A stretch of DNA of 64,000 bases, from positions 42,171,253-42,235,252 of the forward strand of contig OU452199.1 in the NCBI GenBank assembly GCA_911728435.2, in the 5' to 3' direction. Origin of the DNA: Apoderus coryli (Eukaryota; Arthropoda; Insecta; Coleoptera; Attelabidae). The number at the start of each line of letters is the position of its first letter. Positions within the stretch are counted from its first letter, which is position 1. Positions 1 through 64,000 of this stretch are shown one piece after another. Made by a program: the position numbers and the translations under genes. The notes under the pieces are model-generated. The model saw only the letters and a list, made by a program, of their open reading frames with translations, made no database searches and was not told the DNA's origin.

Positions 1-1085
1 AAAATTACAACGTCACCATACCAGTATGGCCTTCAATTTACTATTGCTCATAACTATTGGGTTTTGGACAAAGTGTACTTTCGACTAAAATTGCTCAAGT
101 CAAGTATCCCTGTATCCTGCAAGGCATACCAGAAATGAATCCTTGGGCTCTCTCTTTCAGCTCTGAGTAATACTTTTATTTTTGATCTATATTAATGATC
201 TGCCTGAGAACATTACTCAAGGTCACTTATATATGTATGCTGATGACACAACGATCTTAATTTACGATAAAGACCCTGATATATTGTGTACGAAGGTCTA
301 AAAAACATTGGAAGAATTTAATTCTTGGTGTCTGATAGTAAACAATGGCAAGACTGTTGCTTTGCGTTTTAATAGATATAAATCTATAAATTTTAACATC
401 AATATTCCCTTGCCATGGTCAGAATCAGCTAAATTATTGGGGGTATACGTTGACGAGAGGTTGAGCTGGACAATAAACATTGACAACCTTTGTGCTCGAC
501 TGTGTAGGAATTGTCATCTACTTTTCTCAAATCTACTTGATTATAGCTTACAATATAGCGGTCTGGGGTGCATGCGCGGAGGCTGAGAGAGTCTTCATTT
601 TACAAAAAAGAGCTATCCGATGCATTTTCGGAATACCTTATAGAGGCACCTGTATCATGAACATTTTACAAGAAGGAGATATCACTTGTACTACATCATG
701 AGTTCTACAAAAATTCTCCTATGTATTCTGGAGCTCAAATTTTCAATAGGATTCCTTCTGGCATAAGGGAGTGCCAATCTGAGGGTTTATTTAAGAGAGC
801 CATAAAGCAGTACCTAACTAATGGTGCCTTTTACAGTCTGCAGGAATTTTCCGCCTCAATAGCATAGGGTTTTTTTGTTTAATTTTTTTTTGCCATGTGC
901 AATATATTATTTTGACTATATTTGATAAATTTATCGAGTGTACGTAGGTGAGAGAGATATTTGAACTTCAATTTTGTTTGTATATGATTATAATTACGAG
1001 TTATAATAAGCTTTGACTTGTCTATGTACAAAAACTGTTTTACCAATGAAGACCAATAAAGATTATTTATTTATTTATTTATATT
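1..1085 (+). mobile_element. LINE (jockey-type) 3' part, degenerate
   Basis: This is the 3' end of a non-LTR retrotransposon. The reverse-transcriptase catalytic box YADD is encoded at 236-247 and is followed by the family's thumb region (LLGVYVDERLSW near 433-470) and the usual C-terminal stretch (VFILQKRAIRCIFGIP near 590-640). The frame is broken several times, for example the stop at 299-301 and frame changes near 480-700, so it cannot encode a working enzyme. The element ends in a (TTTA)n tail at about 1,060-1,083, typical of LINEs that end in short tandem repeats. It is close in sequence to the copy at 15,087-17,290 (shared NxGKTVALxFNRYKS), so both belong to one family. It lies in the intron just upstream of the LGR exon that starts at 1,101. 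Confidence 0.85.
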
Positions 1086-1100
1086 TTGGTTTTGTTTTAG

Positions 1101-3513
1101 CATATGTCTTCCCATGGAAGTGCACAGTATCATAGATAAAACGTACCTGTACAGTATTTTAATTTTGAATGGTATCTCATTCGCTATTATCGTATTTTGT
1201 TATGCACAAATTTATTTTAGTTTAGGATATGAAACGAGACGCGCCAGTGCAAAAGGTAACCAACTAGAAGTAATGTAATCATAATTATCATCATCATAAT
1301 GGCATCAACTATAAGTATACCGTTTCCTTTTTGTCTGCAATAAGACCCTTGAACCACAAAATGTCCCAAATTTACCACTTGTTAGGCAGAGTCGGAGTAT
1401 AACTACATATTTTACTTACCTGTAGCCCAATATCGGGTCCGCCATCTAACGTTTTTTTTTTTCAACTAGTGCTTATTTCGTGAAGGGTAACACTTAGCTC
1501 ATGTCTGATTTGACAGATAATTAGTTTTATCCTTCCGCTGAACGAATATGGTTGTGTATACGCTTGAACAACGCTGGGAAATATTGCGACATTACTTTGA
1601 AAATCATGGTAATGTTGCAGAATGTGTGCGAAAATTGCGTCCGGATTTTGGAAGAAGAGAAGCACCGTCAGCTCCGTATGTTCGTTATCTCGTGAAAAAA
1701 GTGAAAGAAACTGGCATCCTCATCGATAAACCAAAGCGTGAAAAGCCAAAAACAGTGCGTACACCCGAGAATATTGCTGCTGTGGCAGAAAGTGTGCGTG
1801 AAGCGCCATCAACATCAATTCACCGTCGGTCTCAACAATTGAACATTTCGGAGACATCATTGAGACAAATTTTGAATAAAGACCTTGGTATGACGCCATA
1901 CAAAGTCCAATTGGTTCAGGAGTTGAAGCCAACTGACCATCCAATGCGTTTTCGCTTCGCTCAGTGGGCCTGCGATCGACTTACAGAAGATGCCGATTTT
2001 GCCAAAAAAATCATCTTTTCAGATGAAGCTCATTTTGATCTTGGCGGGTATGTAAACAAGCAAAATTGTCGCATTTGGGGCACAGAAAACCCGCACGTAT
2101 ACATTGAAAAGCCGATGCACCCAAAACGAGTCACTGTTTGGTGCGGATTTTGGTCCGGAGGCATAATTGGGCCATTTTTCTTCGAAAATGAGCAAGGAGT
2201 GGCCGTTACAGTCAATGGCGATCGTTATCGGGCCATGTTGAACGAATTTTTGTTCACAAAAATTGAAGAGGAGGATATTGGCAACATTTGGTTTCAACAG
2301 GACGGCTCTACGTGCCACACAGCCGAAGCTACACTCGATGTTTTGCGGCCTGTTTTTGAAGATCGCATTATCAGCCGCAGAGCTGATGTCGTTTGGCCAC
2401 CTCGGAGCTGCGATTTGACACCGTTGGACTATTATTTGTGGGGTGCCGTCAAAGATAAGTGTTACGCCGACAAGCCAGAGACAATTGACGCTTTAAAGGA
2501 CAATATTCGTGAAGTCATTGGTGAAATACAGCTGCACACAATCGATAATGTGCTTAAAAATTGGACCGATCGTGTAGGCTACTGCATGGCCAGCCGAGGC
2601 AGTCATTTGAATGAAGTTATTTGTCATTATTAACCGGAAGGACTGTACTTACAAATAAAAAAAGAAATTTGAGAAAATATTCAGCAGTTTTTCTTTTATA
2701 GCATTTAAAAAAATAAAAAAGTTATCTGGCAGACCCAATATAAGTTTAGTTCTATACAAATAATTAAATTTGGACTGTATTTAATATTAAAGTTAATTTC
2801 AATCGTGTAGTGTATAATAAAATATTATTTTTATTTCATTTAAAACCTTTTAATGCAAAATAACTAACGCAATAGGCAGCTATATTTTCAATCCGACCCT
2901 GCACCCATGTATTCCACGTTGGGAAACAATCTGGTAGTTTATTTATGGCAGTAAAGGTCAACGGTATATTGTGAATAATATTACACTTCCCTAAGTCTGA
3001 ATTTTTGTTGGTTTAGGTGAGATGACAATTGCTAAAAAGATGGCGCTACTAGTCTTTGTTGATTTCGCCACTTATTCGCCGATAGCTTTTTTTGGATTTT
3101 GTGCATTAATTGGTTATCCATTGATTGGCGTAACGCAGTCAAAAATACTTTTAGTATTTTTCTATCCACTAAATGCGTGCGCTAACCCATACCTATATGC
3201 GCTGATGACGGCTCAATACAGACGAGATCTCTACTATATTGTTGCAAAGTACGTACCTGACTTATAAAATTTAAGTTTGTCGTCAAAAAAAAAAAAAAAA
3301 CATTGAACATTTTATAGCCAGTTCCCAAATATTTACTAAATTTTCTTGTCTAGGTGTGGTATTTGCAAAAAGAAAGCTGAAAGATTACGAATATCAGAAA
3401 GTATCCCATTGTCCAAACCATCATCGATTCACAATCACATACAAATAGGAGCCAACGGTAGCAACGGCACGTTCAAAAATGCTGCTACACATATTGAAAG
3501 TACGGTACTTTAA
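1101..3513 (+). CDS. Lgr1: LGR1-like glycoprotein-hormone-receptor GPCR, last three coding exons
   Basis: Three exons, 1,101-1,255, 3,017-3,248 and 3,354-3,513, join in frame through AG/GT sites and end at TAA 3,511-3,513. The product covers the C-terminal part of a rhodopsin-family receptor: CLPMEV (end of the second extracellular loop), TM5 (YLYSILILNGISFAIIVF), the loop IAKKMALLVF leading into TM6, then TM7 with KILLVFFYPLNACANPYLYA, which holds the NPxxY motif, and a short basic tail. These signatures match type-A LGRs such as vertebrate FSH/TSH receptors and insect LGR1, the receptor class for GPA2/GPB5, at the plasma membrane. The hormone-binding leucine-rich ectodomain and TM1-4 must lie upstream of the window. 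The choice of LGR1 over the bursicon receptor rickets rests on motif resemblance recalled from the families and is less certain than the LGR call. AATAAA at about 3,587-3,596 is the likely polyA signal. The 1,761-nt intron contains the mariner. Confidence 0.88.
1431..2740 (+). mobile_element. Tc1/mariner element with TIRs and TA target duplication
   Basis: The element is bounded by imperfect inverted repeats. The left end (about 1,431-1,450) and the reverse complement of the right end (about 2,721-2,740) match at 17 of 22 aligned positions including flanks, with the shared core GGGT(C/T)(C/T)GCCA. A TA dinucleotide sits at each edge (1,431-1,432 and 2,739-2,740), as expected for the TA target-site duplication of the IS630/Tc1/mariner superfamily. 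The interior is about 1.3 kb and holds one intact transposase frame. The element lies in an LGR intron in the same orientation as that gene. The exact outer base of each TIR is my inference. Confidence 0.85.
1548..2633 (+). CDS. mariner-type transposase, full length (361 aa)
   Basis: A single uninterrupted frame of 361 codons encodes a DDE/D transposase that would cut and paste the surrounding element. The N-terminus has the helix-turn-helix/DUF4817-like segment (YTLEQRWEILRHYFENHGN, residues 4-22), followed by a second HTH region with SETSLRQIL near residues 101-109. The catalytic core shows IIFSDEAHF (D159), WFQQDGSTCHTA (D252) and WPPRSCDLTPLDYYLWG (D289). The spacing D252 to D289 leaves 36 intervening residues, more than the 34 of classical mariners. 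Absence of any stop or frameshift and the recognisable TIRs suggest a young or recently active copy. The start at 1,548 gives the complete HTH. Other TA-flanked copies in the genome would be expected. Confidence 0.93.
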   Translation: MVVYTLEQRWEILRHYFENHGNVAECVRKLRPDFGRREAPSAPYVRYLVKKVKETGILIDKPKREKPKTVRTPENIAAVAESVREAPSTSIHRRSQQLNISETSLRQILNKDLGMTPYKVQLVQELKPTDHPMRFRFAQWACDRLTEDADFAKKIIFSDEAHFDLGGYVNKQNCRIWGTENPHVYIEKPMHPKRVTVWCGFWSGGIIGPFFFENEQGVAVTVNGDRYRAMLNEFLFTKIEEEDIGNIWFQQDGSTCHTAEATLDVLRPVFEDRIISRRADVVWPPRSCDLTPLDYYLWGAVKDKCYADKPETIDALKDNIREVIGEIQLHTIDNVLKNWTDRVGYCMASRGSHLNEVICHY

Positions 3514-3586
3514 ATTACCTAGGTACGTACATACATGTTATCAAAATGAAAGAAAAATTACTTACACAGACAAGAATTAAACGCTT

Positions 3587-3596
3587 AATAAATAAA
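3587..3596 (+). terminator. polyA signal of the LGR gene
   Basis: Overlapping AATAAA hexamers (AATAAATAAA) lie about 75 nt after the LGR stop codon on the same strand. This is the only strong signal in the first 200 nt of the 3' UTR. Confidence 0.6.
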
Positions 3597-3884
3597 AACT
3601 ATGGAATAATTGTAAAGGTATTTTAAATTTAAAACTTTTTATATGTAAATATAGTATTAATTTTTTGGCCATTAATTGTAATTAATTATTAGGTCTAGAA
3701 AGAACTCAAATATTGAATAAGTACACCCTGGAGGTGAATAGCAAGTAGGGCTCTACGTATATTAAATAATGTGTTCAATTGAATATAAAATTATTACCAA
3801 AATGAAAGGAGTTGGCTTTTTATGTTTCCATTAAACCAATCCATACCTTTTTCACTTTTAAACAATTACAAGAAAATGTTAAGA

Positions 3885-3919
3885 CCTCAGAAAAATAATG
3901 TTTGTTTATTTTTCTGAGG
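3885..3919. repeat. 14-bp perfect hairpin
   Basis: Arms 3,885-3,898 (CCTCAGAAAAATAA) and 3,906-3,919 are exact reverse complements around a 7-nt loop. The right arm is also followed by a short direct copy of the bases that precede the left arm (GTTAAGACC). No gene overlaps it. It lies in the LGR-COQ6 intergenic region, whose remaining sequence (3,600-3,978) shows nothing else I can name. Confidence 0.7.
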
Positions 3920-3978
3920 TTAAGACCTAAAACAACAGACAACTAAAATTTGACAATCGACTGACTCACAATTACTGA

Positions 3979-4530
3979 TTAAAGTCGAGTTCACGCCATT
4001 CACCGATTATAACCGCGGTTCTGATGAGAATTGTCCTTGGTTTTGACCCTTCACCACATCCGATTCAAACCGCTTTTTGCCCGCGTGAATGAGAGAAGTA
4101 ACCGAGTGTTATATCTATTTATTTAACATTTGTATTTTGTGAGGTTATGTCGTTAAATAATGCGGCCACACAAATTATTTACGTAGCTTTATTACCTACA
4201 GAAAAGTTGAAAATGAATAATGGCTCATCAATTACAAGAAGAGTGGCCAGTCGAGATCGTCTACCTCAATTTTGTAATCACAAAATAATGTTCAAACAAT
4301 AACATAGAACAAATTAGTAATGAACTATGTTTAAGATATGTAGATATTTGTATGGACGAATAATAACGCGGTTCATCGACAGGGTTACTTTTGGCTAAAC
4401 CGCAAAGAAACTATTGCGTCATGAAGGGCTTTCTCGTGACGTCATTATAGTGACACCGACAATAACCGGGTTCGCGTGAATACAAAATGCTAAACCAGTT
4501 ATAATCGGTCATGGCGTGAATTCGACTTAA
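3979..4530. mobile_element. MITE-like element with ~35-bp TIRs flanked by TTAA
   Basis: The left end, from about 3,983, reads GTCGAGTTCACGCCATTCAC and onward. The right end, read in reverse from about 4,526, gives GTCGAATTCACGCCATGACC and onward. Similarity continues inward through CCGATTATAAC, giving inverted repeats of about 35 bp with few mismatches. TTAA sits at both outer edges (3,979-3,982 and 4,527-4,530), as expected for a piggyBac-type target, although there is a one-base ambiguity at the left end. The interior has no long ORF, so it would be non-autonomous. Superfamily assignment is tentative. Confidence 0.7.
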
Positions 4531-5220
4531 CTCTGCGACGCGACGTCTTTACTTTTTTGTGCCTCAGAATGACACTAGCAGACCAGGAATTTTTAAGTTG
4601 TTTCCAAAACACCACTGAAACATTTGTTAGGTATATTTTTTATGATAACAATATTGTAAGAACGTCGTAAAGAAAAATGTGAAGATAAATTGACTGGGCG
4701 ATTTTGTTTTTTAAAATCACATAATCAAATGTTTTTAACATATTATTCAAATACTGACCCTAAAATGACTCCAAATACCAAGTTGGAACGAACTTATTAG
4801 TTGCAATGGTGCTCTAGTGTTGCAGATGGAAAAATATATGAGATGGTTACATAATAATATTTGATTTACAATTATTATGATTTTTAAAACAATTTTATGA
4901 CACCCAGAAGAATTTTGGATAATCTTAGCAACAGAAGGATTAGCACCAATCGAGAAGAATTACGATTTATCACTCAAATCAGTTAAACTGATATGAGAAT
5001 ATTTTTTATACTCACCTATATTGGCTTATAAATGGATAAATGAATTTTTTTTTGCAAAAGGTATGGACGGTAAAGTGAGGTTGGATAAAAAATACATCAA
5101 GAAATCAACCATTTTGACTTTGACAAATAAATGACAATTGACGTTTAGGTTTAACTACATTTGTTTTGTTTGGAAAATAAATTTAAAAATATTTTAATTT
5201 GTTACTATTTAATTTATGAA
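4531..5220. other. COQ6 upstream intergenic region, nothing identified
   Basis: About 690 bases of A+T-rich DNA between the MITE and the COQ6 start codon. I see no coding exon, RNA gene or convincing TATA box. It must contain the COQ6 promoter and 5' UTR. Confidence 0.5.
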
Positions 5221-8200
5221 ATGTTTAAATTAAATATAGTAACACATGGGTGCAATAGAACAGCTACTATCGTTTTACGAAGATATCTTTCAGAGCAAAA
5301 ATGTGAAACTTCTAAGCATTACGATATAATAGTAGCCGGAGGAGGAATGGTAGGGACTACTCTAGCTTGTACATTAGGTATTTGCTAATTGAAAGGTACA
5401 TATATTATTCGGTCTAAATATAGTAAATTTTAGGTAAGAATAAGATATTGTCAAATAAAAATATACTTTTACTGGAAGCTGGGAAAGGAAAACAATACAG
5501 TTCACCAGAAAAATATAGTAATAGAGTAGTGTCTTTAAATCCTGGTACACATGAGCTTCTCAATAAAATTGGAGCGTGGACATTTATCGAAAATAATCGA
5601 GTAGCAACTGTGAAAAGATTACAGGTACCTAAATAATACACTAAAACGTCGCGTCCCATAAATACTTACTTATAAAATGTTGTTGAAGGTTTGGGACGCA
5701 ATTTCAAATGCTTCAATAACTTTCGGAGAAGCAGATCTTTCAGAAACAGTTTCACATATTGTTGAAAATGATTTATTACTTGCCGCGGTTAACGAGGAGA
5801 TTAAGAATTGCTCAAATGTTGATGTTCTGAATGGTGCAAGAATTAAAGATTATCATTTGCCTGAATTTCATGAAAGTTGTGCTGAAGTTCATATGGAAGA
5901 TGGGCGGAATTTTACATGCTCACTTTTGGTAAGTTTTTTTATTAATTAGTCAGATATAATAATTGAAAATAAACGAACAGAAGTAAGTAGTATAAAAATA
6001 AAGTATATTTTAAATAGTAGGTTTAGTATTCAATACAATAATTAAAAACTAATTGTATCCATAAATATTTTGATTAGTATTCTCGATATGATGGGCTAAG
6101 ATCTTCGAAATTTCCGCATTCAACTCATCTTTAACAATTTGTAATTCCTTTTTCCAGCTAGATTTGTTGATACCTTCATTTATAGACGTTACATTTAAAC
6201 AGCTACCTCCTAACCTAGTTTTAAGAGTCTTATTTCGTCGAAACGACTTACTTCTCGGTCGATCTTTTCTTTGCGCTACCAGCTGATATATACTTTGAAT
6301 CAATTCTTTTGGAATTCTCCCTTCTCTAGGATCATTTGGACGGATATCCAATGTCCAGTCGCGTTGAGATTTCAGAAGTAAAGCTCTATTGTGTAACATT
6401 CCCATAATTTTCCTTGGTATGAAACTCAACAGCTTGGAAAACAGCATACTTTCTAGTCGTGCTACTAGTGTTGCTTGTCGCACTAATCTGTCTAATCCAG
6501 CGCTTTGCTGTAATCCTTGGATATCGCTAACAGCTAAACCAACCATAAGATTTGTTAGAATTACTGTTACTAGTAGGACAAATGTTAGATAAGCTAAATG
6601 AGCTGTGTAAGGATATTTCACTGGGTAAGCATCAGTGAAGAATACATCTTCATATTCCAATTCCCCTGACATCATTATGATTACTTTGATAATAACCCAT
6701 TTTAAATCACGAAACGATGGATAGTTCGGGAATATGACCCCAAAACACAGTGCAAATGCTATGAAGAGACAGAAATACGCCAGCATGAATTTGGTGAAGT
6801 TAATGGAAACTGTAGTGAACATTTGAACGTATAGTCCGAACACTGGGAATCGTCCAACGATCATCATAAGTTCGACCCAAGCCAGGAATATGCCAATCGC
6901 GGCAGCGTGATGTTGCCATGTGTACACATGCTCGCGAATATTCATGTTCGCTATTGGTTGTACGCAACAGAATACGCTAATGATTATAGACCATTGCAAC
7001 CAGTTTTCCCACTCGCGTATGTACGTCAACCATGAATGACATATCTGAAACAACTCTTTGAACATCAGAAGGATATTGAGTATGATAAGAACATAACCTA
7101 TGTTTTTCGTATGATCATCTACCAAACAATAAGATATGCGAGTACTGCGAAATGATGGACAATTCTTTAGGAAAACTCCGATAATATAAAATGAAAATAA
7201 TATCACGAATAACGCGTGAAAAAACAAACTGAACAAGAAAAACTTTCGTATCCTCCGCCATTTTAAAAACAAGAACGTTTCACACAAGGGATGTTTCAAA
7301 ATATTTTTAATACCAACTTCGATGAAGTTTAGTAGCAGCGAAGTTTCCTGGTGACCCATTGTCGGTACTAAAATGCGAAAATCCAACTTCAATTGACAGT
7401 CAACATCTCCAAGTTCATGGTTGTTGAGTTTAATCGATTGATCGAATTTCGCAATGTACTTTGGGATAACTTCAGGAGTTTTCTTCGTGATGAAGTTTAG
7501 TACAGATATGCCTCCATTGGTTTTGACAGTTACGTCACCGCCGTGGTTCAGGAAGAGTAGGATGCAATTTGAGAATTCGTTGAGTGCTGCTAGATGCATT
7601 GGAGTGTAGCCAAACGAGTCCTGTTGGTTGACATTAGCGCCAGCGTTCAGTAGGAGTCGTACGCATTCGCAGGATTTCTGTACGTTGACTGTGGAACAAT
7701 GGAGAGGGGTTCTGCCATCAGCGTCAGCGGCATTTGGATTGGAGCCTAAACAATATTATTTCTACATTACATAAATAATACTATCAAAAATTATTAACCT
7801 TTTTTGAGTAGAACTTCTAGAGTTTCCGAGCATTGTGACAAAGCAGCTAAATGCAAAGGTGTTTGGGTCTTGCGGTTTTTAGCACCAACTGTTGCTCCGG
7901 CGTTCAGCAGTAATTTGACGCATTCTGCATCACCATGTTCTGAAGCTAAGTGTAATGGTGTTAGCCTGTCAGGTCCGCATTGGACGTCTACCGCAGCTCC
8001 GTAACTCAATAGTAGTTTTAGAGCTTCTGAATTGCCCATTGAAGCTGCAACGTGAATAGGAGCTTCGCTGAAAACCTAAAATATTGGGTAATAAAATAAT
8101 CCATGGTAAAGTTAACTGTCGTAAGGCTTACTTGTGGTGTATTAGGGATTGCGCTGTTCTCTAAAAGTTCCCTGGCGCAGTCTACAGCCATATTTTGTAC

Positions 8201-11200
8201 AGCATAATGTAGTGGGCTTCTGTTTGCATTAATACCAGCGTTCACATCAGCCCCATATTTAACCAACAGTCGTAGACAGTTTATGTGGCCCATGCATGCG
8301 GCGCAGTGTAAGGGTGTCACTTGTTGTTTTTTATCCCAAATGTTGACTTGAGCCCCATGTTCCAAAAGGAGTTTAAGGCAGTCTGTTTTACCCGAGTAGG
8401 AACTGAGATGCAAGGCAGATCTAACCAACAAAAAAATCCCTAAAACTTATAATGATAAGTTAGTTTGAACTCACCTTCCTGAGGGATCAATTATATCTGG
8501 GGATTGACCTTCGTTTAAAACGTTTCTAATAACTTCAGATTTGCCTAACCATGCAGCTAGGAGTATTGTACTGCTTTTGTTCTTATTGGCCAGGCTTTCC
8601 ATGTCGTTTTTCAGTATCGAATTATGAATATCGTCTGCATCTGACAAGTTCTGGCAAAACGATAATTAATATTCATTAATAAGTATGTGGTTTAGTGAAT
8701 AATATACCAGTAAATCTGTCCATAGTTTTTCCACGTTCCAAATTTCTTGTAAAGGACTTAAACTATTAGTTTCCTGACCATTACCATCCGATTCAGAAGC
8801 CTCTTCGTCAGAGATACTGAAAGAGGTACCCTCAACATCGATCCCAACATCGTCGGCCCATCTCAGTACAGCGCAATCGTTGAAATTTTTTCCATTTGGT
8901 ACTATTGGTTCCATTCAAGCGGGTATCTTCAAGAAATAAAGTACAAATTATTGAGCCATAGCGCAGTGGTCGCCAACCCGTCGATCGCGAGCCCCTGGTA
9001 GCTCGCGAAAAGAATTCTAGCTCCCAACATATCTATCTACATGCCCAACGACATGCGGAGGATTCCTCATTAAGGATAGTTTTTTAGGTCCTGATTAGTT
9101 CCTGTATGATAGGGTCCTATACCAAACCAAGGCACCAAAAAATTGAAATCTGGTTCCCTAATAATGGGCTCGTGATATTTACTCTGGATTATGAAGGGCT
9201 ATCTACATGCGAAACGACATGCGGAGGATTTCTCATTAAGGATAGTTTCTTAGGTCTTGATTCGATCCTGTATAATAGCGTCCTATACCAAACCAAGGCC
9301 CCAAAAAATTGAAATCTGTTTTCCTAATAATGGGGTCGTGAAATTTACGCAGGACAATGATATTATGAAGGGCTATTTGCATGCCAAACGACATTCATCG
9401 GAACGGTCATTAAGGATAGTTTCTTAGGTCTTGATTCGGTCCTGTATGATAGCGTCCTATACCAAACAAAGGTCCCAAAAAATTGAACTCTGTTTTCCTA
9501 ATAATGGGGTCGTGAAATTTACGCAAGAACATGATATGAAGGGCTATTTGCATGCCAAACGACATTCTTCGGAACGGTCATTAAGGATAGTTTCTTAGGT
9601 CTGATTCGGTCCTGTATGATAGCGTCCTATACCAAACCAAGGCCCCAAAAAATTGAAATCTGTTTTCCTAATAATGGGGTCGTGAAATTTACGCAGGACA
9701 ATGATATTATGAAGGGATATTTTCATGCCAAACGACATTCTTCGGAAAGGTCATTAAGGATAGTTTCTTAGGTCTTGATTAGGTCCTGTATGATAGCGTC
9801 CTATACCAAACCAAGGATACAAAAAATTGAAATCTGTTTTCCTAATAATGGGGTCGTGAAATTTACGTAGGACAATGATATTATGAAGGGCTATTTGCAT
9901 GCCAAACGACATTCTTCGGAATGGTCATTAAGGATAATTTCTTAGGCCTTGATTAGGTCCTGTATGATAGCGTCCTATACCAAACAAAGGCCCCAAAAAA
10001 TTGAAATCTGTTTTCCTAATAATGGGGTCGTGAAATTTACGCAGGACAATGATATTATGAAGGGATATTTTCATGCCAAACGACATAGGCCTAAACGGTC
10101 ATTAAGGATAATTTCTTAGGCCTTGATTAGGTCCTGTATGATAGCGTCCTATACCAAACCAAGGCACCAAAAAATTGAAATCTGTTGTTCTAATAATGGG
10201 GTCGTGAAATTTACGCAGGAAAATTATATTATGAAGGGCTATTTGCATGCCAAACGACATTCTTCGGAACGGTCATTAAGGATAGTTTCTTAGGTCTTGA
10301 TTAGGTCTTGTATGATAGCGTCCTATACCAAACCAAGGCCAAGTTACAGCTTACCATCTGGATGTAACTGGTCCCAAAGCTCAACAAGTTCCATTTAACT
10401 TAGATTCCATTTGGTATGATCATACGATGCCTTCATCCTCTTCTCTGCAGAACATGCAGTCGCCAGATTTTTCAAGGCCCAATTTGGCCGTATGCTTCCT
10501 CAGGCGACAATGTCCTTTTAAGAATCTTAGCAAGAATACTGATTTTACCGAGGAGAGAGGCTTCGTCAGAATATTGTTTTCTCTTTGATGCATTTAGCTC
10601 TTCCCAAAGCTACAAAATTGTGCAGGCCCTACTTAAGCCCAACATGAGGAAGTGTGGCTTAGATTTAAAGAACAACTGGAGCAGACCGAGATGGAAGCGT
10701 ACCATTTACGGGCGTCATCAAGTTTTTGAAGAGCGTCGACGACATGAGGATGCGAAGATAGCATTGAAAGGAGAGAGAACGCATCGCTGGGGCAGCCGGT
10801 GAATGTTGGTGATTGGGTGTGTCAATTTTGTGACAAAATTTGCGGCTCGAAGATCGGTCTGTTTAGCCATCTTAGGGTTCACAACAGAAATCCCTGAGTT
10901 AGCGAGTGAATGCTGATGATTTGACATAATATGGCGTTGACATCAGAGCTCGGTCGGTAATACAGGGATATCTAACGCTTCAAGACGGCGGTACAAGGGT
11001 GATACGGCTTTTAATGACATTTGACGTATGGCATTGACATCAGAGCTCGTTCGGTAATGTCGATAATACAGGTATCTTTTTCTGACAATTTTCGGGAATT
11101 TGGACCTTAGCGATTTCCATAAGAAATGAGCCAGAACTTTCATAGCCAATGCCCCTGACTGTGAAATATCCATCGATCTTAAAAGCTAAAATTTGTAAAA

Positions 11201-14200
11201 AATTTCTTTGAATACGCTCAAATTTATGGATGTGTACCTGGTATAAAGGAGACCGTATAAAAGAGGCATATTCCAATCTAGAGCGGACAAAACTTACGTA
11301 CAGCTGAAGCAGACAGTCAATATCCTGAAAATCAGTACTTGAGCGGGGAAAAAACCCATCATTCGGACCGCGCTTTGTAAAATAGAGTCAATATGAGAAT
11401 CAAACGTCATTTCACTATCCATGATCACTCCCAAGTCCTTTATTGACTCTCAAGATTCAAGAACAACACCATTCAGCGTACAATTGAGACTAATTGCACT
11501 CTGACGTCTGGTAAATGACATGAGTTTGCACTTACTGACGTTGAGCATGCACCATTCCTCAAGTTCCTCGAGATCCCGTTGCAAGCATATGTAATCGTCC
11601 TCGGTAGCAATTGGTCTATACAATTTCAAATCATCGGCGAACAAAAGATAGTCGATAGACACTTCAGCAGCGATGTCGTTTACATAGATGGCAAATAAGA
11701 GTGGAGCTAGATTGCTGCCCTGAGGTGCACCACTGGTAGTAGTAAAAGATGAAGATCGAAAATCCCTGAATTCGACAAATTGCTCGCGGTCAGATAGAAA
11801 CATGTCTAAAATATGTTTAAGATGATGGTAGAATTGAGTAACAGCAATATTAAACGTCCTCTATATCATTAAGGAATGACCAATCTTTGAGCAGAACTTG
11901 TTCATATAAAATAGGGAGATTCGCCTTTTTAAAATTGTAATTTTTATTTAATTATAGTGAATGATTGGATTTTTAGGATAGTAAAACAATTGACCAGTTT
12001 TGGGGCACTTTGAAATGTACCTATTGTCTTTTAATATTAAAAACAAAAGTTGAATAGCGTAGGACATGCTGTACATAATTCTCATTAGCAAATTCTCACA
12101 CTCTCTTAGTTGTTTTTTCTCTAAAAATATTCATTTTTAGCTTTTGTATAATAAACTTTTACTGGAACATTCTTCGAAAACACATGTTTTTTGTTACGCA
12201 TCATTTATTTGTTGAAATTACTTATATGTCATTTTGTTTATTTTACAAATTAAAATTAAATTGGCGTGCAAACTGATTAAAGGCAATTTAAAATGTACGA
12301 AAATTTTACTGCGGAATTATTGGAAGGAAATAAATTATGTAGTTTTATTTACAATTTAGTTAGTCGTGTAAAATTATCATAAACATTATCCACAAAGTAT
12401 TAGAATTTGCCTTGAATAATCTTGAGTGGGGCTACGGTCCCCTTTAAGGGCTCATTCAAAAATTGTAAATATATTAAGAAATCTAATATTATTACACAGG
12501 GTGGCCAGAATTTAATTCCTCATCAATTCAAATTATCTACGGGGGTTCCCAAATTATTATCAAAAGAGTGAAAATCGACAAAATGTATTTGTTTAAGTTT
12601 CTTATTTATAAATGAAAATAATTTCGTGGCAAAGTGGACTAAAATGTTGGTTTTACCTACACAAGGAATCTTGTTTAATTTAGCAGGGCCCCAGTCTAAT
12701 TCAATAGAACCAGACCAAGCATGGGTCGACAGATACTGACGAATTCGTTTCGCTCTTGTTATGAGCTCGTCAGAGTTACCATAGTCGTCGCCCATCTACA
12801 AATATCGGCCTGCATTTAAGCACAATAGGATACACAACAGTAGACACATGTAAACACGTATCATCTACATGTACATAGTAATGCATAACCTATACTATGC
12901 AGAGGCCGAACAAACTCTAATGTATAGGTAAAACCAGTCGTATAAATAGAAATAAATATAAATAAAAATAGTATGAACACAAAACGCTAGCAGGAGACCA
13001 TTTTATCCTTCTGCCAGCATCTCCCAAATATTTGGGTTTCAGCAATGCTCGGACGGTGGTCTCTAAGCGTCCTGCCGTCGATGTTTAATGTCAAATAATG
13101 AAAAATTAAAAGGATTTCATGTCCGTAAATATAATAAATGAAAATAATTTCGTGGCAAAGCGGACTATTTTCATTTATTATATTTACGGACATGAAATGC
13201 TTTTAATTTTAGGTTATGTTTAATTAAACGCACAAAAAATTATTCAATATTTCGGATCAGTTTAAGAACTATGATTTTTTAAATTGTTGAACCCTCTTTT
13301 AAACCCCTTGTCTACGCTCAATGTTAATCACCACCTATAAATATCCTGTAGGATTTTCGTACCAAATGGGGTTAAAATCCGTTAAGTGGTTTTTGAGTTA
13401 TCACGGATACAAATTTTTTCTGACCCTTTTATAGAATTTTCACGGGCGCCTATGGTACATTAATTTTTGTCGTGTATTTTTAACACCAATTCAACTAGTT
13501 AAATATAAAAATTTTTACATTTTAATTTTTTTATTATTTTACCCCTTTTTCTACTATTTACGAACGCCTATGTAAATAAAAATGCTGCATTTTTTAGGTT
13601 ATTTTATATCAAAGCTATATATAATTAGCCAATTTTTCTGGTATATTTGGAAAACATTTTTTTTCGTTTTTGACCCTTTTTTAAGACTATTTTCGAACGC
13701 CTGTGTGAACCAATTCTGTTATGTAACATTTTTTAGGTTCTATTCTATCACAACTATGAAAAATTATTCCATATTTCGAATAAGTTTAGGAAATGTATAT
13801 TTTTTATGTTTTAACCCCTTTTCCACTATTTACGAACGCCTATGAAAGTAAGTTATTTATGACACATTTTATAGGTTATAATCTATTAATGCTATAAATA
13901 ATTAGTTAATATTTCTGCTATGTTTAAGAAGTACGTTTTTTTAAATATTTTTTACCCCATTTTACACTATTTTGGAACGCCAATGTGGTCTAATATTTTA
14001 TGTTCAATATTTTAAGTTATATTCAATTAAATGCGTAAAAAATTATGTAGTATTTCGGATAAGTTTAAGATCTATGATTTTTTTTAATTTTTGAACCCTC
14101 TTTTAAACCCCTTGCCTACGCTCAATGTTTCCCAAAATCTAATCAGCTCCTTGCCATGTCCAATAGTATTTTTGTACCAAATTTGGTTAAAATCTGTTAA

Positions 14201-17200
14201 GTGGTTTTTGCGTTTTCCTGCATACCGACACAAACAGACAGACATTTTTTTAAAACTACTTATTTATGTATAAAATGACCAAAAACAAGTATTTCCGGTG
14301 AAATAAAAAAAAATACAATAAGAAAGTGCTTTTAATTTTTTTATATCTGTAAAAATAATGTCAGAAATAAATAAAAACTAAAATCGCCCTGAGCGGGAAA
14401 GTAAAAGAAAAATCGAATGTTTATCATGGATTTGAAAATTAACACACCTTATGTAGATACCGAGAGACGTTGGTATATTTGGTACACCCAGTAGTACAAT
14501 TTAAAAATTACTAACTTACTACTAAATTATTTGTTACTTACGTTAAAATCCAAGAAATGAAAATTGAATCACAAACTTTCTTTCCCGAAATCGACAGTTT
14601 ACCCGATCAAATTCAAAACTTAAACTACACTTAAGCATCAACTATAAAAAGCCGCATCTTGTTCAAAGAACGTTTTTCTATTTTTACTACCCAAACGGTT
14701 AGTTTGATAATATAAACAGACGTTTCCAGATTATTTATTAATGAAATTTTCTTGTATGCACTTCTACTGTTATTAGTGCTTATTACTACAGATTTAATGT
14801 TTTTCTCCCGGTTTATTTAAGAAATGAAAGAGAAAAACTAAAAACGAATATTTAGGCCATCCATGATCATTTTTATTTCTAACATATGCATGATATCCAG
14901 TCCAGTTAATGTGTTATGAAAGTAAACATTCTCTGTAGTTTGTACTATACATAGATGAGTTCGTGGAAGCTGAATCAGACGTTCTCCAGGGATTTTCGTT
15001 TGATTTTTTGGTGTAACATGGTTATCGGAAAATATCGTTCATCATTTATATTAATTAATAATACAGTTCAACATTTCAATTAAGTCTCTTTTTCTGAGGT
15101 TTCTCTGAAATTTAAAGTGTTATTGATATGCGGTGATTTTAATATCAGCGATCAGGATACGACTGTAAGCTTCTATATGATGTTATTAGTTCGTTTGGAC
15201 TGTCGTCTCTAGTTGACTCGCCTACGCGAATAGCACAAATTGCCTCAAGAACGGTGTCGTCTAGAATTGATTATGTTCTAACAAATAATCCTCTGTCAAC
15301 AAGAGTTTCTAATTTCAACATTGGTTTCTCTGATCATAGTGCCCAGCTTTCTGATGTCACATATGCTGCGAGCCCTCCTGATTCTGCTAACAAATGTCAC
15401 TCCTATGTTAGGGGTTTTTCCAATGCTGGTTTAAGTGAGTTTCGCTTTTTGATTGGTAGTCGTGATATGAGCGCATTCTTGGACCAGCCTTTTGAGGATG
15501 CTTTTCGGGGTTTCTGGCAGCGACTGGAATGGTGTTTTAGGGCCGCATTTCCCCTTAGACGTTCGGGTTTTGATAGACCCAGGACATTCAGGGTGGTGTT
15601 TTCTACATGAATATGATGAGCTCCAATATATGAATTGGCTGAAACAGCACATTCAGGATGACAACTTGCATCAAACTTATAGGGAGCGTAGAGGTGGGGT
15701 CAGGCGAATGATTTCGATCGAGAAGAGCAATCGGTTTATTCGCTGTTTGGCCGAGTCAAGGAACAAATCAAAGACTGTATGGAAAATATTGTGTGAATAT
15801 ACAGATAGACCGGCGGAACTTGACAATATCTCAGAATGATAAAATAATCAATAATCTCACTGAGGTTGCATCGGCCTTCTGTTTGTATTTTTCTACGGTA
15901 ATTCAAGCTAGATTGACCTCTCATTTTGGCGGAGGCTTTTCAGCATCATGTACTGTGTGTCCGTTTAATCCTCGGAGTATGTTTTTCTCTCCGGTGTCTT
16001 CGCATGATGTGGCTAGATCAATCAAGAACTTCCCAAACAAAGGGTCCACTGGTATGGATTGTATCCCTATTAAAATATTTAAACATTCCTTAGATATGCT
16101 CTCCCCTGTAATAGCCGAGTTACTAAACATGTCGATACAATGCGGGATATTTCCAGATCAATTAAAAAATGCCCTCATTATCCCTATATATAAAAAAGGT
16201 AATGAACTAGCGCTGGAGAATTACAGGCCTATAGCCCTGCTAAGTACTTTATCTAAGATTATTGAAAAGATTGTAGCAGACAGAATATTTGAATTGAGTT
16301 TTGAGTGAATGTCAACACGGCTTCAGGGAGGGTTTTTCAACGGAAACCTGTACACTTCAGTTCATTCAGAGAGTGCACGATCTGATGTATGGAGGTTTTT
16401 ATGTTGTGGCGTTCCTGTTTGATCTGTCGAATGCGTTCGATGTGGTCGACAGAGATTTCCTGTGTACAAAGCTGGAGACTCTTGGCTTACGTGGGTCGGT
16501 AAACAGATGGATTCGATCATATTTAACAAATAGACGAATAGCGGTTAGGGTTGAGTCGATAGTGTCAGAATCGCGGAGCATCGGTTTGGGAACGCCTCAG
16601 TGCAGTGTACTTGGACCTTTGCTCTTTCTGCTTTTTATCAATGATCTGTCAGCTAATATCACACACGGTTCCATTTATCTGTATGCAGATGACACAACCA
16701 TATTGTTGTCCGACAAGGATTCTGAGATTCTGGAGCGGAAGATCAATGTTACCCTTTATGAGTTCCAGGTGTGGTGCAGGAAAAACAAACTGATCATAAA
16801 TTATGGTAAGACCGTGGCACTGCCCTTCAATAGATATAAATCATCAAATATAGAAATTAAATTCAATCACGTTCTTTTGCCATTATCAGAGTCGGCGAAA
16901 CTGCTGGGGGTGCTTGTGGATGACAGACTGGACTGGGTAACGCATATCGACGCCGTTTGCAGTAAACTGAATAAGAATCTATACTTACTTCGATCTCTCA
17001 TAGGATTCATGGATACCCCATCTCTTATTTCTGTCTATTATGCTTTAATCTATTCAGTGAAGTTGCTTAGAGTCACTTCAATATATTTGTAAAAACTACT
17101 GTGTTACACATTCAAAAACAGAAACATCACGCCTACTTGTGGCATTAATCATCAACATTTTACACGTGGACGAGATCGCCTGTATCTGCCCAGACCCAAT

Positions 17201-20200
17201 CATTAGTTTTATAAGAAATCACCGCACTCTGGGCGATATTTTTATAATCTTCTTCCGGAAGACATAAGAGTTTGTCAGACAGAGGGTAAATTTAAAACTA
17301 AACTAAATTTTGCCAAGTGTTTTGAGATCGTGTTGCATGAAGTTTTGTTTAATCATGTCGAGCGGCTCATCACGCCTATTCAGCACGGATTTTTTCCTGG
17401 CCGACCCACTGCTGCTAATCTCGTAATTTTGAGCCAGTTTTTGGCAGAAAGCTTGGATAGCGGGGGTCAGGTTGACGTTATTTATACGGATTTTACCAAA
17501 GCCTTTGACAGGCTTGACCACGGAATTCTGCTGCAAAAGCTTTCGGAATTTGGTTTATCTGTGGATTTTTTAAAATTTCTGTCTACTTATCTCCATGAAC
17601 GTTAATTGTATGTGGCGTACCGTGGTTTCAAGTCCGGTATTATCCGTGCAACATATGGAGTGCCGCAGGGTTCTGTGTTGGGTCCCCTCTTATTTATGTG
17701 TTTTATTAATGACATTGTTAATGGCGTGAAGTGAGTCTTTTCGATTAAGAATTACTCTCCATGAACATTATAATTAAAAATATATCAACTGGAGATCTTC
17801 TATTGATTGTTTTAGCTAGGCTGTGATGGTGTGAACTCACAAGTAAGGAAATCAATGAAAGTTGATTATGTGTCATGGAATTACAATCAAATGGGAATAG
17901 TGGCTACACTAAAATTATGCGAGGTAAATTTGTATTTATTGCATTAGTTATGTACTGGTGTTTTTAATAATTATTATTATTGTCCTTATTTTTCAGAAAA
18001 TTAATAATTGCGTCGCTTGGCAACGGTTTTTACCAACTGGGCCTATAGCATTATTGCCTGTAAGAATACTGCATATCAATACGTTTCATGAATAATCATC
18101 TGCCACTCACCTCACTTGTATTATTGTTGCAAACAGAATTGTAATTAAATTTCTCATCTAACTGTCTATTAATTTTACAAAAGGAACGTGTGACATAGTG
18201 AGGTGAGTGAGTAATATCTGGCATTAAAGGGAAATGCCTGCTAATTAACTATTTTTCAAATATACATTGTTTTAGCTTTCCGACGATCAAAGCTCTTTGG
18301 TGTGGTCTACCACTCCTGAACAAGCTAAGGATTTGTTAAAGCTGTCGAATACTGAATTTGTCGAGTACTTAAATCAAGCAATAGTAAGTATCGCGGTAAA
18401 ATAACTCATTAGGTAGGATATCGACCGGTTCAAAGTAAGTCGAGTTCGCGCAGTGACGTCATTGGTGCCCAGCAAATACTTGCATGCACTGTATGGTATA
18501 TAACGCTTGGATTCGATAACCAAACAATTTTTTTTAAACTTCTGGTACTAAAAAGAATAGGATAGACTTATTTTATGCTTTCATAATAATTTTATTTATA
18601 ATAATTCAATCACCGGTCTGTTAAACTGTTTCGCGTCCCGCAGACCCACACGAATTTTGAAGGCAGAGCTCCAATTCTGGACGCTTGTCGTCAGTTATGT
18701 AATTTATATAATATTGATAAAGAAGTCAACTTCTTTAATAAAGAGTTTCAATTATTTAAACGCACTCTGCAGCTGGAGTATGGATTTGCTAAATTTTATT
18801 TCACATAATGTTTTGAGGCTACTGTCCATCTTCAGTGACATATAAATTGTGAAAATAAAAAGGTGTATTCCATTTATAATTTTAGTGGAAATCATATGAG
18901 CACAACGGCATAATTGATCAATTGACCAGCACCTTTGATAACGTGACCCGATTTTTCAATTGTTCAGCTGATACTGTAAGACAACTTCCACCGAAGATTT
19001 CCGCGATTGAAGAAGGTAGTCGAGGCGCATTTCCACTTGGATTTGGACATGCTTCCCACTATATAGGCAAAGGGGTAGCACTTGTAGGGTGAGTATTATG
19101 TCGATGATTGATCGACTATTGATTTGTATCCATCTTAGGGATGCTGCGCATAGGATTCATCCATTAGCTGGACAAGGTGTGAATTTGGGTTTTGGTGATG
19201 TAGAATGTTTGAATAGAGTTGTAGGGGATGCTGTTTATGCGGGTACTGCAGTAAGTAAGTAATCTGAAATGCATCATAATTTTTTTTATAGGCACATGCC
19301 TAAATAACTCAAAGGAGCATTACGAATGTCCAGAAAGCTTAATACAACCTCGAGAGGCAAAATTTAGTATAAACAATTTGCAGTAATAAGGACTGCAGGG
19401 ATCAGATCCCTCTGATATGTTAAAATAATCCAGAGGAGACTTAGATGGGAAATAAACCACTCGGAGGATCATAACAGTCCACCTGCTTAATAGAGAGTAT
19501 GGACTACTTCTTGAAATCTTCAAAAAAATATTTGTATTGCTTTTCAACCCTCCTTTAAAATCTATACACTCTTACATCCGATGCAACCTCCCTTCAAAGC
19601 ACTTTGTCCAATCAGAAGATCGGTTTTGAAGGCCTCAACCGCTTCTTCGGTCAATGAAAATCGTTGTCCACGCAGTTTATCTTTAATGTCATTGACACGC
19701 TCAGTGGGACGGATCATTTGTTGGTATTTTGCGCCCTCTGTGTAGACTCGAACAGACCTGCTTTGAGAATTTTCGCTTATCAGGATTTCAGTGGCTTTGA
19801 TTTTGCTTCGTTTTTGAGAGATGCGCAGATGCTCCCATGGGATAATACGGATAGGTTTCCTGAATTGAATGATAGAGTCGAATTTTTAAATAGTTCTATT
19901 TTGTTTTTGTTTGATATTCACGCACCAGTTAAAACTATAGAAACTAGGCGTTCCCATCGGCCCTACATTACATGCACTATCAAAAAAATGATCGCTCTGA
20001 AAAATAAAGCCCACAAAAAATATCTGGAAGATAGAGCAATTTCGTCACGGCAATACTATGTCCAACTAAGAAATTGCGTAAAAAATGCCATCAAAGCCGA
20101 AAAGAAAGCATATGTACAGCAGAAGATGAGGGAATGCGGTTCGGATTCTGGAGCTCTCTGGATGAATGTTTCTCGCTGGGTTTTTGAGCCTATAGTCAGC

Positions 20201-23200
20201 AAGCAGGTGAGGGGCTATCTGGATGAATTTTCTATTCTGTATGTTGTCCAGTCTGGTTTCTGGTTTCTGGTGGTCGACGACATAGCGAGTGCAATGGATA
20301 AATCGCAACTTGTAATGCTTGCTTTATTGGATCAAAGCAAGGCTTTTAATCTGGTCAACTTCAAGCTGCTAATTAGCAAGCTAAAATATCTTGGTTTTGA
20401 TGATGCCTCGCTGGATTGGTTTCGAAGTTATCTGACAGATAGGAGACAAAGAGTTAAGCTTGGTCTGACGAACTATTCGGGGTTTGGCGTGACGAAAAGC
20501 GGAGTCCCCCAGGGTAGCATTTTGGGCCCAGTCCTGTTCCTGATTTTTACATTCGATGTGACGTCGGTCGTGAACTGCTCGAGACTGCATATGTTTGCGG
20601 ATGAGATACAGTTTTATATGCCTTTTACTTTAATTGCATGCAGAGTATGCTGTGAATACTCTGAATTCGGATCTCCGAAGCTTCTCTGAGTGGTGCAGCG
20701 ACAATGGCCTGCGAATAAACCCTAAGAAATCGGTAGCTTTATGCTTCGGTAGCGATAGGCAAAAAAATTTTGTCTTGGAGAATTTTAATCTTGCTATAAA
20801 TAACGAAAATATCGCATGGGTAGAGAAGTCGCAAAATCTTGGTTTGATTATGGATGATAATTTAAAGTTCAGCGATCATTCTAATGTCGTCTATCGGAAT
20901 TCTTTCTTTAAGGTTAAGTGCCTTTATCATTTGAAAAATTTACTTGATGAGTCTACGAAATTGAGGCTGCTCAAGGCGCTTATTTATCCAAATATAGATT
21001 ATTGCTCGCAGGTCTACTATCATTTTTTGATGCAGTACAATAAAAACAAAATACAGAGGGTGCAGAATGCCTGTGTTAGGTTGCTCAGTAGGCTCAGGCT
21101 CAGTAAATACATGAGCACAATCCTTTAGTAAAAATGCTGGCACATTGTCCAAACCGGACCTCAGCTTTGGTTTTAATTCTTTTAATGCCTTTAACACGTC
21201 ATTTGAGTCAAGAGAACCTGCAGAAATTACGTTATGACTGGAATTATCGTCGCTACACTGAAATACAGAATCATCAATCAATCAATGTTCGCGACTTAAT
21301 TCTATTTTTTGACCGTGATGAACTTTTCAACTTACACGCAAGTCAAAACGTTCTCAAATGTGTATACTGTCAAAAAGTCAAACTTCAACATGGAGATGAC
21401 AGATTCCACCTGCCAGTTATCAATACTTAAATAGCAACCCTCGTATTTCTACAAATTACTGCTTTCTATGAAATCAGACACATCATGTTTCTGCCTCAGT
21501 ATTTATTAAGCCCCCCTATACAAATAAGTAGTTATAAATAAATAAAGCAATACAGTATTCCCCCTATTTCAAGATTCCTTCTACCAGAAATGTTTTGTAT
21601 GTAATTCAAGTAAAACTCTCTTTGTCCCTTTCAGATGATATTCACTACCTGAAAACGTACGAAACAGAACGACAAAGACACAACATACCAACAATGCTTG
21701 CGGTAGAGGGACTGCATCGTATTTACAGTACGGATTTCACCCCACTGGTTTTGTTGAGAAGTTTGGGTTTACAAGCTACCGACGCTCTGGGCCCCCTAAA
21801 GGTTTGTATGCAATAACAGGTAAAATAATGAAGAAACGGTCATATTTATACAGGGTGAGTCACCCTAGATGCGATGGTCTACTGTGGCAAAACCATTCAG
21901 ATTTTCAAAATTCTTTCAACGTCTAATTTTGTAGACCTATTAATAATAATAAATCTTTATTGTCTCACAGGTTTGCATCCAATTACAAGACAATTACAAT
22001 GTTTATTTTTGATATACCCTGTATAGTAATCGTAAATTTGGTACTCGAAATTGTAGTTTTGATACAAGCAGACGTTTTTATAAAGAATGACTTTTTCTTC
22101 TAAATCATTCAGGTCGTCCGCAAAGAGCAAACAGGAACTCGATATATTATTGATTATATCGTTAATATATATGGCAAATATCAACGGCGCAAGGTTATTG
22201 CCTTGTGGAGCACCACTGGTAACAACAATCTCGTTGGACCTGAATCAATTGTATTCGACAAATTGTTTACGACCAGAAAGATAAGACTCAAAAAAACAAA
22301 ATTAAGTCTTTTTCGAATCCAAATTCATTTAATTTCCGTTTATCGAAGGCCTTAGAAAAACAACATCGACTTGAAGACCCTCACCGACAGCCGGATAAAC
22401 ATGCTGTAAAAATTGCCCCAGATTGGTGACAGTGGAGCGGCCGCGATTAAGACTACATTCTAAAATAGGTGCCATTTATACAGGGTGTTACATTATCCAG
22501 TAGTCTATCAAACTTACGTTTTTTAAATGGAACACCCTAGATATTATTTTTGCTTTCGATTCAGGCAGTTTATTAAATGATTTTAATATAAGGTTAATCT
22601 TTGACGGGCATCGCTAATAGAGAAGCGCAAGCGCAAAAGATCAAAAAACTGTCGTTTTATTTTTTAGGTTTGTGAACAGAAAACAGAGAGCTGCATACCA
22701 AATCTTAGTCATTTTTAAAAAAAGGCGATACCAATAAAATAAAACATCGTTGTTTGTATTTATGTCATGTGCCCTAGATCCTAGATCCTACATCTAAACA
22801 AAGTTTAATACGGCTAGAACTGTGATCTAAATGTTTGGCTTGTCTCTTGTTTTCCTTTTGTTGTCATATAGGTGTCTTTCTTTCTTTTCTAGGGAAATAT
22901 CTGTGACGGGTTTTCGAAAATAGGTGCTTTCTTTCGATACTGATTTCAGGATCCAAACGCGTTTGGATTCACTGATCATGTTTTTTCGCTAAAAACGCAT
23001 TTTCTGATTCATCCCCACTTCAGCGCCCATCGTGATCCGGATCCGTAATCCCCTTGCCTCTACGAAATTTAAAAAATATGATTCGTTTCATTCGAACATA
23101 AAATTCTAACCTCTGAACCTTTCTAAAATGTCATATTTATAAACAAACACGTTATAGAAAAAAGAAAAGTTCTAGTCTAAAGAGGTTATGCCTCTTTAGA

Positions 23201-23505
23201 CTCGAATTTTTGGGTTAAACTTATCGAGCGTTCTTTCTTTTCTTCTCTATAGCAATGAAAAGAATCACGATTCAGAATCGAACAAATCCTGAATAATAAA
23301 TCCGGATCAAGAAAACTAGCGAAATTTACGAGCCCGGGAATGGGTTTGGCCCGAAAAATTATCATTTAATTTGTTTGTGATTCGCGGGCTCGTCTTTAGT
23401 CTAGGCAACGGGTTTCTTACTGAGTATATATGAGTGTTTTAGTTTAGTTTTAATGAATTGTTTGTGCTTTTCTAGAAAATGATAATATCCCAAGCTGCAG
23501 TCTAA
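5221..23505 (+). CDS. COQ6: COQ6, ubiquinone biosynthesis FAD-dependent monooxygenase (10 exons)
   Basis: Exons: 5,221-5,377; 5,434-5,624; 5,689-5,928; 17,816-17,923; 17,997-18,059; 18,276-18,383; 18,886-19,088; 19,139-19,254; 21,635-21,801; 23,476-23,505. All junctions are GT/AG and keep frame, giving 460 residues, close to the usual ~470. COQ6 hydroxylates the ring of the CoQ precursor at C5, on the matrix face of the mitochondrial inner membrane. The first ~30 residues are basic and lack acidic clusters, like a mitochondrial presequence. Then come the FAD dinucleotide motif [11 protein letters not shown] (~35-45), VWDA after exon 2, the DG motif GCDGVNS (~198-204; GADG is more usual), [17 protein letters not shown] (~237-254), the second FAD motif [21 protein letters not shown] (split here: GDAAHRIHP at ~357-365, then [12 protein letters not shown]) and YETERQRHN near the end. 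The start is the ATG at 5,221; upstream in-frame codons lack ATG. Intron 3 (11.9 kb) hosts the antisense TRPA gene. An alternative last exon lies at 24,972. Confidence 0.93.
5938..5943 (-). terminator. putative polyA signal of the antisense TRPA gene
   Basis: TTTATT on the + strand is AATAAA on the - strand, about 105 nt past the TRPA stop codon (6,049). It lies only 10 nt inside COQ6 intron 3. Cleavage 10-30 nt further would fall in or beside COQ6 exon 3 (ends 5,928), so the two transcripts may overlap in antisense. Confidence 0.45.
6049..8914 (-). CDS. TRPA-family cation channel, pyrexia/waterwitch-like (5 exons)
   Basis: Exons in reading order: 8,914-8,708; 8,650-8,475; 8,420-8,132; 8,075-7,799; 7,745-6,049. 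They join through GT/AG sites into 881 residues; introns are 53-57 nt. The N-terminal ~90 residues are acidic and serine-rich. About nine ankyrin repeats follow (~95-395), with TPLHLAA-type cores such as [16 protein letters not shown] and YTPMHLAA. Six membrane segments start near residue 484 ([17 protein letters not shown]). The pore helix and filter region is [15 protein letters not shown] (~672-686), and TM6 runs into [20 protein letters not shown]. The tail is basic with KRSK-like clusters. Ankyrin number and the [21 protein letters not shown] signatures point to the insect TRPA group that includes pyrexia and waterwitch, plasma-membrane channels for heat, chemical or humidity sensing. I favour pyrexia but cannot exclude its paralogues. 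The whole gene is nested in COQ6 intron 3. Confidence 0.9.
8955..9036. mobile_element. hAT-type transposon end, fragment
   Basis: The phrase CAGTGGTCGCCAACC followed by GTCGATCGCGAGCCCC and TGGTAGCTCGCG resembles ends of non-autonomous hAT elements common in insect genomes (terminal CAGTGGT...). No matching second end is visible nearby, so this is a solo fragment just upstream of the TRPA gene. The assignment rests on recalled terminal-sequence style only. Confidence 0.4.
9040..10345. repeat. ~173-bp tandem repeat, about 7.5 copies
   Basis: The landmark CATTAAGGATA recurs at about 9,069, 9,234, 9,408, 9,579, 9,752, 9,925, 10,100 and 10,274, a spacing of 165-175 bp. Each unit carries GAAGGGCTATTTGCATGCC, CGACATTCTTCGGAACGGTC, GTCCTATACCAAACCAAGG and AATAATGGGGTCGTGAAATT in that order. 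Copies are roughly 90% alike, and the leftmost is the most diverged. The near-nucleosomal unit length and head-to-tail layout are satellite-like. It sits in COQ6 intron 3, upstream of TRPA. Short ORFs inside it are not conserved between units. Confidence 0.92.
10346..10897 (+). mobile_element. LINE ORF2 C-terminal relic with C2H2 knuckle
   Basis: The frame at 10,811-10,897 encodes [20 protein letters not shown] followed by LRVHNRNP and a stop. It has the spacing C-x2-C-x12-H-x3-H, as in the C-terminal zinc knuckle of many insect RTE/CR1-like LINE proteins. The preceding 400 bases read partly as related coding sequence but with frame breaks. It directly abuts the 173-bp array. Reverse-transcriptase domains are not present, so this is a 5'-truncated, decayed copy. 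Confidence 0.55.
10920..11870 (-). mobile_element. jockey-type LINE fragment (antisense), degenerate
   Basis: On the - strand the frame 11,803-11,450 shows [21 protein letters not shown] and [13 protein letters not shown] (FADD near 11,625-11,640; the quoted words are separate reverse-transcriptase motifs), then [18 protein letters not shown]. The thumb and C-terminal region follow in broken frames down to about 10,936. A segment beginning near 10,932 is repeated about 97 bp further on (GACATCAGAGCTCG at both), a small internal tandem duplication. It lacks the endonuclease and the first part of the RT domain, so it is a dead 5'-truncated copy within COQ6 intron 3. Confidence 0.8.
11871..13113. 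other. A+T-rich intronic DNA, no recognised gene
   Basis: Part of COQ6 intron 3. A 90-codon frame on the - strand (12,795-12,523; begins [12 protein letters not shown]) lies here. I recognise no family in it and it has no splice partner, so I do not call it a gene. ACAGGGTGGCC at about 12,497 resembles the ACAGGGTG ends seen at 21,855 and 22,478 and may be a transposon edge. Confidence 0.4.
13114..13198. repeat. 33-bp perfect inverted repeat with 19-nt loop
   Basis: Arms 13,114-13,146 and 13,166-13,198 are exact reverse complements. With two or three mismatches the pairing extends about 15 bp further outward (AAAATTAAAAG on the left, CTTTTAATTTT on the right). The loop plus the adjoining arm bases (13,136-13,166) copy 12,610-12,640 with a single mismatch. 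Expressed as RNA it would form a long hairpin, but it lies in an intron amid repeats and has no miRNA-like arm imperfections. Confidence 0.85.
13200..14290. repeat. degenerate ~135-bp tandem repeat with transposon-like tail
   Basis: The motif CGAACGCCTATG recurs in variant form at about 13,443, 13,560, 13,694, 13,831 and 13,974 (spacing 117-143). TATTTCGGATAAGTTTAAGA-type sequence precedes it in each unit. The first and last units (13,213 and 14,022) both run into AACCCTCTTTTAAACCCCTT and then ACCAAATTTGGTTAAAATC / GTTAAGTGGTTTTTG. The last ends near ACACAAACAGACAGACA, a tail style seen in insect RTE/SINE-like repeats. Probably an old element whose internal part expanded in tandem. Confidence 0.65.
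14291..15086. other. A+T-rich intronic DNA, nothing identified
   Basis: Rest of COQ6 intron 3 between the tandem repeat and the LINE. No exon, RNA gene or repeat is recognised. Confidence 0.4.
15087..17290 (+). mobile_element. jockey-type LINE, 5'-truncated, frameshifted
   Basis: The left part encodes the end of the APE-type endonuclease: [14 protein letters not shown] sequence near 15,120, then SRIDYVLTN (15,257 on) and SDHSAQLSD. The reverse transcriptase follows: [10 protein letters not shown] and [15 protein letters not shown] (16,170-16,260), [26 protein letters not shown], the catalytic box YADDTT (16,682 on) and [12 protein letters not shown]. At least two frameshifts break it (near 15,600-15,800 and at about 16,300, where a TGA ends one frame and the next frame takes over), and the C-terminal part after 17,092 is out of frame. 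It is the best-preserved copy of the family also seen at 1-1,085. It sits in COQ6 intron 3. Confidence 0.88.
17318..17733 (+). mobile_element. second LINE family, RT fragment
   Basis: A different non-LTR element abuts the previous one. It encodes [35 protein letters not shown] and then, after an in-frame TAA at about 17,603, [20 protein letters not shown]. These are RT motifs 2a to 4. The YxDD box is missing because the copy stops at about 17,733, only 80 bp before COQ6 exon 4. Confidence 0.8.
19255..19663. other. COQ6 intron 8, left part, nothing identified
   Basis: About 400 bases of intron with no recognised element; a 75-codon antisense frame (19,547-19,320) shows no family signature. 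Confidence 0.35.
19664..21128 (+). mobile_element. third LINE copy with altered RT catalytic box
   Basis: The frame 19,664-20,689 starts in the endonuclease end ([13 protein letters not shown]) and runs through [20 protein letters not shown] into the [40 protein letters not shown], then FADE at 20,594-20,605, where FADD is required. A frame change near 20,640 leads to [16 protein letters not shown] and the thumb region ending at 21,128. Between [13 protein letters not shown] and [12 protein letters not shown] (near 20,205) the RT fingers are missing, so there is an internal deletion. It is inserted in COQ6 intron 8 in the sense orientation and is certainly dead. Confidence 0.85.
21125..21290 (-). 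mobile_element. LINE RT amino-terminal fragment (antisense)
   Basis: On the - strand from 21,281 the frame reads [20 protein letters not shown] and then [10 protein letters not shown], the characteristic start of LINE reverse transcriptases (SxGxDxIPxxLLKxC). It is cut off where the sense LINE ends at about 21,128. Only ~55 codons remain. Confidence 0.7.
21291..21634. other. COQ6 intron 8, right part, unassigned
   Basis: No recognised gene. A short + frame (to 21,430) contains CVYCQ but no complete zinc-finger. It may be decayed transposon coding sequence. Confidence 0.3.
21945..22470 (-). mobile_element. LINE RT fragment with internal deletion (antisense)
   Basis: Read on the - strand from about 22,440 it gives [17 protein letters not shown] (one base lost in the motif), [40 protein letters not shown] and [13 protein letters not shown]. 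It then jumps to a short 3' end of AATAATAATAAA type at about 21,945 on the + strand. Most of the thumb domain is gone. Lies in COQ6 intron 9. Confidence 0.75.
22476..22540. repeat. ACAGGGTGTT...AACACCCT short inverted element
   Basis: ACAGGGTGTTACATTA at about 22,478 and TAAATGGAACACCCTAG ending about 22,538 form a small inverted pair of a kind widespread in insect genomes as edges of non-autonomous elements. Related ends occur at 21,855 (ACAGGGTGAG) and, reversed, at 24,162 (GGACACCCTGTAT) and 24,917. Confidence 0.45.
22541..23451. other. COQ6 intron 9 remainder, with an 11-bp hairpin
   Basis: No coding exon found. A perfect hairpin lies at 23,175-23,201 (arms GTCTAAAGAGG and its complement, 5-nt loop). 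Several acceptor-like TTTTTAG/TTTCTAG sites occur (22,660; 22,892) but the sequence after them does not match a COQ6 C-terminus. Confidence 0.4.
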
Positions 23506-23573
23506 GTGAATGAAGATATAAGATGCATCATCCAGCTATGTTGACGATTGAAATGAAAAAGTGGAGTATTTTT

Positions 23574-23608
23574 ATCACAGATCTAGAAACTCGATCTAGA
23601 TCTGTGAT
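23574..23608 (+). repeat. 14-bp perfect hairpin in COQ6 3' UTR
   Basis: Arms 23,574-23,587 (ATCACAGATCTAGA) and 23,595-23,608 pair exactly around AACTCGA. The duplicated 3' UTR downstream lacks it, so it was either gained in this copy or lost from the other. Confidence 0.8.
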
Positions 23609-23664
23609 TTTTATACCTACATGCTATGTTTATTTTTTATTATTGTTTGTAAATATCTCTTGCA

Positions 23665-23670
23665 AATAAA
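23665..23670 (+). terminator. COQ6 polyA signal
   Basis: AATAAA 160 nt after the COQ6 stop codon. The corresponding position of the duplicate (about 25,125) reads TATAAAATGTTA, so the canonical hexamer is present only here. Confidence 0.65.
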
Positions 23671-23747
23671 ATGTTATCCTTTTACCTAAATGTTGTATTG
23701 GACTAGGTACTTTTTATCATAACCTGGATTAAATAATGCTGAATTCC

Positions 23748-24355
23748 AGTGGTGGCTCGTCAGGTGAAAGGGCTCTTCACCAATCAAATAAAAATAAATA
23801 AAATTAGGGTCGAAAACGAATTGGTACCAACTCAATATTTGTGTTGTTTACAATAATTGAAAGTGTACTTTCGACGTGCATTGTCAAAGACAACAGTGTA
23901 TACTTTGGCGATAAAGTCCTATCTATTGTCACTGTGAAATGCTGGGAAAATGAGTTCAATCATGGCCGTCATTCTTTCTTTGTCGAAGGTCGTCCATAGT
24001 CAGTTGTCGTTTCATAAAAGAGTGATGACCAGACAAATTTGTGAACATATTTTTCCGTATCGCCAGTCGTCAACGTTGTTGTCGCTTTGTGCGTTCCATT
24101 TGAAATAAACAAGTTATTTAGAATTAAAGTTTACGTTTATATAACTTATATTATTGGACACCCTGTATTTAGGATTGGGGGTTTTTTATATTAAGCGCAA
24201 CAAGGGATGAGTGGGTATATTTCTCAGCCCAGACTGGCCTAAAAAGATCAAACGAATAGATGTGATTTTCTTCATTCAAATTCTGTCTATATTTTTATAA
24301 AAATTAAAATATTTAAAAACCTGTCAAGTTTAGGTAAGATGTACTTTAATGAAAG
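23748..24355. other. spacer after COQ6 3' end, nothing identified
   Basis: A+T-rich DNA without a recognised gene. GGACACCCTGTAT at about 24,160 is a possible transposon edge. Confidence 0.35.
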
Positions 24356-24842
24356 TTAAGGCGGGTTTAGCCAACTAATAATGGATAATCCATAATGGAT
24401 AAAGAAAAATGCTTAATAGATAGTGCATAATCCATAATGCACAACAAAACATAGGTGTTTATACGAGTACAACTCATAACTTTTATGTAATGTATTATAT
24501 AACCTATTACCATTGTCTTTAAAGGCAATGCTATTACTTTGTGTTGGACTTATGTTTGTTTTAATAGCTTTCAAATTAAAAATTCTGTTAATTATCACAT
24601 TTTTGATTATTATTTAGTTTATTTCGTAAATTGAGGTTATGTAAGGCATTCGTATTGATATTTTTTGCATAATTTAGTGCATAAAGTTGAAAGTTACCAA
24701 CCTTATGCATTATCAACGAAAATTATGAATTATACACTATTCGTTGTATAAACAGGTACATGTAAGTGTCATGTTTTAAAAATTATCCATTTTGCACTAA
24801 AATTATGCATTATGCATTATTAGTTGGCTAAACCCGCCTTTA
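24356..24842. mobile_element. MITE with 25-bp perfect TIRs and TTA duplication (PIF/Harbinger-like)
   Basis: Perfect inverted repeats begin AGGCGGGTTTAGCCAACTAA at 24,359 and end with the complement at 24,839. The 3-bp direct repeat TTA flanks them at 24,356-24,358 and 24,840-24,842. A 3-bp TWA-type duplication is the hallmark of PIF/Harbinger transposition. The 481-bp interior is rich in ATAATCCATAATG-like subterminal repeats and encodes no protein. It lies between the two copies of the COQ6 terminal exon. Confidence 0.88.
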
Positions 24843-24971
24843 TATTTATTTTGAACGGGGAATCTAAAAATATATTCATATACAGCTTTGGAAAGCACCT
24901 TTGGATAAGATGCTTATGGACACCCTATATATACCTACCTAGGTAATGAATGGTTTTGTATTTTTTTCTAG

Positions 24972-25007
24972 AAAATGATAATTTCCCAAGATGCAGAAGG
25001 AAGATAG
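24972..25007 (+). pseudogene. duplicate COQ6 terminal exon (possible alternative exon)
   Basis: After a good TTTTTTTCTAG acceptor, AAAATGATAATTTCCCAAG repeats the start of the true last exon (23,476), then diverges: it encodes KMIISQDAEGR and a TAG, against KMIISQAAV and a TAA. Similarity spans about 24,945-25,231 versus 23,452-23,747, covering the polypyrimidine tract and 3' UTR. It is in the phase needed to join exon 9 (donor at 21,802), so it could be used as an alternative last exon, changing the final residues. The polyA hexamer is decayed and the copy is peppered with (A)CCTAC insertions, so non-use is equally possible. Confidence 0.75.
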
Positions 25008-25231
25008 GTAGGTATAAGATGCATCGTACCTAGCTATTTCGATATTTGAAAGGAAAAAGTGAATTTACCTACAGTGTTTATTGTTTATGATTGTAAATAG
25101 GTATCTCGTTTATCTACCTAACTATATAAAATGTTATTATATCTAGGTATAATACCTACCTATTGTATTGGACGATTTTTACTACCTATAACCTGGAACC
25201 GAAAATTAGGTACCTATTAATGACTGAATTC

Positions 25232-25674
25232 TGCCTGTCCGTTCCCAAGAAATTCAAAATAAAAAGAACAAAAATATAAAAATCAATACCTACGTAACGT
25301 CTTTTATGGCAGACATGCTGTAAAAATAAAACCTTATCCCAAATCCCAACCTAACCCCTTTGTTAGTTTATTTCTAAAAAATTCCATGGTGAAATCATAG
25401 TTACACCCATGGTTCTTTATTTCAATATTATATATCTCGGTACTAGAATTTTTATTTATTTATTTATTTTATTGTTTAAATAAAAAATTTTTGCTTGTAC
25501 CTAAGGACTGCTGACTTGATATACATCTTGGAGTTTGGTGAAACAACGTAGGAAAGGTCTGAGAGCTTTGGGGAAAAAATTAATTGGTAAACACGGTGCT
25601 ATAATACGAGATATCCTATTTGCTAGACAAAAGAAATTAGATACCATATAAAATGTTCTCGAGGAAAATTATAC
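25232..25674. other. A+T-rich spacer with (TTTA)n
   Basis: No gene. A (TTTA)n run at about 25,453-25,470 may be the tail of a vanished LINE. Confidence 0.35.
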
Positions 25675-26420
25675 ATTTATTTATTGTCATTACATGTCAT
25701 TACCAAAAAAGGTTTACACAAGTCATATTAAATACTAAAATATTACATAACACAACATAAAAACATAGAAATGTATATAACTTAATCAAAACAGAAAGTC
25801 AGTGCTGAGGAATTCATCAATGGAGTAAAAAGCCTGGTCAATTAAGTAGTTCTTTAATCTATTTTTGAACATTGCAACGCTCAGTATTTTCAAACTATCT
25901 GGCAAATGATTATAGCATGTGGGACCATAATAATTTACAGAATTTCTGCTTCTACCCAACCTCATATATTCAGGAAGAATGTCATTTTTGTTTCTGGTAT
26001 TATGGTTGTGAACTTCATCATGTCTTATGTACAGATTGTAATTATTTTTCTCATACATAATTGAATAGTAGATATAGAGACACGGGAGTGTAATTATTTT
26101 ACATTCTTTAAATTTAGGTCTGACATCCTCTCTAAACTTTAAATCTGTCATTATTTGAACCACTCGTTTTTGGATTGCGAATACCCGACTAGCATGACAA
26201 GAGTGTCCCCAAATTGACAAAGCATATGAAGCTACACTGTGAAAAAGGCCATACTATGCTGATTTCAAAACATTAAAAGAGACTTCACCCTTCAAATTTC
26301 GCAACATGAAAACAACCTTAGACAACTTGGCAATGGTAACCTCGACATGACCCGCCCAGGTTAGCTTTTGGTCCAAAGTGACACCCAAAAACTTTATCAG
26401 ACCATCATTTATAATGATTG
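25675..26420 (-). mobile_element. LINE ORF2 C-terminal part (antisense)
   Basis: On the - strand, from about 26,400, LGVTLDQKLTWAGHVEVTIA leads, after frame breaks, to the open frame 26,220-25,786: SIWGHSCHASRVFAIQKRVV, HNHNTRNKNDI, YYGPTCYNHLPDSLK, MFKNRLKNYLIDQAFYSIDE. This is the post-RT region typical of jockey-type elements. A short 3' UTR ends near 25,675. The RT core is absent (5'-truncated insertion). Confidence 0.85.
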
Positions 26421-27739
26421 GATTACTTCATAAATGAAATTAATAATAATAAATTTGGCCAACTACCTAATGTAATATTAGACAGATTATTCTCTAGTGA
26501 AATTATGAAATACAGTAGAATTAGGATGAAAAAGGAAATGAATATTGTGATTCTCAAAAATTGGACACAGCCAATAATATACATCAAATTAAGATTCTAC
26601 TTTGCAAAATATTAGTTTATATACTTTAACCGAAATTTAATTAAAAGTATTAAATTAATAACTATAAGAATGCAGACAATAATACAAACATGCAAAAAGA
26701 AAATTATCTCAAGTAAATCGGAGTGAATTCTTAAGAAATACATACAACACTCCATTTTAAGCTTAATCATTGAAGTGAAGAGAAATTTTGTAAGAAAACT
26801 CCAATTTTTGATAACTGCCAATTTTCTTCTGTAACACAAAATGGATTTCGGTTTAAAAAACTCTATCAATTCTTTCTATTACATCTGCACTCGTAATACT
26901 ACAGGCATCATCAGGAAAGAGTTAAAATAGTTAGCTAATTTTAATTGCAAAACTTATTTTCTAATTTTATCCATGCCACTCTACTCATCGATTATTCTTC
27001 AGAATATATAATTTAATTACTATCCTCAATATTTCATTTTCAGAACATTTATTTTAATATCTAGCCATTTATTAGCTCACTTCGTAAAACAGTTGTTTTT
27101 CTATATTATTCCCTAGAATTAACAGATCCAATAGTATTTTAAGCGAAAAAGCTCACAGAACTAGGCCTCAACATAATTCCAACATCTTTACCATATATAA
27201 TAAGACTTGGAGTAGCTTATAATATTTTTTCGCTTTGGAAAAATTTGAAAGAATATACTATAACAAAGATTAATGTACATTTATCTTTGACTATAATATG
27301 TCGATAAAACAAGTATTTTCAATAAAACTAATTAATACACCCCTAGTAAAAATTTAGCCGACTCCACACCTTGTATAATAGGTATAATTTAAAAAATATT
27401 TGTAAAAATTTTAATAAAGTCAAATTTAATAAAATTGTATTTTCTTTGTACAATTGGGGCTAGCATGACCCATCACCGAATTACGGTAGTTTGTTTGGTA
27501 AGTGCGTCATATTTTCCTCCGCGTGCTCACAACATTGTGGATTTATTTCCACAATATTTTTTCACTAAAACATTGCAAATAATATAAATTATACATTATT
27601 CCACATCCATATCTATAAATTAACCCATGAAATAAATATGTCTTCTAAAATACCTGTAATAACGTTGAAATTAATTTTTACAACTGGTACTACTTTTTCA
27701 TTTGCGGCGTAGGATTATAGTTTTCGATCCTGGTCAGAG
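26421..27739. other. A+T-rich intergenic DNA, nothing identified
   Basis: About 1.3 kb with only short spurious frames. I see no exon, RNA gene or repeat here; the right end must contain upstream control sequence of the small gene that follows. Confidence 0.45.
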
Positions 27740-27775
27740 TATTTATACTTGGCCTCGCCCATTTTTCCCTCATTC
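27740..27775 (+). promoter_or_regulatory. TATA box and initiator of the 104-aa gene
   Basis: TATTTATA at 27,740-27,747 is followed by TCATTC at 27,770-27,775, a match to the arthropod initiator TCAKTY. The predicted +1 A (27,772) is 32 nt from the first TATA base, the spacing expected of an insect core promoter. A 277-nt leader to the ATG at 28,049 would follow, with one 8-codon upstream ORF at 27,841-27,867. Confidence 0.6.
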
Positions 27776-28048
27776 GGAATCAGACGTTGTTAGGTGAAGT
27801 AGTGTCAGTTTGTGTTGTGTGTGAATAGTTAGAAGAGTGCATGTCGAGTTTCATTGTTCCCAGTTGAAGATCATCAAGAAGAATAGTGGCCACCCAGTTC
27901 CATTCCATTTGAAGGAACGTTTTCACAAAATATAACGTTCAGGTGTGTTATTTATTTACATATATATGATTTGTTGATAATTAGATTGAAACCACAATTA
28001 TTTATTCAATCGTCTTAAAATTTATAACACAATACCTATAACTTAATC

Positions 28049-28363
28049 ATGTGTGGCACGGTAAGAAAGTCTGATTTGATTGACTATATCCATATAACTA
28101 AAAATAAAACAAAGAAACTCAATCGATCGAGAAGTACAAATCTATGCATTAAAGTACTTTTAACCAATGCTCTGCTTAATGCTGAAGCAGAGTTATTACG
28201 TCAAAAACGTGAAGAAAGAAGAATTCGATGGCACAATTTCCGTCAATCACTTAATTTGAAATATGATTCATCGCAGTCTGAACCTGATTTACCTGAAATT
28301 AATGATAGTTTAGATAGTTTTATGGCTGGGCTAAAAAATGTCAAAACTCATGTTGAACGATAA
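28049..28363 (+). CDS. unrecognised 104-aa protein
   Basis: A clean ATG-to-TAA frame encodes a small, charged, probably helical protein. Residues 1-35 are basic (KTKKLNRSRS). A predicted helix follows (NALLNAEAELLRQKREERRI, ~48-67, then RWHNFRQSLNL). An acidic serine-rich segment (SSQSEPDLPEINDSLDSF, ~76-93) and a short basic end complete it. There is no signal peptide or membrane segment. The frame is in the middle of a plausible single-exon gene: TATA/initiator at 27,740-27,775 upstream and AATAAA at 29,071 and 29,116 downstream. I recognise no family. The basic-helix-acidic layout would suit a nuclear or adaptor protein, but that is a guess. ACG followed by GTAAGA at codons 4-6 looks like a splice donor, so the true structure could be spliced. 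Confidence 0.65.
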   Translation: MCGTVRKSDLIDYIHITKNKTKKLNRSRSTNLCIKVLLTNALLNAEAELLRQKREERRIRWHNFRQSLNLKYDSSQSEPDLPEINDSLDSFMAGLKNVKTHVER

Positions 28364-28556
28364 TTTTTTTTTAGTTTCAATATCAATATTGAGGGCTGTG
28401 ATTTAAATATCTAGATTATATAGTTAGTTAATTTTTGTTGCTTGAAAAATGCGCATGTCTGTGAGGTAATGATTTAAACCTGTGACTTCTGGTTCCTTTC
28501 ATAATAGACTGGTATCTGTTAATCCGCCATTTTGTTTCAACGTTGACGTAGACAAC

Positions 28557-28721
28557 ATGGCGTTAATTCATTTCTTATTTGATATTTTGATTTTTATTAG
28601 ATTCGTAATATTGTTTCATGAACTACTTGAGATTTTTCTTGGAATTATTTTAAATTTATTGCCTTCAACAGTTTATGCAAGTGTTAACCAGTTGTCTAGT
28701 TTAAAGATTTGCCGTTTGTGA
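28557..28721 (+). CDS. possible second small ORF, hydrophobic 54-aa peptide
   Basis: The ATG sits in a good context (ACAACATGGCG) about 190 nt after the stop of the 104-aa frame, before any polyA signal. The product is a very hydrophobic peptide (FLFDILIFIRFVILF, then LLEIFLGIILNLL) with one or two membrane-spanning stretches and a short polar tail (SSLKICRL). If transcribed with the upstream frame, the mRNA would be dicistronic. Equally, it may be 3' UTR sequence that is open by chance in T-rich DNA. Confidence 0.35.
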   Translation: MALIHFLFDILIFIRFVILFHELLEIFLGIILNLLPSTVYASVNQLSSLKICRL

Positions 28722-29070
28722 TATTAATTGTAATTAGAATTTCTACGTGATAACGACAAAATTCAATTTACCTACTTAGGATAGATTAGATTAAAATATT
28801 GTTTTTTGACTTTTCGTTACTTTTGTGTTGTCATGTTGAGATCCTAAAAAGTTTCAGTTACCTTAAATTATGTCCTGTGATATTATGTTTAATTTTTTTA
28901 TTACAGTCTGATGTGTGAAAGAAATAGAGGAAAGTGTCGGCTACTGTTTCAAAACCACTGCAGGGAAACAGTAACACAACTAGTGTTTGGTTTGTAAAAG
29001 TATCATTTTAATTTCCATTAATTGTAAATATTTTTTCCAGTTTTTAGAGTACATATTAAGATATTAGTAT

Positions 29071-29121
29071 AATAAATTTTATTTGTAGAAAAAAGAAACA
29101 AATCGAAATTAAATCAATAAA
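29071..29121 (+). terminator. two polyA signals closing the small gene
   Basis: AATAAA at 29,071-29,076 and again at 29,116-29,121, about 350 nt after the second small ORF and about 200 nt before the next TATA box. Confidence 0.5.
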
Positions 29122-29314
29122 AAATAATTTTAATTAAAATATAGCTTTGTTTAAATTTGTTGTTACCTGATAAGTTGTTCCTGTTATTAATCTAATTTTA
29201 ACTTTACATGTATTGAGAAGAAGAGAATGAGATGCTACTGCAGGCGAATATATCAACAGCTGCCCGGGGAATTCCTTGTAATGTTTGTTTCAATCGCACC
29301 TGGGTAAAATTATG

Positions 29315-29365
29315 TATAAAAAAAGTCTATATAAACACTACGTGCAACTCCCAAGGATCTTAGTA
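29315..29365 (+). promoter_or_regulatory. TATA-type promoter at the head of the giant array
   Basis: TATAAAAAAA at about 29,315 and TATATAAA at 29,328-29,335 lie immediately before the first exon-like block. Counting ~30-34 nt from the second gives a start near 29,360 (TCTTAGT). The first candidate exon ends GAAGAATG before the donor GTAAAATATG at 29,398. No other TATA box of this quality occurs at the head of the repeats. Confidence 0.45.
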
Positions 29366-29464
29366 CTGGTGTGGAGATCATCTTCAATGGAAGAATGGTA
29401 AAATATGTTGTAACAAGTATTTTGTAGAAATATAACTGCGATTATAATTTTCTAGGTTATTGTC

Positions 29465-29496
29465 CAATAATTAAGCTGCGATACGCTTAATTATTG
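29465..29496 (+). repeat. 12-bp hairpin in the second candidate exon
   Basis: CAATAATTAAGC (29,465-29,476) pairs perfectly with 29,485-29,496 around the loop TGCGATAC. It fills most of the 45-nt block between the acceptor at 29,455 and the donor at 29,501. Confidence 0.7.
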
Positions 29497-30005
29497 AGCG
29501 GTACCGTCGCTTTTGTAGATTGAATTTTGATTTTTTACAGCTTGAAGCATATCATGTTAGGAAATCTGGCAAAAGCTTCGTTAATTGGGAGTTTAAGTAC
29601 TAGGTAAGACTGTTTCAGGCTGTAGTTAAATTGAAATTCTATCTTTTGGCGATTTTCTTTAAAATTAAACAAATAAATTTGGGATTTACTATATTGATAA
29701 AAAATTAATTGGGACGCCGATTATATATTTTTATTAATGTAGTTCATTCTTGTTAAATAACTATTTCATTATTTTCAGATATTTTATCGGATATTATTTT
29801 CATTTACGATATTGTTTACCATGTATTTGTCACTGTAAGTTTCATTTTGTTTGGTTTCAAAATGTTCACTTTAAATCAATCAAAAACTGATTCTTATAGT
29901 GATAAAATATTGGATTGTAAATGACTATTATGTTCGCAAAATTCTGTAATAATGCCGAATAACTGAAGCTAGTTTTATTATTTGCGATTGTAATATTTTT
30001 CATAG

Positions 30006-31404
30006 GTATGAACACATCTACTTCACAGTCTGGTGCTGAAAAAAGTTCAGTCGACAACTTTTGCAGTGCCTGCTGACAATTACAATAATACTTCAAAGTA
30101 GTACCACCACAACAGACAATTATGCAACTGTCCTTGAGCACACCAAGTCATGAATGAGTCCTTAATACGTAAAACGGTCGTCCGTGTTTAAAGCCTTGTG
30201 GTTGAGTAATTAAAATTAATAAGTGACGAGAAGTAGTCTTTAGCGTTAGAAAATGTGTCTTTGGTTCGATTGTTTAAGTAGGGAAGAATCCAAACGACTC
30301 GTTTCCTTGGTATTACCGAAAGACCTGCACAACTGCACATGCTTTTTAATGGCAACATTACATGCACATTGTCAATCAAATTTTTGGTTTTAAAATGGAT
30401 AAGGAGATGGGGATACATCGGCAATAAGAGGTAGGTACTATGTTGCTGTTTTGAGTTGACTTTGCATTAAATCTTGATGCGAAACGATTGAACAAAATTT
30501 TATTACTGCATCTGATTGACAAGTAAAAGTAGCAGACTGAAAGGAAAATTAAATTTGGTCAATTTTGACATTGTATTAATTTTATTTTCATTTGAATTAA
30601 TGAATAAATACCAATCAACTTTTATAATAACACAATTGTTGCGATAAATCGACGAATTATTATTTGCTGTTAATATTTTTCATAGGTTTGGCACGCAAAC
30701 AGTGGTCTGAAAAAAGTTTAGTCGACAACTTTTCCAGTACCATCTGAAAATACCGTTAAAAGTTCCCGAAATACAGAGAAAACCTGTCCTTTAGCCAACA
30801 CCAATGTTTGAAATGTTACCAGAGCTTGTACAATAACGAAATCGCTTCACATGTCCTGGCACAGAGGCGTACATAACAGGCAAACATTTAAATTTAAAAA
30901 AACCTTTTGTGGAATTAATAATTGTAGGGGAATATATTACATCTACTTGTCTAAAGTAAATTACAACACTGCCTATCCCCTATGCATGTGGCTGGCAAAT
31001 GGAGGATTCCCCATCAGTTGCAGGTAATTTGTTGGGAACCTTTGTCGATTGATCTCAAGAATAATATGTACACATACCTACCTACTATTTTGTATTTTGA
31101 TATTTTTCATAGGTTGCCATACACGTTGCAGTCTGGTGCTGATAAAAGTTCAGTCGACAACTTTTCCAGTGCCAACTTGCAGCAAAACGTACAACCATAG
31201 GTAGTAACGAAATCTGTCAACCATAAACGTGTTTCCCTGAAGGCGTGTAATTATCGCCCCATAGTTAGTCAATTGCCGTGACCCACTTTTCAACTAGATA
31301 GGAAGATGTGGTTAAATGAAATCTGAATTCTATTCTAGTAGTATTAACATCTTTCATCTGCAATTTTGTGTAATTGTTGACGAGGAGGATGAAAATGTTG
31401 TAAG
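30006..31404 (+). repeat. array regime 1: three ~300-430-nt exon-like units
   Basis: Units start after TTTTTCATAG at 30,005, 30,685 and 31,112 and share CTGAAAAAAGTT(C/T)AGTCGA followed by CAACTTTT(C/G)CAGT. They end at donors GTAGGTAC (30,431) and GTAATTTGTTG (31,024 and 31,405). Units 1 and 3 read SGA(E/D)KSSVDNF in one frame, with a stop soon after. The repeated boundary sequences, not only the interiors, are conserved. Confidence 0.6.
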
Positions 31405-33600
31405 GTAATTTGTTGCTCTTTTACTTTTATATTATTATATCTTTACTTTTAGAGTTAAACTCGCCGTCCTAGTATTCGATAATCTTATATTTTTATTAAA
31501 CATTGAGAACTACATATCCAAATCTGATGACTATAACAATCCAAAATTTGGTAGTCGAACAACTTTTTCGTTGGTGGTATTTTGTATCGTTTACAATTTC
31601 ATAATTTTGGTTATTTTTATTTGTTTTTTGTTTATCTATTTTTAGTTTTTTTCTACAAATTTATTATAATTGACACGATGATTATCGAAATTTAATGAAT
31701 AGTTAAATATTACCAAAAATTATGAAGATATATTAGACCAAAATAGCAATTGAACACAGAAAAAACTCACATTACGGTGAAATATTCTACGAAAGAAACA
31801 ACAAATTTGAGAAAAGTTTACTTAAAAGGATACAAGAGTTATTATACTCTAACTTTGAGAACATTTAAATTACAAATAAATTACCTTTCAGTTGATACTT
31901 TTAGCGAAGAAATTATCCGTCACTAAAGTTATAAATTTGTGCGATTATAGTTCATATGGAAGATACAATATCAAAATACTAATAATTGCATTAAAACCGG
32001 GGACTTCTCCTGTAGATATTGTGATAAAATATTTTTTCCAGTAAGCTTGCTAATTTTAACGAAAACCCAACTATGACAATCAAACTCATTATGAATCGAC
32101 CCTTCCAAAACACTGACACCCAGGTGCGAACAACTCTCGATTTGGTTTTTGGTAGTGTTCCAAGTTTAGAACATTTTATCCTGTCAAATGTTCCAACGTT
32201 GGATTGTATTTCCAGATAAGTCAATTTTGAGTTCAGTTAATATCATAAATCAATGGTAAAACAAGAAAAAGTTTGAATTATTTAAAAATGCATGCTTTGG
32301 TAAATTATGTTTAGGTTCTCGACGTTAATTAATATTTTTCAGCATTTGAAGTCTATTATGAGATTTTTATTAGTTGATTTTGAATCAATGAAATATTGAG
32401 ACATTTTCAGTCAAACAAATATATTTTTATAATTAAATGCAACAGTTGGAGCTTAGAAGGGAACAAAATTCAAGATTTTGCGCTGTGTTTTATGTTGCGA
32501 ATCCTTGATGAGACAACTTTTAGATTTATTGTTTTGAACAGTGACAATTTTGAATGAACCATAATATCAATGTAAATGGAAAATGCTGTTAAGTTTTCAC
32601 AGTGAAAGAAGGAATTAATTCAATATCTTGATAGAAAACAATGGAATTTTGCTTTATATTTGTAACTATTATGAATAATATGTCATAATCAAAAATTTGA
32701 AAAAGTTAATTGGTTGTACTATTATCGTCAAATTTTAGGTTTCTCCATAAAATCGAGTCAAAAGTTAATAATCCAAAGCTCATCTGGTAAAGTAATATTT
32801 TTTATACTTTTCAAATATCGTAAAATAAATTTAAATCAAGAAAACAGAAGAATGAAGACGCCATAATTAACAAAATATTCATATTAAATAATATACAATC
32901 GAATAAAGGGTTAATTTCATAATTCTTCAGGGTATGTAGGTCTTGTATCATTCGATATGGTTTTACAATATTTTCTAGAATGCTATTCAATCAAGAATCA
33001 TCAGGACCAAATTGTCGTAAGTTGATAAAACTTTGCATAGTCGATTTTCAACACTAAAAAATGGTCCAAAAATTTTGGACGAAGATAGTAATTGTTTAAA
33101 TAGAGAAAAATATCGCGATTTGCTTCAATTTTGGAGACATATGGTGAAGATCCAAACCAGGCTAAGTTTCAGATGCTGGATTGATTTATTTTTGATAAAA
33201 GGAGAACTTGGAAAGTGTGAATGGTGAAAAATGAATTGCAAGAAAAAATTCTGTATTTATATTTAAAGCATAATTTTATAGGATGTACCTATGTTCCCGG
33301 AATTAGAAGTTAATAAATTGTTTTAATTCTGTCCAATTTCCACATCATAAGTAACGTTTCGTTATCTAATATTGTTTGCACCAGCCTTTTCTAAAAAACC
33401 TGATTGTGGTACAAATAATATTACCGAAATGTTGTGGAGATGGGGAAGTTGGACAAAATAAACTTTTTTTACATGAGCTAGCTTATTTGACAAACAGAAA
33501 ATACAATTTCGTTAGAAAGTTTTGTGAAAAGTTCCAAGAATATTGAAACTGTAGAATAAATGCGGTTTGGAAATATTTGTTAGTTCTACGCAAGTTGAAA
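31405..33600. other. A+T-rich stretch between array regimes
   Basis: About 2.2 kb with weak, diverged similarity to its neighbours (isolated TTTTTCCAG/TTTTAG sites) and no clear repeat period. No protein or RNA gene recognised. It may be a long intron or decayed cassettes. Confidence 0.35.
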
Positions 33601-33673
33601 TTATAAATGGTTAATTTTGTTTTGAAGAACATCATGGTTTTTGAAAACTTACGGAAACAATTTGAAGAAGAAG

Positions 33674-36600
33674 GTAATTTTTTATATAAAAAGAAAGTTT
33701 TTGGCAGTTACAGGAATACCTAATTCATTTATACTTAAATTCCTAACCAATTATACATGGCCTTTCTGCTCAAGAATGGTTCTGCAGAATACAAGATCAT
33801 CCGTGTTTTGAATCACAACAAATAGATCAATCTCAACTAGTCATGTCTCATAACAGAAGATTCCAGTTCCAGTAAAATAGAGAAAAACCAGTCTTGTGTT
33901 AAGAGTATTGTCATCAATTTATCCTTATAAAAAAAGTTTACATATTTTGGAGAAGACATTTCTGATTAGAAGTAGCATATCAAAATGGTTTCGAAGTGGT
34001 TTGTGAATAATTAGAAGCCTCTGGTGTCAAGGTAATTTTTCATGTATAAAGAGGGTTGTTTTTGTCAGTTTGTAGGAATAAGTTTATCTAAAAATGTACA
34101 ACAGCAAATGGCTTACGATTTTTGATTTATAAAACGCGTGGTATTTGATTGCCCAAGCAAAATTTAGGCCCAACTTTGAAGATTTGTGCAAGATTAAAGT
34201 TTATGGAAGCGTGGATAAGACTTAACGGTAAACGTAAAATAGAGAAATACCAGTCTTGTGTTCAAGTTTCAGATGATGGAATGCATGTTTAGAATTATTT
34301 GTTTAATGGTACTGTCCATATTTTCACATTTTGCGAGAAGATAAGTTCCAAGTACTTGTTTTTTATCGCTAATGGAGTCTGAAGATAATTGAAGTAGAAG
34401 ACTATATTATCATAAAATAGCCCAATCCAGAAAATCTTTCAGCAATTATGAACGTTAATCTAATTAGCATTTTTCACAAGATATTATTTCCAAAAGATGA
34501 CAGCGATCAACAGAAAATATTAGGAGGACCTTTTAACGGTAAACATAAAATTGCCCAAATCGGTTTTATTTTAGATATCAGACTGAATCAACAGTACATT
34601 TATTAGTTCATTTTTAAATTATCGAAATTACGCAAGGAACAGATTTCCACAAGATGTTTTCGTCTGAAGCCTTTGGGTTATGGAAAGAGTGGCAGATTTT
34701 GTTAGACGGTAAAAATACGATACAACCAACTTGGTTTGCTTTGATTTTTAGCAGTGAAGAAAAATTGTGTTTATGAACGAAGTAGTATTTCTTGTTCGGC
34801 AATTTGAGAGTTGGAGTATTGTCATCAATTTATCTTAATAAAAATGATATTTTTGTATTAAAAATTTTACATATTTTGGAGAAGACAATTCGAATTAGAA
34901 ATAGCATATCAAAATGGTTTCGAAGTGTACTGTGGTTAATTAGAAGCATCTGGTTTCAAGGTAATTTTTCATCTATAAAAAAGGTTGTTTTTGTCAGTTT
35001 GTAGGAATAAGTTTATCTAAAAATGTACAACAGCAAATGGCTTACGATTTGATTTATAAAACGCGTGGTATTTGACTGCCCAAGCAAAATTTAGGCCCAA
35101 CTTTGAAGATTTCTGCAAGATTAAAGTTTATGGAAGTGTGGATACCTAAGACTTAACGGTAAACGTAAAATAGAGAAAAACCAGTCTTGTGTTAAGTTTT
35201 AGATGATGGAAAGCTTGTTTAGAATTATTTGTTTAATGTTACTGTCCATATTTTTATATTTTGCGAGAAGAGAGGTTTTAATCGCTGATGAAGTTTGAAG
35301 ATTATTGAAGTAAAAGAAGACTATATCATAAAATGGCCTAATCGAGAAAATCTTTCAGCAATTATGAACGTTATTTTAATTAGTATTTTTCAAAAGATAT
35401 TATTTCCAAGAGATGACAGCGATCAACAGAAAATATTAGGAGGACCTTTTAACGGTAAACATAAAATTGCCGAAATCGGTTTTATTTTAGTTTCAGACTG
35501 AATGAACAGACAGTACTTTTATAGTTTATTTTCAATATATCGAAATTACGCAAGAACCAGTTTTCCACAAGCTGTTTTCCTCTGAAGCCTTTGGTTTATG
35601 GAAAGAGTAGCAGATTTTGTTAGACGGTAAAAATACGATACAACAAACTTGGTTTGCTTTGGGTTTTAGCAGTGATGAAAAATTGTGCTTATGAACGTAG
35701 TAGTATTTCTTGTCCGCCGATATGAGAGTTTGACTATTCTCATCAATTTATCTTAATAAAAATGATATTTTTGTAATAAAGATTTTACATATTTTGGAGA
35801 AGACAATTCGAATTAGAAATAGCATATCAAAATGGTTTTGAAGTGTTCTGTGATTAATTAGAAGCATCTGGTTTCAAGGTTATTTTTCATCTATAAAAAA
35901 GGTTGTTTTTGTCAGTTTGTAGGCATAAGTTTATCTAAAAATGTACAACAGCAAATGGCTTACGATTTGATCTATAAAACGGGTGGTATTTGACTGCCCA
36001 AGCGAAATCTAGGGCCAACTTTGAAGATTTGTGCAAGATTAAAGTTTATGGAAGCGTGGATAAGACTTAACGGTAAACGTAAAATAGAGAAGAACGAGTC
36101 TTGTGTTCAAGTTTCAGATGATGGAAAGCATGTTTAGAATTAGTTGTTTAATGGTACTGTCCATATTTTCACATTTTGCGAGAAGATAAGTTCCAAGTAC
36201 TTGTTTTTTATCGCTAATGGAGTCTGAAGATAATTGAAGTAGAAGAAGACTATATTATCATAAAATAGCCCAATCCAGAAAATCTTTCAGCAATTATGAA
36301 CGTTAATCTAATTAGCATTTTTCACAAGATATTATTTCCAAAAGATGACAGCGATCAACAGAAAATATTAGGAGGACCTTTTAACGGTAAACATAAAATT
36401 GCCCAAATCGGTTTTATTTTAGATATCAGACTGAATCAACAGTACATTTATTAGTTCATTTTTAAATTATCGAAATTACGCAAGGAACAGATTTCCACAA
36501 GATGTTTTCGTCTGAAGCCTTTGGGTTATGGAAAGAGTGGCAGATTTTGTTAGACGGTAAAAATACGATACAACCAACTTGGTTTGCTTTGATTTTTAGC

Positions 36601-38860
36601 AGTGAAGAAAAATTGTGTTTATGAACGAAGTAGTATTTCTTGTTCGGCAATTTGAGAGTTGGAGTATTGTCATCAATTTATCTTAATAAAAATGATATTT
36701 TTGTATTAAAAATTTTACATATTTTGGAGAAGACAATTCGAATTAGAAATAGCATATCAAAATGGTTTCGAAGTGTACTGTGGTTAATTAGAAGCATCTG
36801 GTTTCAAGGTAATTTTTCATCTATAAAAAGGGTTGTTTTTGTCAGTTTGTAGGAATAAGTTTATCTAAAAATGTACAACAGCAAATGGTTTACGATTTGA
36901 TTTATAAAACGCGTGGTATTTGACTGCCCAAGCAAAATTTAGGCCCAACTTTGAAGATTTGTGCAAGATTAAAGTTTATGGAAGCGTGGATAAGACGGTA
37001 AACGTAAAATAGAGAAGAACCAGTCTTGTGTTCAAGTTTCAGATGATGGAAAGCATGTTTAGAATTATTTGTTTAATGTTACTGTCCATATTTTCACATT
37101 TTGCGAGAGGAGAAGTTATAATTGTTTTTTAAACGCTAATGGAGTTTGAAGTAGAATCATAAAATTGCCCAATCCAGAAAATCTTTCAGCAATTATGAAC
37201 GTTATTTTAGTTAGTATCTTTCACAAGATATTAATTACAAGAGATGACTGCGATCAACAGAAAATATTAGGAGGACCTTTTAACGGTAAACATAAAATTG
37301 CCGAAATCGGTTTTATTTTAGTTTCAGACTGAATGAACAGACAGTACTTTTATAGTTTATTTTTAAATTATCGAAATTACGCAAGGAACAGATTTCCACA
37401 ATATGTTTTCGTCTGAAGCCTTGGGTTTATGGAAAGAGTAGCAAATTTTGTTAGACGGTAAAAATACGATACAACAAACTTGGTTTGCTTTGATTTATAG
37501 CAGTGAAGAAAAATTGGGTTTATGAACGAAGTCGTATTTCTTGTTCGAGGATTTGAGAGTTTGACTATTGTCATCAATTTATCTTAATAAAAACGATATT
37601 TTAAGATTTTACATATTTTGGAGAAGACAATTCGAATTAGAAATAACATATCAAAATGGTTTCCAAGTTTTCTGCGATTAATTAGAAGCATCTGGTTTCA
37701 AGGTAATGAATTTTTCATCTATAAAAAGGGTTGTTTTTGTCAGTTTGTAGGAATAAGTTTATCTAAAAATGTACAACAGCAAATGGCTTACGATTTGATT
37801 TATAAAACGCGTGGTATTTGACTGCCCAAGCAAAATTTAGGCCCAGCTTTGAAGATTTGTGCAAGATTAAAGTTTATGGAAGCGTAGATAAGACTTAACG
37901 GTAAACGTAAAATAGAGAACAACCAGTCTTGTGTTCAAGTTTCAGATGATGGAAAGCATGTTTAGAATTATTTGTTTAATGTTACTGTCTATATTTTCGC
38001 ATTTTGCGAGAAGAGAAGTTATAATTGTATTTTAATCGCTAATGGAGTTTGAAGATTATTGAAGTAAAAGAAGACTATGTCATAAAATGGGCCAAGCCAA
38101 AAAATCTTTCAGCAATTATGAACGTTATTTTAATTACTATTTTTCAAAACATTATTTCCAAGAGATGACAGCGATCAACAGAAAATATTAGGAGGACCTT
38201 TTAACGGTAAACATAAAATTTCCCAAATCGGTTTTATTTTAGTTTCAGACTGAATGAACAGGCAGTTCTTTTATAGTTTATTTTCAATATATCGAAATTA
38301 TTACGCAAGAAACAGATGTTGTTTTCGTCTGAAGCCTTTGGTTTATGGAAAGAGTAGCAGATTTTGTTAGACGGTAAAAATACGTTACAACAAACTTGGT
38401 TTGCTTTGATTTTTAGCAGTGAAGAAAAATTGTGTTTATGAACGAAGTAGTATTTCTTGTTCTGCGATTTGAGAGTTGGAGTATTGTCATCAATTTATCT
38501 TAATAAAAACGATAGTTTTGTATGAAAGATTTTACATATTTTGGAGAGTACAATTGGAATTAGAAACAGCATATCAAAATGGTTTCGAAGTGTTCTGTGA
38601 TTAATTAGAAGCATCTGGTTTCAAGGTAATTTTTCATCCATGAAAAGGGTTGTTTTTGTCAGTTTGTAGGAATAAGTTTATTTAAAAATGTACAATAGCA
38701 AAATGCTTACAATTCGATTTATAAATCGCGTGCCCAAGCATAATTTAGGCCTAGCCGAAGATTTGTGCAAGATTGAAGTTTATGGAAACGTGGACACCTC
38801 ACGGTAAAAATAAAATAGAACAACACCGGCCTTTGTTTCAAGTTTCAGATGCAGCAAAAT
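33674..38860 (+). repeat. array regime 2: ~920-bp tandem units, five to six copies
   Basis: The junction TTTCAAG before a GTAATTTTTC-type start recurs at 34,032, 34,961, 35,879, 36,809, 37,703 and 38,625 (periods 929, 918, 930, 894, 922); an older relative is at 33,674. Each unit holds four intron-like spacers. In the unit starting 34,032 region these are 34,228-34,272 (45 nt), 34,539-34,574 (36 nt), 34,709-34,751 (43 nt) and 34,961-35,004 (44 nt). Most are preceded by (A)ACG and end in TTTCAG or TTTTAG. Copies keep these boundaries while differing elsewhere. Alternate units are nearly identical (for example 34,614-34,802 and 36,462-36,650), so a 1,848-bp dimer was duplicated recently. Confidence 0.85.
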
Positions 38861-40280
38861 TATTTTGGGTCGTTTATATTTTTCAATTTGGGGATAAATT
38901 ATAGAGAAAAGTTTGAAGGAATTGGAGAACTGGTAAAGAATGAAATACGAGAGACCCCGGATTTCTTTTTAATTTTAGTTTAGACTACCAGCGAATTTTA
39001 GACAATTTTTAATGGATATTTGAGAATCTATATTAATGGGAATGACCAGGAAATATTAAATGAAAATCAGTTTCGATAAAAAAATTTAGGTTCGTTTTGA
39101 TTAGTCAAAGAAGAGAAATTCGGTCTGCTTGATTTGTAGCAGAAAATGTTGTACATGATTTCTTGACAGCAGAAGTGGACAGTGCTAAACGGAATACGAC
39201 AGTTTCTGGTAAAATTAAATACAACAAATCGCCATTTTGTTTTGAAGTTTTAGAATGTTTAATGCCAAAATTGATTGGAGCATCATTTATTTGAGAATTT
39301 AACCATCAATTTGATATCGTGACTGCCAAAATCCTGTTTTTCGGTAGATATTTGAGTCGCGCACAGGTAAAAATAACATTCTTATATCAATCGCGGTTTT
39401 GTCTTAAGTTTTAGGCTTGTACTAACCAAGCTTTACTAAATTGTTGTGCTGTCAATCAAGGAGGACATTTTACAAGTATTGATGTTTCGTTCCACGGTAA
39501 TTGAAATTTCAGCAAATTCTATATTTCTTTTGTTTTACAGAACATGCCTGAATTCTATAAATATACTTAATAAAAAAATACAATTAGCTTATGAGAATTG
39601 CTCCATCTATAGATTACGAAGGGTCGCTTGGGTACTTATCAATAACATGAATAAATTGGGAGTTGGGAGTAAAATTCAATTTGTTTCGAAATTAGAAGTT
39701 GACTATATACTAATATTCTTCTATATATGAATTGCTGCAATGAAGAGACTACAACACTAAAAGTGACTCTATGTGAGGTAAAAGTTTTGAGATACAGAAA
39801 ACGCAGTTTTTGTTTTTAGAGTTTCAGACTTGTATTACATTTTCAACTGTCTGTGAAACAATAATATTATGTAAACAGTTACAAATATGTACTTTGAAAG
39901 AAGAAGATGGTGGCTACAAATTTTATCATCTACTTCAACGAAGAAAGCCAATGAAGCTTGTTCCAATGTGCGATGACCAATACATTAAACTTTAACAACG
40001 CACTTTTGCTTTAAATTTAATATTTTTTTAAATATTTCGGACCAAATAAACATTCAAATAACAAAATTTTCAGAAAGAATTACATATCATTTTATAAATA
40101 CATTTTGATTGCTGACTAATATTATGAAGAAAAGAAGAATAACAAGGAAGTAGTTAAAGTCGTGAAATATGGAAAGCATTTTTTAGTTACGTTACATAAT
40201 ATGTATTGAAACGTCAAGTCTGTTGAAATTATATTATAGTCACTGAACTAAATAATGGAAAACGCGAGTTTTGTTTTAAA
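38861..40280 (+). repeat. array regime 3: diverged cassettes linking regimes 2 and 4
   Basis: Non-identical blocks separated by GTAA-starting spacers of about 40-55 nt. Examples are GTAAAATTAAATACAAC...TTTTAG near 39,208-39,252, GTAAAAATAACATTC...TTTTAG near 39,367-39,412, and GTAATTGAAATTTCAG...TTTTACAG near 39,498-39,540. The stretch 39,540-39,730 is open for ~60 codons in one frame but has no family resemblance. The boundaries match those of the flanking regimes, so this is probably the least homogenised part of the array. Confidence 0.55.
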
Positions 40281-43200
40281 GTACTGTATTTCCTAACAAG
40301 CAGTTGCTGCAATGAAGAAAGTTGTGAACAAGAATCTGGAACAGGAGTTGTGCGGTAAATTTTTAAAATACGAAAAACCCGGTATTTGATTTCAGTTACA
40401 GATTACAAGGTTCTGCAATTAAAATGTCCTATAAATGAACTGCTGAAAATCTACTACTTCACCAGAAGACTTATGATTTGTGCGCGGTACAACTACAGAA
40501 TTTCCTAATGCAATATTTTATCATAGACTGCAATGAAACCAAATGACGTTCCTGTTGAATAATCTGATTCAAGATTTGTGCGGTAAATCTTTAAAATACG
40601 AAAAACCCGGTATTTGTTTTCAGTTACAGATTACAATGTCCTGCAATAAAAATGTTCGACAAAAAGAAAAGTCCAAGCCAGATGATGTTCCTGAAATTTC
40701 AATCAAGATATGTACCGTAAATCCCTAAAATACGAACGACGCGAAATTTATTTTCACTTACGGTTTAAAAGGTCACGCAATTCTGCTGAAAATCTACAAC
40801 AGAAGACTTGTGATTTGTGCTGGGTAAAACCTTAAAATAGGAAAAGCCATTTTTTGTTTTAAGTTACAGAATTCCTGAATATTATTCAATTACTGCAGAA
40901 GAGAAAGGAACCAAAGACGTTTGAAAAAAAAACATTCGTTGCCGCTAGATAAGCATTGTGGGCGGTAATAATAAAGTACAGAAAACGCAGTTTTGTTTTT
41001 AAGTTGCAGAATTTCCAAAAGCATCGTCTTCTCATTTGCTACAATGAAGAAAATCAGATGGTGTAACCAAAAAAATGATCCTAATCACTATTTGTGCGGT
41101 AAATCTTTAAAATACGAAAAACCCGGTATTTTGTTTCAGTTACAGATTACAAAGTTCCGCAATGAAAATGTTCTGCTCAATATCTACTCCTTCACCAAAA
41201 GACTTATAATTTCTGCGCGGTAAAATTTACAGAATTTTCAAAAGCATCATAGGCTACAATGAAGAAAACCAACCAAATGGTGTAGCCAAAAAAATAATCT
41301 GAATCACGATTTGTGCGGTAAATCTTTAAAATACGAAAAACCCGGTATTTGTTTTCAGTTACAGATTACAATGTCCTGCAATGAAAATGTCCTGCTGAAT
41401 ATCTACTCCTTCACCAAAAGACTTACGATTTGTGCGCGGTAAAATTTACAAATTTTTCAAAAGCATTTTATCATAGGCTGCAATGAAGAAAACCAAATGG
41501 TGTAGCCAAAAAAATAATCTGATTCACGATTTGTGCGGTAAAATCTTTAAAATACGAAAAAACCGGGTATTTGTTTTCAGTTACAGATTACAATGACCTG
41601 CAATAAAAGAAAAGTCCAAGCCAGATCATGTGCCTGACATTTCAATCAAGATATGTGCCGTAAATCTCTACAATACGAACGACGCGAAATTTATTTTCAC
41701 TTACGGTTTAAAAGGTCACGCAATTATGCTGAAAATCTACAACAGAAGACTTGCGATTTGTGCTGGGTAAAACCTTAAAATAGGAAAAGCCATTTTTTGT
41801 TTTAAGTTACAGAATTCCTGAATATCATTCAATTACTACAGAAAAGAAAGGCACCAAAGAAGTTCGATTGAAAAACATTCGTGCCACTAGAGAAGCATTG
41901 TGGGCGGTAATAATAAAGTACAGACAACGCAGTTTTGTTTTTAAGTTGCAGAATTTCCAAAAGCATCATCTTTGTCATCTGCTACAATGAAGAAAATCAG
42001 ATGGTGTAACAAAAAAATGATCCTAATCACGATTTGTGCGGTAAATCTTTAAAATACGAAAAGACCCGGTATTTGTTTCAGTTACAGATTGCAAAGTTCC
42101 GCAATGAAAATGTCTTGCTGAATATCTACTCCTTCACCAAAAGACTTATGATTTGTGCGCAGTAAAATTTACAGAATTTTCAAAAGCATTTTATCATAGG
42201 CTGCAATGAAGAAGACCAAATGGTGTGGTCAAAAAAATAATATGAATCACGATTTGTGCGGTAAATCTTTAAAATACGAAAAAACCCGGTATTTGTTTTC
42301 AGTTGCAGATTACAATGTCCTGCAATAAAAATGTTTGACAAAAAGAAAAGTCCAAGCCAGATCATGTGCCTGAAATTTCAATCAAGATATGTACCGTAAA
42401 CCTCTAAAATACGAACGACGCGAAATTTATTTTCACTTACGGTTTAAAAGGTCACGCAATTCTGCTGAAAATCTACAACAGAAGACTTGCGATTTATGCT
42501 GGGTAAAACTTTAAAATAGGAAAAGCCATTTTTTGTTTTAAGTTACAGAATTCCTGAATATCATTCAATTACTGCAGAAGAGAAATGAACCAAAGAAGTT
42601 CGAATGAAAAACATTCGTGCCGGTAGAGAAGCATTGTGGGCGGTAATAAAGTACAGACAACGCAGTTTTGTTCTTAAGTTACAGAATTTCCAAAAGCATC
42701 ATCTTGTCATTTGCTACAATGAAGAAAATCAGATGGTGTAACCAAAAAAATGATCCTAATCACGATTTGTGCGGTAAATCTTTAAAATACGAAAAGACCC
42801 GGTATTTGTTTCAGTTACAGATTGCAAAGTTCCGCAATGAAAATGTCTTGCTGAATATCTACTCCTTCACCAAAAGACTTATGATTTGTGCGCAGTAAAA
42901 TTTACAGAATTTTCAAAAGCATTTTATCATAGGCTGCAATGAAGAAGACCAAATGGTGTGGTCAAAAAAATAATATGAATCACGATTTGTGCGGTAAATC
43001 TTTAAAATACGAAAAAACCCGGTATTTGTTTTCAGTTGCAGATTACAATGTCCTGCAATAAAAATGTTTGACAAAAAGAAAAGTCCAAGCCAGATCATGT
43101 GCCTGAAATTTCAATCAAGATATGTACCGTAAATCTCTAAAATACGAACGACGCGAAATTTATTTTCACTTACGGTTTAAAAGGTCACGCAATTCTGCTG

Positions 43201-46200
43201 AAAATCTACAACAGAAGACTTGCGATTTATGCTGGGTAAAACTTTAAAATAGGAAAAGCCATTTTTTGTTTTAAGTTACAGAATTCCTGAATATCATTCA
43301 ATTACTGCAGAAGAGAAATGAACCAAAGAAGTTCGAATGAAAAACATTCGTGCCGGTAGAGAAGCATTATGGGCGGTAATAAAGTACAGACAACGCAGTT
43401 TTGTTCTTAAGTTGCAGAATTTCCAAAAGCATCATCTTTGTCATCTGCTACAATGAAGAAAATCAGATGGTGTAACCAAAAAAATGATCCTAATCACGAT
43501 TTGTGCGGTAAATCTTTAAAATACGAAAAGACCCGGTATTTTTTTCAGTTACAGATTACAAAGTTCTGCAATGAAAATTTCCTGCTGAATATCTACTCCT
43601 TCGCCAAAAGACTTATGATTTGTGCGCGGTAAAATTTACAGAATTTTCAAAAGCATCATTTTATCATAGGCTGTAATGAAGAAACCAAATGGTGTAGCCA
43701 AAAAAATAATCTGAATCACGATTTGTGCGGTAAATCTTGAAAATACGAAAAACCCGGTATTTGTTTTCAGTTACAGATTACAATGTCCTGCAATGAAAAT
43801 GTTCGACAAAAAGAAAAGTCCAAGCCAGATGATGTTCCTGAAATTTCAATCAGATATGTGCCGTAAATCTCTAAAATACGAACGACGCGAAATTTATTTT
43901 CACTTACGGTTTAAAAGGTCACGCAATTCTGCTGAAAATCTACAACAGAAAACTTGCGATTTGTGCTGGGTAAAACCTTAAAATAGGAAAAGCCATTTTT
44001 TGTTTTAAGTTACAGAATTCCTGAATATTATTCAATTACTGCAGAAGAGAAAGGAACCAAAGAAGTTTGAAAAAAGAAAAAACATTCGTTGCCGCTAGAT
44101 AAGCATTGTGGGCGGTAATAATTAAGTACAGACAACGCAGTTTTGTTTTTAAGTTGCAGAATTTCCAAAAGCATCATCCAAAAAAATGATCCTAATCACG
44201 ATTTGTGCGGTAAATCTTTAAAATACGAAAAGACCCGTTATTTGTTTCAGTTACAGATTACAAAGTTCCGCAATGAAAATGTCCTGCTCAATATCTACTC
44301 CTTCACCAAAAGACTTATGATTTGTGCGCGGTAAAATTTACAGAAAAGCATCATTTTATCATAGGCTGCAATGAAGAAAACCAAATGGTGTAGCCAAAAA
44401 AATTATCTGAATCACGATTTGTGCGGTAAAATACAAAAAATGCGGTATTTTGTTTTCAGTTACAGATTACAATCTTGCAATAGACTCCTACAAAAAAGAA
44501 CTCTGGTTTCTAAAATCACCATCTACATTTTATAGCAGTGAAGAAAGTGAAACAAAAATGCTGTTCCCGAAAATTAATCAAGTCAAGATTTAAACGGTAA
44601 ATTTTTAAAATGCGAAACCCCCGGTATTTGTTTTCAGTTACAGATTAAGTCCTGCAATTCAAATTTCCTACAAAAAGTAAACAGTGTAGAAAAATTATTA
44701 CATCACCAGAAAACTTACGATTTGTGCGCTGTAAAACCTTAAATATGGAAAGCCATTATCTAGCATTTGCTACTATGACGAAAATTAAGCCAGATGAAAA
44801 ATAATCCCCAGTCAAGATTTGTGCGGTAAATCTATAAATTACGAACATCTGCTACAGAAGACTTCCGATTTGTGCGCGGTAAAAGCTTTAAAATACGGAA
44901 AACCATTTTTGATTTAAGTTACAGAATTCCTGAGAATCACTCAATTGCTGCAAAGAAGCATTGTGGGCGGTAATAAAATTCAGACAAAATGCCTTTTACA
45001 AGTTACAGACTTTCCTAAACTACCATCTATCATTTGCTACTATGACGAAACGAAATGAAAATGAAACCAGATGATGTTCCTGAAAAATAATCCCGAGTCA
45101 AGATTTGTGCGGTAAATCTATAAATTAAGAACAACGCGATATTTGCTTTCAGTTTCAGATTTTAAGTTCGTCAATTAAAATGTCCTACAAAAAAGAAATC
45201 TACTGAACATCTGCTACAGAAGACTTACAATTTGTGCTCGGTAAAAACTTAGAAATACGGAAAACCATTTTTGTTTTAAGTTACAGAATTCTTGAGAAGC
45301 ACTCAATTGTTGCAAAGAAGCTTGTGGGCGGTACTAATAAAGTTCAGACAAAATGCCTTTTACAAGTTACAGACTTTTCTAAATTACCATCTACTATGGG
45401 CTACTATACCGAAAATGAAACCAGATGATGCTGAAAAATAATCCGGTTCAAGATTTACCGCTCAAAAGCGGTAAATCTGTAAAACACGAACAACGCGATA
45501 TTTGCTTTCAGTTTCAGATTCCAAGTTCGGCAATTACAATGCTCTACAAAAAGGAAATCTACTGAACATCTGTTACAGAAGACTTACGATTTGTGCGCGA
45601 TAAAATCTTTGAAATACGGAAAACCATTTTTGTTTTAAGTTGCAGAATTCCCGAGAATCACTCAATTGCTACAAAGAAGCATTGTGGGCGGTAATAATAA
45701 AATTCAGACAAAATGGCTTTTACATATTACAGATTTTCCTAAATTACTATCTAACATTGGCTACTATACCGGAAATGATACCAGATGTTGTTCCTGAAAA
45801 GTAATCTGGGTCAAGATTTGAGCGGTAAATGTGTAAAATACGAACAACGCGATATTTGCTTTCAGTTTCAGATTCCAAGTTCGGCAATTAAAATGTCCTA
45901 CAAAAATGAAATCTACTGAACATCTGCTACAGAAGACTTACGATTTGTGCGCGGTAAAAGCTTTAAAATACGGAAAACCATGTTTGTTTTAAGTTACAGA
46001 ATTCCTGAGAATCACTCAATTGCTGCAAAGAAGCATTGTGGGCGGTAATAATAAAATTCAGACAAAATGGCTTTTACATATTACAGACTTTCCTAAATTA
46101 CTATCTAACATTGGCTACTATACCGGAAATGATACCAGATGTTGTTCCTGAAAAGTAATCTGGGTCAAGATTTGAGCGGTAAATGTGTAAAATACGAACA

Positions 46201-49200
46201 ACGCGATATTTGCTTTCAGTTTCAGATTCCAAGTTCGGCAATTAAAATGTCCTACAAAAATGAAATCTACTGAACATCTGCTACAGAAGACTTACGATTT
46301 GTGCGCGGTAAAAGCTTTAAAATACGGAAAACCATGTTTGTTTTAAGTTACAGAATTCCTGAGAATCACTCAATTGCTGCAAAGAAGCATTGTGGGCGGT
46401 AATAATAAAATTCAGACAAAATGGCTTTTACATATTACAGACTTTCCTAAATTACTATCTAACATTGGCTACTATACCGGAAATGATACCAGATGTTGTT
46501 CCTGAAAAGTAATCTGGGTCAAGATTTGAGCGGTAAATCTGTAAAATACGAACAACGCGATATTTGCTTTCAGTTTCAGAGTCCAAGTTCGGCAATTAAA
46601 ATGTTCTACAAAGAAGAAATCTACTGACCATCTGCTACAGAAGGCTTACGATTTGTGCGCGGTAAAAACTTAGAAATACGGAAAACCATTTTTGTTTTAA
46701 GTTACAGAATTCCTGAGAATCACTCAATTGCTGCAAAGAAGCATTGTGGGCGGTAATAATAAAATTCAGACAAAATGCCTTTTACAAGTTACAGACTTTC
46801 CTAAATTACCATCTAGTATTGGCTACTATATCGAAAATGAAACCAGATGATGGTGAAAAATAATCCGGGTCAAGATTTGAGCGGTATATGTGTAAATTAC
46901 GAACAACGCGATATTTGCTTTCAGTTACAGATTACAAACTCCTGCAATTAAAATGTGGTACAAAAAGAGATCTACTGAACATCTGCTACAGAAGACTTAC
47001 GATTTGTGCGCGGTAAAAGCTTTAAAATACGGAAAACCATGTTTGTTTTAAGTTACAGAATTCCTGAGAATCACTCAATTGCTGCAAAGAAGCATTGTGG
47101 GCGGTAATAATAAAATTCAGACAAAATGCGTTTTACAAGTTAGAGACTTTCCTAAATTAATATCTAACATTGGCTAATATACCGAAAATGCTATCAGATG
47201 TTGTTCCTGAAAAGTAATCTGGGTCAAGATTTGAGCGGTAAATCTGTAAAATACGAACAACGCGAGATTTGCTTTCAGTTTCAGATTCCAAGTTGGGCAA
47301 TTAAAATGTCCTACAAAAAAGAAATCTACTGAACATCTGCTACAGAAGACTTACTATTTGTGCGCGATAAAAACTTTAAAATACGGAAAACCATTTTTGT
47401 TTTAAGTTATAGAATTTCTGAGGATCATTCAATAGCTGCAAAGCAGAATGGAACTGAAGCCTGATGAAAAATTCGTGGCCGCTACAGAAGCATTGTGGGC
47501 GGTAATAATATTAAAATACAGACAACGCAGTTTTGTTTTTAAGTTGCGGAATTTCCAAAAGCATAATTTCATCATTTGCTGCAACGAAGAAAATGCAACC
47601 AAATGGTGTTACCAACAAATAATCGGAATCAAGATTTGTGCGGTAAATCTTTAAAATATGAAAAACCCGGAATTTTGTTTTCAGTTGCAGATTAACAAAT
47701 TCCTGCAATGAAGTCTTACAAGATAGACCTCTACAGAAAATCTACTACATCGCAGGGAAACTGAGATTTGTGCACGGTAAAAACTATAAAATACGGAAAG
47801 GCAGTTTTGTTTTAAGTTACAGAATTTCCCAAAGTTGCATATACATTTACACCGCAGTGATGAAAGTGAAACCAAATGATGTACTTCTCATCTAGCATTT
47901 GCTACTATGACGAAAATGAAACCAGATGATGTTCCTGAAAAATAATCCCGAGTCAAGATTTCTGCGGTAAATCTATAAATTACGAACAACGCGATATTTG
48001 CTTTCAGTTTCAGATTCCAAGTTCCGCAATTAAAATGTCCTACAAAAAAGAAATCTACTGAACATCTGCTACAGAAGGCTTACGATTTGTGCGCGGTAAA
48101 AGCTTTAAAATACGGAAAACCATGTTTGTTTTAAGTTACAGAATTCCTGAGAATCAATCAATTGCTGCAAAGAAGCATTGTGGGCGGTAATAATAAAATT
48201 CAGACAAAATGCCTTTTACAAGTTCCAGACTTTCCTAAATTACCATAAATATAGTATTGGCACTATACCGAAAATTAAACCAGATGATGCTGAAAAATAA
48301 TCCGGGTCAAGATTTGAGCGGTAAATCTGTAAATTACGAACAACGCGATATTTGCTTTCAGTTTCAGATTCCAAGTTCGCCTATTAAAATGTCTTATAAA
48401 AAAGGAAACTACTGAACATTTGCTACAGAAGACTTACTATTTGTGCGCGGTAAAAACTTTAAAATGCGGAAAACCATTTTTGTTTTAAGTTATAGAATTT
48501 CTGAGGATCAATTGCTGCAAAGTATAATGGAGCTGAAGCTTGTAGAAAAATTCGTTGCCGCTACAGAAGCATTGTGCGCGGTAATAATATTAAAATACAG
48601 ACAACGCAGTTTGTTTTTCAGTTGCAGAATTTTCAAACGCACAATTTCATCATTTGCTGCAATGAAGAAAATGCAACCAAATAGTGTTACCAACAAATAG
48701 TTTGAATCAAGATTTCTGCGGTAAATCTTTAAAATATGAAAAACCCGGAATTTTGTTTTCAGTTGCAGATTAACAAATTCCTTCAATGGAGTCTTACAAC
48801 ATAGAACTCTACAGAAAATCTACTACATCGCAGGGAAACTCAGATTTGTGCACGGTAAAAACTATAAAATACGGAAAGGCAGTTTTGTTTTAAGTTACAG
48901 AATTTCCCAAAGTTGCATATACATTTACACCGCAGTGATGAAAGTGAAACCAAATGATGTTCCTCTCATCTAGCATTTGCTACTATAACGAAAATGAAGA
49001 CAGATGATGTTCCTGAAAATAGTCCTAAATGGCGCGGTAAAATTTTAAAATACGAAAAACCCGGTATTTGTTTTCAGTTACAGATTACAAAGTCCTTCAT
49101 TTAAAATGCCCTACAAAAAGAAAACAATGTAGAAAAGCTACTACATCATCAGAAGACTTCCGATTTGTGCGCGGTAAAACCTTAAATATGGAAAGCAATT

Positions 49201-49620
49201 TTTTAGTTTAAGTTACAGACTTTTCTGAAGTACCATCTAGCACTTGCTACTATGACGAAAATGAATCCAGATGTGTTCCTGAGAAATAATCAAAGTCAAG
49301 ATTTGAGCGGTAAATTTTTAAAAAACGAACAACGCGATATTTGCTTTCAGTTACAGATTACAAGGTCCTCCATTAAAAAAGGTCCTACAAAAAATATATC
49401 AACTCAACATCTGCTACAGAAAATCTCTAAAATAAGAACGACGCGAAATTTCACTTACGGTTTAAAGGTCACGTGATTCTGCTGAAAATATACAACAGAA
49501 GACTTGCGATTTGGGCACGGTAAAAACTTTAAAATACGGAAAGCCATTTTTGTTTTAAGTTATAGAATTCCTGAGAATCACTCAATTGCTGTAGGGAAAA
49601 AAGGATCTAAGGAAGCCCGA
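40281..49620 (+). repeat. array regime 4: ~135-nt exon-spacer cassettes, ~65-70 copies
   Basis: Blocks of about 55-95 nt ending GATTTGTGCG or ATTGTGGGCG alternate with spacers of about 45-48 nt that share one consensus: GTAAA, then TTTAAAATACGRAAA, then TTTTGTTTTAAGTTACAG or TTTTCAGTTACAG. Measured examples are 41,099-41,145 (47 nt) and 47,643-47,690 (48 nt). Higher-order copying is clear: 41,998-42,740 and 42,731-43,470 are nearly identical (733-bp shift), and 45,825, 46,179 and 46,533 start 354-bp units. Single cassettes can be open from acceptor to donor (one at ~57,360 reads DYKVLQLKCPTKRKQC then RKATTSSEDFQFVHG), but different copies are open in different frames. Most have stops. Confidence 0.82.
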
Positions 49621-49689
49621 AGAAAAATTCGATGATCAGGATGGTTTTAAAAAGACAACTGCGAAGAGACCATTCGGGCGAACCATTCC

Positions 49690-52600
49690 AGTGCAACATT
49701 TCAGTTAGTTTCCACGTTGACGAAGAAGGTGCTACGATGTTCCAAGACGACGTGCGTATACTTCGGCGGGTTCCATGGCGACGATCAGGATGGTGTTACG
49801 AAGACAACTGCCAAGAGTCAATTCGGGCCAACGATTCCAGTGCAACATTTCAGTATGTTTCCAGGTTGACGAAGAAGAAGATGCTACAGTGATGTTCCAA
49901 GACGACGGGCGTATACCTCGGCGGGTTCCATGGCGACGATCAGGATGGTGTTAAGAAGACAACTGCCAAGAGTCAATTCGGGCCAACGATTCCAGTGCAA
50001 CATTTCAGTATGTTTCCAGGTTGACGAAGAAGAAGATGCTACAGTGATGTTCCAAGACCACGGGCGTAAACTTTGGCGGGTTCCAGGGCGACGATCAGGA
50101 TGGTGTTAAGAAGACAACTACCAAGAGTGAATTCGGGCCAACGATTCCAGTGCAACATTTCAGTATGTTTCCAGGTTGACGAAGAAGAAGATGCTACGGT
50201 GATGTTCCAAGACGACGGGCGTATACTTCGGCGGGTTCCATGGCGACGATCAGGATGGTGTTACGAAGACAACTGCCAAGAGTCAATTCGGGCCAACGAT
50301 TCCAGTGCAACATTTCAGTATGTTTCCAGGTTGACGAAGAAGAAGATGCTACGGTGATGTTCCAAGACGACGGGCGTATACTTCGGCGGGTTCCATGGCG
50401 ACGATCAGGATGGTGTTACGAAGACAACTGCCAAGAGTCAATTCGGGCCAACGATTCCAGTGCAACATTTCAGTATGTTTCCAGGTTGACGAAGAAGAAG
50501 ATGCTACGGTGATGTTCCAAGACGACGGGCGTATACTTCGGCGGGTTCCATGGCGACGATCAGGATGGTGTTAAGAAGACAACTGCCACGAGTCAATTCG
50601 GGCCAACGATTCCAGTGCAACATTTCAGTATGTTTCCAGGTTGACGAAGAAGAAGATGCTACGGTGATGTTCCAAGACGACGGGCGTATACTTCGGCGGG
50701 TTCCATGGCGACGATCAGGATGGTGTTACGAAGACAACTGCCAAGAGTCAATTCGGGCCAACGATTCCAGTGCAACATTTCAGTATGTTTCCAGGTTGAC
50801 GAAGAAGAAGATGCTACAGTGATGTTCCAAGACGACGGGCGTATACCTCGGCGGGTTCCATGGCGACGATCAGGATAGTGTTAAGAAGACAACTGCCAAG
50901 AGTCAATTCGGGCCAACGATTCCAGTGCAACATTTCAGTATGTTTCCAGGTTGACGAAGAAGATGCTACGGTGATGTTCCAAGACGACGGGCGTATACTT
51001 CGGCGGGTTCCATGGCGACGATCAGGATGGTGTTACGAAGACAACTGCCAAGAGTCAATTCGGGCCAACGATTCCAGTGCAACATTTCAGTATGTTTCCA
51101 GGTTGACGAAGAAGAAGATGCTACGGTGATGTTCCAAGACGACGGGCGTATACTTCGGCGGGTTCCATGGCGACGATCAGGATGGTTGGTGTTAAGAAGA
51201 CAACTGCCAAGAGTCAATTCGGGCCAACGATTCCAGTGCAACATTTCAGTATGTTTCCAGGTTGATGAAGAAGATGCTACGGTGATGTTCCAAGACGACG
51301 GGCGTATACTTCGGCGGGTTCCATGGCGACGATCAGGATGGTGTTACGAAGACAACTGCCAAGAGTCAATTCGGGCCAACGATTCCAGTGCAACATTTCA
51401 GTATGTTTCCAGGTTGACGAAGAAGAAGATGCTACAGTGATGTTCCAAGACGACGGGCGTATACCTCGGCGGGTTCCATGGCGACGATCAGGATAGTGTT
51501 AAGAAGACAACTGCCAAGAGTCAATTCGGGCCAACGATTCCAGTGCAACATTTCAGTATGTTTCCAGGTTGACGAAGAAGAAGATGCTACGGTGATGTTC
51601 CAAGACGACGGGCGTATACTTCGGCGGGTTCCATGGCGACGATCAGGATGGTGTTACGAAGACAACTGCCAAGAGTCAATTCGGGCCAACGATTCCAGTG
51701 CAACATTTCAGTATGTTTCCAGGTTGACGAAGAAGAAGATGCTACAGTGATGTTCCAAGACGACGGGCGTATACCTCGGCGGGTTCCATGGCGACGATCA
51801 GGATAGTGTTAAGAAGACAACTGCCAAGAGTCAATTCGGGCCAACGATTCCAGTGCAACATTTCAGTATGTTTCCAGGTTGACGAAGAAGAAGATGCTAC
51901 AGTGATGTTCCAAGACGACGGGCGTATACCTCGGCGGGTTCCATGGCGACGATCAGGATGGTGTTACGAAGACAACTGCCAAGAGTCAATTCGGGCCAAC
52001 GATTCCAGTGCAACATTTCAGTATGTTTCCAGGTTGACGAAGAAGAAGATGCTACAGTGATGTTCCAAGACGACGGGCGTATACCTCGGCGGGTTCCATG
52101 GCGACGATCAGGATAGTGTTAAGAAGACAACTGCCACGAGTCAATTCGGGCCAACGATTCCAGTGCAACATTTCAGTATGTTTCCAGGTTGACGAAGAAG
52201 AAGATGCTACAGTGATGTTCCAAGACCACGGGCGTAAACTTCGGCGGGTTCCAGGGCGACGATCAGGATGGTGTTAAGAAGACAACTACCAAGAGTGAAT
52301 TCGGGCCAACGATTCCAGTGCAACATTTCAGTATGTTTCCAGGTTGACGAAGAAGAAGATGCTACGGTGATGTTCCAAGACGACGGGCGTATACTTCGGC
52401 GGGTTCCATGGCGACGATCAGGATGGTGTTACGAAGACAACTGCCAAGAGTCAATTCGGGCCAACGATTTCAGTGCAACATTTCAGTATGTTTCCAGGTT
52501 GACGAAGAAGAAGATGCTACAGTGATGTTCCAAGACGACGGGCGTATACCTCGGCGGGTTCCATGGCGACGATCAGGATAGTGTTAAGAAGACAACTGCC

Positions 52601-55200
52601 AAGAGTCAATTCGGGCCAACGATTCCAGTGCAACATTTCAGTATGTTTCCAGGTTGACGAAGAAGAAGATGCTACGGTGATGTTCCAAGACGACGGGCGT
52701 ATACTTCGGCGGGTTCCATGGCGACGATCAGGATGGTGTTACGAAGACAACTGCCAAGAGTCAATTCGGGCCAACGATTCCAGTGCAACATTTCAGTATG
52801 TTTCCAGGTTGACGAAGAAGAAGATGCTACAGTGATGTTCCAAGACGACGGGCGTATACTTCGGCGGGTTCCATGGCGACGATCAGGATAGTGTTAAGAA
52901 GACAACTGCCAAGAGTCAATTCGGGCCAACGATTCCAGTGCAACATTTCAGTATGTTTCCAGGTTGACGAAGAAGAAGATGCTACGGTGATGTTCCAAGA
53001 CGACGGGCGTATACTTCGGCGGGTTCCATGGCGACGATCAGGATGGTGTTACGAAGACAACTGCCAAGAGTCAATTCGGGCCAACGATTCCAGTGCAACA
53101 TTTCAGTATGTTTCCAGGTTGACGAAGAAGAAGATGCTACAGTGATGTTCCAAGACGACGGGCGTATACCTCGGCGGGTTCCATGGCGACGATCAGGATA
53201 GTGTTAAGAAGACAACTGCCAAGAGTCAATTCGGGCCAACGATTCCAGTGCAACATTTCAGTATGTTTCCAGGTTGACGAAGAAGAAGATGCTACAGTGA
53301 TGTTCCAAGACCACGGGCGTAAACTTCGGCGGGTTCCAGGGCGACGATCAGGATGGTGTTAAGAAGACAACTACCAAGAGTGAATTCGGGCCAACGATTC
53401 CAGTGCAACATTTCAGTATGTTTCCAGGTTGACGAAGAAGAAGATGCTACGGTGATGTTCCAAGACGACGGGCGTATACTTCGGCGGGTTCCATGGCGAC
53501 GATCAGGATGGTGTTACGAAGACAACTGCCAAGAGTCAATTCGGGCCAACGATTCCAGTGCAACATTTCAGTATGTTTCCAGGTTGACGAAGAAGAAGAT
53601 GCTACAGTGATGTTCCAAGACGACGGGCGTATACCTCGGCGGGTTCCATGGCGACGATCAGGATAGTGTTAAGAAGACAACTGCCAAGAGTCAATTCGGG
53701 CCAACGATTCCAGTGCAACATTTCAGTATGTTTCCAGGTTGACGAAGAAGAAGATGCTACGGTGATGTTGCAAGACGACGGGCGTATACTTCGGCGGGTT
53801 CCATGGCGACGATCAGGATGGTGTTACGAAGACAACTGCCAAGAGTCAATTCGGGCCAACGATTCCAGTGCAACATTTCAGTATGTTTCCAGGTTGACGA
53901 AGAAGAAGATGCTACAGTGATGTTCCAAGACGACGGGCGTATACCTCGGCGGGTTCCATGGCGACGATCAGGATAGTGTTAAGAAGACAACTGCCAAGAG
54001 TCAATTCGGGCCAACGATTCCAGTGCAACATTTCAGTATGTTTCCAGGTTGACGAAGAAGAAGATGCTACAGTGATGTTCCAAGACGACGGGCGTATACC
54101 TCGGCGGGTTCCATGGCGACGATCAGGATAGTGTTAAGAAGACAACTGCCAAGAGTCAATTCGGGCCAACGATTCCAGTGCAACATTTCAGTATGTTTCC
54201 AGGTTGACGAAGAAGAAGATGCTACGGTGATGTTCCAAGACGACGGGCGTATACTTCGGCGGGTTCCATGGCGACGATCAGGATGGTGTTACGAAGACAA
54301 CTGCCAAGAGTCAATTCGGGCCAACGATTCCAGTGCAACATTTCAGTATGTTTCCAGGTTGACGAAGAAGAAGATGCTACAGTGATGTTCCAAGACGACG
54401 GGCGTATACCTCGGCGGGTTCCATGGCGACGATCAGGATAGTGTTAAGAAGACAACTGCCAAGAGTCAATTCGGGCCAACGATTCCAGTGCAACATTTCA
54501 GTATGTTTCCAGGTTGACGAAGAAGAAGATGCTACAGTGATGTTCCAAGACGACGGGCGTATACTTCGGCGGGTTCCATGGCGACGATCAGGATGGTGTT
54601 ACGAAGACAACTGCCAAGAGTCAATTCGGGCCAACGATTCCAGTGCAACATTTCAGTATGTTTCCAGGTTGATGAAGAAGATGCTACGGTGATGTTCCAA
54701 GACGACGGGCGTATACTTCGGCGGGTTCCATGGCGACGATCAGGATGGTGTTACGAAGACAACTGCCAAGAGTCAATTCGGGCCAACGATTCCAGTGCAA
54801 CATTTCAGTATGTTTCCAGGTTGATGAAGAAGATGCTACGGTGATGTTCCAAGACGACGGGCGTATACTTCGGCGGGTTTCATGGCGACGATCAGGACGG
54901 TGTTAAGAAGACAACTGCCAAGACTCAATTTGGGCCAACGATTCCAGTGCAACATTTCAGTATGTTTCCAGGTTGACGAAGAAGATGCTACGGTGATGTG
55001 CCAAGACGACGGACGTGACGTATACTTCGGCGGGTTCCATGGCGACAATCAGGATGGTTTTAAGAAGACAACTGCCAAGAGTCAATTCGGGCGAAATTCC
55101 AGTGCAATATTTCACTATGTTTCCAGGTTGACGAAGAAGAACATGCTACGGTGATGTTCGAAGGCGAGGGGCGTATCCTTCGGCCGGTTCCATGGCGACG
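49690..55200 (+). repeat. array regime 5: 155-bp satellite, ~35 copies, with higher-order periods
   Basis: The unit is 155 bp, about 50% G+C with 11 CpGs. It contains TGACGAAGAAGAAGATGCTA, GTGATGTTCCAAGACGACGG, GCGTATACTTCGGCGGGTTC and AACGATTCCAGTGCAACATT in that order. Two alternating variants (GGTGTTAAGAAG with CCTCGG, GGTGTTACGAAG with CTTCGG) give a 310-bp dimer. A rarer variant, CAAGACCACGGGCGTAAAC, at about 50,052, 52,220 and 53,305 gives a 1,085-bp (seven-unit) period and a spacing near twice that. Because 155 is not a multiple of 3, a frame reads one unit, then the next in another frame, and stops after ~90 codons. The recurring 90-codon ORFs are therefore an artefact of the period. 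Confidence 0.95.
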
Positions 55201-57600
55201 ATCTGGATGGTTTTAAGAAGACAACACGTTTCCAGATTGGAACCTAATCTATAATTTCACGGCGACGATCACGGTCCTACAATATGGTACAAAAAGAAAA
55301 CAATGTAGAAAAACTATTACATCATCAAAAGACTTCCGATTTGTGCGCTGTAAAAGCTTAAATATGGAGTGCTATTTTTTGGTTTAAGTTACAGACTTTT
55401 CTGGAGCATCTAGCATTTGCTACTATGACGAAAATAAATCCAGATATGTTCCTGAAAAATAATCAGAGTCAAGATTTGAGCGGTAAATTTTTAAAACACG
55501 AACAACGCGATATTTGCTTTCTAGCAAGAGATCTACTGAACATCTGCTACAGAACGTGCAAGGTTAAAACATTAGAATATGAAAAGCCATTTTTGTTTTA
55601 AGTTATAGCATTCCTGAGAATCACTTAATTACTGTTGAGAAGAAAGGGACTAAGGAATCCTGAAGAAAAATTCGTTGCCAGTACAGAAACATGGACGGTA
55701 GTAATATGAAATGATGAAAGATGTGCCATGGCGTTGATCAGGATGGTTTTAAAGAAGACTACTGTGAAGGCGATTCGGGCGAACGATCAAGTGCAACATT
55801 TCAACATGTTTCCAGGATGACGAAGAAGAAGAGCCTACGGTGATGTTTCAAAGCGACGGGCTGATACTTAGGCAGGTTCCATGACTACGATCAGGATGGT
55901 TTTAAGAAGACAACTGCGAGGAGACGATTCCGGCGAACGATTCCAGTGCAACATTTCAGCATGTTTCCAGGATGACGAAAATAAGATCCTACGGTGCTGT
56001 TCCAATGCAACGGGCATAGACTTCGAGCGGTTGCATGGCGACGATCAGGATAGTTTTAAGTAGACGACTGCGGAGACAATTCGGACAAACGATTCCAGTG
56101 CAACATTTCAGTATCATTCCAGGATGACGAAGAAGAAGATGCTACGGTGATGTTCCAAGGTAACAAGATAGTTATTAGAAAATGTTATCGATTTTTGTGC
56201 AACATTTTAACATGTTTCCAGGTCGACCAAGAACACGTTTTCACGGCGATGGTGAAGATGGTGCTAATACAACTAGACGGGCAATTTTTCTGTCAGGAGG
56301 AGATTAATTCCAAAGCGGACGATTCCACTGCAACTTATGAACACGTTTCCAGATTGGAACCTAACCTATAATTTCACGGCGACGAGCATAGTCCTACAAT
56401 GTCGTACAAAAAGAAAGCTATGTAGAAAATCCATTACGTCATCAGAAGACTTCCGATTTGTGCGCGGTACAACCTTAAGCCATTTAAGTTTTAAGCTAGA
56501 CTTTTCTGAAGGACCATCTAGCATTTGCTACTATGACGAAAATGAATCCAGATATGTTCCTGAAAAGTAATCCGAGTCAAGATATGAGCGATAAATTTTC
56601 AAAAATACGAACAACACGATATTTTCTTTCAGTTACAGATTTCAAGGCCTCTAATTAAAATGTCCTACAACAAAGAGATCTACTAAACATCCGCTACAGA
56701 AGACTTGTGAACACGATTTGTGTTCGGTAAAAACTTTAAAATACGGAAAAGGCATTTTTGTTTTAAGTTATAGAATTTTTGAGAATGGCTGTCGAGAAGA
56801 AACGAGCTAAGTAAGCCCGAAGAAAAATTCGTTGCCACTACAGACACATTATGGACGGTAATAATATGAAATACAGACAAAACGCATTTTTGGTATCAGT
56901 TACAGAATTTCCAAAAGCATAATGTCATCATTTGCTGCAAAGAAGAAAATGAAACCAAATGGTGTTACCAAAAAAATATCCGAATCAAGATTTGTGCGGT
57001 GGTAAATCAATAAAATATGAAAAACCCGGGATTTTGTTTTCAGTTGCAGATTAACAAACTCCTGCAATGAAGTCTTACAAGATGGACCTCTACAGAAAAT
57101 CTACTAGATCGCAGGAAAACTTAGATTTGTGCACGGTAAAAACTTGAAAATACGGAAAGGCATTTTTGTTTTAAGTTCCAGAATTTCCTAAGTAGCATAT
57201 ACATTTACACCGCAGTGAAGAAAGTGATACCAAATGATGTTCCTCTCATCTAGCATTTGCTACTATGACGAAAATGAAGACAGATGATTTTCCTGAAAAA
57301 TAATCCGAGTGGAGCGGTAAATTGTTAAATACGAAAATCTCGGTCTTTGTTTTCAGTTACAGATTACAAAGTCCTGCAATTAAAATGCCCTACAAAAAGA
57401 AAACAATGTAGAAAAGCTACTACATCATCAGAAGACTTCCAATTTGTGCACGGTAAAATCTTTAAAATACGGAAAGCCGTTTTTGTTGTAAGTTATAGGA
57501 TTCCTGAGAATCACTCAATTACTGTAGAGAAGCAAGGAACTAAGGAAGCCTGAAGAAAAATTCCTTTCCACTACAGAAACATTGTGGACGGTAATATGAA
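55201..57600 (+). repeat. regime-4-type cassettes mixed with decayed 155-bp units
   Basis: The GTAAAA...TTTTAAGTTACAG spacers return (for example around 55,350, 56,727 and 57,130), alternating with diverged 155-bp copies (55,735-56,150). Blocks such as ACTTTTCTGAAGGACCATC followed by TAGCATTTGCTACTATGACG connect directly to regime 4. The interleaving shows the 155-bp family expanded inside the cassette array rather than beside it. Confidence 0.7.
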
Positions 57601-59450
57601 ATTATGATGTTCCATGCCGACGATCAGGATGCTTTTAAGAAAACTACTGTGAAGACAATTCGGACCAACGATTCCAGTACAACATTTCAGCATGTTTCCA
57701 GGTTGACTAAGAAGAAGATGCGACGGTGACGTTCCAAGGCGACGGGCTTATCGCCGTTTCCATGGCGACGATGAGGATGGTTTTAAGAAGACGACTGCGA
57801 AGAGATGATTCAAGTGCAACATGTGAGCATGCTTCCAGGTTGACGAAGAACATGCTACGGTGATGTTCCAAGACGACGGGCGTATACTTCGGCGGGTTCT
57901 ATGGCGCCGATCAGGATGGTGTTAAGAAGACAAATGCCAAGAGTCAATTCGGGCCAACGATTCCAGTGCAACATTTCAGTATGTATCCAGGTTGACGAAG
58001 AAGAAGATGCTACGGTGATGTTCCAAGACGACGGGCGTATACTTCTGCGGGTTCCATCGCGACGATCAGGATGGTTTTAAGAAGACAACTGCCAAGACTC
58101 AATTCGGGCCAACGATTCCAGTGCAACATTTCAGTATGTTTCCAGGTTGACGAAGAAGAAGATGCTACGGTGATGTTCCGAGACGACGGGCCTATACTTC
58201 GGCGGGTTCCATGGCGACGATCAGGATGGTTTTAAGAAGACAACTGCCAAGAGTCAATTCGGGCCAACGATTCCAGTGCAACATTTCAGTATGTTTCCAG
58301 GTTGACGAAGAAGAAGATGCTACGGTGATGTTCCGAGACGACGGGCCTATACTTCGGCGGGTTCCATGGCGACGATCAGGATGGTTTTAAGAAGACAACT
58401 GCCAAGAGTCAATTCGGGCCAACGATTCCAGTGCAACATTTCAGTATGTTTCCAGGTTGACGAAGAAGAACATGCTACGGTGATGTTCCAAGACGACGGG
58501 CGTATACTTCGGCGGGTTCCATGGCGACGATCAGGATGGTGTTAAGAGGACAACTGCCAAGAGTCAATTCGGGCCAACGATTCCAGTGCAACATTTCAGT
58601 ATGTTTCCAGGTTGACGAAGAAGACGACGGGGGTATACTTCGGCGGGATCTATGGCGACGATCAGGATGGTTTTAAGAAGACAACTGCCAAGAGTCAATT
58701 CGGGCCAACAATTCCAGTGCAACATTTCAGCATGTTTCCAGGTTGACGAAGACGAAGATGCTACGGTGACGTTCCAAGGCGACGTGTTTATGGCGACGAT
58801 TAAGATGGTTTTAAGAAGACGACTGCGAAGAGACAATTCAGGCAAACGATTCCATGTTAACATTTCAGCATTTTTCCAGGTTGACGAAGAAGAAGATGCT
58901 ACGGTGATCCAATGCAACGAGCGTATACTTTATGTCGACGATTCGGATGGTTTTAAGACGACGCCTGCGATGGAACAATTCAGGCGAACGATTCAAGTGC
59001 AACATTTTAGCATGTCTTGAAAGTTGAAGAAGTATACGATACGCTGATGTTCCAAGGCGATGAGCGTATACTTCGGCATGTTCCATGGAGACGATCCGGA
59101 TGGGTTTAAGACGACCACTGCGAAGAGGCAATTCAGAGAGACGATTCAAGTGCAACATTTCAGCATGTTTCCAGGTTGACGAAAATGATACTATGGTGAT
59201 TTTCCAAGGCGACAGACGTATACTTCGGCAGGTTCCATGGCGACGATCACGATGGCTTTAAGAAGACGACTGTGAAGAGACAATTTCCAGGTTGACGAAG
59301 AAAAAGAAGATGCTACGGTGATGTTCCAATGCGACGACCGTATACCTGACGAGATCGTTATTAGAAAATGATATGATCGATTTCATTGCAACATTTCAAC
59401 ATGTTTCCAGGTCGACTAACACCACGTTTCCACGGCGATGATCAAGATAG
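57601..59450 (+). repeat. second block of 155-bp units, progressively diverged
   Basis: Units from about 57,850 to 58,700 remain near-consensus. Toward 59,450 they lose identity and length and carry variants such as GCGTATACTTCGGCATGTTC. Decay toward the outer edge is the pattern expected when homogenisation by unequal exchange is strongest in the centre. Confidence 0.8.
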
Positions 59451-61190
59451 TTAATAATACACAATTTGACAATTGACAATTCTATGATGCGAGTAAAAGG
59501 CTTTACGTACAATAACGATTTAATTGGTATGGGTGAATAAAGATTCCAAAGCAACGATCCAGTTCTAAGAAGGTTAAGCTGGACATGTTACTGCTACGAT
59601 CTTGGCCGATTTACCAGGGAGACATCCAAGACAATAAATCCAGTGCAACCTAATCTGTTGTCAGGTTGGCGAAGAAGGTGCTACGACGACGATCAAGTGG
59701 TTCTAGGAAGATGATGATGGAAGAGACTGGCAATTTCACGGCACTTATTCCAGTGTTACAGTTCAACGAACGAATATCTCTGAATGTTTCCAGGTTCACG
59801 AAGGGAATAGTTCCACAGCTACAATCAAGATGGTTCTAAGACGAATGAGGCGGAAAATTTTACTACTACGAGCTGGGGCGATATCACAGAGCAATCCTGC
59901 GCAACATTTGTACATGTTTTCAGAAGAAATGGAACGATTCCATTCCGACGAGCGTAAACTTCGGCATGTTCCATGGTGATGCGCAGGTGAACTATTTCAG
60001 TACCACATTTCAGCATGCTTCCAGGTGAACGAAGATACTAAGGAGACGTTTAGATGATTAATAAGATGGCGAGCCGGAAAATTCAAATGTATTTTAGCAT
60101 TCCAGAGCAACGAACCAATATTTCAGGTTTTCACGTCGAAGATCAAGGTGGTTCTAGGAAGACAACTTTAGTGTTACTAGTTAAGGCGATTTCACGGTGA
60201 ACGATTCCAGTCCATTTCAACAGGTTTCCAGGTTCTAAGAACACAAGGCATTTCGACCAGCGATTTCTTAGACTTGTTCCATAGCGATGAATAAGAGCAT
60301 TCCAGGGCAACGCCACGGTCAGGATGATTTTAGAAGACTAAGACAACATCTACGGGGATTTTCACAATAAGCCCATGAGGCTGCAGTGAAACCGGGGACT
60401 AAAGTCGTACGGACCCTTTCAAAAAAAAAAGACAACATCTAGGAAAACGTTTCCAGTGCAACAAACGAAGATTTCAACACGTTTCTTCTCGGTTTACGAA
60501 GAAGCGGGTTGTTCACGCCGATGGCAGGGATTGTTTTAAGAAGACAAATGGTTTGGATGCGATGAACGATTGTTTCAGCTTGTCTCCAGGATTACGAACA
60601 TGTCGTAACGACCAGCAAGGTTGATTCCAATGGACAGTTCTACAAAGATGACGACATTGATGATTCCACGACGACGACGAGTATGGAATGGAGCTTTCAG
60701 GGTAATTTTGTATGACAATATCGACGTTTCCCAGGGGACAAAAGGGTTCACGGTGACAACGAGCGTGCTGGGTCAGGCATGAGGTGAGTTTTAGAAATCA
60801 TACTGAATACAGATACATTTTATAGTGATACGAAATTTTCAGAAGACGTGTTTTAGTACGACTTTTAACCACAGCGAAGATGCGGATGATTCCACGGCGA
60901 AGAAGACGGGGATATCAGGTCGTACGGTAGCAGAGTGTTTCACTTCAGCAATGATGAACGAAGAGAATATTGCATTGTTTGGTTCAGAGAAGAGCCTTGT
61001 GAATTCTTGGGCAAAGAATTGTTCAAAATCATGACAGGGTTTTCAGGGAAACATAGACTAATGGTTGTATCAGCAACGAAGGTGGTAACAGCAATGAAGA
61101 GCACGTTTCAACAGCGGTGAAGAATCAGATGATTCCTCAGCGAAGAATAGATGGATGGTTTCAGCCCGGCTAGAAGAGAAGAATAGTTTC
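59451..61190 (+). repeat. array regime 6: strongly diverged units, transition zone
   Basis: Scattered fragments of the 155-bp unit (GTTTCCAGGTTCACGAAG near 59,787; CAACATTTCAGCATGCTTCC near 60,005) give way to GCGAAGATGCGGATGATTCC (~60,875) and AGCGGTGAAGAATCAGATG (~61,113), which foreshadow the terminal satellite. No gene recognised. Confidence 0.55.
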
Positions 61191-63519
61191 AGAATGGTGA
61201 AGTGCGGTGATTAAGGTGCAGATGTGGTTACACGGCGTAGAAGTGAGGATGGTTCCACAACGGTCAAGGGCCAGATAGTTAACACAGCGGTGAAGATGGT
61301 TCCACAAGGGGCAAATAATTCCACAGCGGCCAAGGGGCAGATAGTTACACGGCGGTGAAGAATACGATGGTTCCACAACGGTCAAAGGGCAGATGGTTAC
61401 ACGGCGGTGAAGAGGATGGTTCCACAGCGGCGAAGAAGAGGATGGTTCCACAACGGTCGAGGGGCAGATGGTTACAGGGCGGTGAAGAGGATGGTTCAAC
61501 AGCGGCGACGGGGCAGATGGGTACACAGGGGTGAAGAGGATGGTTCCACAAGGGGCAAATAATTCCACAGCGGCCAAGGGGCAGATGGTTACACGGCGGT
61601 GAAGAATAGGATGGTTCCACAACGGTCAAAGGGCAGATGGTTACACGGCGGTGAAGAGGATGGTTCCACAGCGGCGACGGGGCAGATGGGTACACAGCGG
61701 TGAAGAAGAGGATAGTTCCACAGCGGCCAAGGGGCAGATGGTTACACGGCGGTGAAGAGGATGGTTCCACAGCGGCGAAGAAGAGGATGGTTCCACAACG
61801 GTCGAGGGGCAGATGGTTACAGGGCGGTGAAGAGGATGGTTCCACAAGGGGCAAATAATTCCACAGCGGCCAAGGGGCAGATGGTTACACGGCGGTGAAG
61901 AGGATGGTTCCACAGCGGTGAAGAATAGGATGGTTCCACAACGGTCGAGGGGCAGATGGTTACAGGGCGGTGAAGAGGATGGTTCCACAGCGTCGACGGT
62001 GCAGATGGGTACACAGCGGTGAAGAGGATGGTTCCACAGCGGCGACGGGGCAGATGGGTACACAGCGGTGAAGAGGATGGTTCCACAAGGGGCAAATAAT
62101 TCCACAGCGGCCAAGGGGCAGATGGTTACACGGCGGTGAAGAGGATGGTTCCACAGCGGCGAAGAAGAGGATGGTTCCACAACGGTCGAGGGGCAGATGG
62201 TTACAGGGCGGTGAAGAGGATGGTTCCACAGCGGCGACGGGGCAGATGGGTACACAGCGGTGAAGAGGATGGTTCCACAAGGGGCAAATAATTCCACAGC
62301 GGCCAAGGGGCAGATGGTTACACGGCGGTGAAGAGGATGGTTCCACAGCGGTGAAGAATAGGATGGTTCCACAACGGTCGAGGGGCAGATGGTTACAGGG
62401 CGGTGAAGAGGATGGTTCCACAGCGGCGACGGGGCAGATGGGTACACAGCGGTGAAGAGGATGGTTCCACAAGGGGCAAATAATTCCACAGCGGCCAAGG
62501 GGCAGATGGTTACACGGCGGTGAAGAGGATGGTTCCACAGCGGTGAAGAATAGGATGGTTCCACAACGGTCGAGGGGCAGATGGTTACAGGGCGGTGAAG
62601 AGGATGGTTCCACAGCGGCGACGGGGCAGATGGGTACACAGCGGTGAAGAGGATGGTTCCACAGCGGCGACGGGGCAGATGGGTACACAGCGGCGAAGAG
62701 GATGGTTCCACAATGGGCAAATAATTCCACAGCGGCCAAGGGGCAGATGGTTACACGGCGGTGAAGAGGATGGTTCCACAGCGGTGAAGAATAGCATGGT
62801 TCCACAACGGTCGAGGGGCAGATGGTTACAGGGCGGTGAAGAGGATGGTTCCACAGCGGCGACGGGGCAGATGGGTACACAGCGGTGAAGAGGATGGTTC
62901 CACAAGGGGCAAATAATTCCACAGCGGCCAAGGGGCAGATGGTTTCACGGCGGTGAAGAGGATGGTTCCACAGCGGTGAAGAATAGGATGGTTCCACAAC
63001 GGTCGAGGGGCAGATGGTTACAGGGCGGTGAAGAAGATGGTCCCACAGCGGCGACGGGGCAGATGGGTACACAGCGGTGAAGAGGATGGTTCCACAAGGG
63101 GCAAATAATTCCACAGCGGCCAAGGTGCAGATGGTTACACGGCGGTGAAGAGGATGGTTCCACAGCGGCGACGGGGCAGATGGGTACACAGCGGTGAAGA
63201 GGATGGTTCCACAAGGGGCAAATAATTCCACAGCGGCCAAGGGGCAGATGGTTACACGGCGGTGAAGAGGATGGTTCCACAGCGGTGAAGAATAGGATGG
63301 TTCCACAACGGTCGAGGGGCAGATGGTTACAGGGCGGTGAAGAGGATGGTTCCACAGCGGCGACGGGGCAGATGGGTACACAGCGGCCAAGGTGCAGATG
63401 GTTACACGGCGGTGAAGAGGATGGTTCCACAGCGGTGAGGAATAGGACGGTTCCACAGCGGTGAAGAAGATGGTTCCACAGAGATGAAGAAGAGGATGGT
63501 TCCACACTACGAGGACGAG
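61191..63519 (+). repeat. array regime 7: 24/48-bp satellite in 192-bp higher-order units
   Basis: The core GATGGTTCCACAGCGGTGAA recurs every ~24-50 bp. The marker GCAAATAATTCCACAG occurs at 61,311, 61,555, 61,851, 62,092, 62,284, 62,476, 62,718, 62,909, 63,101 and 63,218. Spacings cluster at 191-192 and 241-244, with 296 and 117 once each, so units differ by whole ~50-75-bp subunits. The sequence is G+C-rich and purine-rich on the + strand. Since 24, 48 and 192 are multiples of 3, long frames stay open on the - strand (up to 515 codons at 63,507-61,960, rich in P, C and H). Several - strand frames are open at once, which argues against real coding. Confidence 0.93.
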
Positions 63520-63588
63520 GTAATAATTGTTCTTAGTACAAAGGGTTTAAAGTAATTCAAAAAATTAATTAAAATTTTATTATTCCAG
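63520..63588 (+). other. terminal intron of the array transcription unit
   Basis: GACGAG precedes GTAATAATTG at 63,520, and TTTTATTATTCCAG ends at 63,588, giving a 69-nt A+T-rich segment between two G+C-richer flanks. Size, donor, acceptor and composition all fit the introns of this genome (50-64 nt in the neighbouring genes) better than any spacer in the array. Confidence 0.6.
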
Positions 63589-63820
63589 CGATATTGGTGT
63601 GATTGCTAGCTAACTGACAGACAACTTAAGTGCTATAGCAATAACGCTCAGTCCTACATTAACGTCTTACTACCTGGCGTTACTGGATTATGGAGTGACC
63701 AAGACGAGTTTTCCGACGGTGGTCTTCGATGTTTATTGAAAATTATTGTTTAGCAAATCAAATTTAAAATAATTGTTTGTATTATGAAAATTGTGTGAAT
63801 AAAAAAATTATTAAATATTT
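63589..63820 (+). ncRNA. putative last exon with polyA signal
   Basis: Unique sequence after the satellite, starting CGATATTGGTGTGATTG. No long frame is open on the + strand. AATAAA at 63,798-63,803 follows a TTTTATTG-like A+T-rich stretch and would end the transcript near 63,820. Beyond it (63,821-64,000) the DNA is A+T-rich with nothing recognised. Confidence 0.5.
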
Positions 63821-64000
63821 TTTTCCTTTAATTTTTAATTTGTACATTAGATATTTAAATTTAGTAAAAATTGTTTCAGGATAATGTTCATATAGTTCTC
63901 AGAATAAAAACAATAAAATTTATAGTAATATGTTTCATTTTTGTATGTCACGCTAATTAATTAATAAAAAAATTAAGTAGATTAGTTCCATTACATAGTA

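Follow-up and report, generated by a model that had tools for sequence, protein, structure and literature searches.

A one-directional array of micro-intron cassettes in the beetle Apoderus coryli as a candidate AGAAGA-rich noncoding gene

The window analysed here, a stretch of 64,000 nucleotides of Apoderus coryli DNA, contains a family of exon-intron cassettes whose splice positions change slowly over the copies, that keeps no protein frame, and that is enriched in AGAAGA on the + strand; the stretches queried against the genome are confined to this one locus. A search of the whole window with a cassette profile (nhmmer) finds 104 copies between 34.2 and 57.5 kb, all on the + strand and 0 on the - strand. 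We tentatively favour a ~34-kb Pol II lncRNA gene whose 5' half would be spliced and whose 3' part would act as a GA-rich multivalent platform for Tra2/SR proteins. Repeat-built lncRNAs are already known; new here is AGAAGA as the top hexamer across five unlike stretches.

Results

Layout of the locus

All features described here lie on the + strand. A TATA-type core promoter candidate (29310..29365) is read in the sequence as TATAAAAA and TATATAAA followed by an initiator-like TTAGT, and transcription probably starts near it. A kB-like GGGGAATTCC, likewise read in the sequence, is found at 29266, about 45 bp upstream of the candidate; kB sites are not above chance in the window (3 found, 2.7 expected). 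The region of candidate 5' exons and introns (29350..31420) has five strong donor sites, at 29604, 29835, 30431, 31024 and 31405. A three-copy alignment groups it into three diverged exon cassettes, each with TATTTTTCATAG/GT at its start (slashes mark candidate junctions) and all with a common AAAAGTT-loop-AACTTTT motif. Five superunits of ~900 bp and a partial sixth (34032..38660) are found only at their own locus; a full superunit comprises four GT...AG candidate introns, of which three belong to the HMM family and the last was recognised by eye. The main run of micro-intron cassettes of this family (34218..49593) holds 78 of the 86 intact introns, 15 before and 63 after 38.8 kb.

A 155-bp tandem repeat (49630..55225; ~36 copies, 96% matches, GC 0.49) has no maintained intron. 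It is followed by a second cassette run (55335..57529) with 8 intact introns, which lies between 155-type arrays and also contains some 155-type units. Diverged 155-type repeats then pass gradually into older repeats (57610..61060), many of which, by eye, keep TTTCCAG/GTTGACGAAGA, and a ~24-bp repeat array of the GATGGTTCCACAGCGGTGAAGAG type (61060..63506) has a GC of 0.57. At the 3' end are a putative terminal intron, GACGAG/GTAATAATTG...TTATTCCAG/CGATATT (63520..63588), and a terminal exon (63589..63820) with AATAAA at 63798 and a predicted cleavage site. Together, the signals at the two ends suggest a transcription unit. An earlier, sequence-only reading had proposed both ends, and the elements that it named are present: the TATA-like sequence, 5' candidate introns with strong donor sites (found at 29,604, 29,835 and 30,431), and the terminal intron 63,520/63,588 with a polyA signal (AATAAA at 63,798). 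Its extension of micro-introns across 34 kb holds for 34.0-49.6 and 55.3-57.6 kb, to which they are confined, and fails in the 155-bp and ~24-bp arrays (~11.6 kb), which have zero GTAA...YAG candidates on the + strand.

Five DNA queries (29.29-31.40, 34.0-35.0, 40.56-41.20, 49.8-50.1 and 60.9-63.9 kb) were searched in the 428-Mb assembly, scoring best candidates only and skipping very common words. All reported matches fall inside the window, and the first and last queries return self-matches only. Each queried stretch thus has one locus, as in local-repeat lncRNAs such as Firre and not the many loci of a genome-wide satellite.

Constraint on the splice signals

Nine of the 104 cassettes are partial alignments and were excluded from the dinucleotide counts; among the 95 with both splice columns aligned, GT is present in 92, AG in 89 and both in 86, in agreement with the earlier claim of about a hundred GTAA...(T)nCAG/TAG spacers on the + strand. 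Two junctions listed with that claim, 34,228/34,272 and 41,099/41,145, are among the 86 intact introns. These measure 33-50 nt (mode 47); four introns read by eye in two other genes of the window, pyrexia and a COQ6-like gene, measure 41, 50, 53 and 56 nt, so cassette introns of 42-48 nt lie in or near the normal range. Non-canonical ends among the 95 are AT for GT (3) and CGG for CAG (6), and five of the six CGG introns are alike, with another AG 8 nt further.

Counting GTAA...YAG candidates is no test of splice sites: in 34.0-49.6 kb there are 53 on the + strand and 57 on the - strand (Markov sequence: 13.8 and 10.3), since the - strand scores as high and repeats amplify chance motifs. We note that in tandem arrays real splice sites can be separated from motif noise by substitution rates over the copies, not by counts. 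By Fitch counts over a tree of 97 of the 104 cassettes (7 excluded), GT, AG and GTAA change 0.016, 0.016 and 0.013 times per sequence, compared with 0.070 for all columns, 0.075 for the mid-intron and 0.094 for the downstream exon. GT/AG columns are thus ~4.5x slower than average (permutation p = 0.0016), which points to splicing. Two observations count against this: exon columns 10 and 88, outside the splice signals, show zero change, and the 5' G and the acceptor A each changed three times over the tree.

The 22 profile seeds were hand-picked for GT...AG; as a control, a profile built from the same hits was used with its GTAA/CAG columns randomised. Its 91 hits still show GT in 95% of 87 and AG in 91% of 88, at a median dinucleotide conservation of 57%. 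A MAFFT alignment of 28 cassettes, chosen by hand and including one with AT for GT, has 13 invariant columns at a mean column identity of 50%. They comprise the G at -1 and the T, A and A of the 5' site, one A at a branch-point-like distance, two T of the polypyrimidine tract, and both tandem acceptors with the TT between them.

The statement that nothing comparable exists on the - strand breaks down by motif count and stands by column conservation. In fixed columns, GT is conserved in 97% of 102 and AG in 93% of 97 cassettes on the + strand, and the best - strand columns reach 63% and 83%. Of 54 neighbouring cassette pairs, 31 keep the best - strand pairing intact (spacing 58-91 nt), and the columns of this pairing evolve at close to the average rate (0.067 and 0.055, versus 0.016 on the + strand); a spliced - strand unit is therefore not favoured. 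Over the copies of the 155-bp unit, substitution rates reveal no maintained GT. A hidden intron there was rejected, as GTATAC changes faster than average (0.072 versus 0.056), and we accordingly read the array as exonic.

Coding potential

As the earlier reading had stated, no continuous protein frame is found: with the splicing choice optimised, the best frame in 34.1-49.6 kb has 117 codons (random-exon median 118). When the whole unit is spliced at 86 introns, the longest frame has 161 codons (Markov mean 133, maximum 202). The locus is noncoding by these measures, as are Firre-like lncRNAs, and + strand protein coding was rejected. The 75 candidate exons shorter than 300 nt are spread 20/25/30 over the three phases, the 155-bp period is not divisible by 3, and the two frames tried have no protein relatives. 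One of the two, a 528-aa frame on the - strand (61,960-63,546), was also rejected for lack of relatives; its length may result from repeat periods of 75, 117, 192 and 384, all multiples of three. The slow splice columns and the lack of a kept frame lend indirect support to the proposal of a noncoding + strand unit, putatively spliced and serially amplified from an exon-intron cassette.

Purine motifs

Ranked by minimum enrichment over five unlike stretches, which exclude 55.25-61.06 kb, AGAAGA is first of 4096 hexamers and GAAGA first of 1024 pentamers. Simulated unrelated arrays reach the observed value in 0 of 150 cases for the pentamer and 3 of 150 for the hexamer; some of the five stretches may share an origin. 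Within 29,350-63,800, GAAGA occurs 358 times on the + strand versus 6 on the - strand, and AGAAGA 177 versus 3. The flank (1-27,000) has 34 and 28 GAAGA; of the downstream 10-kb controls, L010 is strand-biased (16 versus 3) and L009 carries 11 versus 12. The peak density of GAAGA coincides with the intron-poor 3' arrays, with 24.4/kb in the 155-bp array and 23.6/kb in the ~24-bp array (0 on the - strand in both); candidate exons have 6.1/kb versus 0.5/kb in introns. GAAGA may serve micro-exon definition only, yet it is densest where introns are absent. AGAAGA is present at 15 of 26 comparable exon ends (off-target match: one of 26). Its sites are not strictly kept, and neither GAAGA nor AGAAG occurs in 22 of 67 short exons. 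Among the 155-bp repeats, AAGAAGAC changes slowly (0.035), and the longer GAAGAAGAAGA is near average (0.050 versus 0.056).

AGAAGA is reported as the top Tra2-beta CLIP hexamer and as the published binding consensus (PMC3240583). The same source describes a similar consensus for SRSF1, so the protein partner is not fixed to Tra2. TRA2 is described as keeping GA-rich multivalent RNA in speckles, an effect that is strongest within long exons (PMC12629991), which the intron-poor 3' arrays fit. With AGAAGA/GAAGA dense on the + strand, a trait of such Tra2-bound RNA, the predicted transcript may bind Tra2/SR proteins and be retained in the nucleus. The element dsxRE, TCWWCRATCAACA, is unsupported: there are 21 matches, five of which fall on a single repeat position, where 18.6 are expected.

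RNA structure

Scans for Rfam families (gathering score) and for tRNAs were both empty, and seven folded stretches gave z values from -1.1 to +2.6; for these stretches, a structured RNA was rejected. Shuffled versions of the 155-bp unit fold more strongly than the unit itself (z = +2.6 for the unit), which fits an accessible array; the reverse complement of the unit behaves likewise (+2.5), so this is not evidence on the strand.

Discussion

In the reading that we tentatively favour, Pol II would transcribe the locus from the TATA promoter near 29.35 kb to the polyA signal at 63.8 kb, and ~90 minimal introns, originating by serial duplication of one exon-intron cassette, would be spliced from the 5' half. 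Exons and the two long intron-poor arrays would then present AGAAGA/GAAGA, the sequence bound by Tra2 and related SR proteins, at several hundred sites. Such an RNA would most likely serve as a multivalent platform binding these proteins, probably nuclear, kept in speckles or a similar body and buffering or concentrating Tra2/SR proteins. If transcribed, the locus would be a very intron-dense noncoding gene with introns apparently without cargo, so that the target of selection would be either splicing itself or the exons. With an intron-rich and an intron-poor half in one RNA, it would also offer a natural test of two current proposals, one that purine multivalency determines nuclear retention and the other that exon density works against it.

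The best-surviving alternative, which we consider possible but unlikely, is a transcribed and spliced noncoding locus without function at the RNA level, expanded neutrally in tandem, with splice signals retained either through mild harm from unspliced copies or through duplication too recent for much decay. The high similarity of many units (96% matches in the 155-bp array), the lack of a second locus for the five queries in 428 Mb and the two frames without protein relatives agree with such a history; the concentration of slow change at splice positions, despite 50% mean column identity over 28 rows, and the rise of the same purine hexamer in five unlike stretches, beyond most simulations, argue against it. 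A more far-reaching reading, which we consider rather unlikely, is a splicing-infrastructure gene in which ~90 cargo-less minimal introns would load spliceosomes and exon-junction complexes in the 5' part and 11.6 kb of AGAAGA array would load Tra2/SR proteins in the 3' part. It would be a noncoding nuclear-body scaffold or Tra2 buffer made by a single gene in a beetle, possibly feeding Tra/Tra2-dependent splicing, e.g. in sex determination.

Satellite DNA or a uni-strand piRNA source with incidental splice-like sites would explain the shared orientation of the tandem arrays; it is improbable given the single locus matched by each query in 428 Mb, the constraint on splice positions, and the resemblance of the two ends to a promoter and a polyA signal. 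We give very little weight to a host gene for snoRNAs, miRNAs or mirtrons. SNHG14 is indeed a noncoding gene built of tandem exon-intron units (PMC11608373), but introns of 33-50 nt are too small for C/D or H/ACA RNAs, and neither the Rfam scan at gathering score nor the seven folds point to a small RNA per repeated intron. Micro-exon gene families exist and parts of the array do have short open frames, but a missed or decaying protein-coding gene with many micro-exons is the least probable reading, as spliced frames are of random length, exon phases are mixed, 155 is not a multiple of 3, no frame is maintained across exons and the two frames tried have no protein relatives.

Relation to known systems

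The earlier view that this is not a described gene class was too strong in the light of SNHG14 and Firre. SNHG14, the host lncRNA of SNORD116 and SNORD115, is reported with 29 + 48 tandem intron units and 145 annotated introns (PMC11608373); it shares with the proposed beetle unit the many exon-intron copies strung in tandem along one noncoding gene. Its introns carry snoRNAs, whereas in those of the beetle (33-50 nt) no cargo was found and the repeated motif lies in the exons. If transcribed, the locus would carry the concept of repeat-scaffold lncRNAs, as known from hsr-omega, SATIII and Firre, over to beetles and to another kind of motif, that of Tra2. Drosophila hsr-omega is described as an insect noncoding gene in which 5' exons and an intron precede tandem repeats of 5-15 kb, and whose nuclear RNA gathers RNA-processing proteins (PMC9865238). 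The beetle locus is similar in this order, no homology being claimed, but has many candidate introns where hsr-omega classically has one, with 280-bp repeats. The heat-shock element GAANNTTCNNGAA, with 0-1 mismatches, is absent from 29.0-29.4 kb around the promoter candidate and is not above chance in number over the window (40 versus 31.9 expected). Human SATIII lncRNA is a repeat RNA to which SR proteins, SRSF1 among them, are recruited in nuclear stress bodies (PMC9032817), a recruitment that the motifs suggest for the beetle RNA. SATIII stems from pericentric satellites, and its complete splicing reaction is not shown according to that review. The GA-multivalent mRNAs captured by TRA2 in interstasis (PMC12629991) share dense purine motifs and the Tra2 consensus; these are coding mRNAs of mammalian cells, whereas the beetle RNA would be noncoding, with binding predicted from motifs. 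In Firre, the RRD, a nuclear retention signal, is reported for 7 of 13 human exons (PMC4820808), and as in other local-repeat lncRNAs, repeats of a single locus build most exons. Compared with Firre, the beetle locus has far more units, minimal introns, the purine motif AGAAGA in place of the RRD, and additional long intron-poor arrays.

Organization of the array

The candidate noncoding RNA gene (~29.35-63.8 kb of the window) consists of repeat-built stretches on the + strand. A TATA-like sequence, read at ~29.31-29.34 kb, is followed by 5' exons with strong 5' splice sites and then by five superunits and a part (34.0-38.7 kb, ~900 bp each). A run of cassettes, repeated exon-intron units of ~110 bp, extends up to 49.6 kb; downstream lie a 155-bp array (~36 copies), a second cassette run (55.3-57.5 kb), diverged 155-type units, and a ~24-bp array to 63.5 kb. 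The unit closes with a terminal intron and an AATAAA at 63,798. The TATA-like promoter sequence, candidate terminal intron and polyA signal of the sequence-only reading are all present. Searching the genome (428 Mb, 129 contigs) with five stretches (5' exons, superunits, cassettes, 155-bp array, 3' array) and a tool that scores only the best candidates returned matches at this locus only (contig C5, window at C5:42,171,253-42,235,252).

In alignment, three of the 5' exons are diverged copies with a common TATTTTTCATAG/GT junction and a short exon motif. The copies (30020-30065, 30700-30745 and 31125-31175) share a hairpin-capable AAAAGTT(C/T)AGTCGACAACTTTT (7 bp) and are otherwise diverged. 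All five full superunits contain ACAGCGATCAACA or ACTGCGATCAACA (at 34500, 35416, 36348, 37247 and 38168), which match the dsx repeat element consensus at 11 of 13 positions; the number of matches to this element is not over chance expectation. GGGGAATTCC (window 29266-29275), which agrees with the NF-kB/Rel consensus at every position, precedes the TATA-like sequence by about 45 bp. A site of this type near the promoter could hint at immune induction; across the window, such matches occur at a frequency not below chance.

Coding potential

Most of the candidate exons listed contain stops in all or most frames, and some short exons are open in one or two. After removal of the 86 introns with both GT and AG intact, the longest frame of the whole unit is 161 codons (Markov sequence: mean 133, maximum 202). 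Choosing the best of splicing, alternative acceptor or retention for each intron between 34.1 and 49.6 kb yields 117 codons, compared to a random median of 118. The unit thus has no continuous protein frame, as had been stated, and a protein-coding reading is rejected. A word-based search of 5.8 billion proteins found no relatives of either of two array frames. One of these is a stop-free frame of 528 aa on the - strand (61960-63546), which runs over the 24-bp array (VEPSSSPPCNHLPLDRCGTI... repeats).

Constraint on splice sites

Between 34.0 and 49.6 kb, GTAA...YAG candidates number 53 on the + and 57 on the - strand, both far over Markov sequence; by motif count, the claim that the - strand holds nothing comparable fails. 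Such counts are not decisive for introns, since any motif present by chance is multiplied along a tandem array, and the test therefore has to be which cassette columns stay constant as copies diverge. A cassette profile, seeded by eye, finds 104 copies in the window, all on the + strand, in agreement with a one-directional series of about a hundred cassettes. Among 95 cassettes with both ends aligned, GT is kept in 92, AG in 89, and both in 86. On a tree of 97 cassettes, changes per sequence amount to 0.016 for GT, 0.016 for AG, 0.013 for GTAA and 0.044 for the T-tract, compared to 0.060 in the upstream exon, 0.075 in mid-intron and 0.094 in the downstream exon (mean 0.070). When four columns are drawn at random, rates this low arise in 0.16% of draws. 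Two exon columns (10 and 88) are free of changes too, so slow evolution is not limited to splice sites.

The outcome holds when the splice columns are scrambled in the profile (GT 95% of 87, AG 91% of 88, median dinucleotide 57%); a TT preceding the acceptor (98%) and an AA close to the branch-point-like stretch (97%) reach values as high as GT and AG. When 28 chosen cassettes are aligned with MAFFT, 13 columns are invariant, and every one of them belongs to the 5' site, to an A placed at branch-point-like distance, to the T-tract, or to the tandem acceptors and the intervening TT. Five similar cassettes have CGG instead of CAG, each with a further AG 8 nt downstream. The micro-intron lengths fit this species: four introns of pyrexia and the COQ6-like gene, read by eye, measure 41, 50, 53 and 56 nt. 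A tandem acceptor, with a second AG 6 nt upstream, is found in 74 of the 86 introns (34.2-57.5 kb) and is kept family-wide.

The - strand serves as a control. Its best columns are 63% GT-like and 83% AG-like, and when they are paired across neighbouring cassettes, 58-91 nt apart, 31 of 54 pairs have both members intact, compared to 86 of 95 on the + strand. The splice-like columns change near the mean (0.067 for columns 33 and 34, 0.055 for 93 and 94, vs 0.016 at the + sites). Candidate pairs thus exist on the - strand, with no sign that they are constrained as pairs. The asserted strand contrast thus stands for conservation and falls for motif count.

A purine motif in unlike stretches

All pentamers and hexamers were ranked by the lowest enrichment that they show in any of five stretches (5' exons, superunits, cassettes, 155-bp array and 24-bp array), which may have remote common ancestry. 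GAAGA ranks first of 1024 pentamers and AGAAGA first of 4096 hexamers, followed by TTTCAG (a 3' splice site core) and GAAGAA. In 150 simulations of arrays built from unrelated units, the score of the pentamer was never reached and that of the hexamer 3 times. Between 29,350 and 63,800, GAAGA occurs 358 times on the + and 6 times on the - strand, vs 34 and 28 between positions 1 and 27,000 and, in two 10-kb control stretches downstream, 11 and 12 (L009) and 16 and 3 (L010). Its density is 12-fold higher in candidate exons below 600 nt (6.1 per kb) than in introns (0.5 per kb). The peak, ~24 per kb, lies in the 155-bp and 24-bp arrays, both without micro-introns, so the motif probably serves more than micro-exon definition. 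The 155-bp unit folds more weakly than shuffled versions of it, with z +2.6 for one strand and +2.5 for the other. In this family low rates are seen for TTCCAGG (0.031) and AAGAAGAC (0.035), the rate of GAAGAAGAAGA is close to average (0.050 vs 0.056), and no GT 5' site is maintained.

Proposed function

AGAAGA is reported as the top bound hexamer in Tra2-beta CLIP, and the SRSF1 consensus resembles that of Tra2-beta (PMC3240583). Purine-rich multivalent RNAs are described as captured in nuclear speckles via TRA2, most strongly for regions inside long exons, an effect counteracted by exon density (PMC12629991). The 3' arrays fit this description closely. From the motif and long-exon capture we therefore propose a Tra2/SR platform: a probably nuclear noncoding RNA whose 5' half would be spliced at ~90 minimal introns and whose 3' half, the putative acting part, is predicted to bind Tra2/SR. 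The partner is named from the motif alone and vertebrate binding data, the host being a beetle. Judged from sequence, a spliced noncoding + strand unit is likely, and a platform role, granted such a unit, is somewhat probable; hence the two together form a tentative proposal.

Each kind of feature is known singly in the parts of the literature consulted: tandem exon-intron units in the noncoding gene SNHG14 (PMC11608373), local repeats in exons of Firre (PMC4820808), a repeat tail in the insect lncRNA hsr-omega (PMC9865238), and a repeat RNA gathering SR proteins in SATIII (PMC9032817). Relative to these descriptions, the novelty is that three features are combined: introns close to the lower size limit in which no cargo was found, about a hundred copies of one cassette, and one purine motif recurring in unlike stretches. 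No comparable combination is found among the matches listed in open-licence literature.

Neighbouring genes

Upstream of the array, a pyrexia (TRP channel) exon (6.05-7.76 kb) has 700 matches in a protein database search; the first nine among the matches listed are all beetles (longhorns, a weevil, Tribolium, Zophobas, leaf beetles; up to 76% identity). The supposed COQ6 neighbour has a FAD-binding match that is consistent with COQ6 but weak (E 3e-4, below the curated cut-off). A 111-aa frame on the + strand (window 28,028-28,363), with a TATA-like sequence upstream at 27.74 kb, an AATAAA near 29.07 kb and 0 matches in a Pfam search, probably represents a small gene that directly precedes the array. 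The array is flanked by the COQ6-like gene and this frame on one side and by a further frame (L009:284-625, ~0.3 kb past the window end) on the other. A 174-bp tandem repeat (window 9067-10340, 7.4 copies) shows by eye no kinship with the array. Downstream, a 318-aa frame (L009:8870-9826, +) is by eye of putative ionotropic-receptor type. Two near-identical long frames, mariner-like transposases by their look, flank the array (window 1545-2630 and L010:3652-4743); the former carries a DUF4817 helix-turn-helix domain.
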